This document shows positions 1 through 64,000 of a stretch of 64,000 nucleotides of DNA, one piece after another. Below the pieces are notes generated by a model. It did no database searches. It was not told the origin of the DNA and was given only the letters and a program-made list of their open reading frames with translations. This DNA comes from Heliocidaris erythrogramma. Taxonomy: Eukaryota > Echinodermata > Echinoidea > Camarodonta > Echinometridae. Each line of letters begins with the position of its first letter. Position 1 is the first letter of the stretch. The stretch spans positions 14,899,168 to 14,963,167 of the forward strand of contig CM046869.1 in the NCBI GenBank assembly GCA_025617745.1. The letters run 5' to 3'. A program made the position numbers and the translations under genes.

Positions 1-292
1 CATGGTGGCTACGGTAGTCAAAAATCTGGCGGACTACAAATCGATGCACCGGTTTTGCCAAAACGAAATCGGGATTTGATGTCTTCGATCGAACACCGGC
101 TAACCAATCGATTCGACTCAGGCTTATTTAAAATGTTAAAAGTTTGTCTGATCAGCAGACTAAGGATGAATTGCTCATCAATTAAAGAGTGCTTTGATAA
201 TAATAGAGGTAATTGAGTGGGTTGGAAGTGTTGATGGGCTTCAGGTAGGTAAAGCATTAAAGGTAATGTTAAAAATGACCTGATTTAAAGTC

Positions 293-618
293 GGTCTAAA
301 CATTGGCGGATCCAGGGGGGGGGCACTTCCGGCCCGTGCCCCTCCTTTTGGAAGAAAAGTATGCATTTTGACCAGAGACAATCCGCCATTTTCTTGATTG
401 TGCCCCCCTTATTAGAATGAAGACCGTTTTTTTTTGTTTTTTTTGTTTTTGCTTGTCAGGGAATTATGGAGGGAAACTGGACCCCCATAACCCCCCCCAC
501 TGAGCGAATTTTGAAGGTCTGGCGAAAATTTTTTTTTGTCGCCACCCCTACCTTTTGACAAACCTTCATTTGTGTGCCCCCTCTTATACTCAATCCTGGA
601 TCTGCCCCTGGGTCCAAA
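293..618. repeat. hAT-like MITE, copy A (with 8-bp TSD)
   Basis: Element 301-610 has imperfect terminal inverted repeats: the left end reads CATTGGCGGATCCAGG and the reverse complement of the right end reads CAGGGGCAGATCCAGG. Near-identical 8-bp flanks (GGTCTAAA at 293-300, GGTCCAAA at 611-618) look like a target-site duplication, which is typical of the hAT superfamily. The interior is non-coding with G and T homopolymers. The same family occurs at 7766-8102 and 9228-9359. The open frame across it on the minus strand is an accidental reading of the repeat. Confidence 0.7.
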
Positions 619-1500
619 GTGCTTTAAAGGTAATATCATGTGTTGGTCATGGACATTGATTTGAGCAAAATGCACTTTCTTGGTGCATCTAATACCCTAT
701 GCACCAAAATGTCAAACCTCTTCTGAAACTCCTGAACTTTAGATCAGCCTAAGTCACCTACCACCCTGTAATAACATGGCATAGGTCTGGACTTGTGCTT
801 CATACCTCATAGATGTATTCCAAAATCATGAAATAAGGGGAAAGATGTTTTTCACTCCTTCAACATTTACCAGGATTGCAAGTTACCTCTAAGATTGTCA
901 TGAAATATACAGAGTGAAATGTTTATTTTAAAGAAAAATTAAATAAAATGGAATTCACAGACTTACTGCGAGTTTTATTCTTTCTCTTTCATATTGATGA
1001 ATGGGTGTAGAAAAAATGAATATGAAGAGAAAGTTAAATTTCATTGCAGAAGATAGTGTGACAGAGATTTGTGGCCCTTCTGGCTAACATTCAACTTCCT
1101 GAGAATGTGAATTCATGTCTGTAAGAAGAGCAATTCATGATTTATAACATCCTACGGGTAATTATGTTATTCACATGAAGGATGAAGGAGAAATGTAGTG
1201 TCATCATGTGTTAGTCACAGATACTGACATGATGGTCATCAAAATGGTTTTATGTGTACATAACCTTCAATGTCTAGAAGAAATCGTAGAGTGCCCTTCA
1301 ATGGCGCATGATGGAATGTATATGGTTCAAAGAGTGGTCAAGTTGAAGACTTACATGTAATTCAGAAAAACTTCATGGTTAGTTTTATTTGATAGCTCTA
1401 GCTATCACTGTAGAGTATTTCATTATGACTTAACTTATAATAGTAATAATGATAATGCTAATATGGTCTTGTTTATGCAGGGTAGCATCATTAATGCTTA
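619..1500. other. Stretch with no recognisable gene
   Basis: AT-rich non-coding sequence. No Gly-X-Y exon, tRNA-like box or terminal inverted repeat was seen. It is probably intron or 5' flank of the collagen gene. The first 292 bases of the window are equally featureless. Confidence 0.5.
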
Positions 1501-1519
1501 TACTGCCCTTTAGAGGCCC

Positions 1520-2290
1520 TACAATTACTTGTTTGTTACCCGTGTGGCCCACGAGACAATTTTATGCGGCCTGCCAAAATAGCCAGTAAAAAAATATTAA
1601 TTTCTTGTTTTATGTAATATGTGGATACATAATACATCATCCGAACTAGTACGACAATAGGTATCAAAATTTTGGCTCACTCGCTTCGCTCGCTCACAAA
1701 TAGCATATCATAATTATCCCTTCCCTGGGCCTGTCCTACCACGCCAGTTTGAAAAAAAAAGGAAACATCAAACGAAGAGAAAATAAGGATAATAATTGTG
1801 ATATAAAACGGAGGGATATTCTAAAATTGTCCCACCGTCCTCAGTTTTGGGGAAGGGACTGCAGCCCCTTTCCCCGAGAATTTCAAAATTACCCAGTATT
1901 CGGGCACCAACCACTTCCATTTTCGGGAAGTGAAATAGTTTCTTTGTTATTTTATATGTTATCTATAAATTATCCCATTTTGATGATGAAATTACATTTT
2001 CACGGTTCTATGTTTTTAGTGTCATTTTTTTTTGCTAGCTTCGCTTGCTCTCTCGCTGAATGAAAATCCAGAATGTTAATACACAATGTATTCGGGCAAG
2101 AGATGTCAGTCCCATTATGTCTTTGTATGTATTTGAATACACAATTCCAGTGGCCCGCGATTTTCAGGAATATTTCTGGCCCGCCTGACAAAATAATTAC
2201 CGGTAAGAACCCAGGCCCTAGTGTAATTAAGCACTGAGCAAGGTCTGAACCTAGGATATCTTTTGTTAGAGTCAAGAACCTTCACCAATA
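1520..2290. repeat. Possible decayed transposon
   Basis: Two blocks rich in 'tggcccgc/ggcctgcc' motifs (about 1535-1590 and 2150-2200) and two 'gct-cgcttcgctcgctc'-like blocks (1680-1697, 2037-2057) bracket the segment. Such low-order repeats are common in DNA transposon ends of marine invertebrates. No coding frame with recognisable similarity is present and the boundaries are not defined. Confidence 0.25.
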
Positions 2291-2947
2291 TAAAAAGTAC
2301 TCCCACTGTTCTTCCATGTTCACTTATCACATTTTTCTTTCAAGTAGTCAACTGACTAGAGTTTATAAATTGATGAAGATATCATATATTAGTAGCTGTA
2401 AAAGATAAATAGGTTTATTTATTTCCCTTCCAGATTAATACTTGTAAATCAGTGCTAGTGTTCTCCTCCCCATAGAAACAATGTTCTAACATTTTTTTCA
2501 TCTCTACTTACACTGCAATGTATGCAATGTTTTGCAAAAAAATCTGCCCATATTTGGATCATATTTGGATTGTATTTGAAGACAGTGACCTTTATTCATG
2601 TTGACACTAATATGTAAACCAGTCTTAATTTACTGTATGCAGCAACCATTATGACCATGTGGAAAGAGTTAGCAATGATCTACTCAATTAAGGCAGCTCA
2701 AATAGAATTTTGACCTATTGTTATGTTCTAGAGTATTATGTGTCAACATCACTTTATGTCAAGAGTACTGGAAAGCTAAATTGCCCCATGTCCCCTCCCC
2801 TTATATCCCTTCAAATACATGTATTAGTTCCATTTGTCTGTTCTGTTGTCGTACGTTGTCATGTGAAATATATCAAGAATCCATTTGTGAGATAAAATTA
2901 AAATATTTTTATATGATTAGATATGAGGGTCAAATAATGATAGTCTG

Positions 2948-3616
2948 GGAGCATGTCCTGAAATAGTCACCCCATTTTACCCATAAGAATTGAACCCTTA
3001 AAGTTGATTTGACCATCTAAGTCATTGACAAAAAGGTCAGCCTGACCATAGCTGTCGGGTTTAGCCCCCAGAGCCCCCCAAAGAAGCCCCAAAGTCGGGT
3101 CGATTTTACCCCATCTCCCCCATGCACCAAACTTTGTCAGTAGGAAGTAGTATGACTGGACATTGCAAAACACAAAAAACTGACCAAAATTTCCGTCGGG
3201 ATGGGGTGTCAGACAGGCCCTAAATTTTGTCCCCTTGAAGCCCAGGGACGAAATTTTGTCAGAAGGAAGAGCTATTGATCGGGAAGGGGGTGTCAGACCC
3301 CCTGAAATGAAAACCCCCAATTTTTAGGGGCCGTCTGATACCCCATCCCGACAGAAATTTTTGTCATTTTTTGTGTTTTGTAATGTCCAGTCATACTGCT
3401 TCCTACTGATGACAAAGTTTGGTGCATGGGGGAGATGGGGTAAAATTGACCTGACTTTGGGGTCTCTTTGGGGGGGGGGGGGGGGCTCTGGGGGCTAAAC
3501 CTGACAGCTACGTTCAGGCTGACAACCGTTTTGTCAATGACTTAAAGACGGTCTAAGTAAATTTAAGGGGTCAAAAATAATGGGTAAAATGGGGTGACTA
3601 TTTCGGGACAGGCTCC
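2948..3616. repeat. Long fold-back (inverted-repeat) element, about 670 bp
   Basis: The left arm (2948 to about 3230) and right arm (about 3330 to 3616) are imperfect reverse complements over about 280 bp. The left edge TGTCCTGAAATAGTCACCCC pairs with the right edge GGGGTGACTATTTCGGGACA with one mismatch. Shared inner blocks include the CCCCATCTCCCCCATGCACC segment and its complement. The centre is a short G/C-rich spacer. This is the structure of a fold-back MITE. Minus-strand open frames here are shadows of the arms. Confidence 0.8.
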
Positions 3617-3837
3617 TGGCCTATGAAGGGAAGTGAAAGTATAAGCTGTCTCTAAGCAAGCATTTTATCAGGGTATTTCAATTAGGCATTTACATATTGT
3701 CTGTTTGGAGCCAGAAGGGTGTTAAGTCTGTACAAAAGATGTGACTTAACGTCCTTCTTGACATTGAGTCAAGATTGAACTCGATGAACAGACCAAGCAC
3801 GAACTTACTTCCAGTCACTTCTCATAATGTAGTAACG

Positions 3838-4471
3838 TTCAGTGACTTTAAATCCCTTTCTGAGCATGATGTTGAAAGACTTAAATATTGAAGCTCAGTA
3901 AAAAGTTGTGTCCATTACATCCATTGCCCACAAAGGTCCTTTCACAATGCATTGACGCGTTGATTTCTGTGGTCAAATCCTTGATTAATCTATCTCTCTC
4001 AATTGGTCATTTCCCCGCACAGAACTTTGAAAGTCACTCTAGTGCAACCACCCTTGAAAAAATTGTCTTGATACAGAATTTTGTAATCTTCGGCCTGTAA
4101 GTCATCTGAAATACAAGCTGGGCGAAGTTGCTGCTTACCATCAAATTCTGAATCGCCTTAATTGTAATTCACTTCTGCCACCCAATCAGTTGGTATACAG
4201 ACAATTTCACAGTACTGAAACCACACTGTTAAGAATAAAGAGTGACTTATTGATGGCCATGGATAATCAGAAAGTCACTATCTTGCTCCTATTAGACTTT
4301 AGTAGCACATTTAATACCATAGATCATTCTCATGTATTGGAAACGCTGAAGATCTGCTTTGGCATTGATGATGTTGCTCTCAGATGGATTGAGTCATATT
4401 TGACAGATAGACATCAGAAGATCAAGATTGATGATCCTGTCTCTGATTCTCGGTTAGGCCCTCTGTTATAA
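3838..4471 (+). pseudogene. LINE reverse transcriptase fragment (CR1/L2-like)
   Basis: This is a decayed 5' part of a non-LTR retrotransposon reverse transcriptase. An upstream block reads in pieces as SLSEHDVERL..., then CPLHPLPTKVLSQCIDALIS and SLINLSLSIGHFPAQNF. The stretch 4190-4471 then encodes YRQFHSTETTLLRIKSDLLM, followed by LLLLDFSSTFNTIDHSH, which carries the palm-domain acidic motif region in degenerate form, and RWIESYLTDRHQ. This order (finger region, YR-FHSTET block, D-x-S-x-x-F-D/N block, WxxSYLxxR block) is characteristic of CR1/L2-type elements. In-frame stops (for example after the SEHDVERLKY block) and frame changes show it is dead. Its catalytic and C-terminal portions reappear at 5020-5265 after an internal deletion or rearrangement. 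It lies in a presumed intron or 5' flank, in the same orientation as the collagen gene. Confidence 0.8.
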
Positions 4472-4676
4472 AAAGCTGTGAAATCATATTTATTTTAAAT
4501 CCGCTATCAAACTTTGTAACAGGTACATTCATTACATTTTGTCTCCATACCACCTGGTAGTTCCCACATGGACGATTGAAGAGTTTTCTGATTTGTGTTG
4601 ATATAAAAATTATAATGTGTTCTATAATTTAAATATTTTGTAAACGCTTCGAGCCTTATGGGAAGGGCCTACTGAA

Positions 4677-4708
4677 TGCTTATTGTATTGTATTGTATTG
4701 TATTGTAT
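4677..4708. repeat. (TATTG)n microsatellite
   Basis: Six tandem copies of a TTGTA-type pentamer. Just upstream is a 'cgcttcgagcc...gggaagggcctactgaatgc' segment that resembles the 3' tail of retroposons, so this may be the tail of the LINE or SINE at this site. Confidence 0.8.
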
Positions 4709-5019
4709 ATTTGGTTTGGTTTGGTTTTATTCACGATCATAAAAATGATACAGATTAAAAATATATCTAAACATGAAATTATGTAACAGTATAAATATAA
4801 CATTGATATTAACATACAATACAAAAGAAAGTAAAGTAAAATCAAGGGATGACCTGCTTCAGATTAACTAACATTGATAGCTAACCTGTTCTTGCTCGGG
4901 GTCCTGTAAATAAATGATTATATGAACATAATGATTACTACATCAAAATAACTTTATAGAAAAAAAAATCATAAATTAAAATCCATGAGCTTGCTGTACA
5001 AAGGTCCTTGATAAGTTTC

Positions 5020-5289
5020 CTGGAATATCATGCCACTGCTACGCAGATGACACACAGATTTACTTGTCATTTAGGCCCGATGTATTTGTCTGCGCAGCCC
5101 CCAAACTGTGGAACAACTTACTATTAGCAATCAGGAAATCACCAACTGTAAATACTTTCAAATCAAAACTAAAAGCAAATATTTCACTTAATTACTTATC
5201 ATAGTTATAAGCACATCAAGAGCTCTTGCAGCCCAGTAGAATATAATTAGTTTATGTGCTTTATAAATTATTATTATTATTATTCTGGC
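5020..5289 (+). pseudogene. LINE 3' end: YADD motif, C-terminal tail and ATT tail
   Basis: The frame CHCYADDTQIYLSFRP at 5031-5078 contains the reverse-transcriptase catalytic YADD box (codons 5040-5051). It is followed, without the intervening 100-plus residues, by the element's terminal block APKLWNNLPLAIRKSPTVNT and a stop near 5203. The segment ends in an (ATT)n run at 5266-5285, the usual 3' tail of these LINEs. The deletion between the YADD block and the terminal block makes it inactive. It probably belongs to the same insertion as 3838-4471. Confidence 0.8.
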
Positions 5290-5304
5290 TCCAAAAAGAT
5301 GATA

Positions 5305-5783
5305 TACAGTGTGAGTCAATAAAAAGGAAACCCATATTCAACCTTTAATGCTGTTGCAATCAATACATAATCAAAGATACCCACATTGAACCCTATCATG
5401 TTTCCTTTAATTTGACACCTTGGTCAATGAAATCTGACCATGGACCGCAGTACAGTGTCATTTCTCCTGATTCATGTAAAATTTGCCTCTGCCCACCTTT
5501 TGAATGAAATGGATGGTCAACCCATTCCAGTTACATACAATTATAATTAATAACAGTAACTCCTGAACCCAATTCAGCCCAAACTTGGGCAAGGATGATT
5601 TTGACATGCTTGTTAAAAGTGGCCAGTGCTCGGTCACTCATGATTGCATTTTTCTGAGCATTAAAGAAGACATTATCAACTATGATACTATTATAATTAT
5701 TATAATAGTATCAGCGATTTTGCTTTGTTTTAAAGATATTAGGGATTGATTATGGGTTTCCTTTTTCATTGACTCACACTGTA
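5305..5783. repeat. Tc1/mariner-type MITE
   Basis: Terminal inverted repeats of about 30 bp: the left end at 5307 reads CAGTGTGAGTCAATAAAAAG, and the right end, 5752-5781, is its complement with small differences. Both ends are flanked by TA (5305-5306, 5782-5783), the target duplication of Tc1/mariner elements. There is no transposase frame. A near-perfect AT palindrome lies at about 5683-5712. Confidence 0.85.
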
Positions 5784-5994
5784 TAAAAAACTCCCTCTCA
5801 TTTAATCAGAGCTCAGCTATTAGATGGAAGCCTCGACCGACTGAGGACAAAACATTTTGACTTTAATGACTCTTACTCTTCTTAGGGTTTGTAAGATTCT
5901 ACGTTTAAAATAGTGCTTGAATTACGTTTGTGAAATGGAGGTTTTGGTAAATGTAATCAAAGTTGCTCTAATATAATTTTATTCAATCATGCAG

Positions 5995-6549
5995 GCACCA
6001 CCAACTGTTAAAGTTGAGACCACACTATCACCTACAAAACCTGAACCTACCACACCAGAACCTACCACACCAGAACCTACCACACCAGAACCTACCACAC
6101 CAGAACCTACCACACCAGAACCTACAACACCAGCACCAACAACACCAATACCTACAGAACCTGAGATCCCAACACCAGCACCAACACCAAAGAAGCCAGA
6201 ACCAATACCAACCCCTGAAGTACCAGAAGAAAAGGTAACACCAATACCAAGCACCACTGACACCAAAGTCTTCATAAAGCCAGAACTTATGTCAACACCA
6301 AAAGTAGATGTAGAAGAGGAGCTCACGACACCCAGAGAACCAGAGGTGAAACCTTCCACGAAGCCGACGTCATTACCTGTCCTTGTAACTGTGATAGAAC
6401 CATACTTTACGCCTACCTCAAAGCCTTTCATGACTACCGCCATTTTGGATAAGGAATTGACATCGGAACCAGGAAAGGATGTTACAATAGATATAAAGGA
6501 TATTTTCACGACGCCATCTGTTTTACCAATTACTGGGACAATGACACCT
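5995..6549 (+). CDS. Collagen gene exon: Thr/Pro-rich, mucin-like region
   Basis: This is an internal exon. The acceptor is ...TTCAATCATGCAG before 5995 and the donor GTAAGT begins at 6550; 555 nt, phase 0 at both ends, 185 codons. Residues about 15-50 form a tandem pentapeptide array TTPEP (15-bp DNA unit, six consecutive copies at about 6050-6125), grading into TTPAP, TPIP and PTPAPTP variants. The rest is acidic and Pro/Thr-rich with little predicted structure (for example VDVEEELTTPREPEVKPSTK). Such sequence is normally heavily O-glycosylated and extended. In fibrillar collagens of the V/XI type, a variable acidic or Pro-rich region sits between the N-terminal domain and the triple helix, and by position this exon fills that role. 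Linkage to the downstream Gly-X-Y exons is inferred from strand, phase and order; it is not proven here. An independent mucin-like gene is the alternative. Confidence 0.65.
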
Positions 6550-7757
6550 GTAAGTATACTATCGCAAATTCTCTTTCATCTTTACCGTCTTTCAAGGAAC
6601 TCATCCCGTGAGCTTTTGCCCTAAATTACAGATCAACAGATTCTATAAAGAGGAATATGTTTCACACATGATTTTATGTCTTGATACAGTGTATTGACTT
6701 CAAATTAAATTCATTTTAATTCAATAGCAGTTAATTAGTAACCAAGATCTTTCCAATTCTGGATTTTTGAAAGGCTTTTGAAGAGTGGAATTGATAAAGG
6801 CATATAATTTTTTGCAGTATTTTTATGTTATTTGAAATAAGCATCAGAGATTTTATTTTACTGAAAAGTGGTATTATTGAGTAGATAAATTGTGTAACAT
6901 AATTCTTTTCCAAGTGAAAGATGCCTCCCTTGTGCTGTATGTCTGTATATTCTGCTTTTTCAATTCAGAAGGAATTTTTCCTATCTTGAAAATAGTACTG
7001 TTTTTCTCAATCTCAGTACAATTTTCCAATAAATTCATATCTGGCAACTTTTTGTTTGAAGTCTGACTGCTGCCTACCCAATTTTGACATCTGAAAGAGA
7101 ATATTGTTAAAATATTTATATTACAATAGAATATTGTAATCATTATCAAAATTGTTGTCCAATATGATTTGATTTCAGTCACATGATGAAAAATGGCCGA
7201 TTCATATATAAATTGATACAGTGACCCAACATTTGCTCTGGTGGCTGTTGCTCCAGGCTTTATTTCATCAGAGATATTGGGTTTTAGGTTAAGTTTAGCG
7301 TTAATTGGTCTGGTTTGAAGTTGGAATTTTGTTAGTTTGGAAAATTAACCGTGGAACATTCCTGGCAGGGCACGTGTGGTAGAATCGATCTCAAAGGTAT
7401 TGTCTTTGAAAAACTATCATGTAATAAATAATGTCCATGAAAGGTATACGCTAGCCTTAGGCGCACTGTGATATTACTGTTGCTTTTGCATGTATTACCA
7501 TTCTTGTTTCACAAGTTACAGCTTTGCAATGATAACAGCTGGTGTCCCTTGTCTTGAAGAGGTTTCCAGAATTTTGAGAAAGTCAATCAGATTATTAACC
7601 AAGGTGATAGTGTCAAATGTCATACCCTTCAGAATATCTGTCCCTGTATATAGGATTTAGGAACACTGAATTCTTGTACATTCTTTTCATTGAAAAGGCT
7701 GTACACCGTTGGTATTTCCAGTGATGTACTATTCACAAAGTTTCTTTTATTCCCATA
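6550..7757. other. Intron, no recognisable element
   Basis: AT-rich sequence between the Thr/Pro-rich exon and the next MITE. Minus-strand open frames of 60-102 codons at 6731-7182 are low-complexity and have no recognisable domain. I see no gene here. Confidence 0.5.
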
Positions 7758-8110
7758 GTTTCTAGCAGGGGCAGATCCAGGATTTGGTATAAAGAGGGGG
7801 GGGGGGGGTACACAAATGCAGGATTGTCAACTTTTGGAAACTGCTTGGAGGGGATACCCATATTTTTGGGGTCTTGCCAGCTCTCTAAAACTCACTCAGT
7901 GGGGGGGGGGGGGGGGGGGGGGGAGGGGGTTATGGGGTCCAGTTTCACTCCATAATTCTCTAACAAGCAAAAAAGAAGGAAAAAACAGGTTATCAGTTCT
8001 AAAAGGGGCAGGCACAATAAAAAAAGGGGGGTCACTATGTATACTTTTCTTTCAAGGGGGGGGGGGGGCATGGGCCGGGTGTGCCCCCTAAATCTGCCAC
8101 TGGTTTCTAG
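7758..8110. repeat. hAT-like MITE, copy B (exact 8-bp TSD)
   Basis: The element occupies 7766-8102. The left end reads CAGGGGCAGATCCAGG and the reverse complement of the right end reads CAGTGGCAGATTTAGG. It is flanked by an exact 8-bp direct repeat GTTTCTAG (7758-7765 and 8103-8110), diagnostic of hAT insertion. The interior has long G runs (for example 7903-7923). It is the best-preserved member of the family also found at 301-610 and 9228-9359. Confidence 0.85.
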
Positions 8111-8141
8111 TACAGCTAGCATGATACAGAATCAGGAGGAG

Positions 8142-8642
8142 GGTTGAATCCCGGGGGCCGGGGGGGGGGGGCACTCAGTTTTTTACACTCAAATTTCTGT
8201 TCCAAAGCATCCCATTTTTTTCTTGTTGTGAAAAAGAAGAGAGAAAACCGTTCCAAAGCACCACTTTCTCTTAAAATTCCGTCGTTCTGGTGGTTCTGGC
8301 CCCACTATCCTGGCCTGTTTCGAAGACACCATAGACTTGCTATGACACACAGCGTATTTAGCGAATGGGAGCGTGTGTGTGTGGGAACCAGGGTAACGTT
8401 TCATCAAATGGTCAAAGTACAAGTTCGCCGACATCCCATTGAAATGCGTGTATCAAAATTAATATGTGTTTCAATGTGATAGCATCATATTTATATTGCA
8501 AACTAGTTCCAAAGAGCCCCATTTAAAAAAATGTTAATAGTTCCGAAGACCATTTTGTTTATAGACCCTTATTTTGTTTTGCCATACCCACCACTTTTTG
8601 GGTCGATTGCCCCCCCCCCCCCCCTCCCCTGGGGGTTGAATT
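8142..8642. repeat. G-rich inverted-repeat element
   Basis: The left end has a TTGAATCCCGGGGGCC block followed by a G run. The right end has a C run followed by CCTGGGGGTTGAATT, giving approximate terminal inverted repeats. The interior repeats 'ttccaaag-cccca' motifs (8201, 8253, 8508). It is non-coding, and frames of 81-111 codons across it on both strands are incidental. Confidence 0.55.
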
Positions 8643-8869
8643 ACCTCAGTTTATTTCTTGGTGAAACCTTTTATTTTAACTATGAATATTAATTTAATTA
8701 ATACAGCCCTTTTTCATCTGAACAGAGCAAGCAATATTTTAAATCATTAGAATATGAGAGAATAGCCTTTAACCTGTCAGGTATGAATTGATTTTGGTAT
8801 GACATGCATTTTCCATAGACTCCAGCCCAAGTTATCTTGGGTTTAGTATTCACCTGGTTAAAGCCAGAT

Positions 8870-9150
8870 ATTCTTGTCCTTAAAGTGGCTATTCAAAGAA
8901 AATCACAAATATGGCAAATAATGTATCACTAGAAACTGGGAAGCTAAGAGATGGCAGTCGTATAAGTTTTACGTCAACTGCGTATCTGATGATTATAAAA
9001 ATAATATATATAAAAGCTCTTCTCAGCATCTGGAATATCCGAGCGATTCGCCAGAAATATAGCGATGTTTTGATGACGTCACACGGGAGACCAATCCTGC
9101 TTAAGCAGACGACGTCCTATAACGAATGAACATAATTGCAATGCAATTAT
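8870..9150 (+). repeat. MITE-like repeat carrying TGACGTCA, forward copy
   Basis: The best block, 9065-9125 (GATGACGTCACACGGGAGACC followed by AATCCTG..AAGCAGACGA), recurs in reverse complement at 9701-9765. The similarity extends more weakly upstream (GATGGCA..., GATTATAAAAA..., AAAGCTCTT...). The outer boundaries are uncertain. Confidence 0.5.
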
Positions 9151-9227
9151 TTATCAAATTATAAAGAGTTTGGTATATTTAGACATGACCTTATTTCACA
9201 CCATTCTAAAAGGGAAGTGAACCTGAT

Positions 9228-9359
9228 CAGGGGCGGATACAGGATTTTCAGAAAGGGGGGGGGGGCGCACACTGAGGAACCCTCCGTTTGACGAAGCCAA
9301 ACGGCCATCTAGGGGTCCGGGGGCATACTTTGTCAGACAAAACAGGGGATCCGCGCCTG
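9228..9359. repeat. hAT-like MITE, copy C (short)
   Basis: The left end reads CAGGGGCGGATACAGGATTT and the reverse complement of the right end reads CAGGCGCGGATCCCCTG, matching the family at 301-610 and 7766-8102. The flanks share CTGAT. It is only 132 bp long, so it is an internally deleted member. Confidence 0.65.
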
Positions 9360-9689
9360 CTGATTCTGATAACTAAAACCGTTCGATTGTAATATACAGG
9401 ATGAGGGTCAATGATCAATGAAATAAACCACACATTCAAAAGCCCTCCGAATAATAGCATGGACGGTACTCGTTCCCTCTTGAAACGCCGAACATGCCCT
9501 GGTGCAAGCAGCTGAAAAATACAATGGCGTCTTATTTTTTTTAAAAGTGACTAATTCCTTTATTTTTTTAATGCTGCATTTTTAATCAAAATAATACCAT
9601 ACATGAAGTTAAGAGTGGGGCAACAGACTAACATTAAGACTGACGCTAGTGAAATAAGGGAAATAAGTGAAGAGGAGATGACAAAACAG

Positions 9690-9942
9690 GCACTGAAAAA
9701 TGTGTAAGATGTTATGGGACATCGTCTGCTTAGACAGGATTGGTCTCCGGTGTGACGTCACAAGGCAGCAGTGTTCAAGGAGCTCTTCGGGTGCTATATC
9801 AGGGCTGTATTTTACCATTTTATAATTGATCATAATCATTACTTCAAATGTTTCCAAGCGTTGAATTTTGATAACCTTGCTTAATTTATGCCATCTATGC
9901 AATAATAACAATAAAGCCAATATTTTAAATCAATAAAGTTCT
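9690..9942 (-). repeat. MITE-like repeat carrying TGACGTCA, inverted copy
   Basis: Reverse-complement relative of 8870-9150, sharing the GTGACGTCAC core with the adjoining GGAGACCAATCCTG and AGCAGACGA blocks. The two copies face each other about 550 bp apart, with the hAT MITE at 9228-9359 lying between them. Confidence 0.5.
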
Positions 9943-10601
9943 ACTTTAAAGGGAAATTAACCTCAGCGTATGAATTAGCTTATTTTGAATGGTGTAGTAT
10001 ATGCCTCTTATTTGATACATGCAATTTCATGTAAAAACACAGGATATAGATATAAATCACTATTTTCCAGCCAAGTTATCGTCTGCTAGCAATAATAAGG
10101 GGGCTGCCATTACTTTATGTGTACACGAACATATTTTTCATCCCAAGTAAAATTTCCTTCATCGTTAACTTGTAATTGATTTTTAGAGGACAAATATATA
10201 TTAGATAAAGTCACATATTCTGAAATGTAAGTTTAGTTTTATATATTTTTTAAAAGGTCTTAATTTGTTCATAAAAAATATACTTCATAAAAAATATACG
10301 TCAAGGACGGAGAATTGACGTCAAGGACGGAGACAATCGTAACAATACCAAAACAAAGCGAGGAATCTGCTTTACAGGATGGCTATTAGAACTCATGGGT
10401 CGTCAATTATCTAGGCCCATGGCCAATAACAATCGTAATACAATCAGAACAAAGCGACGTATCTGTTGTAAAGGTAGGCTATTATCAATGCATATGGTAC
10501 CTAATGATCCGTGTCATGCACAAAATGGCAGCCTCCATGGAAAGACGTAGCAGACAATAGGTGCATCTAGAATATCACGTGGGGTTACTTGTCCTTTAAG
10601 G
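9943..10601. repeat. Terminal-inverted-repeat element with internal direct repeats
   Basis: The left end TTTAAAGGGAAATTAACC and the reverse complement of the right end CTTAAAGGACAAGTAACC are imperfect inverted repeats. A second inner pair, GTCTGCTA...GGCTGCCATT (10079-10110), is mirrored at 10529-10555. Inside are an 18-bp tandem duplication (10299-10334) and two roughly 60-bp direct repeats (10333-10393, 10427-10489). There is no transposase frame. Confidence 0.6.
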
Positions 10602-11921
10602 TGAAAAATGGATTGTTTCAAAATGTATTTTATTGTTTTAGAGACTACCATGGGTGTGGAAATCCTACAAAAAAATTAAGAAATTATAGTTTTGTACTGG
10701 AGAGATATACTTTTTATTTTCCCTGAGCTAAAATGGGTAAATACATTGTTAATCTGTTGTCTACGGAAACCAGATGGTGCCTGTAATAAACCTAGATGGA
10801 ATGAGAGAATTCAGTAGTCCATGGGTTAAGCATTTTTCCCCCCATGGAAGATATGCCAAATTAAAAAATTAAGCTAAAAAAAAAGTAAACAGCTAGGCTA
10901 ATCAATTGACACTTGTATTACATTCATGACAATTATTGGTAAATATAATGGTACAGAATTATCTATGGGAGGAAAAAAACCTGATATCTATTATGAAATC
11001 TTATTTTGATCCTGCTGTTAGCAACTCTTTTAATAATATCTGTAATTTGTTTTTTTATATTATATTTCAAGTAGTTACATTTGAATGTTAAGACATTTAT
11101 TTTCACTAAATAAAACTGAAAGTTCTTCTTTTCTAGGAACCAATGATGAAGGTTAATACATGTACTCTTTCAAAAATTGTGAAACCTTCATGTTGCAGTT
11201 AGATGGATGATATACACTCAGTAACGTCTTACCATTCTTCGATAATTTAGTGATAGACTGAAATGAAATTTAAGCAAGACTTCATCATGAATATTTTGAT
11301 TACCAGTATTCCTTGTACACATTTTAATGACATAACTATGATGCACAGAAAACCAACCATTAGGGGGTTCCAATTTTTTTCAATATTTATAGGCATATGT
11401 GCAATGGGTTTTCTTTATTCTTTGTCAGAACAGCAACATCACTTGTCCACACCGTGTAAATGATGTTGTTAGGACAAGTTCAATCATAGCAATATTCCAA
11501 AATCATGGTAAGAATTGCAAACGCAGATATGATTAAGTGGGGAACTAGATTTTAAAACCAACAAGCCGTTGGATATAGTACATATTCTAATCTTACAAAC
11601 TTAAGATAATTTTAATGATCATTGTAGTGCATAAAGGAAATGTTTAATTACGTGGCCATTTTTGCCTCTCTGGAACTAACTTTTCACAATTTAGTACCAA
11701 TGCCATCTTGTTTCTTTTTTCTTGATCTTCTGATGACCCTGAACTTACATGAGAATATAATCTGAAAGATGATAGGGGATTTTCCCTTTCATCAGGATTA
11801 TCAAAATAGTCTCAGTGACAACTTTATCTTAGAGTCAGTCAAGAAAAAAGTACTTGTAGACTTCTTCTTGACCTAATTTTGATTGTTTTGTACATTCCAC
11901 ACCCTTCCAAACCAGCATAAG
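10602..11921. other. Intron, no recognisable element
   Basis: AT-rich non-coding DNA. A strong splice-acceptor-like tract, AGTTCTTCTTTTCTAG, ends at 11136 and is followed by a possible 15-nt in-frame microexon (11137-11151, EPMMK) with a weak GTTAAT donor. I do not annotate that as coding. Confidence 0.4.
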
Positions 11922-11966
11922 CAAGGAGGTACTAGGCAAGCTTGCCTAGTACCTCCTTGGCATAAG
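11915..11966. repeat. Perfect 38-bp palindrome flanked by 7-bp direct repeats
   Basis: 11922-11959 is a perfect inverted repeat with no spacer. The left arm is CAAGGAGGTACTAGGCAAG and the right arm its exact complement. The heptamer GCATAAG lies immediately outside on both sides (11915-11921, 11960-11966), as expected of a target-site duplication around a tiny insertion. Confidence 0.9.
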
Positions 11967-13150
11967 TATGCATGTAGATTACCTACTGTGGATACCCACT
12001 TTCATTCCTCTCAGCACCAAAGATCTCTCTCAGCAGGATTACAAAGCACAGCAACTGCTTTAAACTACTTGAAGTTTGAGAAAATGCCTTGTTTGGTTGA
12101 TCCCATCATTACTGTTCTCACCCCCCAAATATCTGTTATTTTCTGATTGGATTATTTACCCCAATCAGTAATTACAAGAATATTTTCATCATCATGGTCT
12201 AGGGTAAGGTGTCAAAGTACCTCATGAGTGGTTGGGTGTCTTGTTATAGGTTTTAATTATTGAGGTAGATAGTTATGAAAAAGAACATTTGAGAACTACT
12301 TGTCTGTTACTAGTGCAAACAATGTCGTGACTTGGCAAATAGCAGAGGGTTCAAGTTATGTATCTGCAAGAAATTGAGGGGTTTACTTTGATAACAAAAG
12401 TTTATTTATTTGCTTTTTGGAGCTTTATCAAAAAGTGGTTGTTTTCTTGAGAATTACAAAGAATATGTATGGTCTACCACTTTCATAATTAAATTTGGGA
12501 GGCTCTCTCATGCTCTACCATAACCCTGATATGTGGTTAACCCAAGTATAAAACACTTTCACCTTTTAAAAAAAAACTGCAAGGGAGAGTCAAGTGTGAC
12601 GATTTTGCTCTTGTTCCTTTGTATTATGATCTATTCTTTTATGCAAAATGTCATATTGACATTAGGAAAACCTATCTAAATCTGAATTCAAGATTGTTTC
12701 TAACATCTTTCACTGGTAATGAAGATGAAATAGCAGTTGGAAGAAAATAACTTGCAGTTTAAGCCATGGGAATTAAAGATGCAACCTACATTGTAAACAC
12801 CTGTGTGCACTTTCACTTTTTCCGCTTTTTGAACCAATTATTTGTAGTTGCTTTCCATGTGAAATATCTTATAATTAGTTACATTTCCCTGTTATAAGTT
12901 TTCATTCTTGATTTCTGTCATTGGTATGTATGATAAATCGTTACAGAATCCATGGCTTTAAACTCTAATCTCCCCACCTCTATCTCTCTTTCTCCTGGAC
13001 CTCCCTATATATATTACATAATTCATTTTTGTTTTCATTTCCATTTTGCATTATTTCTCATACATCTTTTTTTTCTTTTTGTTTCCTACATAATTTCCTA
13101 TTCTTTCACTCGCTCTCACTTCCTCCCTCTCTGAACATATTACCTGAAAG
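11967..13150. other. Intron, pyrimidine-rich toward the acceptor
   Basis: No gene was recognised. 12970-13135 is strongly pyrimidine-rich and leads into the splice acceptor at 13149-13150. The 60-codon frame in that tract is composition-driven. Confidence 0.5.
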
Positions 13151-13276
13151 GATCGAATGTCCATACTAGAAACGGGTTTCCCTGGAGTTCCTGATGGTCT
13201 TATTGAATACCTCCAGAATAACGATGACAATGAGGTTGTGGTCTTTCTTCTTGAGCAGCTCAGGGATCAATATCCA
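13151..13276 (+). CDS. Collagen gene exon: non-collagenous linker before the helix
   Basis: 126 nt, 42 codons. The acceptor AG is at 13149-13150 behind a long pyrimidine tract, and the donor GTAAGT begins at 13277; phase 0 on both sides. The product starts DRMSILETGFPGVPDGLIEY, continues LQNNDDNEVVVFLLEQLRDQ and ends YP. It combines a short GFPGVPDG segment with an amphipathic, acidic stretch likely to be helical. It lies directly upstream of the first Gly-X-Y exon in matching phase, so the spliced junction would read ...QYP-IMKGLRGPP. I infer a non-collagenous segment at the N-terminal edge of the major triple helix, where chain registration or N-propeptide processing occurs in fibrillar collagens. 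I do not recognise a named domain. No ATG-initiated frame spans it, so length-filtered ATG gene finders would miss it. Confidence 0.6.
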
Positions 13277-13364
13277 GTAAGTGATGACGATTAAAACATG
13301 TCTTGTCTACCCAGGATAGCCTCATTAGTACTAAATACTCTTCTCTCTGAGGGCCGTGCATTCA

Positions 13365-13870
13365 TATTATTACCCCGGCTTTGCTTACAAAAAAGTACTG
13401 TGATAATACCATGGCAATACCGTAGTAAAAATACCATGGTAATACTATGAGTACCATGGTAAATTGGGACCATGCTACCACGGTCATTTCATGGTACTGT
13501 ATTACCATGAAAATACCATGCCATTACCGCGGTAAAATTTTGTGATACCACTGTAGTACCGTGGTATTGTCCCAATTTACCGCGGTCATTTCATGGTACT
13601 TCATTACTGTGAAAATACCATGTAATTAACAGGGTAAAACTATGATGATACCATGGTACTACCGTGGTAGTACAGCCCCAATTTACCGTGGTCATTTCAT
13701 GATACTGTATTACCATTAAAAAAAAAAAGCCATTACCGGGGTAAAACTAATGATACCACATTGTGGTACTACCGTGTTAGTACCATGGTATCCAATTTAC
13801 TACGGTACTCATGGCATGGTACATACACGGTAATAATGCGAAATGACGATGGTAGTACGGTCCAAATTTA
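13365..13870. repeat. Palindrome-rich tandem array (units about 106-114 bp)
   Basis: At least three degenerate units are marked by CCCAATTTAC at 13571, 13677 and 13791 (the last as TCCAATTTAC). Each is built from self-complementary words such as ACCATGGT, CCGCGG and TACCGTGGTA. A reverse-orientation start (AAATTGGGACC at 13461-13471) suggests a larger inverted structure. Confidence 0.75.
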
Positions 13871-14394
13871 CCCGCGGTACTTGTACCACAGTAATTGCAC
13901 GGTATATGATATACCACGCTGTACGCCGGGGTATCATGTTGTGTAGCGCCATCTTGTGTCCTCCTGAAGTACAACCGTACTGCAGAGCAATCGTGGCACC
14001 ACAGCTGCCGCGCTGGTGTACGCTATCCCTAGTCCCTACCGCGCTAGCACAGTTCGTTTTACAGGATTACACTCGCGTATGCTGCTACAATGTAGCTTCA
14101 AAGCTCGCTAGCTGCTACTCTTTAATACTAACTAGTTAGAGCTGGCTTGTGACGATAGCGTACCGTACAGGTTTATTGTATGTATTCTAGATGTGCGGTA
14201 ACCATCGCGACCGGGATTACGTGTATTATTTTCAATGTTGCATGCTTTATGAGATCTTTTCACAAGAAGAGCATTGGAATGTTAATAAAGCATACCAAAA
14301 ATAATTTCACACTTTCTGGTAACCCAGGGTACAACCCTGAAAAATAAATAACTAATTGCCGGATTTTCATTTAATACCCCAGGATACCATTTAT

Positions 14395-14545
14395 GTCATC
14401 ATATGTGCATCACGGTAATATCGAGACTTTACCATGGTGGTAGTATGGACCAATGAGACCATGGTACTTACCTAGTAATAGTGAGAAATGACCACGGTCT
14501 AGTACAGTCAAAATTTTCTGTGGTACTTCTGCATTCTTTTCTATG
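14395..14545. repeat. Inverted relative of the palindrome-rich array
   Basis: In reverse complement, 14440-14530 matches the 13365-13870 unit (GACCGTGGTCATTTC block, then CCATGGTCTCATTGG). The 850 bp between array and inverted copy contains no recognisable coding sequence, so the whole 13365-14545 region could be one transposon with long repetitive termini. Confidence 0.5.
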
Positions 14546-14589
14546 GTATTTAGCACAGCTACTGCAGCACTCGGTGCAGTCAAGGGATA

Positions 14590-14712
14590 AGTCCTACCAT
14601 GTACCCACTTACTACACTTGAGTCGAGTGTGGCAAGTGTGGCAAATGTGGATAAATTTCTTGCCAAATAATGCTAATAATACAATATTTATAAAGCGCAT
14701 AATAAACATTCA
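14590..14712 (-). repeat. Partial SINE-like segment
   Basis: The segment contains ACTTGAGTCGAGTGTGGCAA, GGATAAATTTCTTGCC and AATACAATATTTATAAAGCG. It resembles the body and tail of the adjacent tRNA-derived SINE family, without a tRNA head. Confidence 0.45.
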
Positions 14713-14861
14713 CTTCTCTATGCACTGTACATACAAAAGTAAAACATAATATCTACTACCAAGAAAATACAAATACATGTTAAATACTACAATTTAACAC
14801 TTAGATACAATTTGTGATACTTAAGAAAGGCGGTAAAGGTGGGTTTTAAGTACAGATTTGA

Positions 14862-15212
14862 AATTAATAATATTCCGCTTTTATATAGCGCGTAATACAT
14901 CTGCGATGTCTCTAAGCGCTTTACACATATATTATTACCCCGGTCATCAGATTCTGGCTTGCCCGCACACAATGTATGCACATTCTCCACTCCCAGGAGA
15001 GTATTCCAGCAATGGGCTGTGGTGCTCACATTGCTAAGCAAACAACATTAACTTTCGCATCTTACTGGGTACCCATTTAACACCTGGGTGGAGAGTGGCA
15101 AATGTAGATTAACGTCTTGCCAAAGGACACTAGTGCTGCGGTGGGATTCGAACCCTGGACCTCGTGGTTCACAGTCCGGGGACTTATCCGCTGATCCACA
15201 GCACCTCTACAA
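14862..15212 (-). repeat. tRNA-derived SINE (minus strand)
   Basis: On the minus strand, the head at about 15210-15140 has an A-box-like TGGATCAGCGG (15188-15198) and a B box GGTTCGAATCC (15144-15154), the internal RNA polymerase III promoter of tRNA genes. A conserved body follows (CTTTGGCAAGACGTTAATCT, CACTCTCCACCCAGG). The tail GCGCTATATAAAAGCGGAAT ends in ATTATT near 14862. The antisense frame across it is not a gene. Confidence 0.85.
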
Positions 15213-15589
15213 TATAGCAAAAGTGGTTGCCTGTTGGGTGTATAGTGGGAGATTGTTCCAAAGATTTGGTCCAGCAACTGTGAAAGATCTGCCCCCATAG
15301 TATGATGTGTTAGTTTTTGACACATGGAGTAGTGCTTGGTTGCTTGTTACGGGTTGGGTGATATTTTGTGATCAAATCAGTCAGGTATGGTGGAGTAGAA
15401 CCATCTGCTAGGCCCCGCCCCTAGCTACGCAGGGCTTTGTTCTTTGGATGTTTGCAGTGACATGATCTCTGTAAAAGAATTCTGTACAAGTTCCTTTGTA
15501 ATTGTTGTGTGCTATGCTCGTGCTCGCGCTGTCTCAAATTGTTCTAAGATCAGATAATTGCTTTTTATCAATTTTATTGTTTTTTGTAA

Positions 15590-17165
15590 AGAACAAGTTA
15601 GTTATAGTGGAGAGAAACGATGACTTTCAAACAACGGCGCAGTTTTACATGAAATTGATAAGTGCCAAATTCTGTAACACATTTAAAAGCCAAAAAGAAA
15701 AGAAACTTAATAGCTTTTTAACCAGAAAGAAATGTACTTGTGTCGAGATTATGAAACAAGCGGGTGATTTAGAAGGACACAGAGAGAGAAAAAAAATTCA
15801 ATAATCGTCTCGTCATAAGGTGACTTAATCCTTGTTTTTTGAAAGGGGTGAATTCTATACCTCTTTATTATGGCGAAAAGAAAAGACATTTAGCATTTAG
15901 AAACCAGTAGATTGTATACATTTTTTAAAAGGTACAATGAACTAGTGCAGGGTAAATCCAGAGTGGATTTGGCACTATATAAGTTACATTTATTATTATT
16001 ATTATTATTATTAAAAAGATTTCTTCATCATGAAGCTGTTTAAACCCAGCATTGTTTAATCTGGTAAAGAGCGAACGGAAAAGAAATTTGGCTTTCAAAA
16101 CAAAATTAAGAAGAACTTTCAAAATTATGATACAGGTGTGTGATTTAGAAGGAGAGAAAGAGAATTGGCAGGGCGTTGATTTTACAAAAAGCAGTTAATT
16201 ATTCCTTTTTTCAAAGCTTTAGTTAACTATAGCGGAGCAAAGATGCAGTTTACATGTATCTTCATCCCACTGTTTAACAAAATGATGATAAGTGGCCAAT
16301 TCTGTAACTCTTTTACCAGCCGGAAAGAAAATGAAGTTGGCTTTTTAACCAGAAAGAAAGGGCCTGTGTAAAGATTATGAAACAAGTGCCTGATTTGTTT
16401 AAAACTCGAGTTAACTAGAGTGGAGAGAAACAATGACTTTCAAGCTAATAAGATGCAGTTTATCCTCATCCCGCTGTTTTACATGAGGATAATAAGCGGC
16501 CAATTCTGTAAATAGTTTAATAGCTGAAAAGAAAGAAAGTTAGCTTTTGAACCAGAAGGAAAGAGAAGATTATGATACAGGCGCTTGATCTAGAAGGAGA
16601 GAGAGAAAAATCAATAATCGTGTGTTAATTCTTAATTTTCAAAATGCGGCAAATTTTATAGCTCTTTGACGAAACGAAAAGTAAAAAAGTAACTTTTTTG
16701 TTGGTTAAGAGTAGTCTTTATAAAAAAAAAAAACTGAACTAAGAACATTAGAAATTATGATACAGGTGTGTGATTTAGAAGGAGAGAGAGAGAGAATTGT
16801 CAGGGCATTCCTTTTACAAAAAACAGTTATCATTATCATTTTTCAAAGCTCTAGTTAACTAGAGCGGAGCAAAGATGCAGTTTATCTTCATCCAGCTGTT
16901 TAACATGATGATGATAATCGGCCAATTCTGTAACTCTTGTAACAACTGAAAAGAAAAGAAAGTTAGCTTTTTAACCAGAAAGAAAAGAACCTGTGTCAAG
17001 ATTATAAAACAAGTGCCTGATTTAGAAGGACGTAGAGAGAGAGAAAAAAAAAATCAATTATCGTCCCGTCATGAGGTGAATTGTTCTTTGAAAGGGGCGA
17101 ATTCTATATCGCTTTAACAAAAAGAAAAGAAATTTAGCTTATAGAAACCAATAGATTGTATGCAT
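15590..17165. repeat. Degenerate long-unit tandem array (about four units)
   Basis: The following blocks recur in order: GTTAACTAGAG(T/C)GGAG (15600 variant, 16221, 16409, 16854); GGCCAATTCTGTAA (15665 variant, 16294, 16498, 16919); TTTTTAACCAGAAAGAAA (15715, 16341, 16969); and GATTTAGAAGGA-GAGAGA (15766, 16141, 16769, 17019). Units are 190-450 bp and irregular through deletions. The 100-codon frame at 15502-15804 lies within this repeat and has no recognisable domain. An (ATT)n tract lies at 15989-16012. Confidence 0.7.
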
Positions 17166-18042
17166 CCTTACTATAATTTGGCTAATGTGTGTCTGTCCTT
17201 CCGTTTGTTTGACGGCGCTTTTCCCTGTGATTTTCCACTCAATCGAGGTGGGTTTTTTTTTAAACGTGGTTAAATTGTTCCCAGATTGTCATGAGGGGGG
17301 TTGTTTTTTACAATTCGTAACTTTCTTTGTCAGGCTCCGAGTAAAGCTTCGAAGTTCCCAGTCCTTTCGATTTCTTTCGGGTCAGCGAAATTACATGGGC
17401 ATAAATTCACCTATGGTACGCTTCCACCATGTATTTGGGCTTAATAAGCCGCCTAAGGCTATGCTGATGAATGAACCGTCGCGTCGCGTGTAGATCTACA
17501 CTTGGCCTTCAGTCAGTGTGTTTCCGTCCAGTGAGTACATGGCATGGTTGTACATGTAACATTAGATTTAATCTGAAAATTGTCAGAAATTGCCGGCGCT
17601 AATGCACATTCCGTCTGAATCTAGAACTACAAGTACAACTAGCACCTGAATTTCAGTCACATCGGACATCGGGAAAGGCTCTATTTCGGCTTCGATGTTG
17701 ACGTCGTCGATCTGACTCTCAATCTAGATTCGTCTTCGCAGTGTATCTATAACATACAAATTCATAGTGCTTTGTTTTCACACAACATGCCATCTCATAT
17801 ATTCTGATGCTATCTGTACACTGTGTCTTGCCTTCAAATGACATGTTTACAATTTGTTTGACATGTGTTTTAGAACACTCTGTTGTATATATATATTGTG
17901 AGGAAATAACATATACAACAGCTTTGGCAACTCTCATGGAAATATATACAATGCGAAAGGAAATGAGAGAATAATGGTTGCGTAACTTAAATCAAAGTTC
18001 CCCAGAGCTGTCCTCCCTTTTTGAAATTTTTTGTAAAGGCTG
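17166..18042. other. Intron, no recognisable gene
   Basis: A 102-codon frame (17185-17493, +) is open but shows no domain, no low-order repeat and no splice context that I recognise. It is most likely chance or a transposon remnant. Confidence 0.4.
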
Positions 18043-18048
18043 AAAAAA
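18043..18048 (-). terminator. RNA polymerase III terminator of the tRNA gene
   Basis: Six T residues on the minus strand begin one base after the acceptor stem of the tRNA at 18050-18120, the normal Pol III stop. Confidence 0.8.
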
Positions 18049-18049
18049 T

Positions 18050-18120
18050 GTCTCCGCCGGGAATCGAACCCAGGTCGTTGGCTTAGAACGCCAATGCCTT
18101 AACCACTAGACCACGGAGAC
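18050..18120 (-). tRNA. tRNA-Arg (anticodon UCU), antisense in collagen intron
   Basis: A complete cloverleaf is seen on the minus strand. The acceptor stem GTCTCCG/CGGAGAC has seven pairs. The D stem GTCT pairs with AGGC (one G-T pair). The anticodon stem TTGGC/GCCAA carries loop GTTCTAA with anticodon TCT, reading AGA (Arg). The variable loop is 4 nt, and the T stem CTGGG/CCCGG has loop TTCGATT. The A box (TGGTCTAGTGG) and B box (GGTTCGATTCC) are intact, the discriminator base is A, and a T6 terminator follows. At 71 nt it is slightly short. Its D-arm sequence looks more like tRNA-Asp/Glu types than a standard Arg-UCU, so it could be the preserved head of a SINE family, but no SINE body follows it. 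Confidence 0.75.
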
Positions 18121-18226
18121 GGGTCAGTGGTTTCGGCGACACCAGATTCAATTGACCGACAGATTGACAAATCTTCAACCTTATTATTTAATTCCGTTGT
18201 CGGGGGCAGGTGAGTTTGAACAAAGG

Positions 18227-18228
<2 letters not shown>

Positions 18229-18257
<29 letters not shown>
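18229..18257. repeat. (AT)n microsatellite
   Basis: About 14 uninterrupted AT units just upstream of the 33-bp minisatellite. Confidence 0.95.
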
Positions 18258-18264
<7 letters not shown>

Positions 18265-18360
18265 GTTTATTAAAAATATAGACATGAATATAACAGAGTA
18301 AAAATGGTTTATCGCTTAAACAACCAATTCAGTGCATGTATAACAGACGTACAGATTCCG

Positions 18361-18634
18361 TGGAGACAGGTCCGCTGGAAAGCAAACCTTGAAAGCTTGG
18401 AGGTTCGCTAGAAAGTGAACCTTGGAAGCGGAGAGGTATGCTAGAAAGCTAGCCGTGGAGGCAGAGAGGTTCACTAAAAAGCGAACAGGGAGGGCAGAGA
18501 GATTTGCTAGAAAGCGAACCATGGAGACAGAGAGGTTTGCTAGAAAGCAAACCTTGGAAGCTTGGAGGTTCACTAGAAAGCGAACCTGGGAAGCTGGGAG
18601 GTTCGCTAAAAAGTCAACCTTGAAAGGCAGAGAG
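18361..18634. repeat. 33-bp minisatellite, eight units, open in a frame on each strand
   Basis: The marker GGTTCGCT/GGTTCACT recurs exactly every 33 bp, at 18369, 18402, 18435, 18468, 18501, 18534, 18567 and 18600. The plus frame (18422-18688) reads an 11-residue repeat of the type RFARKRTMEAE. The minus frame (18316-18573) reads VRFLANLSASK-type units. Because 33 is a multiple of three, openness on both strands is expected of a repeat lacking stops and does not by itself indicate a gene. There is no splice-site or start context that I can defend. Confidence 0.9.
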
Positions 18635-19107
18635 ATTAAGTTTTTGAATGTTTACTTTATTTCAAAAGTATTTGTTCAAGTTCTTTGAAACTGGGCATCA
18701 TTCTTGGTAGGGATTGTCTTCATGTCACCCTCTTTCAAATGAATACCCAAATCTTACATTTTCATCACATTAAAGGTCACCTACTGACAGTTTAACTTGG
18801 TTAGGATTTTGGTAAAATTCAGTATCGTCTCTCCATACATTACATGTATGTATATGTAATATGTACTTTCTTCCTATGTGTTACTACGTCGGAAAGTACA
18901 TTTCTTTTCTATATCTACCTCAAGGTGGTATAAAAGACGACAAATTAGTGAAAAAAACAATGAGAAGCAAATGTTTGCACATTTTGGTCAGAGCTGAGCA
19001 CTACTTCTTATAGCTAGCTGTTTAATAAGCATCAACATAATCAGTAATTTTCTGTCAATACAGATACAATACAAAATACAGAAGGCATTACATGATACAA
19101 AATTATT
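18635..19107. other. Intron, no recognisable element
   Basis: AT-rich non-coding sequence between the minisatellite and the tyrosine recombinase remnant. Confidence 0.5.
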
Positions 19108-20205
19108 TCAAATGCCTAGAGACTGTGAGGGAAGGAGATTGGATTTGGGATCTGATTTTATGTACGAATCACGTGCCTTTTATGTCTTCCATCTGCCGTG
19201 TTGAGAAATTAGAAAAGGAGGAACGTGATTGTTACTGGCTGAGGAAGCTCCACCAGACCTAAGGCTATGGAGTCCAAACTTGGAAATATCTGGAACCAAT
19301 GGTTTGAGTGCGTCTAGAAGTATTTCCCGCGTTCTGGTATAACTAAGCCCATGTTTGGTAGGAATCAAGCCGAGCTTTGAGTGTGTAAGCGTATGAATTA
19401 CAGGGAGTGGGGAGTGGGACGGGTCACCCAATGCTGCAAAATATCGCTCTGCTACAGCGACGGGGCAGGTTTGTTTAAATGTCCTGGCGATTGTAACATC
19501 TCTGCCCTGACGAAATTGGTCTGTTTTTGAGGTAACCAGATGTACAACAAGTTTATCGGAATAAAAGTTGCAATCTTTTCTCCTGAGCTTACTGATATCG
19601 TCGTATCTTAAAAATCCCGCGTAGGCAACAAAGCAAATGAAGAGGAGACGGAGATCCGCTAGAGAAGCGTTAGCTTGGCCGTGAGATAAAAGGAGCTTGT
19701 AAAGGATGTCTGGAATAATGGGCTCTTTGCGCCTGACGGGGGAAGCGTAAAGGCGGTTGTACCCTTGAACTGCACATTTCACCATAAGGTTGTCGGTTGG
19801 GGAATGCGTGCCCATCAAGCTATGGGCCCATTTTACGGCAGCAATAGTGGCATCTGCAGCGCTCTTGGCTCCGCTAGTGTTGGATAGATGCGAGACATAA
19901 AGGCAAGGGTGTAACGGTTGGACAGGAAATATGCTAACTTCTTGTGCTTTGGATTGGGCCCACTGGACCCATCTCTTCCATGAAGCCTGGTATTTTGAGA
20001 CGGTGGATGGTGCCTTGGATGAGAGAAGTAAACTAGGTAGTGAGTCAACTGCTAGAGTGCGAAGGGAAGGATCGGTGAGGGACTCCTGCATGGACCTCCA
20101 TGTTTCTGTAAAGTAGCTCAAATGAGCAAAAGAAATGACCAACTTCAATAGATAATCATTGAAGGCTTTATCCAATTCAAATAAATCTTCATTAGATATA
20201 AACAA
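19108..20205 (-). pseudogene. Tyrosine recombinase (DIRS/Crypton-type) interrupted by one stop
   Basis: A 341-codon frame (20205 to 19183, stop TAA 19182-19180) has the fold of a transposon tyrosine recombinase. The core-binding domain lies at about residues 60-160 (APSTVSKYQASWKRWVQWAQ...). The catalytic domain has Arg I at about residue 200 (AYAGFLRYDDISKLRRKD), a Lys-bearing beta-strand region (TSKTDQFRQGRD), the H-x-x-R box at 313-316 (LHSLRSGGA) and the H/W box at 336-339 (HGRW). The stop falls two residues past HGRWKT-type sequence. Directly beyond it, in the same frame, come KARDSYI, which supplies the catalytic Tyr, and a short tail ending in a natural stop at 19108-19110. There is no in-frame ATG near the 5' edge: the frame opens at a TTG with a TGA three codons beyond NVFIN, and the first Met is residue 39. 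An acceptor-like CTACTTTACAG precedes that Met by about ten bases. These enzymes excise and integrate DIRS-like or Crypton elements; no flanking RT domain is visible. It is opposite in strand to the host gene, within its 8-kb intron. Confidence 0.85.
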
Positions 20206-21487
20206 ATTGATAAAAACGTTTCATAATCGTAAGACCATACAAAATTACCAATAGCATTATGACAAACATAGAAGGTAATTGCTCATAATACGAAAAGGGG
20301 ACAGAGAAAGGCGTTCAGTGCCTGACTAGTGTGCGTAAAACTAGTTCTCGGAGGCCACGAAAAAACCCCAGGTTTGCTGGAGGAAACGTGGTTGCGACCA
20401 AGGATACTGAACGAGGGTGCACTTCCTTGCTCCTTTCTCTAATAAAAACTGAACATTAAGGAAAGGGGGTGGAGAAAATCTGAGGGGGGGGGGGTGGGAA
20501 GTTGAGCTATTAATGCTCAACGGAGAATGAACGAGGAAAGCAAATAGCAAAAACGAGAAAGCTCGTTCACGTACAAGTTACGTAATATGCACAATAGAGC
20601 ACACCTGTTGTTCGATAACGAAAAGAAATTCCATATTTATTGTACACATGCATTTGACTTCTCAAAACTTTGCTGGTGGTGGATTTCAACCAAAATTGGC
20701 AGGGATCACCCTTAGGCAAGGAGGATCTAAATTAATACAGATGGGGGTACCTACCAATATAGGGGGAGGGATCTTGGGGGCACCACCCCCATATAAGAGC
20801 ACCAATAATGGCAGTAACTAGATTCACATTTGCTTCTTCTTCTTTCAGCTCTGTTGCAAGATTGTTAGCAAACTTGGTAGGTATCATCCATAGAGGAAAG
20901 GTGGGGGGGGGGGGGCTTAGGGGCAGCACCCCTTAAGTGCCCCAACCTTTAATTTTTCACCAAGCAAAAATTTCACCCTAAAATTGTGTGATGCAGGCGA
21001 GGCTGTCCTGGGCATTTCCCTTGTTTGTTTTTTATCCTTCTTCTATCTTTCTATCTTTCTTGTACCTTATTTTCATCGTTCTATCATCTTCTATTTTTAC
21101 CTTTCCTCGTATGTTACTCTTTGTTTTCATCATTCTATCATCTTTTAATTTCACAGTATGAAATTTTTTCTTCCATCTTATCTTTCTATCCCTTTTTATA
21201 CATATTTTTAAATTGTTTTCTCCTCTCTCATCTTTATTTTTCACCAGTCAACTTCTCAACAAAATAGAAGATACAGACGTCATTGCATGCACATCGTTCT
21301 GATACGATTGCAATGCTAGTTCTCTCTCATTCTCTTTTTTCTTTTTTTCTTTTTTTCTTTTTTTTGTCATTCAATTGGGGGTATGTGCTCACACCTCCCT
21401 GTATCCTCCTGTAGCTACATCACTGTGTGTATTACATGACAAAAACATCAAACTTGATAGACGTGTGTATTGTGTTTCTTTTCTCAG
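20206..21487. other. Intron with pyrimidine-rich tracts, no gene
   Basis: 21020-21260 is a degenerate CTATC/TTTC array, opposite in orientation but related in words to the purine-rich array at 26090-27165. 21328-21365 is a (CTTTTTT)n tract. 20640-20990 contains G/C runs typical of local repeats. Open frames on both strands here are compositional. Confidence 0.5.
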
Positions 21488-21583
21488 ATAATGAAAGGCT
21501 TGCGTGGCCCTCCTGGACGACCAGGTGAACCAGGATTACCAGGACCAGCTGGACCAGAAGGACCAAAGGGGATTGCTGGTGGG
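21488..21583 (+). CDS. Collagen helix exon 1 (start of the Gly-X-Y region)
   Basis: 96 nt, 32 codons, phase 0. The acceptor TTTTCTCAG precedes 21488 and the donor GTAAGA begins at 21584. It encodes IMK followed by GLRGPPGRPGEPGLPGPAGP and EGPKGIAGG. The first three residues continue the non-collagenous linker (13151-13276); then an unbroken Gly-X-Y series starts. It ends after a GG pair, so that the junction with the next exon (DPTIGPT) creates an interruption of the triplet register. Collagen Gly-X-Y segments form the extracellular triple helix; Pro in the Y position here is a substrate for prolyl 4-hydroxylation. It is present once only, lying upstream of the duplicated block. Confidence 0.9.
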
Positions 21584-22112
21584 GTAAGATTTATATTTAT
21601 TTATTTGTATAAACAGTTTGATGTACACATGCATTACTAGTTCTTTCTAAAGACTACATGTATAAGACTTGTATTTGGTCATTTGATGTCCCTTGTGTTA
21701 TGAAGTATTGTGATGTTATGAACATAAATTAACATCAGAACTACCTTGTATCCTCTTCCTTGAAATATGGTCTTTTCCAAGCATTAGTAGGGCTTGTTAA
21801 TTAATACAGTTATCAGATACTTAAGTTAAATGTGGTCGGTAGAGAAAAGTAGAGAGAGTAGTTTGATCTTGTCTTAATATTGAGACAATCACTCTTAAAT
21901 TGGAGCCTATTTGACCAGAATGCAGCTTTTACTTTTGGCTACTTCTAATTTCAATCTCATTCTTTACTCTTATTGTATGCAATCCGGTGAAGTGCCTCAA
22001 TTTTTGTCTTACATTTTTGTCTACACAGCTTACCTTGAATGTGTGTAAATAATGTTAAATTGTGAAATATGAAACAAACTAAAACTATAGTTATGTTCAT
22101 TATGATCACTCT
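21584..22112. other. Intron, no recognisable element
   Basis: AT-rich sequence between the first helix exon and the repeat at 22113. Confidence 0.5.
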
Positions 22113-22664
22113 GTTTTTATGCCTCCGCCCACCGAAGGTGGTGCCAGAGGCATTATGTTTTCGGGTTGTCCGTCCCGTCCCGCTTTCTCGTTCTAGCGAT
22201 AACTCAAGTACCACATGAGGTATGAACTTCAAACTTGTTGCTAGTATGTATTACCATAGGAAGGCGATCTGATTAGATTTTGGGGTACATTGGTCAAAGG
22301 TCAAGGTCACAGAGGCCAATTTCTGAAATTTCAGTTGTTAGCCTTGTTCTAGCGATAACTCAAGAACCATTTGAGGTATGAAATTCAAACATGTTGCTAG
22401 TACTGTATGTATCACCATAGAAAGACGATCTGATTAGATTTTGGAATATGTAGGTCAAAGGTCAAAGGTCATAGAAGTAATTAAACAGGTGTATGTGAAA
22501 TGTTTTTTTTTACCTTTGTTATCATCATATCTCAACTATTTTGTATTCATGACTAGGAGATAAAGTGATCAGGTTTTGGGTTATAAGGTGTAAGGTCAAA
22601 TGTCAACAAATCAACATGAATGTGCGATATATTTCTGATTTGGCAAGGGTGGAGGCATAAATTT
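22113..22664. repeat. Inverted-ended repeat with tandem AGGTCA boxes
   Basis: The left edge TTTATGCCTCCGCCCACC is mirrored by the right edge GGGTGGAGGCATAAATTTC. Inside, a module of about 155 bp occurs twice (22186-22310, 22343-22475). It contains CGATAACTCAAG, TGAGGTATGAA-TTCAAAC, GATCTGATTAGATTTTGG and a run of AGGTCA-type boxes. The second module has AGGTCAAAGGTCAAAGGTCA at 22452-22471. A diverged relative lies at 27935-28110. It is probably a transposon family; no transposase is visible. Confidence 0.65.
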
Positions 22665-23215
22665 CTAATGTGTGCAGTCGAGAATTCATCTAGTTTATTT
22701 AATTCTTTTTTCCTCTCGATATTAAAGACACATAATAGTCAGCTCTCATGGGGAATTTGACACAATTCTGGTGTTCAATAACACGTGTTGTTAATATCCC
22801 AGAGTGGACTCAGTTTTATGACCAAAAGGCCTGATGTAATTCTCTGCATATTCACCCATCGCCCCATCTATTATCTTACATTTCCCTCATCCAGAGACTA
22901 TCTTAGAGACTGTCTTAGAGACCAGGTTTTTTCTTGACAGTGGGTTTGCTGTGTGCAAGACTTGTACCCATTAATGGTATTTCCAGTATTTTCTGATGTC
23001 AGAGAATTATGACATACGGCACATGGAAACTGCCTACCATATCCCTTTCAAAGAACTGTTTTAGAGATATTCATTTTGAAATAAAATACATTATCATAGG
23101 GAAACTTATCTGTTAATTATTTCTCTTAACCCTATTATATCCACATACGATATGAACTGCAGAATAGTCCTATTTGCTTCTGTGTTGGGAAGAAAAATGT
23201 AGACCTACGTAGCTC
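22665..23215. other. Intron upstream of the duplicated block
   Basis: Non-coding sequence. The visible identity with the second copy begins at 23216, because the second copy emerges from the N gap at that point. The true left end of the duplication could lie anywhere further left. Confidence 0.6.
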
Positions 23216-23582
23216 AAACACATTCTTCTATGCCAATATTGAAAGAAACTCATTTCAGTGATGTGGGTTTGTATCCCACTGCTGCCACCCACCGCCAATA
23301 TCGAAAGAAACACCAGGCAATTGTCGGAGAGTTTGCAGTTCCATGGTGACATTTTTTTTATGGCATTCATAAAGTGAAGCATTCATACAATACGCCTATA
23401 GTGGGTAACATAATTATGCATTTACTGTGACATCTACAGTAGATCATAACATCATGTAATGGAGCAACACCCTCATTCTTTGACAGGATTTACTGCCACA
23501 GCTCCGAAGTAATAAAGAATCACTGCAGTAAACAGTAATACATTACCATATGCAATAATTTCTTTGTATTCACCCTTTTAAG

Positions 23583-23693
23583 GACCCAACTATTGGACCG
23601 ACAGGAGCACCTGGTCCTCCTGGAGAAGGGGGCCCACCTGGCAAGCCTGGTCCTGAAGGCGAGACAGGTCCACCTGGACCTAAGGGAAAGACG
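23583..23693 (+). CDS. Collagen helix exon 2 (copy 1)
   Basis: 111 nt, 37 codons, phase 0. The acceptor is CCCTTTTAAG and the donor GTAATT begins at 23694. It begins DPTI, a non-triplet segment, followed by 33 residues of perfect Gly-X-Y (GPTGAPGPPGEGGPPGKPGP, then EGETGPPGPKGKT). With the preceding exon ending GIAGG, the helix has the imperfection GGD-PTI-GPT. The 111-nt length is best read as a standard 99-nt exon plus 12 nt for DPTI. The equivalent exon in copy 2 (44628-44734) is 4 nt shorter. Confidence 0.9.
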
Positions 23694-26041
23694 GTAATTT
23701 GTTCATTTGTCAAAGTTTGCACCTGAAAAAGATGATGTAATTTTCATCCTGGTTTTAGAAGCATAGACTTCCAGAGCAAAATCTCATTTGTGCACAAAAC
23801 AGTGTAAAATCAGTTTATTGTTGATGACATGAGCGATCATCACATTTTTCTGATGTAAACTTTAGATTTTCTTGTCATAATTTTTATGTAATTTGGGGCC
23901 TTCCCTGAGCTAAATCGGCCTTTGTTCCCAAGCATTTTTTTCACTGGCACATTATGCTCATTCACACCTTCTCAAGGGTGCAAAGCACTTGATAATGTTA
24001 GCCCATCAGCAAGTCATAGCTCATTTTATTACTTATGTGGAAGAAGTTTTTATTTCAAATTGTATGCAACTGTGGGCTCAAAGGTTTGTACGTATGTATC
24101 TGGTTTCATATTAATAGCAGTTGAGCAAGATGCAAGATGCAAGATGGTGGAAACAGAAAGGAGAGCGGTTTTATCCAGTAGAAATTATACAAGTTATGCC
24201 CCCTTATATTGGAACATTTGTGATTAAAAGATCTGTTAGTCATTGTGTTGTTATAATGAACATCAGTTTCAAACTGTGATTACATGTACATCGAGAAATA
24301 TACAAAACATAGAATGATATCATGAAAATTAATTGATATGATCATTTCCTCTGTGAATATATCATTTATATCATGTAGCTCATGACTGAACTTTAGCAAT
24401 GATTATATATGTTCAGATAAATAGTAAAACAATCCATCCAGAAATGGGTACACTAAAAAAATTTAAAAAGAGCCTGTTTTTTAATTTTTAAAGTGTTTCA
24501 TCTTGGTATTGTAGAGACAGATGTAGCTTGGTGCCTTTTAGTTTATAGGATTTATACCTACTTCAAATTCACCTTGATGTTTTGAAATTGTATGAAAGAG
24601 AAATTTCCAGATTTTTTATGACTGACCAGAATCATGGGAAACATATTGGGTTTTTGTGTAAATCAAACCGAAACGAAGCTGAATAAAAAACAAACTTGGA
24701 ATTCTATTTATTTTACATATTATTTTTTATAGCATATGTCTAGATTCTTCTAAGGGGAGATTCGTACAGGCATCTGGAACAGATGATCCTAACTTTGTTT
24801 ATCTATCATGTCTTATATTTTTCAAAATGATTTGGAATAAGATGTAAGTTTTCATGATATTTTGAATATGGATTTTTATAGCTCCAGATGTTTCAGAACA
24901 TAGTAATTTATTGCCAGTTTGTAGAAAATGTCAATCCCAGCTGTTCAAAATATTTTTATGGTCACCATTGTGTTAGATGAAGTGAGTCATAAATTCCATC
25001 ATTTGTTTGAAATTCAGGATTTTTTAAATGTTAATCTAATAACTGTGCACCCATGAGGGTCATTTTACTTTTTTCCCCTACAATATTCATGCTGTGTATC
25101 AAGTAACTGTAAGAAACAAATGCAGAGCTGTTTTGCCTTCGACTCCCATGCATGCACAAACCATGTTCATTTACTCTGTACATTATTTATTGACACTGCA
25201 AATATGTATTTGTAAAATTTGAAATGTACTTTTGAATTTTGCAAAATTTTGTACACAGTTGAAAAGGAAGTTGAAAATGAAGTTGAAATGATGCAAAACA
25301 TGTATTTTCAATAGAATTTCTGCAATTTGGGAATCCTTTTTTATGTAATCCAAGTTTTGTAATTTGTATATATGCAACATTTTCATTAGCATATTGGGGT
25401 CACCATATAAATTAATGGCAAGCTATCATTATGTAGAATCATGCACTATGGAGATGAATTATTCATGTAGACTGAGTTAGAATAGAGAAAATGAAGATAT
25501 TCTAAAAAATTGCAGTCATGAATGCATGTACATGTACATGCTTGTAGCTGTACATTGTTTTTCAGCTTTTACAGTGCTCATTTTTCATCATGAAGGACAT
25601 AGGTCAACAAGCTTTTGACCTTCAAGGAACTCTTGTCTACATTTGATAGAATGTATGTGTAATTGAAATGTTGAGTAATGTAGAGAATTATTTCTTAGTC
25701 TAGGTAAGCTTCAATGCTTAAGACAATCTAAGGTAAGAAAAGAATATGTTTGGAAAGATGCTAGAAGAATGTTAAAACAATATAATAGGATAGGGGCTCC
25801 ACTTTCATCTCTTCATCATTTATTTTGATAAATATTTAATATAAAGAATAATGGGATCAGTGGAGATAGTAATGGCGAGGGATGAGAAAAGGTTCGTAAT
25901 TTACTCCTTACTTATCATACTGCATAATCAGTTTTCGGTTTGTGTTGTGTTACATCTGCAACTTTGGAGTAGTAGAGAGTATTTTCTCATAATTCAAAAA
26001 TTATAACTTTTTAATGTGACATGAGGAGAGCGTTTTCGGGT
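23694..26041. other. Intron, no recognisable element
   Basis: AT-rich. The 101-codon frame at 23922-24227 (+) is identical in copy 2 (44962-45267) but has no recognised domain and no splice context. The duplication explains its conservation here. Confidence 0.5.
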
Positions 26042-27248
26042 CAACACTGGTTCTAGCTCAAATCAAGCTCCACCTTTGCACAGCTACATGTATACATAGA
26101 GAGAAGATTAAAGGAAAACAGAGAATAACATATGAAAAGGTAGACAAAAATGATAGAAGAATAAAGAGAAATAATAACATAAGGAAAGACATAAAGAGAA
26201 GATGTAAGAAGATGCAAGAAGAAAGAAAGATTTGAGTAGAGGTGTCGTGGTCTAGTGGATACGTCACCAGACTGGATCACATGGTTCGTGGTTCGAGTCC
26301 CGCTGCGGAACTAATGTCCTTTCGCAAGACATTAATCTACATTTTTCACTTTCCATCTGGTAGGATGCAAATGTCATTGTGACTGAATTGTATGTGAACC
26401 TGTAAAATGGCTGCCAGACTGGAATGCTACCCTGTGGAGTGGAGAATGTGCACTATAAGTACAGAATCGTAACTGGATCCAATGTCCGGGGTAATGATAT
26501 ACTGTAAAGCGCTTTGATTAGTTATTAACTGCAAAGGCCCATATAAATGCAGGTATTATTATAAGGATGAAATAAGGAAAGATGGAAAGAGAATATAAAG
26601 AAATATTGAATCAAAGAATAACAAAAGGAAAAATATAAAAGAAAGAAAAAAATGATAGAAAAATAAAAACGAAGAACAACAAAGGCAAGATAAAAAGAGA
26701 AGGAAAGAAGAAAAATAAAGAGATACATATGAAAGGATAGATCAAATGATGAAAGAAGGAATGAATAAAAAAGAATAAGGAAAAAAAGAAAGAAGATGAT
26801 AGTAGGATAAAAACAAAGAATAACATTAGGAATGATAGAGGAAGAGAGATAAAGAAATACAAAGTTAATGACACAAGAAAAGATGAAAGAAGAAAAATAT
26901 GGAAAACAATTATAAGGATAGGAAGAGAAAACTAATTATAGAAGGAAGAAACAGAATGACATAAGGAAAGAGAGAAAAAGGATTTACATGTGGAAGATAG
27001 AAAGTTAAGGCGACAAAAAACAAAAATACATTCGAATGATAGAAAAAAGAGATAATAGAAGGCTAAAAACACAGAATAACATAGAAAGATTTTTTTAAAA
27101 GATGACGAAAGAAGAAAAATTAAATGTACATGTATTTATAATGAAGAACGGAAAGTGCATGACGAAGTTGAAATTTACTTTTTGGGTCAAACTGCGCAGT
27201 ATAGCTGCGCAAAGGCGGAGCTTGAATTAAGCAAAAATCAGCATTGGC
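26042..27248. repeat. Purine-rich array bounded by inverted repeats (copy 1)
   Basis: The left edge 26042-26087 (CAACACTGG...CAAGCTCCACCTTTGCACAG) is the imperfect reverse complement of the right edge 27201-27248 (CTGCGCAAAGGCGGAGCTTG...CATTGGC). Between them is a degenerate GATAGAAGAATAAA/ATAACATAAGGAAAGA array on the plus strand, interrupted by a SINE (26238-26562). Minus-strand Phe/Leu-rich frames here are compositional. The architecture suggests a transposon that captured or expanded a minisatellite. Confidence 0.65.
26238..26562 (+). repeat. tRNA-derived SINE (copy 1)
   Basis: A box TGGTCTAGTGG (26249-26259) and B box GGTTCGAGTCC (26290-26300) lie in a tRNA-like head. A body follows containing GCAAGACATTAATCTACAT and TGTGGAGTGGAGAATGTG. 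The tail CCCATATAAATGCAGGTATT ends in ATTATAAG. It is inserted in the purine-rich array. Confidence 0.85.
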
Positions 27249-28266
27249 ATGAACGTTCTCCACAGGAAACCGTGCCTTAAATCAGTGTTTGAACTGTGAC
27301 TCGTGTCCATGATTCTAGCTTAAACAATTACTTGAAAGCACCCTCAGTTTGGCGTTCTCAATCATGATTTTTTTTTCACAACAGACAAAAAATTGCATGA
27401 ACACAACTGTTTTAAACTAAATGTCTTACATATCCTGATTGTGGGCTGAAGAATGTTTGCATGAATGCAACCTAAATCTGCCATAAGTGGGATGGAGGCA
27501 AAAAAACCTAAATGTGAAAGTGGGTGGACCATAATTCCACCCTGGTTTCAACCCATCTAGTGCTCACAAGGATCAAAGATATTACTTTTATAGCCTATTT
27601 AATTATGCTCCTCTATCGATGCGTCCTCGGCTGTTTAATTTGTCTTGCACAAACTTTAATTAAACAACAACAACACATAAATATCCACCAGAAACCAAAT
27701 TCGCTAAAATCTCGTTTCACAGAATACCCAAAATGACACTTTTGAAAAGTGACAATTTTGCCTTTACTGTTAGCTCACTCATGCATGGTTCAATAGATCA
27801 ATCTCATTTTCACAGAAAAGTTAGTCAATAAGTGTAGGAACACTCCTGCCAAGTTATTTTGCTCAAAACATTTTCTTTAAAAAGTTACGCCATTTTGAGT
27901 AAGAGAAGAGTTACTTTTTTTGTTGTGTTTAGTATGCATCACCATAGTGAGACGAACTGATTCGATTTTGGTTCAAGTCTAGGTCAAATGTGACATGTCA
28001 TAGAGGTCATTATATTTGAACTTAATGATTTTTAGCTTTGTTATGACCATATCTCAACTATTTTGTATTCGTGAATGGGAGGAGATAAAGTGATTAGACT
28101 TTTGGTTATCACAGTATTTCAAGAATAGTTTGAGCCATCAACTGAATTTAGGCGTAGGCATATAGGAGACGCAGTCACATTTATCTTGTTTTTCTACTTA
28201 TTTTATTTCTTTATTATCTAGAATTAGACCAGAAATCAGTAAGATGAATTTTCTGTTCTTTTCTAG
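27249..28266. other. Intron with a diverged AGGTCA-type repeat
   Basis: 27935-28110 contains ACCATAGTGAGACGAACTG, GATTCGATTTTGG and TCTCAACTATTTTGTATTCG, all words of the 22113-22664 family. Otherwise there is nothing recognisable. The 70-codon frame at 27524-27736 has no recognised domain. Confidence 0.5.
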
Positions 28267-28320
28267 GGCCTAAGAGGAGTGAGAGGAGAAAGGGGGCAAA
28301 AAGGTGAAGAAGGAATAGAA
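28267..28320 (+). CDS. Collagen helix exon 3 (copy 1), 54 nt
   Basis: Acceptor TTCTTTTCTAG, donor GTGAGC from 28321. Exactly 54 nt, phase 0, the canonical fibrillar-collagen unit. It encodes GLRGVRGERGQKGEEGIE, six perfect triplets unusually rich in charged residues (four Arg/Lys in the first half, Glu-rich second half), plausible as an ionic binding or axial-stagger segment. The same exon is present unchanged at 49320-49373. Confidence 0.93.
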
Positions 28321-30741
28321 GTGAGCAACTCTCTTTTATTGAAAGAATAATTTCTTACTGACTTCTGGATCTATATATTCATAATTTCTCTCTAATTAGC
28401 TTGCAAAAAATACTAATGCTGAGACAAGCTCAAAAACTCTGCTAGGTATGACCCTCACTTAACATTAGATGACATTTTGTTTCTTTTTATCACAAACAAA
28501 CAATTGGTACATCTCATTTTATCATCCATTAAGTAATTTGATTTTCTCTCTCTATTTAATTTTTTTAAAAATCTGACTGTTGACTTGAAGGGCTTTTTGT
28601 GGCTGCAGAGATATGTCTAGATGCTTTTAACAATCTTAAATGCATCCCCTAAACCCATAGAGAGTTTAGCAGTCTATAGATGACAATGTCAGAAAGTTTT
28701 TTAGAAATTATTTTGAAATGGAGATAGCTTGCTCACTTTTAGCCCTTGCATGGACTTTGCCACAGGGAGTGCTCATGTTGAAGCGGGGATAGTTGTAGTG
28801 TTCTACTTTATTCACTCATATCAAAGGTATTACCAGTTTATTAACAAGGTATTTACTTCAAAACATGTGCATTAATATTTAATACACTATCAAATTTACA
28901 TATCATGAAGGATTGGTGATTTTTTTAAAATTTCCTCTTCCAAATTTTACAGACAAGTTATGGCCATTTATTCATGTTACATTACTCAATTGAATTAAAA
29001 ATTCAAAAGCATGAAATGTAATCACTTATTTTTATTTTTGACCATAGATTCTAGCCATTTTTTAAAGAGAATTGTTACATGACAACATCTGAACAAGAAA
29101 TATTAAATCTTTCTTTAAGACATATTCCACACAAATTTCATAATCAACGATATGTGGTTTAATTCATCTTGTCCTTCTCTTGGAAAACAAAATATGTGAA
29201 AATATGGAATTCCTTCTTGCGTTTCAATCATTAATTTGATGTCATAGCACACACAGGATAAGTTCTTTGCTGTGCAGTTAAAATTATATAGTGTGGCAAA
29301 GTCTGTGTTCACTTGCTAAGTGCTAACCTTAGCTATGATTATAGACCTCCAAAACCTGACTCTAACCAGTTTCATTGAGATCACTTTTGATCTCTTTTGA
29401 CAAGATCTTGTGTCATGTTTCATATGAAGACTGCAGACTGCGAAATGTCTTCTGGGTTCACTGTCTGTATATTTCACAATACAATGTACCTCAGCATGGG
29501 TTCTTACACAGTATGGACAGCAAAAAGTGACGTGGATTAAACTTGGTTAGAATCAGGTTAAAGAGGTCAAAATAAACATGTAGCTGTTGTTTTTTAATTC
29601 CTAACCTATAAGAGGTCAGAGAAATAGAAATGAGCTTCTAAGATAACTAATAACATTGTTTCTAACCTTGTGCATTTTTCTCTTTTTGTTTCGAGGTAAA
29701 TAATCATTCTGATCATTCCCTAGCAAACATCAAGTTAATGGTTACATCACCTTTCTGGTAGATTCCAGAAAAAGAAATAGATGAACTGCATTTCTTTCTT
29801 GAGGAGGGGTGTACTTTTCACTTAAAAGTAGATCTGAATGGGTGTAAACTTTATTTTGCCACATTTTGGGAATACAGTTCTCATCATTATTGCATTTTAT
29901 AGGTATTACACAGAATTGTGATTAGTGTCATCAATATGCCTTTCTGAATTTTATGTTTTCACACAAGGCATTGTATCAATAGTTGTCCATTTCCATCCTT
30001 TGTGTAGGCAATAGACACCCATTTCTGACAGGGGTACTGTTTTGTTTTATGTAGCCAAGAGGAAGCCCGTGCAACAGTTTGATCACAAAAATTACATGCA
30101 CCGTTATTATGTTATAGTATAATAGGATTGTAGTCTTTTCTAGTGAGATTATTAATCTGTTAGAAACTTAATGTGTAACAATGCATGCACTACTTTTTTG
30201 TTTATACCTATATGTGAGGATGCATGTGGATAATCAAGCTGGAACTCATTGTCACAATATTCTCAATTTATTTTAAAATATTACTGCTATATATGCACAT
30301 TTTTAATGGGTATTGTTCAGTATATACAGAATATTTCACTGCATATTTACCAAAATGTGGCAGGATTGATTATTTTGATTACATGTTTCTTAAAATGCTA
30401 AGTGTAAAACTATAACAATTCGTAAATGCCCTTGATTTGTTTGAGGTCTAAAATGTACAAATTGTGAAGAAAAAAACAAAATAATGTAGGGAGGAAAAGA
30501 GTGTGATGTTTACTTCCCATTATTCCTCAGTACATTAAACCAAAAATAATGAATATTCATTTTACCCCTTTCTAATTGGAGTGTTTGGGTCAGCAGAGTT
30601 TAGAGACAGGAGTTCTCAATTGCATGCATTGTACTACTTGATGATTTATTTCACGATTTATTTCACTTTTACCTGAAAGAGTGCTTCCCATATATTTTTC
30701 CTTCTATTTTAATATTTCTTGTATTTACTTGGTTTGTACAG
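28321..30741. other. Intron, no recognisable element
   Basis: AT-rich sequence. Short frames (29115-29312, 30224-30415) show no domain. Confidence 0.5.
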
Positions 30742-30795
30742 GGGCGGGTCGGAGCCCCAGGGCCAAGGGGAGATCCTGGCCATCCTGGAACAGAT
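30742..30795 (+). CDS. Collagen helix exon 4 (copy 1), 54 nt, contains RGD
   Basis: Acceptor GGTTTGTACAG, donor GTAAGT from 30796. 54 nt, phase 0. It encodes GRVGAPGPRGDPGHPGTD. The triplet series is perfect and includes Arg-Gly-Asp, the integrin-recognition tripeptide; in native triple helices RGD is often cryptic, so function is not implied. It is identical in copy 2 (51794-51847). Confidence 0.93.
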
Positions 30796-30859
30796 GTAAG
30801 TATATTGAGACTCCCTAGCTTTAAAAATAGAGAGAGATGGATGGAAATAGGCTGAAGAT

Positions 30860-30861
<2 letters not shown>

Positions 30862-30891
<30 letters not shown>
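30862..30891. repeat. (GA)n microsatellite (copy 1)
   Basis: About 14 GA units just inside the intron after exon 4; counterpart at 51914-51943. Confidence 0.9.
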
Positions 30892-30894
<3 letters not shown>

Positions 30895-31282
30895 GTAAGG
30901 GGGCAAATCTGGGTTTTATGATCAGGATAATGCAGACCCTACATTATCGTATTTGGTTTGGTCCATGAACCTACAGTCATATGACACTTGATTACCTGCC
31001 TGATACAGGATTTGTGACTGGATGGTCATAACAATTAATGCTTCTGTTACAGCTTTTCAGAGTTTGTAAACATTATTTCTTTTCCAGAAGATGATGATCT
31101 GAAATAAAAGGTCGAAAATTTAAAACTCATCATGACTCTGATTGAAGTTTTATTTCTAGCACTATTATTTCTATTGCTTTATTATTGTAGTGCACATAAT
31201 AGGAGCATGGGTTGTGAATGGGGATTTTGTTGACATAACTCTCTCCTTTCTATACAGTATTTTACTATCTTTTATCATGTAG

Positions 31283-31381
31283 GGTTTCAATGGCTGGAAG
31301 GGAGGGATTGGACCTCCTGGACCACCAGGATCTGAAGGTGAACGAGGTGGGCCAGGACAAATTGGGCTACAAGGACAAGCG
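31283..31381 (+). CDS. Collagen helix exon 5 (copy 1), 99 nt
   Basis: Acceptor TATCATGTAG, donor GTAAAT from 31382. 99 nt, phase 0, 33 residues: GFNGWKGGIGPPGPPGSEGE then RGGPGQIGLQGQA. Eleven perfect triplets. A tryptophan in an X position (GWK) is rare in triple helices. It is followed by a (CTTCTTCCCC)n stretch in the intron (31400-31434), which in copy 2 is next to a 22-bp tandem insertion. Counterpart at 52335-52433. Confidence 0.93.
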
Positions 31382-31895
31382 GTAAATCTATAGAACCTCT
31401 CATCTTCCCCCTTCTTCCCCCTTCTTCCCCCTTATGTCCCCTTCTTTTTTTCAACCTATTCTTCTTCCTATGCTCTTCTGTTCCCTTTTACTGTATGTAG
31501 TTGCTCTATATTGCTTAATATGTTTTTACAGATTACTTTTAGTTCTTTAACATTTTATGTATATATTTCAATGTTATATTTTGCCCTATTTCTTGACTTT
31601 GTTTATGTAATATTGTTTAAATGAGAATGTTAAAATTGAAACAAGAAACAAAACAGGGATATCTTGCTCCTTTTTCTTATTTCTGTACAAAATTATGTCA
31701 TACAGAAAGCAGAGGTTTTTGTTAGAGAAATGACCACTTAAATGGCAGTTGTACCTTCCGAATTAGAGACAAATATGATTTGGGACAATTGATATAAGTG
31801 AAGCTTTTATTTATATATTATGAAGGCTCTTTCAGAGTTTTGAATACCTATTTCTTTTCTTCCCTCATCTTTTGTTTGTGACCTTTGATCTGCAG
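31382..31895. other. Intron between helix exons 5 and 6
   Basis: Non-coding sequence with a CT-rich start and an AT-rich remainder; no element recognised. Confidence 0.5.
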
Positions 31896-31940
31896 GGTAT
31901 GCCCGGGGACCATGGTGCATGGGGACCACCTGGTCCACCG
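31896..31940 (+). CDS. Collagen helix exon 6 (copy 1), 45 nt
   Basis: Acceptor TGATCTGCAG, donor GTAAGC from 31941. 45 nt, phase 0, encoding GMPGDHGAWGPPGPP. 45 nt is one of the standard fibrillar-collagen exon sizes (54 minus one triplet). It has another rare tryptophan (GAW). Counterpart at 52969-53013. Confidence 0.92.
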
Positions 31941-31982
31941 GTAAGCAACAATGTGCACACTACATTACAAGATTGAATACTT

Positions 31983-33732
31983 TTTACCCACGCCGATGAA
32001 ATCGGCAGGGTTATGTAAAGGGCTCCGTATGTTTTTTTTTTTTTTTTTTTTGTTTGTTTGTTTGTTTGTTTGTTTGTGTACAAGATAACAAGAGAACGGG
32101 TGAACGGATTTGCACCAAATTTTCAGGGAATGTTCAGAAAGTGACAGGAAAGAATCGATTAGATTTTGGTGATGATTGGTTGACCCCTGCACATTCTGTG
32201 TGACCTTGAAGTTTTGACCCTGTAGTAAAGTATAGGAACTTCAGTTCAGATAGTGACAGGAAAGAAACTAGAAAGATTGATGACCCCAAACTTCGCCTGC
32301 AGATGCAGAAATATTTTGGCCAATCAAAACACTCATTACTTCGTCTCACCAAAAGTTTATTTCAGGTTTATGAATTTTAGAAGACTTTTAGACCCATTAT
32401 TTGCCATTTCACTTCAAATCCGTACGAGCCTGCAATGAATATTCAAAGCCAACGTATCCCAGCAACAAGGGATTTTTCGCGCGCTTGAACTACTACCCTA
32501 CTGCGAAAGCGGCTATGTACGTTATACTAGTAATAGGCGGCTCTATAGCTTATAGCTAGCTAGCTATCGCGCGCGATACCTTTTTTTATCTACAAATTCA
32601 TTTAGATTCAGGCTACCCTAGCCCTACGGCTTCTCCTCTATTTCTTATCTTCTGTCCATTTCTGTTTATTTTCCCCGATTCTTTCCACTTTGTTGTGGAA
32701 GTTTTTGTGATTTATTTTATCCTGGTGGACGTGTAGTACGTGATTTTAATTGTTTTCGGTGAAAATCTGGTGAGTTTGTTTGACGTAAGTAAGTCTATCG
32801 CACTCGCGAGCGTTCGCGTGTGTTGATCTGAGTGAGTGGGCTGTGTAGCTTGCTGTACGTACATAACTATACACAGCGCTGTCGCGAAGTGACGGCGATC
32901 TGGTCGGGCTAGGGAGTACATAACCCCAGGGAGTACAGTGCCTGTGCCTGGCTGACTGTAGTAGGATTGAACTTTTTTCTTTGGGTTATAACGGTCCTGT
33001 CATTTGAGATTTGAGTTAGTTTATAACTCATTTATGTCTGTTTGAGTGGATTTCGTAGTTGTAAAATATATACAAAAACTGTATTTTTTAAAATTTGTGT
33101 GGATTTGCAAAATTTGGTGGCTGATCGAGGTTCGCCGAATACATGCACGCCAGTATCCACTTTGACTTTGTTGATGGGTGGTGACTGAGCTGAGTGAGTA
33201 AGCTCTGTGCCTCGCATGCATGTCATTTTGAAGTCGAGATCCAACTTATTTTGTCGTCATATTTATTTTATCCAAGCCCGATGAAAAAAAACAACAACCC
33301 CAATTGCAATGTAATTTAAATATAGAACATGAATACATTTACTAACACTTACATGACTGAACACTGAATACAAATTGCTAACATTTTTTTCCTCACCACG
33401 CCACGCTCTCTGACATGTCTAATCAATTACTTTTAGGGGAGAGATGTTTCAATAATAAAATATCTTTTTCAGAAGAATTTTTTCAAGGGTGGGGACACAC
33501 AAAGCTATGACCTGGATATGGCAAAATTTATTGGGGGGGGGGGGGGTAGATGTGCCTCTTGTTATCCCCTTTGAATGACTACTACTTACAAAAATAATCG
33601 CAACAAAACAAAACCTATATTGGGTTTACTTTTTTTTATACACGACAGGGGAACCAACCAGTAAAAATGCAGTTTCAAGAATAATAGCTCCGCTAAGGCG
33701 TGGGTCTGCCGCCTTTGACGGCCTTTCTAGTT
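31983..33732. repeat. Candidate transposon with ACCCACGCC ends (copy 1)
   Basis: The left end ACCCACGCCGATGAAATCGG carries a small hairpin (GCCGAT..ATCGGC). Near the right end, GGCGTGGGTCTGCCGCC is the inverted ACCCACGCC. Between them are poly-T/(GTTT)n at 32031-32076 and a module (ATAACAAGAGAACGGGTGAA, GATTAGATTTTGGTGATG, TGACCTTGAAGTTTTGACCC) reminiscent of the 22113 family. GC- and CpG-rich sequence lies around 32480-32900. The inverted ends are short, so the boundaries are tentative. Counterpart at about 53058-54807. Confidence 0.35.
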
Positions 33733-34454
33733 AGATGATAACTTTAATTTGTTTTTTGGGTTGAATGAGAGTTTGATCAGAGACTACTGACAATTAAAGG
33801 CAACATTGTTTCCATAAATTAAAGTTAAAAGGGATATTGGAAAGATGTGGATGTGTTAAAGGGGAAAAATAATTTTTTCCCCTTATGAAAATTGATGGCA
33901 GGTAGAGGACTATGGTTCTTTTGTCGCTCAGTTACGACACCCATCCTGTAGCAAACTTCTACTAAAATTATGATTCTGATTCAGTTAAAAGAAAGCTGCA
34001 TGATATCATATTAATCATAAAGGTGAAACTCCGCCAAGGCTTTGAACACTACTGCACGGAAGTATCACATATCGCTATAAATGTTCTCTTTGGAATATTG
34101 ATATGACAGATTTTTTTACCAGTAAAGTTTTACATGGGTGTTTCCCCACATGGAGTCCTTGTTACCCAAATAATTTCAGGTTCATTTTAGTTCATAGCCC
34201 ATTTCATGAATGGCCCACACTACCTTTGAAAAGAGTAGCAGCAGTTGGATCAGAGGTCTTATTATCAAAGATTTTGTGGTATTATTGTTCTTTTATGAAA
34301 TGTGAATGTCTAACACTGTCTAGTTTAAAACTGGTGGCAGCGGTGGGATTGGAAATGTAACAATTCTTAGTGTGGTATTGCATTTCATGTCCAAATCTTG
34401 TGGTCCTGGATGGAATACCATCAATTTTGTTTCCATAATTTCTACCTCATCCAG
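33733..34454. other. Intron, no recognisable element
   Basis: AT-rich sequence leading to the acceptor of helix exon 7. Confidence 0.5.
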
Positions 34455-34553
34455 GGTCCTAGTGGTGAAGGAGCCGTACCAGGAGTTCCTGGTCCACCTG
34501 GAGAAAAGGGGGATCCAGGCCCACATGGAGAGCATGGGCCAGCTGGTCTCTTT
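34455..34553 (+). CDS. Collagen helix exon 7 (copy 1), 99 nt
   Basis: Acceptor TACCTCATCCAG, donor GTAAGT from 34554. 99 nt, phase 0: GPSGEGAVPGVPGPPGEKGD then PGPHGEHGPAGLF. Eleven triplets, all with Gly in the first position. The last codon is Phe in a Y position. Counterpart at 55530-55628. Confidence 0.93.
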
Positions 34554-34984
34554 GTAAGTTTATTTTGGGGAGATTATGTAGCCCTATAAGATTTAGTGAT
34601 TTAGACATGTCTAATTACATTCAGGAGAATATTTTGCAGAAATGAACTGCTTCAAATTTTCATTGGTATAGGTGTAAATGTCAAGGGGAGTGAATATAAA
34701 GGGAAGGATATGAAAGAATATGAAGAAAATAAAGAGTACGATGAAGAAAAAGTGATAAATGAGGTCAAGATTCGAAAATTATATTATCATTAATCTGTTC
34801 ACATGCATTATACTTTTCTTTTATCAAATGATTCAGTAATTAAAAGACTGGAGACAAGAAGAGAAGAACGGCTTTAAATAAACATGAATAATGGAAAGAT
34901 AAAGTGAAATAATAAAGCTAAGATGTTCATTTTTTTTTACAGAATTTATGTTGTAACAGGGGCATTTAATTTTTTTTCTTTCAG

Positions 34985-35038
34985 GGACCACCTGGAGATC
35001 CAGGTCTGCCTGGTGCTGATGGGAGACCTGGTGCACCA
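34985..35038 (+). CDS. Collagen helix exon 8 (copy 1), 54 nt
   Basis: Acceptor TTTTTCTTTCAG, donor GTAAGT from 35039. 54 nt, phase 0: GPPGDPGLPGADGRPGAP. Only 431 bp of intron separates it from exon 7. Counterpart at 56060-56113. Confidence 0.94.
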
Positions 35039-35946
35039 GTAAGTTTGCTATAACTTGAACATGAGAGGTATTCTTATAATGGCTTAACCCCTTCTGTGCT
35101 GCAGGTGGAAAGTTCCACCAAGGAATTTGAGTGTTGAACATTGTTTTAGGTCTATAGAATGTCTATATTTATCTTCAGGAAAAAATTTAGGGCAAATTTA
35201 TCAATGAAGTAAAGCATTTTAAGTTTAAATTTCACACTTTGAAGTTCATTTTTTAATCATCACTTTATTGTACATAGATAACAAATACATAAGTTTACAA
35301 AAACAAAGAAATAGAGAGAAATATAAAAAGCCCAGGACAAGAACCTATTATGGTTCTAAGCAGGGCAGTACATTAAAAAGGGAAGTTACATCGATTGCAA
35401 AAGCTTAATGTGTTGTACATCTTGACTAATAAGGTGAAAATGAAGATAAATTTGAGTAAGTTTCTAATACTGTATATCATGTCCTTTTCACAGAATATCG
35501 TAAAAATAAAATTTAATTCTAATCAAATTGCACCTACCTCCAATTAACGCATTTTTAATCTTACTTTTATTATTTTAGCCTTACAGTAATTAACAAATTC
35601 ATAAGGACATTTCTTATCAATGAATGAAATATAGCAAAAATATATAATATTTAACATGCCGTGAAGTTGTTAACCAACCCCCCCCCCCTCCCGCCCCCAC
35701 ATCAGACTATGTTGTCGGTATCTGGAGAGGGGTTTGAATTATCCCAAAACGTGGCCCAGATAGGTTAAAATAGAATTTTTGTTATTGTTTATTATGCAGT
35801 AGATGGATAGATGAGACTAGCAAAATATAAAACTATCAAAAGCAGTTGTGTCTGCTGCATGTTTTTTTATATCAGAATTTTGCACTTTCACCCATTCATT
35901 AGGGCCTATAAACATACTTCACTATTTATCTGTCTATTTCCTTTAG
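35039..35946. other. Intron, no recognisable element
   Basis: AT-rich, with a C-run at 35680-35698; nothing else seen. Confidence 0.5.
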
Positions 35947-36045
35947 GGTCGCAATGGAACTGATGGTCAGCCTGGAGACCGAGGTCCTGAGGGTCCCCCA
36001 GGTGAACAGGGACCTCCAGGAGAGGGAGGCCTTCCAGGAAACCCG
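35947..36045 (+). CDS. Collagen helix exon 9 (copy 1), 99 nt
   Basis: Acceptor TATTTCCTTTAG, donor GTCAGT from 36046 (a less common GTC donor). 99 nt, phase 0: GRNGTDGQPGDRGPEGPPGE then QGPPGEGGLPGNP. Perfect triplets. Counterpart at 57023-57121. Confidence 0.93.
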
Positions 36046-36982
36046 GTCAGTATTTTCCCATTCCCCTGCTTTTCATGCACTCCATACCATAGTCTGTATG
36101 TATAGTCTTAATAATATGCTTCAAGATTCAAGATTTATTGTCCATATATAATACAGATATTTGCTTTCCATTGGTGTTACATGAAATATGTGACACATAG
36201 ACAAAACATGGTATCGTGTGCTGAGACCCAGAAGGGCAGTTAGACTATAAAGTTATGGTAGCACAAGTAATGAAATACAGTCAAACCTGTGCAATAAGGC
36301 CACCTCTGTGAAGTAAAGAAGTGGCTTCTGTAGACAGATAGCCCTGTTACATGGGTTCTACAGCAGATAATTATTTCTAGAGGGAAACAGTATGGGTGGA
36401 TGATCTGATATTTGCTCAAGTGACATTTGTTTTGGACTTGATTTCATCAAAGGTATCAGGTTAGAGATTTAATTGCAATTGTGTTTTAGGTTAGGTTTAG
36501 AGTTGGGTTAAGGGATAGGAATAATGTTTGTCCAGTGTTGGAGTTGAGAATTTGATAAGTGTTGGAATTTGACTGTGAGGCATTGTAGTCATAGCATGTG
36601 TTGTTCAATCTGTAGGTTACCAACTCTCGTCAAGTGACCATGATGGAGAGATGGCCATTATGGCAGGTTTGATTGTATTGTTGTAACATGACTAGGAAAT
36701 CATTGGTGGGATGTTAAACTGTTTAACTCAGTTTCTTGTGAAAACCTTGTTTTCCTAATTTTTTAGGACCAATTTGATGTTCCGAAACCCATCCAATTGC
36801 ATATCTTCAACAATAATGTCACAAGCTACATGTATAGCGAAGGATGTCAATACTCTATATTAAAAATTAAAATGTTTTAGCTTTCATCAAAAGTGAAAAT
36901 TTTTGAGTTACAAGGTTTATCATCCCACCAACAAAATGTTGATTCACTCAAACTTTTATAATGAGGGCTGTCTACTCCTCAG
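36046..36982. other. Intron, no recognisable element
   Basis: AT-rich non-coding sequence; a TTAGGTTTAG-rich patch lies at about 36487-36515. Confidence 0.5.
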
Positions 36983-37081
36983 GGTAGGATGGGCCAGCCA
37001 GGAGATACAGGATCCAAAGGGGAGAAGGGAGAGGATGGAAACATGGGTCCTCCTGGTGCCAGAGGCTTGTTTGGAATCATG
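36983..37081 (+). CDS. Collagen helix exon 10 (copy 1), 99 nt
   Basis: Acceptor TCTACTCCTCAG, donor GTAAGT from 37082. 99 nt, phase 0: GRMGQPGDTGSKGEKGEDGN then MGPPGARGLFGIM. Perfect triplets, methionine- and lysine-rich. Counterpart at 58061-58159. Confidence 0.93.
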
Positions 37082-37544
37082 GTAAGTTGTTGCATTTGCC
37101 ACCAAGCTTATCCACAGAATATATGGTCCAGATTAAAAGAAATATAGCTTTGTGGCATTTCAGGGGGTGATCTGGGAGAACCATAAGTTGGAGAAGTTGA
37201 AAGTACGGGGTATGCATTGATGTGTTTGATCCTCTTGTCCATACCCTTGTTCAGAGAGAATTTGCCCTTGGCAATTAATTTTAGAAGTCCAAAGCAATTT
37301 GGCAAATTGAAAGTATACTAGCGCAAAGGTTGTTGTGCTCTGACTGGCAAAAACTCTGACTGCCAAAAACTCTGACTGCCACAATTTGTCCAGGGACAGA
37401 ATGCTGAAAACTATCGAGACACCATACCAACATGAAAGTTATCAGGTAACCCCTTCAGATTATCATCTATTGTCAAATCTGAAACTTTCGCTATTTCTTG
37501 AGTTATTTAAATTTATAAAAGTTCATGAATAGGAATACAGAATC

Positions 37545-37755
37545 ATAATCAGTGGTAGAGCAGTGGTCTCATAACTGTGGTCTCGTAACTGGAGGACCCG
37601 GGTTCGAACCAAGTGGATGCGCTAGTTCCCTTTGGTATGGCATTAATCCTCATTACCAAGTCCTTGGAGAGAACTTAAAGCCGTCGGTCCCCAGGTTGCT
37701 TACTTAAAGCATACACATGCTCTCTTAGCAGTCGGGTAAAATAAACCATTGAACC
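37545..37755 (+). repeat. tRNA-derived SINE, second family (copy 1)
   Basis: A box TGGTAGAGCA (37553-37562) and B box GGTTCGAACC (37601-37610) in a tRNA-like head. The body contains GGTATGGCATTAATCCTCAT, GAGAACTTAAAGCCGTCGGT and a CCAGGTTGCTTA block. The head differs from the SINE at 26238. Counterpart at about 58623-58833. Confidence 0.8.
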
Positions 37756-38290
37756 AAATCAAACGAAACATGGAATATCCTGTGTGCAGGAGTTTTCGTG
37801 TGCCTATACCACTAGAACAGATAGTTATAACCATTCTGCTTTCTTAACGCAAAACATAAAACTTATATAAATCTTATGAACCATTCCTATCTTTTGGATC
37901 AATTGTACGTTAGTATTGAACCAAGTCAGGATTTGCAATATTAATTTCTTAATTAAGGATAAGTTTGATATAATGTGATATGGCTTTCGTCAACCTGTTT
38001 GCCAACTTCCATCATTACAGAAAACCAAGGATCAATCAATCAGATTTTTACAAATGGTCCAATTCCTTTAGATATATCCCCAATATTTGTTACAAATAAA
38101 TGGACCAACCGCATGTATTGCTGACTTTTTCTATAATACTATAATAAAGATAATTTATTCTCTTTTTGTACGTTATTTGCAGATTATATTGCGTAGTGTT
38201 GAAATTATATCATTTTTTAAAAATCATTGTGTCCCATATTTAATTAGAATATTGCTGAGATCTTGCTGTTTCATATTCATTCTCTCCCAG
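37756..38290. other. Intron between the SINE and helix exon 11
   Basis: AT-rich sequence. The long plus-strand open frame from 38087 merely runs through the intron into the exon at 38291. Confidence 0.6.
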
Positions 38291-38398
38291 GGTGAAAAAG
38301 GCATGAAAGGTCAAGCTGGTAGTAGAGGTGAGATGGGAGACGATGGCTTCTCCGGTTTTCCAGGGCCTGTTGGTCCTGCTGGACCAAAAGGTTATCCA
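38291..38398 (+). CDS. Collagen helix exon 11 (copy 1), 108 nt
   Basis: Acceptor CATTCTCTCCCAG, donor GTAAGT from 38399. 108 nt (twice 54), phase 0: GEKGMKGQAGSRGEMGDDGF then SGFPGPVGPAGPKGYP. Twelve perfect triplets. An upstream open frame makes this exon look like part of a 130-codon ORF, but the Gly-X-Y register begins exactly at the acceptor. Counterpart at 59369-59476. Confidence 0.94.
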
Positions 38399-38780
38399 GT
38401 AAGTTATTGTGCTAGTTCAGAAGTAACTGTTATACAGATGCAACATATAGGCTTTTTACACTTGCAAAATTTTGCTTAGTCCCTTACTATCGGTAGGGCT
38501 AAACGAGCATTTAGCCCCACCAATAGTACAGGACTAAGCTTAGCCCATTTCCTGTTCACATTGCATTTTAAGCAAGTAGGCTAACTCCACGATAGTGCAG
38601 GATTATTTTAGTCCCGGAAAAATGGCGGGTTAGCCCACTAATGGTGGGGCTAAATATAAAAGGGTGGGGCTAAGTGCTCAAGCGAGAACAGAAATAACAA
38701 TAGTCTGGGGTTAAGGATAGTCCGGTGTTAAGGATAGTTATAGGCCTCTGTCGGTCAGAAAATACGATGGATAGAGCACC

Positions 38781-40482
38781 CTAGGTAGATATAGATGATG
38801 TGCTGCTGTGGCTGGTGAGTCTGATGCGAAAATGGCAGTCTCTCGCACACTGGCCGCATATGTAGGTACATGTATTATTCGTTTTTGCATAGGTACGGGC
38901 TTTTTGTCTGGCTTTTTTCTGGTCAGCCAGGTCTAGAAGCTTTTCTTCACACTTCTTAAGTTGACGGCGAAAAAGGCCTCTCCAGTTACTACGGTTGTCT
39001 GCTGCATTTTCCCAACATCTAATATCTAGATCCAGCGCTCTCATGTGATGCTTACATGTATCTTTGTAGCGTAATTTTGGCCGGCCAACAGCTCTCTTTC
39101 CAGAGGCAAGTTCACTGTAAAGGATGTCCTTGGGTATGCAGCCATCTTGCATCCGATGAACATGGCCGAGCCAGCGCAACCAGCGTTGTCTCAGAATTGT
39201 AAACATCGTTGGGAGACCAGTGCGTTGAAGGACCTCTCTATGTGTTACTTTGCCCCTCCAGGAGATCCCAAGGATGCGGCGAAAGCAGCGCATGTGGAAG
39301 CTATTCAGCTTCTTCTCCTGTTTGGCATACGTTGTCCAGGTTTCGCTTGTATACAAAAGCATGCTGACAATGCACACATTGCACACAGCTGCCTTGGTCT
39401 TGGAAGTTTAGTATTCTCTCCCAAATACGTGTTGTGAGTCTGGTGAATGTGGACGCAGCTTTCCCGATGTGTTTGTTAATTTCTGCATCGAGAGAGAGCT
39501 TGTCGTTGATGGTAGATCCTAGATATGGAAACTGTTGAAAAACCTCCAGTTTGTGGTTTTCAGTGGTTACTGTTGGTGGAGTCCCTGTACCCTGACTGAA
39601 CACATTGGTCCTCTTCAAACTGATGACCAATCCAAAGTCCCTGCAGGCTTGGGAGAAGCGGTTCAACAAATGCTAAGTTGTTGCTCAGTGTGTGTGTGAC
39701 GATTGCTGCATCGTCAGCAAACAGCATGTCCTTTAGTTTTTGGAGACTTGTCAAGATAACTCGCGAAAAGAGTTTTCCAAAAACGCCTAGAAGGGAGATG
39801 CCCCTGTAGTTGTTGCAGTCGCTTCTGTCGCCCTTATTCTTGTAGGGGGTGATAATCTTGGCGTCCTGCATGTCTTGTGGTACTGATCCTTTTATCCAAC
39901 ATTGACAGAGAACACCATGTAGGGGTTGCAGAAGTGTGCTTTTGCAGGACTTGATCAGGTCTGGTGGGATACCATCGTTTCCAGGAGCTTTTCCCGACAC
40001 CAGGCTGGCAATGGCACTGAGATCCTGCTGGGTTGGTTCTTCGTCAAGTTCTGCATGGTGGGAAGACAGTCGATGGCATCAAGGGTTGAGAGGGCAATGA
40101 TGTGTGCTCTAGAGTACAGCTCAGAGTAATGTTCTTCCCATCTCTCCATCTGTTTGCTTTTGTCCGTGATAAGTTCCCCACTAGATGACTTGAGGGGGGC
40201 CATCTTGGTCTGGACAGGTCCTATGGCTTTCTTGATGCCATCATACATTTTCCTGATGTTTCCTGTTACTGCTGCTGTCTGGATGTCATCGCTGAGCTCA
40301 ACCCAGTACGCATTGGCACATTTTCTGGCAGTCTGCTCTACCTTGTTCCTGGCAGTTCTGAGTACCTGAAGAGTCTTCTCATTCGGTAGACGCTTGTACT
40401 CAACAAAGGCAGCTCGCTTTGCCTCATTGACAGGAGTCATCTTGTCTTTTATTTTCAGTTTTGCTTGATAGCCCCCTTCCAC
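38781..40482 (-). pseudogene. Decayed non-LTR retrotransposon ORF (copy 1)
   Basis: Read from 40482 leftward in several frames, the order of domains is that of a LINE ORF2 lacking its endonuclease. First is a linker (EYKRLPNEKTLQVLRTARNK... to SELYS), then RT motif 1 (SGKAPGNDGIPPDLIKSC) and the NNYRGISLL block. The next block, RVILTSLQ, is joined directly to KLKDMLFADDAAIV: the palm region between these blocks is deleted, although the catalytic FADD box remains (about 39710-39721). Then follow the FGLVISLKRTNVF thumb region, the SETWTTYAKQEKKLNSFHMR and RWLRWLGHVHRMQDG C-terminal blocks, and a terminal Cys/His cluster (CGQCARDCHF...H). Frame changes near 40053, 39675 and 39395 prove it is dead. 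It resembles RTE/L2-related invertebrate LINEs; the clade is not resolved. Plus-strand frames here are shadows. Confidence 0.85.
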
Positions 40483-41060
40483 TGACCATCAAAGGCTCAT
40501 CCCAAAACTGCGAATTTCAGCGTTCTGATGAATTCTGAGGATATTTGAGCCGACAAGCGTGTTTTGGGGGCCCTTTTTTCTGGCAAATCCGATAAAGATC
40601 TGACATTGATCGGGGTAATCGGATGAAAGACTGGTAGCTGCCCAATATCTGTCGGCCGTTTTCATCGGCGGCATTCGATTCATCTGTTGGAGGGTAAATC
40701 GAGGATGATCTGACACTAACCCAACACTTCCGACAATCGCTCGACACTAATCCGACTAATCAGTTAGTAATCGGACACTGACCTGATACTCTGCGGATTT
40801 TTCGCCAAAATCAGAAATTGTGTGCAAAAGGAGGATCTTGGTGTAGCGCTGTAGCACTGTTATTGTCTGATGAAAATCTGTCAAGCACCAGTGTTGGCTG
40901 ACCCTGGAATCACCCTCCTTTTATAGACCGTTGGCCGTCAGATGTCACCACTGGTTATGCGATAAGTGTCGGGCGACAGTTGGGTCAATGAGCTATTACC
41001 CTCCGATGAGTGTTGAATTTGCTAGTCTTTGCTTGACATCATTTTGAAGTAGTAATGGGG
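40483..41060. repeat. GATCGG/CCGAT-rich segment adjoining the LINE (copy 1)
   Basis: The segment contains many short ATCGG/CCGAT/CCGAC words (40613-40625, 40650-40680, 40740-40775). A part, 40448-40620, recurs at 43588-43760 at the edge of the N gap. Its function is unknown; it may be an old transposon terminus or leader. Confidence 0.5.
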
Positions 41061-42190
41061 AAATCTGGTATGATCTAGTGATGAAATGATTTTATATTCC
41101 TTAACGAGGTGCTATGTTACATCAAAATTAATCTCTAAATTCAAATTTGATGAATGATGACCATTAAAACTTCCTCTTTTAACATCATTTTCGCTAAAGA
41201 TACAATAAGGTTTGTAGATATAGACTACTGTGTTATATGCATGCATAGCGTGTTAATAATACGTAGGTCCGTGTGTGTGTGTGTGTAGGCCTAGCTAGCG
41301 CTCCACGTATGTATAGCTGTGATACGTGAAACAATACACACACGAAATGCAAGCGCGTATATGTGTTGCATATTCAACTTCCAAAGTTTTCTTCGAACTA
41401 CAGTACATATTCTCTCCAACAATAAGTTCTAATGTTGCTGCCAGTTCAGTTCTGATGGCTTTGGCCGAGTTAAGCTTTATGTATGCCTTGCATGTTATTA
41501 GTTGAGTGTCACAAATCATGCACCAGCGAGAGCGTTGAACTGGCACCGAAAGCGATGGCGATGCCATGGCCATTTCGCATTGATTGGGCCACGACCAGGA
41601 CTACATTTTCACACACAACTTTTATCAGTAAGAAGTTGCAAATGTAGGCCTAAATGCCAATTATTTCCGTTTTCAGAACCTCGTTTCCCGGCTTGTTTCT
41701 TGCAAATCTCAGAGAGTTTTAATATCCAATTCGAATGCATGCACAATACAGTACAGTACATCATAATGTGTACAGCTAGCTCGAGCTGAGCTGATATGCG
41801 ATATGCGCGATCAGATCAGGGATCCCACCACGTGCAAAACGTAAAGCGAACTGTTTGATTGACGGTGATTTCATGAATATTTATGATCACTTGTGTGTGA
41901 ACTTTTGACCCCTGACGTCAGCGTGGAGCAATTGCACTGGACTTTTTTTTTTCGGGGCCAACAGGTTCTCGGGATCGCGCCATCACTCGGCTTATCGCGT
42001 ATAGTCGGCAAATAAAAAACTCAATAAAAAGAGTCCAGAACTAGACTAATTAAGCACCAGAGAGCCACCATGCATCAGCCCAGAATACTCTTCTGTTATT
42101 ACGTTCTCCGGCAGTTTAAGGGGATTGTGACCCAGCCAGAACATGATTCACAGGAACTCTATCATTAGGACACCCAAGCATGACCCAGAT

Positions 42191-42382
42191 TAGAGTACCT
42201 TTATATAGAAGAGTAGCGACATGGACGTCTGACTTTTCTGGACACAAAATGGCGTTCGAATTCTTTCTAATGAGAACACCCAGGTGCTCATCGGAATTGA
42301 AAGGAAATGTTACGTAATAGTGGACACAAAATGGCGTTCAAATCACAGGTTGTGCGTTACTCTTCTATATAAAGGTAATCTA
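42191..42382. repeat. hAT-like MITE with exact 8-bp TSD (copy 1)
   Basis: The left end reads TAGAGTACCTTTATATAGAA and the reverse complement of the right end reads TAGATTACCTTTATATAGAA, continuing to GAGTA. An exact 8-bp duplication ACCCAGAT flanks it (42183-42190, 42383-42390). Two GGACACAAAATGGCGTTC direct repeats lie inside (42239, 42324). Counterpart at 63270-63460. Confidence 0.9.
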
Positions 42383-42521
42383 ACCCAGATGACCCCCTAA
42401 CATTCATGGGATTGGCACAGGTAAGGCGCTGGATGCTGTCCCAGTATTCAAGAACTAGGTTCTTACCTGTCGCCCAGTAAGGATAGTATGGGGTTAAAAA
42501 AATCAAGTGTAAAAAGCCTAT

Positions 42522-42994
42522 TAGAGGTTTATACATGTTTCATTGGTTTTCTTGATGGATAGCTTTTTTTTTAAAGAGCTAGACCCATACACAATATCAG
42601 TGATTATGATCTTGTAAAATGTACATCATGTGCAGTATCTGTGAATATGATTGGTTTTAAAGTTTTATGATGACTATCCCTTGATGTTTCATATTTTTTT
42701 TGGTACATAAATATATGGGTTGTGTTATAATGAACTAAACGCTTTCAAATGAAATCTTTCCATATCTATGTATGGGTATGAAAAACAAGATATCACATTT
42801 GGGGGAATGGAAATGCAAGACAGAAATGAAGTGAATAAGATCATATGAAATTACTCTTAGGGTATGTACATTTTTGAGGGATCCTTTGAAGGTGGTAGTT
42901 ATTTCTCTGATACAAAGTGGGATGGTCAATGTTTGTGATGCACAAATTGTAAAATGACTTGTTAAATCTTGGTATATATTTGTTCACCTCACAG
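42522..42994. other. Intron between the composite element and helix exon 12
   Basis: AT-rich non-coding sequence. It contains the last bases (to 42922) matched by the second copy before the window ends. Confidence 0.6.
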
Positions 42995-43048
42995 GGTATG
43001 CAAGGGGAAGAAGGAGAGGAAGGAAGAGCAGGGTTGGATGGATCAAAG
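42995..43048 (+). CDS. Collagen helix exon 12 (copy 1), 54 nt
   Basis: Acceptor GTTCACCTCACAG, donor GTAAAG from 43049. 54 nt, phase 0: GMQGEEGEEGRAGLDGSK. It is the last exon before the gap. By the constant offset its duplicate would begin near 64073, just outside the window. Confidence 0.93.
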
Positions 43049-43587
43049 GTAAAGTTGGATTCCATGCCTCATGAAGAGTTTTGACCAATGACTAAGATTC
43101 ACATGGCCATTTTATACTTCCTTAGCATAAATTTTAACTCTGTATAACAAGCAAGGTCTGGCTGTCGATTTATATTTATGCTTTGATTGCAACAAAACTT
43201 TTTCTTCATTATTACTTCTTGTACTGTAAGTACAAAAAGTAGTATTTTGCAGTTTGCTAATTGAATTATCCATTCATTACTGGGTCATATGCTTACACAA
43301 TAGATACTGTAACCACAGCCCTGGAAAAATATTAGACCATTAGAAGGCATATGTGGGAAGTGTTGGCTACATCAGTAATTGAACTTTCAATTGATTTCTA
43401 CTAGCTAACTCATAATGAGTGGATGACTACTCCCTAAAACAATTACCCCCAAAAATAACTAAACCCTCGGACAATTACCCCCCCCCCCCGACAGTTATCC
43501 CTAAAGGACAATTGGATCTAAAGGCATGCACCCCCAACGGATGGATACTCGGGTTAAACAGTCAAACCGCAGGTCCCGAAAAAGGGC
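43049..43587. other. Intron sequence not present elsewhere in the window
   Basis: Unique sequence after exon 12. It contains C runs (43480-43489) and ACAATTACCCCC-type imperfect repeats (43438-43485). No gene. Confidence 0.5.
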
Positions 43588-43760
43588 TCTATTTTTATTT
43601 TCAGTTTGCTTGATAGCCCCCTCCACTGACCATCAAAGCTCATCCCAAAACTGCGAATTTCAGCGTTCTGATGAATTCTGAGGATATTTGAGCCGACAAG
43701 CGTGTTTTGGGGCCCTTTTTTCTGGCAAATCCGATAAAGATCTGACATTGATCGGGGTAA
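43588..43760. repeat. Third partial copy of the LINE-adjacent segment, cut by the gap
   Basis: 173 bp matching 40448-40620, differing only by loss of single bases inside homopolymers or doublets (for example GTTTTGC to GTTTGC, CCCCCTTCC to CCCCCTCC, GGGGGCCC to GGGGCCC). It runs straight into the Ns. Confidence 0.9.
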
Positions 43761-44260
43761 NNNNNNNNNNNNNNNNNNNNNNNNNNNNNNNNNNNNNNNN
43801 NNNNNNNNNNNNNNNNNNNNNNNNNNNNNNNNNNNNNNNNNNNNNNNNNNNNNNNNNNNNNNNNNNNNNNNNNNNNNNNNNNNNNNNNNNNNNNNNNNNN
43901 NNNNNNNNNNNNNNNNNNNNNNNNNNNNNNNNNNNNNNNNNNNNNNNNNNNNNNNNNNNNNNNNNNNNNNNNNNNNNNNNNNNNNNNNNNNNNNNNNNNN
44001 NNNNNNNNNNNNNNNNNNNNNNNNNNNNNNNNNNNNNNNNNNNNNNNNNNNNNNNNNNNNNNNNNNNNNNNNNNNNNNNNNNNNNNNNNNNNNNNNNNNN
44101 NNNNNNNNNNNNNNNNNNNNNNNNNNNNNNNNNNNNNNNNNNNNNNNNNNNNNNNNNNNNNNNNNNNNNNNNNNNNNNNNNNNNNNNNNNNNNNNNNNNN
44201 NNNNNNNNNNNNNNNNNNNNNNNNNNNNNNNNNNNNNNNNNNNNNNNNNNNNNNNNNNNN
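43761..44260. other. Assembly gap of exactly 500 N
   Basis: 500 consecutive undetermined bases. The round length suggests a scaffolding placeholder and not a measured distance. Frames reported across it are meaningless. Confidence 0.99.
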
Positions 44261-44627
44261 AAACACATTCTTCTATGCCAATATTGAAAGAAACTCATTT
44301 CAGTGATGTGGGTTTGTATCCCACTGCTGCCACCCACCGCCAATATCGAAAGAAACACCAGGCAATTGTCGGAGAGTTTGCAGTTCCATGGTGACATTTT
44401 TTTTATGGCATTCATAAAGTGAAGCATTCATACAATACGCCTATAGTGGGTAACATAATTATGCATTTACTGTGACATCTACAGTAGATCATAACATCAT
44501 GTAATGGAGCAACACCCTCATTCTTTGACAGGATTTACTGCCACAGCTCCGAAGTAATAAAGAATCACTGCAGTAAACAGTAATACATTACCATATGCAA
44601 TAATTTCTTTGTATTCACCCTTTTAAG

Positions 44628-44734
44628 GACCCAACTATTGGACCGACAGGAGCACCTGGTCCTCCTGGAGAAGGGGGCCCCACAAGCCTGGTCCTGAAGG
44701 CGAGACAGGTCCACCTGGACCTAAGGGAAAGACG
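44628..44734 (+). pseudogene. Collagen helix exon 2, copy 2, frameshifted
   Basis: Same acceptor and donor as 23583-23693, but 107 nt long. After GAGAAGGGGG the copy-1 CCCACCTGGCAAGCC is replaced by CCCCACAAGCC, a net loss of 4 nt. The length is no longer a multiple of three, so DPTIGPTGAPGPPGEG would be followed by an out-of-frame tail and all downstream exons would lose the Gly-X-Y register. It is either an inactivating change in a duplicate or allele, or a consensus error next to a gap. Confidence 0.85.
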
Positions 44735-47080
44735 GTAATTTGTTCATTTGTCAAAGTTTGCACCTGAAAAGATGATGTAATTTTCATCCTGGTTTTAGAA
44801 GCATAGACTTCCAGAGCAAAATCTCATTTGTGCACAAAACAGTGTAAAATCAGTTTATTGTTGATGACATGAGCGATCATCACATTTTTCTGATGTAAAC
44901 TTTAGATTTTCTTGTCATAATTTTTATGTAATTTGGGGCCTTCCCTGAGCTAAATCGGCCTTTGTTCCCAAGCATTTTTTTCACTGGCACATTATGCTCA
45001 TTCACACCTTCTCAAGGGTGCAAAGCACTTGATAATGTTAGCCCATCAGCAAGTCATAGCTCATTTTATTACTTATGTGGAAGAAGTTTTTATTTCAAAT
45101 TGTATGCAACTGTGGGCTCAAAGGTTTGTACGTATGTATCTGGTTTCATATTAATAGCAGTTGAGCAAGATGCAAGATGCAAGATGGTGGAAACAGAAAG
45201 GAGAGCGGTTTTATCCAGTAGAAATTATACAAGTTATGCCCCCTTATATTGGAACATTTGTGATTAAAAGATCTGTTAGTCATTGTGTTGTTATAATGAA
45301 CATCAGTTTCAAACTGTGATTACATGTACATCGAGAAATATACAAAACATAGAATGATATCATGAAAATTAATTGATATGATCATTTCCTCTGTGAATAT
45401 ATCATTTATATCATGTAGCTCATGACTGAACTTTAGCAATGATTATATATGTTCAGATAAATAGTAAAACAATCCATCCAGAAATGGGTACACTAAAAAA
45501 TTTAAAAAGAGCCTGTTTTTTAATTTTTAAAGTGTTTCATCTTGGTATTGTAGAGACAGATGTAGCTTGGTGCCTTTTAGTTTATAGGATTTATACCTAC
45601 TTCAAATTCACCTTGATGTTTTGAAATTGTATGAAAGAGAAATTTCCAGATTTTTTATGACTGACCAGAATCATGGGAAACATATTGGGTTTTTGTGTAA
45701 ATCAAACCGAAACGAAGCTGAATAAAAAACAAACTTGGAATTCTATTTATTTTACATATTATTTTTTATAGCATATGTCTAGATTCTTCTAAGGGGAGAT
45801 TCGTACAGGCATCTGGAACAGATGATCCTAACTTTGTTTATCTATCATGTCTTATATTTTTCAAAATGATTTGGAATAAGATGTAAGTTTTCATGATATT
45901 TTGAATATGGATTTTTATAGCTCCAGATGTTTCAGAACATAGTAATTTATTGCCAGTTTGTAGAAAATGTCAATCCCAGCTGTTCAAAATATTTTTATGG
46001 TCACCATTGTGTTAGATGAAGTGAGTCATAAATTCCATCATTTGTTTGAAATTCAGGATTTTTTAAATGTTAATCTAATAACTGTGCACCCATGAGGGTC
46101 ATTTTACTTTTTTCCCCTACAATATTCATGCTGTGTATCAAGTAACTGTAAGAAACAAATGCAGAGCTGTTTTGCCTTCGACTCCCATGCATGCACAAAC
46201 CATGTTCATTTACTCTGTACATTATTTATTGACACTGCAAATATGTATTTGTAAAATTTGAAATGTACTTTTGAATTTTGCAAAATTTTGTACACAGTTG
46301 AAAAGGAAGTTGAAAATGAAGTTGAAATGATGCAAAACATGTATTTTCAATAGAATTTCTGCAATTTGGGAATCCTTTTTTATGTAATCCAAGTTTTGTA
46401 ATTTGTATATATGCAACATTTTCATTAGCATATTGGGGTCACCATATAAATTAATGGCAAGCTATCATTATGTAGAATCATGCACTATGGAGATGAATTA
46501 TTCATGTAGACTGAGTTAGAATAGAGAAAATGAAGATATTCTAAAAAATTGCAGTCATGAATGCATGTACATGTACATGCTTGTAGCTGTACATTGTTTT
46601 TCAGCTTTTACAGTGCTCATTTTTCATCATGAAGGACATAGGTCAACAAGCTTTTGACCTTCAAGGAACTCTTGTCTACATTTGATAGAATGTATGTGTA
46701 ATTGAAATGTTGAGTAATGTAGAGAATTATTTCTTAGTCTAGGTAAGCTTCAATGCTTAAGACAATCTAAGGTAAGAAAAGAATATGTTTGGAAAGATGC
46801 TAGAAGAATGTTAAAACAATATAATAGGATAGGGGCTCCACTTTCATCTCTTCATCATTTATTTTGATAAATATTTAATATAAAGAATAATGGGATCAGT
46901 GGAGATAGTAATGGCGAGGGATGAGAAAAGGTTCGTAATTTACTCCTTACTTATCATACTGCATAATCAGTTTTCGGTTTGTGTTGTGTTACATCTGCAA
47001 CTTTGGAGTAGTAGAGAGTATTTTCTCATAATTCAAAAATTATAACTTTTTAATGTGACATGAGGAGAGCGTTTTCGGGT

Positions 47081-48301
47081 CAACACTGGTTCTAGCTCAA
47101 ATCAAGCTCCACCTTTGCACAGCTACATGTATACATAGAGAGAAGATTAAAGGAAAACAGAGAATAACATATGAAAAGGTAGACAAAAATGATAGAAGAA
47201 TAAAGAGAAATAATAACATAAGGAAAGACATAAAGAGAAGATGTAAGAAGATGCAAGAAGAAAGATCAAAACAAAGAAAGATTTGAGTAGAGGTGTCGTG
47301 GTCTAGTGGATACGTCACCAGACTGGATCACATGGTTCGTGGTTCGAGTCCCGCTGCGGAACTAATGTCCTTTCGCAAGACATTAATCTACATTTTTCAC
47401 TTTCCATCTGGTAGGATGCAAATGTCATTGTGACTGAATTGTATGTGAACCTGTAAAATGGCTGCCAGACTGGAATGCTACCCTGTGGAGTGGAGAATGT
47501 GCACTATAAGTACAGAATCGTAACTGGATCCAATGTCCGGGGTAATGATATACTGTAAAGCGCTTTGATTAGTTATTAACTGCAAAGGCCCATATAAATG
47601 CAGGTATTATTATAAGGATGAAATAAGGAAAGATGGAAAGAGAATATAAAGAAATATTGAATCAAAGAATAACAAAAGGAAAAATATAAAAGAAAGAAAA
47701 AAATGATAGAAAAATAAAAACGAAGAACAACAAAGGCAAGATAAAAAGAGAAGGAAAGAAGAAAAATAAAGAGATACATATGAAAGGATAGATCAAATGA
47801 TGAAAGAAGGAATGAATAAAAAAGAATAAAGAAAAAAAGAAAGAAGATGATAGTAGGATAAAAACAAAGAATAACATTAGGAATGATAGAGGAAGAGAGA
47901 TAAAGAAATACAAAGTTAATGACACAAGAAAAGATGAAAGAAGAAAAATATGGAAAACAATTATAAGGATAGGAAGAGAAAACTAATTATAGAAGGAAGA
48001 AACAAAGAATGACATAAGGAAAGAGAGAAAAAGGATTTACATGTGGAAGATAGAGAGTTAAGGTGACAAAAAACAAAAATACATTCGAATGATAGAAAAA
48101 AGAGATAATAGAAGGCTAAAAACACAGAATAACATAGAAAGATTTTTTTAAAAGATGACGAAAGAAGAAAAATTAAATGTACATGTATTTATAATGAAGA
48201 ACGGAAAGTGCATGACGAAGTTGAAATTCACTTTTTGGGTCAAACTGCGCAGTATAGCTGCGCAAAGGCGGAGCTTGAATTAAGCAAAAATCAGCATTGG
48301 C
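47081..48301. repeat. Purine-rich array bounded by inverted repeats (copy 2)
   Basis: Counterpart of 26042-27248, with a 12-bp insertion just before the embedded SINE and several small changes inside the array. Confidence 0.65.
47289..47613 (+). repeat. tRNA-derived SINE (copy 2)
   Basis: Counterpart of 26238-26562, with intact A and B boxes. Confidence 0.85.
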
Positions 48302-49319
48302 ATGAACGTTCTCCACAGGAAACCGTGCCTTAAATCAGTGTTTGAACTGTGACTCGTGTCCATGATTCTAGCTTAAACAATTACTTGAAAGCACCCTCAG
48401 TTTGGCGTTCTCAATCATGATTTTTTTTTCACAACAGACAAAAAATTGCATGAACACAACTGTTTTAAACTAAATGTCTTACATATCCTGATTGTGGGCT
48501 GAAGAATGTTTGCATGAATGCAACCTAAATCTGCCATAAGTGGGATGGAGGCAAAAAAACCTAAATGTGAAAGTGGGTGGACCATAATTCCACCCTGGTT
48601 TCAACCCATCTAGTGCTCACAAGGATCAAAGATATTACTTTTATAGCCTATTTAATTATGCTCCTCTATCGATGCGTCCTCGGCTGTTTAATTTGTCTTG
48701 CACAAACTTTAATTAAACAACAACAACACATAAATATCCACCAGAAACCAAATTCGCTAAAATCTCGTTTCACAGAATACCCAAAATGACACTTTTGAAA
48801 AGTGACAATTTTGCCTTTACTGTTAGCTCACTCATGCATGGTTCAATAGATCAATCTCATTTTCACAGAAAAGTTAGTCAATAAGTGTAGGATCACTCCT
48901 GCCAAGTTATTTTGCTCAAAACATTTTCTTTAAAAAGTTACGCCATTTTGAGTAAGAGAAGAGTTACTTTTTTTGTTGTGTTTAGTATGCATCACCATAG
49001 TGAGACGAACTGATTCGATTTTGGTTCAAGTCTAGGTCAAATGTGACATGTCATAGAGGTCATTATATTTGAACTTAATGATTTTTAGCTTTGTTATGAC
49101 CATATCTCAACTATTTTGTATTCGTGAATGGGAGGAGATAAAGTGATTAGACTTTTGGTTATCACAGTATTTCAAGAATAGTTTGAGCCATCAACTGAAT
49201 TTAGGCGTAGGCATATAGGAGACGCAGTCACATTTATCTTGTTTTTCTACTTATTTTATTTCTTTATTATCTAGAATTAGACCAGAAATCAGTAAGATGA
49301 ATTTTCTGTTCTTTTCTAG

Positions 49320-49373
49320 GGCCTAAGAGGAGTGAGAGGAGAAAGGGGGCAAAAAGGTGAAGAAGGAATAGAA
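49320..49373 (+). CDS. Collagen helix exon 3 (copy 2), 54 nt
   Basis: Identical in sequence and splice sites to 28267-28320 (GLRGVRGERGQKGEEGIE). Confidence 0.85.
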
Positions 49374-51793
49374 GTGAGCAACTCTCTTTTATTGAAAGAA
49401 TAATTTCTTACTGACTTCTGGATCTATATATTCATAATTTCTCTCTAATTAGCTTGCAAAAAATACTAATGCTGAGACAAGCTCAAAAACTCTGCTAGGT
49501 ATGACCCTCACTTAACATTAGATGACATTTTGTTTCTTTTTATCACAAACAAACAATTGGTACATCTCATTTTATCATCCATTAAGTAATTTGATTTTCT
49601 CTCTCTATTTAATTTTTTTAAAAATCTGACTGTTGACTTGAAGGGCTTTTTGTGGCTGCAGAGATATGTCTAGATGCTTTTAACAATCTTAAATGCATCC
49701 CCTAAACCCATAGAGAGTTTAGCAGTCTATAGATGACAATGTCAGAAAGTTTTTTAGAAATTATTTTGAAATGGAGATAGCTTGCTCACTTTTAGCCCTT
49801 GCATGGACTTTGCCACAGGGAGTGCTCATGTTGAAGCGGGGATAGTTGTAGTGTTCTACTTTATTCACTCATATCAAAGGTATTACCAGTTTATTAACAA
49901 GGTATTTACTTCAAAACATGTGCATTAATATTTAATACACTATCAAATTTACATATCATGAAGGATTGGTGATTTTTTTAAATTTCCTCTTCCAAATTTT
50001 ACAGACAAGTTATGGCCATTTATTCATGTTACATTACTCAATTGAATTAAAAATTCAAAAGCATGAAATGTAATCACTTATTTTTATTTTTGACCATAGA
50101 TTCTAGCCATTTTTTAAAGAGAATTGTTACATGACAACATCTGAACAAGAAATATTAAATCTTTCTTTAAGACATATTCCACACAAATTTCATAATCAAC
50201 GATATGTGGTTTAATTCATCTTGTCCTTCTCTTGGAAAACAAAATATGTGAAAATATGGAATTCCTTCTTGCGTTTCAATCATTAATTTGATGTCATAGC
50301 ACACACAGGATAAGTTCTTTGCTGTGCAGTTAAAATTATATAGTGTGGCAAAGTCTGTGTTCACTTGCTAAGTGCTAACCTTAGCTATGATTATAGACCT
50401 CCAAAACCTGACTCTAACCAGTTTCATTGAGATCACTTTTGATCTCTTTTGACAAGATCTTGTGTCATGTTTCATATGAAGACTGCAGACTGCGAAATGT
50501 CTTCTGGGTTCACTGTCTGTATATTTCACAATACAATGTACCTCAGCATGGGTTCTTACACAGTATGGACAGCAAAAAGTGACGTGGATTAAACTTGGTT
50601 AGAATCAGGTTAAAGAGGTCAAAATAAACATGTAGCTGTTGTTTTTTAATTCCTAACCTATAAGAGGTCAGAGAAATAGAAATGAGCTTCTAAGATAACT
50701 AATAACATTGTTTCTAACCTTGTGCATTTTTCTCTTTTTGTTTCGAGGTAAATAATCATTCTGATCATTCCCTAGCAAACATCAAGTTAATGGTTACATC
50801 ACCTTTCTGGTAGATTCCAGAAAAAGAAATAGATGAACTGCATTTCTTTCTTGAGGAGGGGTGTACTTTTCACTTAAAAGTAGATCTGAATGGGTGTAAA
50901 CTTTATTTTGCCACATTTTGGGAATACAGTTCTCATCATTATTGCATTTTATAGGTATTACACAGAATTGTGATTAGTGTCATCAATATGCCTTTCTGAA
51001 TTTTATGTTTTCACACAAGGCATTGTATCAATAGTTGTCCATTTCCATCCTTTGTGTAGGCAATAGACACCCATTTCTGACAGGGGTACTGTTTTGTTTT
51101 ATGTAGCCAAGAGGAAGCCCGTGCAACAGTTTGATCACAAAAATTACATGCACCGTTATTATGTTATAGTATAATAGGATTGTAGTCTTTTCTAGTGAGA
51201 TTATTAATCTGTTAGAAACTTAATGTGTAACAATGCATGCACTACTTTTTTGTTTATACCTATATGTGAGGATGCATGTGGATAATCAAGCTGGAACTCA
51301 TTGTCACAATATTCTCAATTTATTTTAAAATATTACTGCTATATATGCACATTTTTAATGGGTATTGTTCAGTATATACAGAATATTTCACTGCATATTT
51401 ACCAAAATGTGGCAGGATTGATTATTTTGATTACATGTTTCTTAAAATGCTAAGTGTAAAACTATAACAATTCGTAAATGCCCTTGATTTGTTTGAGGTC
51501 TAAAATGTACAAATTGTGAAGAAAAAAACAAAATAATGTAGGGAGGAAAAGAGTGTGATGTTTACTTCCCATTATTCCTCAGTACATTAAACCAAAAATA
51601 ATGAATATTCATTTTACCCCTTTCTAATTGGAGTGTTTGGGTCAGCAGAGTTTAGAGACAGGAGTTCTCAATTGCATGCATTGTACTACTTGATGATTTA
51701 TTTCACGATTTATTTCACTTTTACCTGAAAGAGTGCTTCCCATATATTTTTCCTTCTATTTTAATATTTCTTGTATTTACTTGGTTTGTACAG

Positions 51794-51847
51794 GGGCGGG
51801 TCGGAGCCCCAGGGCCAAGGGGAGATCCTGGCCATCCTGGAACAGAT
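51794..51847 (+). CDS. Collagen helix exon 4 (copy 2), 54 nt
   Basis: Identical to 30742-30795, including the RGD tripeptide. Confidence 0.85.
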
Positions 51848-51911
51848 GTAAGTATATTGAGACTCCCTAGCTTTAAAAATAGAGAGAGATGGATGGAAAT
51901 AGGCTGAAGAT

Positions 51912-51946
<35 letters not shown>

Positions 51947-52334
51947 GTAAGGGGGCAAATCTGGGTTTTATGATCAGGATAATGCAGACCCTACATTATC
52001 GTATTTGGTTTGGTCCATGAACCTACAGTCATATGACACTTGATTACCTGCCTGATACAGGATTTGTGACTGGATGGTCATAACAATTAATGCTTCTGTT
52101 ACAGCTTTTCAGAGTTTGTAAACATTATTTCTTTTCCAGAAGATGATGATCTGAAATAAAAGGTCGAAAATTTAAAACTCATCATGACTCTGATTGAAGT
52201 TTTATTTCTAGCACTATTATTTCTATTGCTTTATTATTGTAGTGCACATAATAGGAGCATGGGTTGTGAATGGGGATTTTGTTGACATAACTCTCTCCTT
52301 TCTATACAGTATTTTACTATCTTTTATCATGTAG

Positions 52335-52433
52335 GGTTTCAATGGCTGGAAGGGAGGGATTGGACCTCCTGGACCACCAGGATCTGAAGGTGAACGAGGT
52401 GGGCCAGGACAAATTGGGCTACAAGGACAAGCG
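52335..52433 (+). CDS. Collagen helix exon 5 (copy 2), 99 nt
   Basis: Identical to 31283-31381. The following intron has a 22-bp CTTCTTCCTATGCTCTT-type tandem duplication absent from copy 1. Confidence 0.85.
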
Positions 52434-52968
52434 GTAAATCTATAGAACCTCTCATCTTCCCCCTTCTTCCCCCTTCTTCCCCCTTATGTCCCCTTCTTTT
52501 TTTCAACCTATTCTTCTTCCTATGCTCTTCTTTCTTCTTCCTATGCTCTTCTGTTCCCTTTTACTGTATGTAGTTGCTCTATATTGCTTAATATGTTTTT
52601 ACAGATTACTTTTAGTTCTTTAACATTTTATGTATATATTTCAATGTTATATTTTGCCCTATTTCTTGACTTTGTTTATGTAATATTGTTTAAATGAGAA
52701 TGTTAAAATTGAAACAAGAAACAAAACAGGGATATCTTGCTCCTTTTTCTTATTTCTGTACAAAATTATGTCATACAGAAAGCAGAGGTTTTTGTTAGAG
52801 AAATGACCACTTAAATGGCAGTTGTACCTTCCGAATTAGAGACAAATATGATTTGGGACAATTGATATAAGTGAAGCTTTTATTTATATATTATGAAGGC
52901 TCTTTCAGAGTTTTGAATACCTATTTCTTTTCTTCCCTCATCTTTTGTTTGTGACCTTTGATCTGCAG

Positions 52969-53013
52969 GGTATGCCCGGGGACCATGGTGCATGGGGACC
53001 ACCTGGTCCACCG
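52969..53013 (+). CDS. Collagen helix exon 6 (copy 2), 45 nt
   Basis: Identical to 31896-31940 (GMPGDHGAWGPPGPP). Confidence 0.85.
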
Positions 53014-55529
53014 GTAAGCAACAATGTGCACACTACATTACAAGATTGAATACTTTTTACCCACGCCGATGAAATCGGCAGGGTTATGTAAAGGGCTCCG
53101 TATGTTTTTTTTTTTTTTTTTTTTTTGTTTGTTTGTTTGTTTGTTTGTTTGTGTACAAGATAACAAGAGAACGGGTGAACGGATTTGCACCAAATTTTCA
53201 GGGAATGTTCAGAAAGTGACAGGAAAGAATCGATTAGATTTTGGTGATGATTGGTTGACCCCTGCACATTCTGTGTGACCTTGAAGTTTTGACCCTGTAG
53301 TAAAGTATAGGAACTTCAGTTCAGATAGTGACAGGAAAGAAACTAGAAAGATTGATGACCCCAAACTTCGCCTGCAGATGCAGAAATATTTTGGCCAATC
53401 AAAACACTCATTACTTCGTCTCACCAAAAGTTTATTTCAGGTTTATGAATTTTAGAAGACTTTTAGACCCATTATTTGCCATTTCACTTCAAATCCGTAC
53501 GAGCCTGCAATGAATATTCAAAGCCAACGTATCCCAGCAACAAGGGATTTTTCGCGCGCTTGAACTACTACCCTACTGCGAAAGCGGCTATGTACGTTAT
53601 ACTAGTAATAGGCGGCTCTATAGCTTATAGCTAGCTAGCTATCGCGCGCGATACCTTTTTTTATCTACAAATTCATTTAGATTCAGGCTACCCTAGCCCT
53701 ACGGCTTCTCCTCTATTTCTTATCTTCTGTCCATTTCTGTTTATTTTCCCCGATTCTTTCCACTTTGTTGTGGAAGTTTTTGTGATTTATTTTATCCTGG
53801 TGGACGTGTAGTACGTGATTTTAATTGTTTTCGGTGAAAATCTGGTGAGTTTGTTTGACGTAAGTAAGTCTATCGCACTCGCGAGCGTTCGCGTGTGTTG
53901 ATCTGAGTGAGTGGGCTGTGTAGCTTGCTGTACGTACATAACTATACACAGCGCTGTCGCGAAGTGACGGCGATCTGGTCGGGCTAGGGAGTACATAACC
54001 CCAGGGAGTACAGTGCCTGTGCCTGGCTGACTGTAGTAGGATTGAACTTTTTTCTTTGGGTTATAACGGTCCTGTCATTTGAGATTTGAGTTAGTTTATA
54101 ACTCATTTATGTCTGTTTGAGTGGATTTCGTAGTTGTAAAATATATACAAAAACTGTATTTTTTTAAAATTTGTGTGGATTTGCAAAATTTGGTGGCTGA
54201 TCGAGGTTCGCCGAATACATGCACGCCAGTATCCACTTTGACTTTGTTGATGGGTGGTGACTGAGCTGAGTGAGTAAGCTCTGTGCCTCGCATGCATGTC
54301 ATTTTGAAGTCGAGATCCAACTTATTTTGTCGTCATATTTATTTTATCCAAGCCCGATGAAAAAAAACAACAACCCCAATTGCAATGTAATTTAAATATA
54401 GAACATGAATACATTTACTAACACTTACATGACTGAACACTGAATACAAATTGCTAACATTTTTTTCCTCACCACGCCACGCTCTCTGACATGTCTAATC
54501 AATTACTTTTAGGGGAGAGATGTTTCAATAATAAAATATCTTTTTCAGAAGAATTTTTTCAAGGGTGGGGACACACAAAGCTATGACCTGGATATGGCAA
54601 AATTTATTGGGGGGGGGGGGGTAGATGTGCCTCTTGTTATCCCCTTTGAATGACTACTACTTACAAAAATAATCGCAACAAAACAAAACCTATATTGGGT
54701 TTACTTTTTTTTATACACGACAGGGGAACCAACCAGTAAAAATGCAGTTTCAAGAATAATAGCTCCGCTAAGGCGTGGGTCTGCCGCCTTTGACGGCCTT
54801 TCTAGTTAGATGATAACTTTAATTTGTTTTTTGGGTTGAATGAGAGTTTGATCAGAGACTACTGACAATTAAAGGCAACATTGTTTCCATAAATTAAAGT
54901 TAAAAGGGATATTGGAAAGATGTGGATGTGTTAAAGGGGAAAAATAATTTTTTCCCCTTATGAAAATTGATGGCAGGTAGAGGACTATGGTTCTTTTGTC
55001 GCTCAGTTACGACACCCATCCTGTAGCAAACTTCTACTAAAATTATGATTCTGATTCAGTTAAAAGAAAGCTGCATGATATCATATTAATCATAAAGGTG
55101 AAACTCCGCCAAGGCTTTGAACACTACTGCACGGAAGTATCACATATCGCTATAAATGTTCTCTTTGGAATATTGATATGACAGATTTTTTTACCAGTAA
55201 AGTTTTACATGGGTGTTTCCCCACATGGAGTCCTTGTTACCCAAATAATTTCAGGTTCATTTTAGTTCATAGCCCATTTCATGAATGGCCCACACTACCT
55301 TTGAAAAGAGTAGCAGCAGTTGGATCAGAGGTCTTATTATCAAAGATTTTGTGGTATTATTGTTCTTTTATGAAATGTGAATGTCTAACACTGTCTAGTT
55401 TAAAACTGGTGGCAGCGGTGGGATTGGAAATGTAACAATTCTTAGTGTGGTATTGCATTTCATGTCCAAATCTTGTGGTCCTGGATGGAATACCATCAAT
55501 TTTGTTTCCATAATTTCTACCTCATCCAG

Positions 55530-55628
55530 GGTCCTAGTGGTGAAGGAGCCGTACCAGGAGTTCCTGGTCCACCTGGAGAAAAGGGGGATCCAGGCCCACA
55601 TGGAGAGCATGGGCCAGCTGGTCTCTTT
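55530..55628 (+). CDS. Collagen helix exon 7 (copy 2), 99 nt
   Basis: Identical to 34455-34553. Confidence 0.85.
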
Positions 55629-56059
55629 GTAAGTTTATTTTGGGGAGATTATGTAGCCCTATAAGATTTAGTGATTTAGACATGTCTAATTACATTCAGG
55701 AGAATATTTTGCAGAAATGAACTGCTTCAAATTTTCATTGGTATAGGTGTAAATGTCAAGGGGAGTGAATATAAAGGGAAGGATATGAAAGAATATGAAG
55801 AAAATAAAGAGTACGATGAAGAAAAAGTGATAAATGAGGTCAAGATTCGAAAATTATATTATCATTAATCTGTTCACATGCATTATACTTTTCTTTTATC
55901 AAATGATTCAGTAATTAAAAGACTGGAGACAAGAAGAGAAGAACGGCTTTAAATAAACATGAATAATGGAAAGATAAAGTGAAATAATAAAGCTAAGATG
56001 TTCATTTTTTTTTACAGAATTTATGTTGTAACAGGGGCATTTAATTTTTTTTCTTTCAG

Positions 56060-56113
56060 GGACCACCTGGAGATCCAGGTCTGCCTGGTGCTGATGGGAG
56101 ACCTGGTGCACCA
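56060..56113 (+). CDS. Collagen helix exon 8 (copy 2), 54 nt
   Basis: Identical to 34985-35038. Confidence 0.85.
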
Positions 56114-57022
56114 GTAAGTTTGCTATAACTTGAACATGAGAGGTATTCTTATAATGGCTTAACCCCTTCTGTGCTGCAGGTGGAAAGTTCCACCAAGGAA
56201 TTTGAGTGTTGAACATTGTTTTAGGTCTATAGAATGTCTATATTTATCTTCAGGAAAAAATTTAGGGCAAATTTATCAATGAAGTAAAGCATTTTAAGTT
56301 TAAATTTCACACTTTGAAGTTCATTTTTTAATCATCACTTTATTGTACATAGATAACAAATACATAAGTTTACAAAAACAAAGAAATAGAGAGAAATATA
56401 AAAAGCCCAGGACAAGAACCTATTATGGTTCTAAGCAGGGCAGTACATTAAAAAGGGAAGTTACATCGATTGCAAAAGCTTAATGTGTTGTACATCTTGA
56501 CTAATAAGGTGAAAATGAAGATAAATTTGAGTAAGTTTCTAATACTGTATATCATGTCCTTTTCACAGAATATCGTAAAAATAAAATTTAATTCTAATCA
56601 AATTGCACCTACCTCCAATTAACGCATTTTTAATCTTACTTTTATTATTTTAGCCTTACAGTAATTAACAAATTCATAAGGACATTTCTTATCAATGAAT
56701 GAAATATAGCAAAAATATATAATATTTAACATGCCGTGAAGTTGTTAACCAACCCCCCCCCCCCTCCCGCCCCCACATCAGACTATGTTGTCGGTATCTG
56801 GAGAGGGGTTTGAATTATCCCAAAACGTGGCCCAGATAGGTTAAAATAGAATTTTTGTTATTGTTTATTATGCAGTAGATGGATAGATGAGACTAGCAAA
56901 ATATAAAACTATCAAAAGCAGTTGTGTCTGCTGCATGTTTTTTTATATCAGAATTTTGCACTTTCACCCATTCATTAGGGCCTATAAACATACTTCACTA
57001 TTTATCTGTCTATTTCCTTTAG

Positions 57023-57121
57023 GGTCGCAATGGAACTGATGGTCAGCCTGGAGACCGAGGTCCTGAGGGTCCCCCAGGTGAACAGGGACCTCCAGGAGAG
57101 GGAGGCCTTCCAGGAAACCCG
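57023..57121 (+). CDS. Collagen helix exon 9 (copy 2), 99 nt
   Basis: Identical to 35947-36045, including the GTCAGT donor. Confidence 0.85.
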
Positions 57122-58060
57122 GTCAGTATTTTCCCATTCCCCTGCTTTTCATGCACTCCATACCATAGTCTGTATGTATAGTCTTAATAATATGCTTCAA
57201 GATTCAAGATTTATTGTCCATATATAATACAGATATTTGCTTTCCATTGGTGTTACATGAAATATGTGACACATAGACAAAACATGGTATCGTGTGCTGA
57301 GACCCAGAAGGGCAGTTAGACTATAAAGTTATGGTAGCACAAGTAATGAAATACAGTCAAACCTGTGCAATAAGGCCACCTCTGTGAAGTAAAGAAGTGG
57401 CTTCTGTAGACAGATAGCCCTGTTACATGGGTTCTACAGCAGATAATTATTTCTAGAGGGAAACAGTATGGGTGGATGATCTGATATTTGCTCAAGTGAC
57501 ATTTGTTTTGGACTTGATTTCATCAAAGGTATCAGGTTAGAGATTTAATTGCAATTGTGTTTTAGGTTAGGTTTAGAGTTGGGTTAAGGGATAGGAATAA
57601 TGTTTGTCCAGTGTTGGAGTTGAGAATTTGATAAGTGTTGGAATTTGACTGTGAGGCATTGTAGTCATAGCATGTGTTGTTCAATCTGTAGGTTACCAAC
57701 TCTCGTCAAGTGACCATGATGGAGAGATGGCCATTATGGCAGGTTTGATTGTATTGTTGTAACATGACTAGGAAATCATTGGTGGGATGTTAAACTGTTT
57801 AACTCAGTTTCTTGTGAAAACCTTGTTTTCCTAATTTTTTAGGACCAATTTGATGTTCCGATAACCCATCCAATTGCATATCTTCAACAATAATGTCACA
57901 AGCTACATGTATAGCGAAGGATGTCAATACTCTATATTAAAAATTAAAATGTTTTAGCTTTCATCAAAAGTGAAAATTTTTGAGTTACAAGGTTATATCA
58001 TCCCACCAACAAAATGTTGATTCACTCAAACTTTTATAATGAGGGCTGTCTACTCCTCAG

Positions 58061-58159
58061 GGTAGGATGGGCCAGCCAGGAGATACAGGATCCAAAGGGG
58101 AGAAGGGAGAGGATGGAAACATGGGTCCTCCTGGTGCCAGAGGCTTGTTTGGAATCATG
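58061..58159 (+). CDS. Collagen helix exon 10 (copy 2), 99 nt
   Basis: Identical to 36983-37081. Two small indels lie in the intron just upstream (near 57861 and 57993). Confidence 0.85.
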
Positions 58160-58622
58160 GTAAGTTGTTGCATTTGCCACCAAGCTTATCCACAGAATAT
58201 ATGGTCCAGATTAAAAGAAATATAGCTTTGTGGCATTTCAGGGGGTGATCTGGGAGAACCATAAGTTGGAGAAGTTGAAAGTACGGGGTATGCATTGATG
58301 TGTTTGATCCTCTTGTCCATACCCTTGTTCAGAGAGAATTTGCCCTTGGCAATTAATTTTAGAAGTCCAAAGCAATTTGGCAAATTGAAAGTATACTAGC
58401 GCAAAGGTTGTTGTGCTCTGACTGGCAAAAACTCTGACTGCCAAAAACTCTGACTGCCACAATTTGTCCAGGGACAGAATGCTGAAAACTATCGAGACAC
58501 CATACCAACATGAAAGTTATCAGGTAACCCCTTCAGATTATCATCTATTGTCAAATCTGAAACTTTCGCTATTTCTTGAGTTATTTAAATTTATAAAAGT
58601 TCATGAATAGGAATACAGAATC

Positions 58623-58833
58623 ATAATCAGTGGTAGAGCAGTGGTCTCATAACTGTGGTCTCGTAACTGGAGGACCCGGGTTCGAACCAAGTGGATGCGC
58701 TAGTTCCCTTTGGTATGGCATTAATCCTCATTACCAAGTCCTTGGAGAGAACTTAAAGCCGTCGGTCCCCAGGTTGCTTACTTAAAGCATACACATGCTC
58801 TCTTAGCAGTCGGGTAAAATAAACCATTGAACC
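58623..58833 (+). repeat. tRNA-derived SINE, second family (copy 2)
   Basis: Counterpart of 37545-37755. Confidence 0.8.
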
Positions 58834-59368
58834 AAATCAAACGAAACATGGAATATCCTGTGTGCAGGAGTTTTCGTGTGCCTATACCACTAGAACAGAT
58901 AGTTATAACCATTCTGCTTTCTTAACGCAAAACATAAAACTTATATAAATCTTATGAACCATTCCTATCTTTTGGATCAATTGTACGTTAGTATTGAACC
59001 AAGTCAGGATTTGCAATATTAATTTCTTAATTAAGGATAAGTTTGATATAATGTGATATGGCTTTCGTCAACCTGTTTGCCAACTTCCATCATTACAGAA
59101 AACCAAGGATCAATCAATCAGATTTTTACAAATGGTCCAATTCCTTTAGATATATCCCCAATATTTGTTACAAATAAATGGACCAACCGCATGTATTGCT
59201 GACTTTTTCTATAATACTATAATAAAGATAATTTATTCTCTTTTTGTACGTTATTTGCAGATTATATTGCGTAGTGTTGAAATTATATCATTTTTTAAAA
59301 ATCATTGTGTCCCATATTTAATTAGAATATTGCTGAGATCTTGCTGTTTCATATTCATTCTCTCCCAG

Positions 59369-59476
59369 GGTGAAAAAGGCATGAAAGGTCAAGCTGGTAG
59401 TAGAGGTGAGATGGGAGACGATGGCTTCTCCGGTTTTCCAGGGCCTGTTGGTCCTGCTGGACCAAAAGGTTATCCA
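59369..59476 (+). CDS. Collagen helix exon 11 (copy 2), 108 nt
   Basis: Identical to 38291-38398. It is the last collagen exon visible in the window. Confidence 0.85.
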
Positions 59477-59858
59477 GTAAGTTATTGTGCTAGTTCAGAA
59501 GTAACTGTTATACAGATGCAACATATAGGCTTTTTACACTTGCAAAATTTTGCTTAGTCCCTTACTATCGGTAGGGCTAAACGAGCATTTAGCCCCACCA
59601 ATAGTACAGGACTAAGCTTAGCCCATTTCCTGTTCACATTGCATTTTAAGCAAGTAGGCTAACTCCACGATAGTGCAGGATTATTTTAGTCCCGGAAAAA
59701 TGGCGGGTTAGCCCACTAATGGTGGGGCTAAATATAAAAGGGTGGGGCTAAGTGCTCAAGCGAGAACAGAAATAACAATAGTCTGGGGTTAAGGATAGTC
59801 CGGTGTTAAGGATAGTTATAGGCCTCTGTCGGTCAGAAAATACGATGGATAGAGCACC

Positions 59859-61560
59859 CTAGGTAGATATAGATGATGTGCTGCTGTGGCTGGTGAGTCT
59901 GATGCGAAAATGGCAGTCTCTCGCACACTGGCCGCATATGTAGGTACATGTATTATTCGTTTTTGCATAGGTACGGGCTTTTTGTCTGGCTTTTTTCTGG
60001 TCAGCCAGGTCTAGAAGCTTTTCTTCACACTTCTTAAGTTGACGGCGAAAAAGGCCTCTCCAGTTACTACGGTTGTCTGCTGCATTTTCCCAACATCTAA
60101 TATCTAGATCCAGCGCTCTCATGTGATGCTTACATGTATCTTTGTAGCGTAATTTTGGCCGGCCAACAGCTCTCTTTCCAGAGGCAAGTTCACTGTAAAG
60201 GATGTCCTTGGGTATGCAGCCATCTTGCATCCGATGAACATGGCCGAGCCAGCGCAACCAGCGTTGTCTCAGAATTGTAAACATCGTTGGGAGACCAGTG
60301 CGTTGAAGGACCTCTCTATGTGTTACTTTGCCCCTCCAGGAGATCCCAAGGATGCGGCGAAAGCAGCGCATGTGGAAGCTATTCAGCTTCTTCTCCTGTT
60401 TGGCATACGTTGTCCAGGTTTCGCTTGTATACAAAAGCATGCTGACAATGCACACATTGCACACAGCTGCCTTGGTCTTGGAAGTTTAGTATTCTCTCCC
60501 AAATACGTGTTGTGAGTCTGGTGAATGTGGACGCAGCTTTCCCGATGTGTTTGTTAATTTCTGCATCGAGAGAGAGCTTGTCGTTGATGGTAGATCCTAG
60601 ATATGGAAACTGTTGAAAAACCTCCAGTTTGTGGTTTTCAGTGGTTACTGTTGGTGGAGTCCCTGTACCCTGACTGAACACATTGGTCCTCTTCAAACTG
60701 ATGACCAATCCAAAGTCCCTGCAGGCTTGGGAGAAGCGGTTCAACAAATGCTAAGTTGTTGCTCAGTGTGTGTGTGACGATTGCTGCATCGTCAGCAAAC
60801 AGCATGTCCTTTAGTTTTTGGAGACTTGTCAAGATAACTCGCGAAAAGAGTTTTCCAAAAACGCCTAGAAGGGAGATGCCCCTGTAGTTGTTGCAGTCGC
60901 TTCTGTCGCCCTTATTCTTGTAGGGGGTGATAATCTTGGCGTCCTGCATGTCTTGTGGTACTGATCCTTTTATCCAACATTGACAGAGAACACCATGTAG
61001 GGGTTGCAGAAGTGTGCTTTTGCAGGACTTGATCAGGTCTGGTGGGATACCATCGTTTCCAGGAGCTTTTCCCGACACCAGGCTGGCAATGGCACTGAGA
61101 TCCTGCTGGGTTGGTTCTTCGTCAAGTTCTGCATGGTGGGAAGACAGTCGATGGCATCAAGGGTTGAGAGGGCAATGATGTGTGCTCTAGAGTACAGCTC
61201 AGAGTAATGTTCTTCCCATCTCTCCATCTGTTTGATTTTGTCCGTGATAAGTTCCCCACTAGATGACTTGAGGGGGGCCATCTTGGTCTGGACAGGTCCT
61301 ATGGCTTTCTTGATGCCATCATACATTTTCCTGATGTTTCCTGTTACTGCTGCTGTCTGGATGTCATCGCTGAGCTCAACCCAGTACGCATTGGCACATT
61401 TTCTGGCAGTCTGCTCTACCTTGTTCCTGGCAGTTCTGAGTACCTGAAGAGTCTTCTCATTCGGTAGACGCTTGTACTCAACAAAGGCAGCTCGCTTTGC
61501 CTCATTGACAGGAGTCATCTTGTCTTTTATTTTCAGTTTTGCTTGATAGCCCCCTTCCAC
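59859..61560 (-). pseudogene. Decayed non-LTR retrotransposon ORF (copy 2)
   Basis: Counterpart of 38781-40482, with the same frame breaks and the same palm-region deletion. One substitution turns a Lys codon into Ile in the linker (near 61234). Confidence 0.85.
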
Positions 61561-63269
61561 TGACCATCAAAGGCTCATCCCAAAACTGCGAATTTCAGCG
61601 TTCTGATGAATTCTGAGGATATTTGAGCCGACAAGCGTGTTTTGGGGGCCCTTTTTTCTGGCAAATCCGATAAAGATCTGACATTGATCGGGGTAATCGG
61701 ATGAAAGACTGGTAGCTGCCCAATATCTGTCGGCCGTTTTCATCGGCGGCATTCGATTCATCTGTTGGAGGGTAAATCGAGGATGATCTGACACTAACCC
61801 AACACTTCCGACAATCGCTCGACACTAATCCGACTAATCAGTTAGTAATCGGACACTGACCTGATACTCTGCGGATTTTTCGCCAAAATCAGAAATTGTG
61901 TGCAAAAGGAGGATCTTGGTGTAGCGCTGTAGCACTGTTATTGTCTGATGAAAATCTGTCAAGCACCAGTGTTGGCTGACCCTGGAATCACCCTCCTTTT
62001 ATAGACCGTTGGCCGTCAGATGTCACCACTGGTTATGCGATAAGTGTCGGGCGACAGTTGGGTCAATGAGCTATTACCCTCCGATGAGTGTTGAATTTGC
62101 TAGTCTTTGCTTGACATCATTTTGAAGTAGTAATGGGGAAATCTGGTATGATCTAGTGATGAAATGATTTTATATTCCTTAACGAGGTGCTATGTTACAT
62201 CAAAATTAATCTCTAAATTCAAATTTGATGAATGATGACCATTAAAACTTCCTCTTTTAACATCATTTTCGCTAAAGATACAATAAGGTTTGTAGATATA
62301 GACTACTGTGTTATATGCATGCATAGCGTGTTAATAATACGTAGGTCCGTGTGTGTGTGTGTGTAGGCCTAGCTAGCGCTCCACGTATGTATAGCTGTGA
62401 TACGTGAAACAATACACACACGAAATGCAAGCGCGTATATGTGTTGCATATTCAACTTCCAAAGTTTTCTTCGAACTACAGTACATATTCTCTCCAACAA
62501 TAAGTTCTAATGTTGCTGCCAGTTCAGTTCTGATGGCTTTGGCCGAGTTAAGCTTTATGTATGCCTTGCATGTTATTAGTTGAGTGTCACAAATCATGCA
62601 CCAGCGAGAGCGTTGAACTGGCACCGAAAGCGATGGCGATGCCATGGCCATTTCGCATTGATTGGGCCACGACCAGGACTACATTTTCACACACAACTTT
62701 TATCAGTAAGAAGTTGCAAATGTAGGCCTAAATGCCAATTATTTCCGTTTTCAGCACCTCGTTTCCCGGCTTGTTTCTTGCAAATCTCAGAGAGTTTTAA
62801 TATCCAATTCGAATGCATGCACAATACAGTACAGTACATCATAATGTGTACAGCTAGCTCGAGCTGAGCTGATATGCGATATGCGCGATCAGATCAGGGA
62901 TCCCACCACGTGCAAAACGTAAAGCGAACTGTTTGATTGACGGTGATTTCATGAATATTTATGATCACTTGTGTGTGAACTTTTGACCCCTGACGTCAGC
63001 GTGGAGCAATTGCACTGGACTTTTTTTTTTTCGGGGCCAACAGGTTCTCGGGATCGCGCCATCACTCGGCTTATCGCGTATAGTCGGCAAATAAAAAACT
63101 CAATAAAAAGAGTCCAGAACTAGACTAATTAAGCACCAGAGAGCCACCATGCATCAGCCCAGAATACTCTTCTGTTATTACGTTCTCCGGCAGTTTAAGG
63201 GGATTGTGACCCAGCCAGAACATGATTCACAGGAACTCTATCATTAGGACACCCAAGCATGACCCAGAT

Positions 63270-63460
63270 TAGAGTACCTTTATATAGAAGAGTAGCGACA
63301 TGGACGTCTGACTTTTCTGGACACAAAATGGCGTTCGAATTCTTTCTAATGAGAACACCCAGGTGCTCATCGGAATTGAAAGGAAATGTTACGTAATAGT
63401 GGACACAAAATGGCGTTCAAATCACAGGTTGTCGTTACTCTTCTATATAAAGGTAATCTA
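63270..63460. repeat. hAT-like MITE (copy 2)
   Basis: Counterpart of 42191-42382, one base shorter near its right arm (GTTGTCGTTACTC against GTTGTGCGTTACTC), with the same ACCCAGAT flanks (63262-63269, 63461-63468). Confidence 0.9.
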
Positions 63461-64000
63461 ACCCAGATGACCCCCTAACATTCATGGGATTGGCACAGGT
63501 AAGGCGCTGGATGCTGTCCCAGTATTCAAGAACTAGGTTCTTACCTGTCGCCCAGTAAGGATAGTATGGGGTTAAAAAAATCAAGTGTAAAAAGCCTATT
63601 AGAGGTTTATACATGTTTCATTGGTTTTCTTGATGGATAGCTTTTTTTTAAAGAGCTAGACCCATACACAATATCAGTGATTATGATCTTGTAAAATGTA
63701 CATCATGTGCAGTATCTGTGAATATGATTGGTTTTAAAGTTTTATGATGACTATCCCTTGATGTTTCATATTTTTTTTGGTACATAAATATATGGGTTGT
63801 GTTATAATGAACTAAACGCTTTCAAATGAAATCTTTCCATATCTATGTATGGGTATGAAAAACAAGATATCACATTTTGGGGGAATGGAAATGCAAGACA
63901 GAAATGAAGTGAATAAGATCATATGAAATTACTCTTAGGGTATGTACATTTTTGAGGGATCCTTTGAAGGTGGTAGTTATTTCTCTGATACAAAGTGGGA

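Follow-up and report, generated by a model that had tools for sequence, protein, structure and literature searches.

Where adjacent contigs with aligning ends are set in succession, the outcome is a recognized kind of false segmental duplication, for which Kelley and Salzberg (2010; PMC2864568) use the term duplicated overlapping contigs. False duplications are also divided into heterotype, in which two haplotypes of a heterozygous individual are both kept, and homotype, in which one haplotype is split by read errors (PMC9516828). The joining of sequences with 500 Ns is documented for a chicken assembly project, as its description states (PMC10942973). In the account of PMC2852846, fibrillar collagen genes have exons of 54 bp and relatives that begin with a whole glycine codon, and the chains of types XXIV and XXVII (clade C) are described there as carrying glycine substitutions and having no minor helix. 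The D-period is given as 234 residues in PMC4450265.

The window analyzed here is a stretch of 64,000 nucleotides from Heliocidaris erythrogramma (GCA_025617745.1, contig CM046869.1, positions 14,899,168 to 14,963,167), which a gap divides into two assembled contigs, contig 1 upstream and contig 2 downstream. Self-BLAST of the window returned a single long direct match, in which positions 23216-42922 (copy 1) were repeated in the same orientation at 44261-64000 (copy 2) with 99.691% identity over 19,750 columns (E = 0) and with an offset that grew by 33 bp along the match. Among the self-matches counted (150 bp or longer, with E no higher than 1e-20), the remaining ones were four pairs of 285-307 bp with 76-85% identity and one piece of 172 bp with 97.7% identity. 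The earlier note on this DNA had described a direct duplication of about 20 kb across a gap of exactly 500 N with an offset drift of 33 bp, and all of this was borne out. The match was cut by the window edge: the comparison stopped at position 64000, leaving the last 838 bp of contig 1 (42923-43760), including an eleventh collagen exon, uncompared and with no visible partner inside the window. The features are listed in Table 1.

Table 1. Positions of the repeat, the gap, the collagen exons, and associated elements in the 64,000-nt window.
Feature	Positions	Strand	Remarks
Copy 1	23216..42922	+	part of contig 1 repeated past the gap; self-BLAST and base-by-base difference list
Copy 2	44261..64000	+	opening stretch of contig 2, which matches copy 1 from base 1 of the contig onward; self-BLAST and difference list
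Placeholder gap	43761..44260		exactly 500 N; sole run of N in the window
Contig 1 tail, second copy of 40447-40618	43593..43760	+	last 168 bp; 0 substitutions
First helix exon (IMK, then Gly-Xaa-Yaa triplets)	21488..21583	+	96 bp; AG/GT, translation; outside the repeat
Collagen exon, 111 bp	23583..23693	+	AG/GT, open frame in copy 1; begins Asp-Pro-Thr-Ile
Copy 2 of the 111-bp exon	44628..44734	+	107 bp, net loss of 4 bases at 44681; frame lost
Collagen exon, 54 bp	28267..28320	+	identical copy at 49320
Collagen exon, 54 bp	30742..30795	+	identical copy at 51794
Collagen exon, 99 bp	31283..31381	+	identical copy at 52335
Collagen exon, 45 bp	31896..31940	+	identical copy at 52969
Collagen exon, 99 bp	34455..34553	+	glycine replaced once (Ala-Val-Pro); identical copy at 55530
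Collagen exon, 54 bp	34985..35038	+	identical copy at 56060
Collagen exon, 99 bp	35947..36045	+	identical copy at 57023
Collagen exon, 99 bp	36983..37081	+	identical copy at 58061
Collagen exon, 108 bp	38291..38398	+	identical copy at 59369
Collagen exon, 54 bp	42995..43048	+	in contig 1 beyond the compared part; counterpart, if any, just past the window end
Decayed LINE-like element	38784..40488	-	lies within the repeat; its open pieces are in different frames and its ends approximate

The repeat is very probably an assembly artefact, in which one locus is represented by two contigs that overlap by about 20 kb and that were placed one after the other across a placeholder. Near-identical sequence lay at the facing ends of the two contigs: copy 2 started at the first base 3' of the gap, and copy 1 was matched to 838 bp before the gap, where the window ended. 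The 500 N stood between the copies. This arrangement resembles the duplicated overlapping contigs of Kelley and Salzberg (PMC2864568), in which the aligning ends of neighboring contigs mimic a recent duplication; those cases were tested with mate pairs, whereas ours was judged from its sequence alone. It likewise resembles heterotype and homotype false duplications (PMC9516828) in the gap between the copies, in the allele-like and error-like differences, and in the duplication of part of a gene beside itself, although those types are defined by depth and k-mers and the likeness here was drawn from the letters of the window. The artefact was further supported by the small number of substitutions (seven), by short indels located mostly in same-base runs, by the allele-like 21-bp and 12-bp variants, by the repeated tail of contig 1, by the helix, which copy 1 would continue and copy 2 would take back to near its start, and by the fact that the sole difference in a visible exon was a frameshift. 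The clustering of five of the seven substitutions and the lack of a visible partner for the last 838 bp of contig 1 counted against it. The start of the repeat at the gap edge would also be expected from a real duplication broken by the gap.

As we picture its origin, two contig ends of one locus would overlap by about 20 kb and be left unmerged by the assembler, and later scaffolding would put one contig behind the other with 500 N as a placeholder, which would write the overlap twice. Both copies would then come from one genomic place, and the overlap would continue as far as the end of contig 1 or close to it. Merging would most likely have failed through uncorrected read errors near the contig ends, together with a few allelic differences and the repeated tail of 168 bp. 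The underlying gene would probably be an unremarkable collagen of the fibrillar type, in which these exons occur once. The preference of the earlier note for an artefact over a real duplication was supported by the gap-edge start, the homopolymer indels, and the frameshift near a contig end, and its proposal of retained haplotypes or mis-scaffolding can be sharpened to unmerged overlapping contig ends. As an artefact, the repeat is relevant only to annotation, where gene prediction may report a collagen with repeated exons or a split gene.

Compared base by base, copy 1 and copy 2 differed at 24 places in total over 19.7 kb. Seven of these were single-base substitutions and 14 were indels of 1 or 2 bases; the others were one 12-bp and one 21-bp length variant and one site at which six bases were replaced by two, so that four were lost. 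Of the 14 short indels, nine were located inside same-base runs of at least four in copy 1, which made up 11.3% of its bases (binomial P = 4e-6). Homopolymer-length indels are a usual mark of long-read consensus error. The 21-bp difference consisted of one versus two tandem units, and the 12-bp difference lay in a purine-rich stretch; both look allele-like. Five of the seven substitutions were packed into 1.06 kb, an arrangement with P = 0.0008 if placement were uniform, and the 12-bp variant lay close to them. Such clustering is unexplained by random read error and suits alleles, and it would fit paralogues too. Overall, the differences look like a mixture of a sequencing-error-like part and an allele-like part, which the window cannot separate.

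Both types of false duplication are compatible with the artefact, and we give even chances to the heterotype, with both haplotypes of one individual kept, against the homotype. The clustered substitutions and the 21-bp tandem-unit and 12-bp differences argue for two haplotypes. On the other side, seven substitutions are few for 19.7 kb, and the short indels are mainly differences in homopolymer length.

A local repeat may also have contributed. Read in the same direction, the contig 1 tail (43593-43760) matched 40447-40618 save for four lost single bases, each of them in a run; it is either a repeat present a second time or the chimeric end of a contig. It is possible, though somewhat doubtful, that a real repeat at this end broke the assembly graph and that another contig covers the place, which would again be compatible with the artefact. 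The position of the matched segment 40447-40618, next to and partly within the LINE-like stretch, favors a real repeat. In that stretch, the piece 39563-40078 matched reverse transcriptase chains of LINE-1 ORF2, the best LINE-1 hit having E = 9.8e-5, and the open pieces gave no Pfam match above the cut-off. Against such a repeat, only 42 of the 172 bp overlapped the LINE-like open pieces and two open frames that cover the remainder of the 168-bp stretch had no Pfam match above the cut-off. Single-base losses without substitutions point to noisy reads of the same place, in the form of a chimeric tail, no less than to a second element.

The collagen exons of contig 1 from 23583 to 43048 numbered 11, with AG/GT borders in all 11 cases and a total of 876 bp (292 residues). 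Ten of them were of 45, 54, 99, or 108 bp and started with glycine, and exon size and glycine start in these 10 of 11 exons agree with the fibrillar type proposed for this gene. Copy 2 had been said to reproduce copy 1 exon by exon; this held for nine of the ten exons visible in copy 2, which were identical, but the first duplicated exon was frameshifted in copy 2 by the net four-base loss at position 44681 (base 421 of contig 2), the only difference inside a visible exon. Similarly, the figure of 274 added residues was right as arithmetic, ten exons in copy 1 amounting to 822 bp, but it is not a readable residue count because one of these exons lost its frame in copy 2.

The gene is of the fibrillar type. 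As in the fibrillar collagen genes of clades A, B, and C described in PMC2852846, exons of 45, 54, 99, and 108 bp started with glycine and ended on a whole triplet; points of difference were two glycine substitutions in the visible helix and that no N-propeptide module was found in the frames scanned, and a C-propeptide (COLFI) would be beyond the window. The visible helix in contig 1 comprised about 321 residues and carried glycine substitutions in the Pro-Thr-Ile triplet and, as alanine, in the 34455 exon, compared with the uninterrupted major helix of about 338 triplets that serves as the fibrillar criterion. The chain is possibly clade C-like (COL24/COL27-like), since types XXIV and XXVII are likewise described as having glycine replaced in places and as lacking a minor helix. 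Neither TSPN, a module that also marks clade C, nor VWC was found with Pfam-A (E 0.001) in 107 stop-to-stop open reading frames, a scan that would miss short exons. These were 67 plus-strand frames of 52 aa or longer within 1-23216, together with 40 of 41 others; the remaining frame, at 19183-20220 on the minus strand, was scanned separately, less one residue. Two of the 107 frames matched collagen and one matched reverse transcriptase.

The helix started at 21497, upstream of the repeat. In a scan for at least four triplets, four matches of four triplets were found upstream of this point, three of which overlapped in one G-rich stretch, and these were taken as chance. If spliced directly, the exons 21488-21583 and 23583-23693 would join in register, the two final glycines of the first and the four leading residues of the second reading Gly-Gly-Asp and then Pro-Thr-Ile with its glycine replaced; therefore, copy 1 would continue the helix, while copy 2 would return to a place near the helix start. 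The visible exons represent about the first third of the helix, because about 321 of about 1,000 residues are visible from the helix start on. Two other routes to a placement were tried and rejected. The joined exons matched 33 distinct solved chains, mostly of collagens I, II, V, VI, IX, and XI, and copy 1 could not be placed by sequence because it is repetitive, the type I alpha-2 chain alone being matched at no fewer than seven overlapping stretches spread along its length in the alignments listed for the best two of the 33 chains. When exon sizes were compared instead with those that we take human COL1A1 to have, nine of 11 boundaries coincided near the N-terminal third of its map. This fit was not significant, as shuffled exon orders equaled or exceeded it in 17% of 20,000 cases.

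A real and very recent tandem duplication of about 20 kb within the collagen gene, with its junction in the gap and a longer helix as the result, is very improbable: despite the high identity through introns, transposon pieces, and exons, the nine of ten exons left unchanged, and the start and end of fibrillar-type exons on whole triplets, which would in principle permit in-frame reading, the short indels are mostly of the homopolymer type, a position at a placeholder gap is what false duplications typically show and would require the junction to hide there, and the longer chain is unreadable through the first exon of copy 2 as written because of the frameshift. The helix would also have to return near its start after about a third of its length, and the residues Asp-Pro-Thr-Ile that open the first exon of copy 2 would fill out triplets begun in the 21488-21583 exon, so that behind copy 1 they would break the helix. 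At 288-292 residues, the visible unit, which may differ from the full unit, is no multiple of the D-period reported in PMC4450265. We would put very little weight on the corresponding scenario of a duplication too recent to have diverged, perhaps a polymorphic allele, that adds roughly 290 residues to the N-terminal third and in which the copy 2 frameshift is a base-calling error. If true, a real duplication would test the proposal, as put forward in PMC4450265, that fibrillar helices are lengthened only in permitted steps.

Several features outside the repeat were also observed. At 19180-20220, the minus strand contained a 346-codon open frame resembling tyrosine recombinases; across 72-80% of its length it was 24.5-27% identical to proteins from four phage records, three of which represent the recombinase of one phage. 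It had no Pfam match above the cut-off and is perhaps part of a mobile element. The plus-strand stretch at 5977-6621 held an open frame of 215 residues that has a high content of Pro, Thr, and Glu and contains about nine repeats of 15 bp; the frame had no Pfam match above the cut-off and could be a variable-region exon of the N-propeptide of the collagen. A reverse transcriptase fragment (Pfam RVT_1, E = 6.8e-8) was located at 4058-4468 on the plus strand. Finally, a tandem array with a 102-bp unit (2.7 copies, 78% matches) and many short palindromic motifs occupied 13476-13759.
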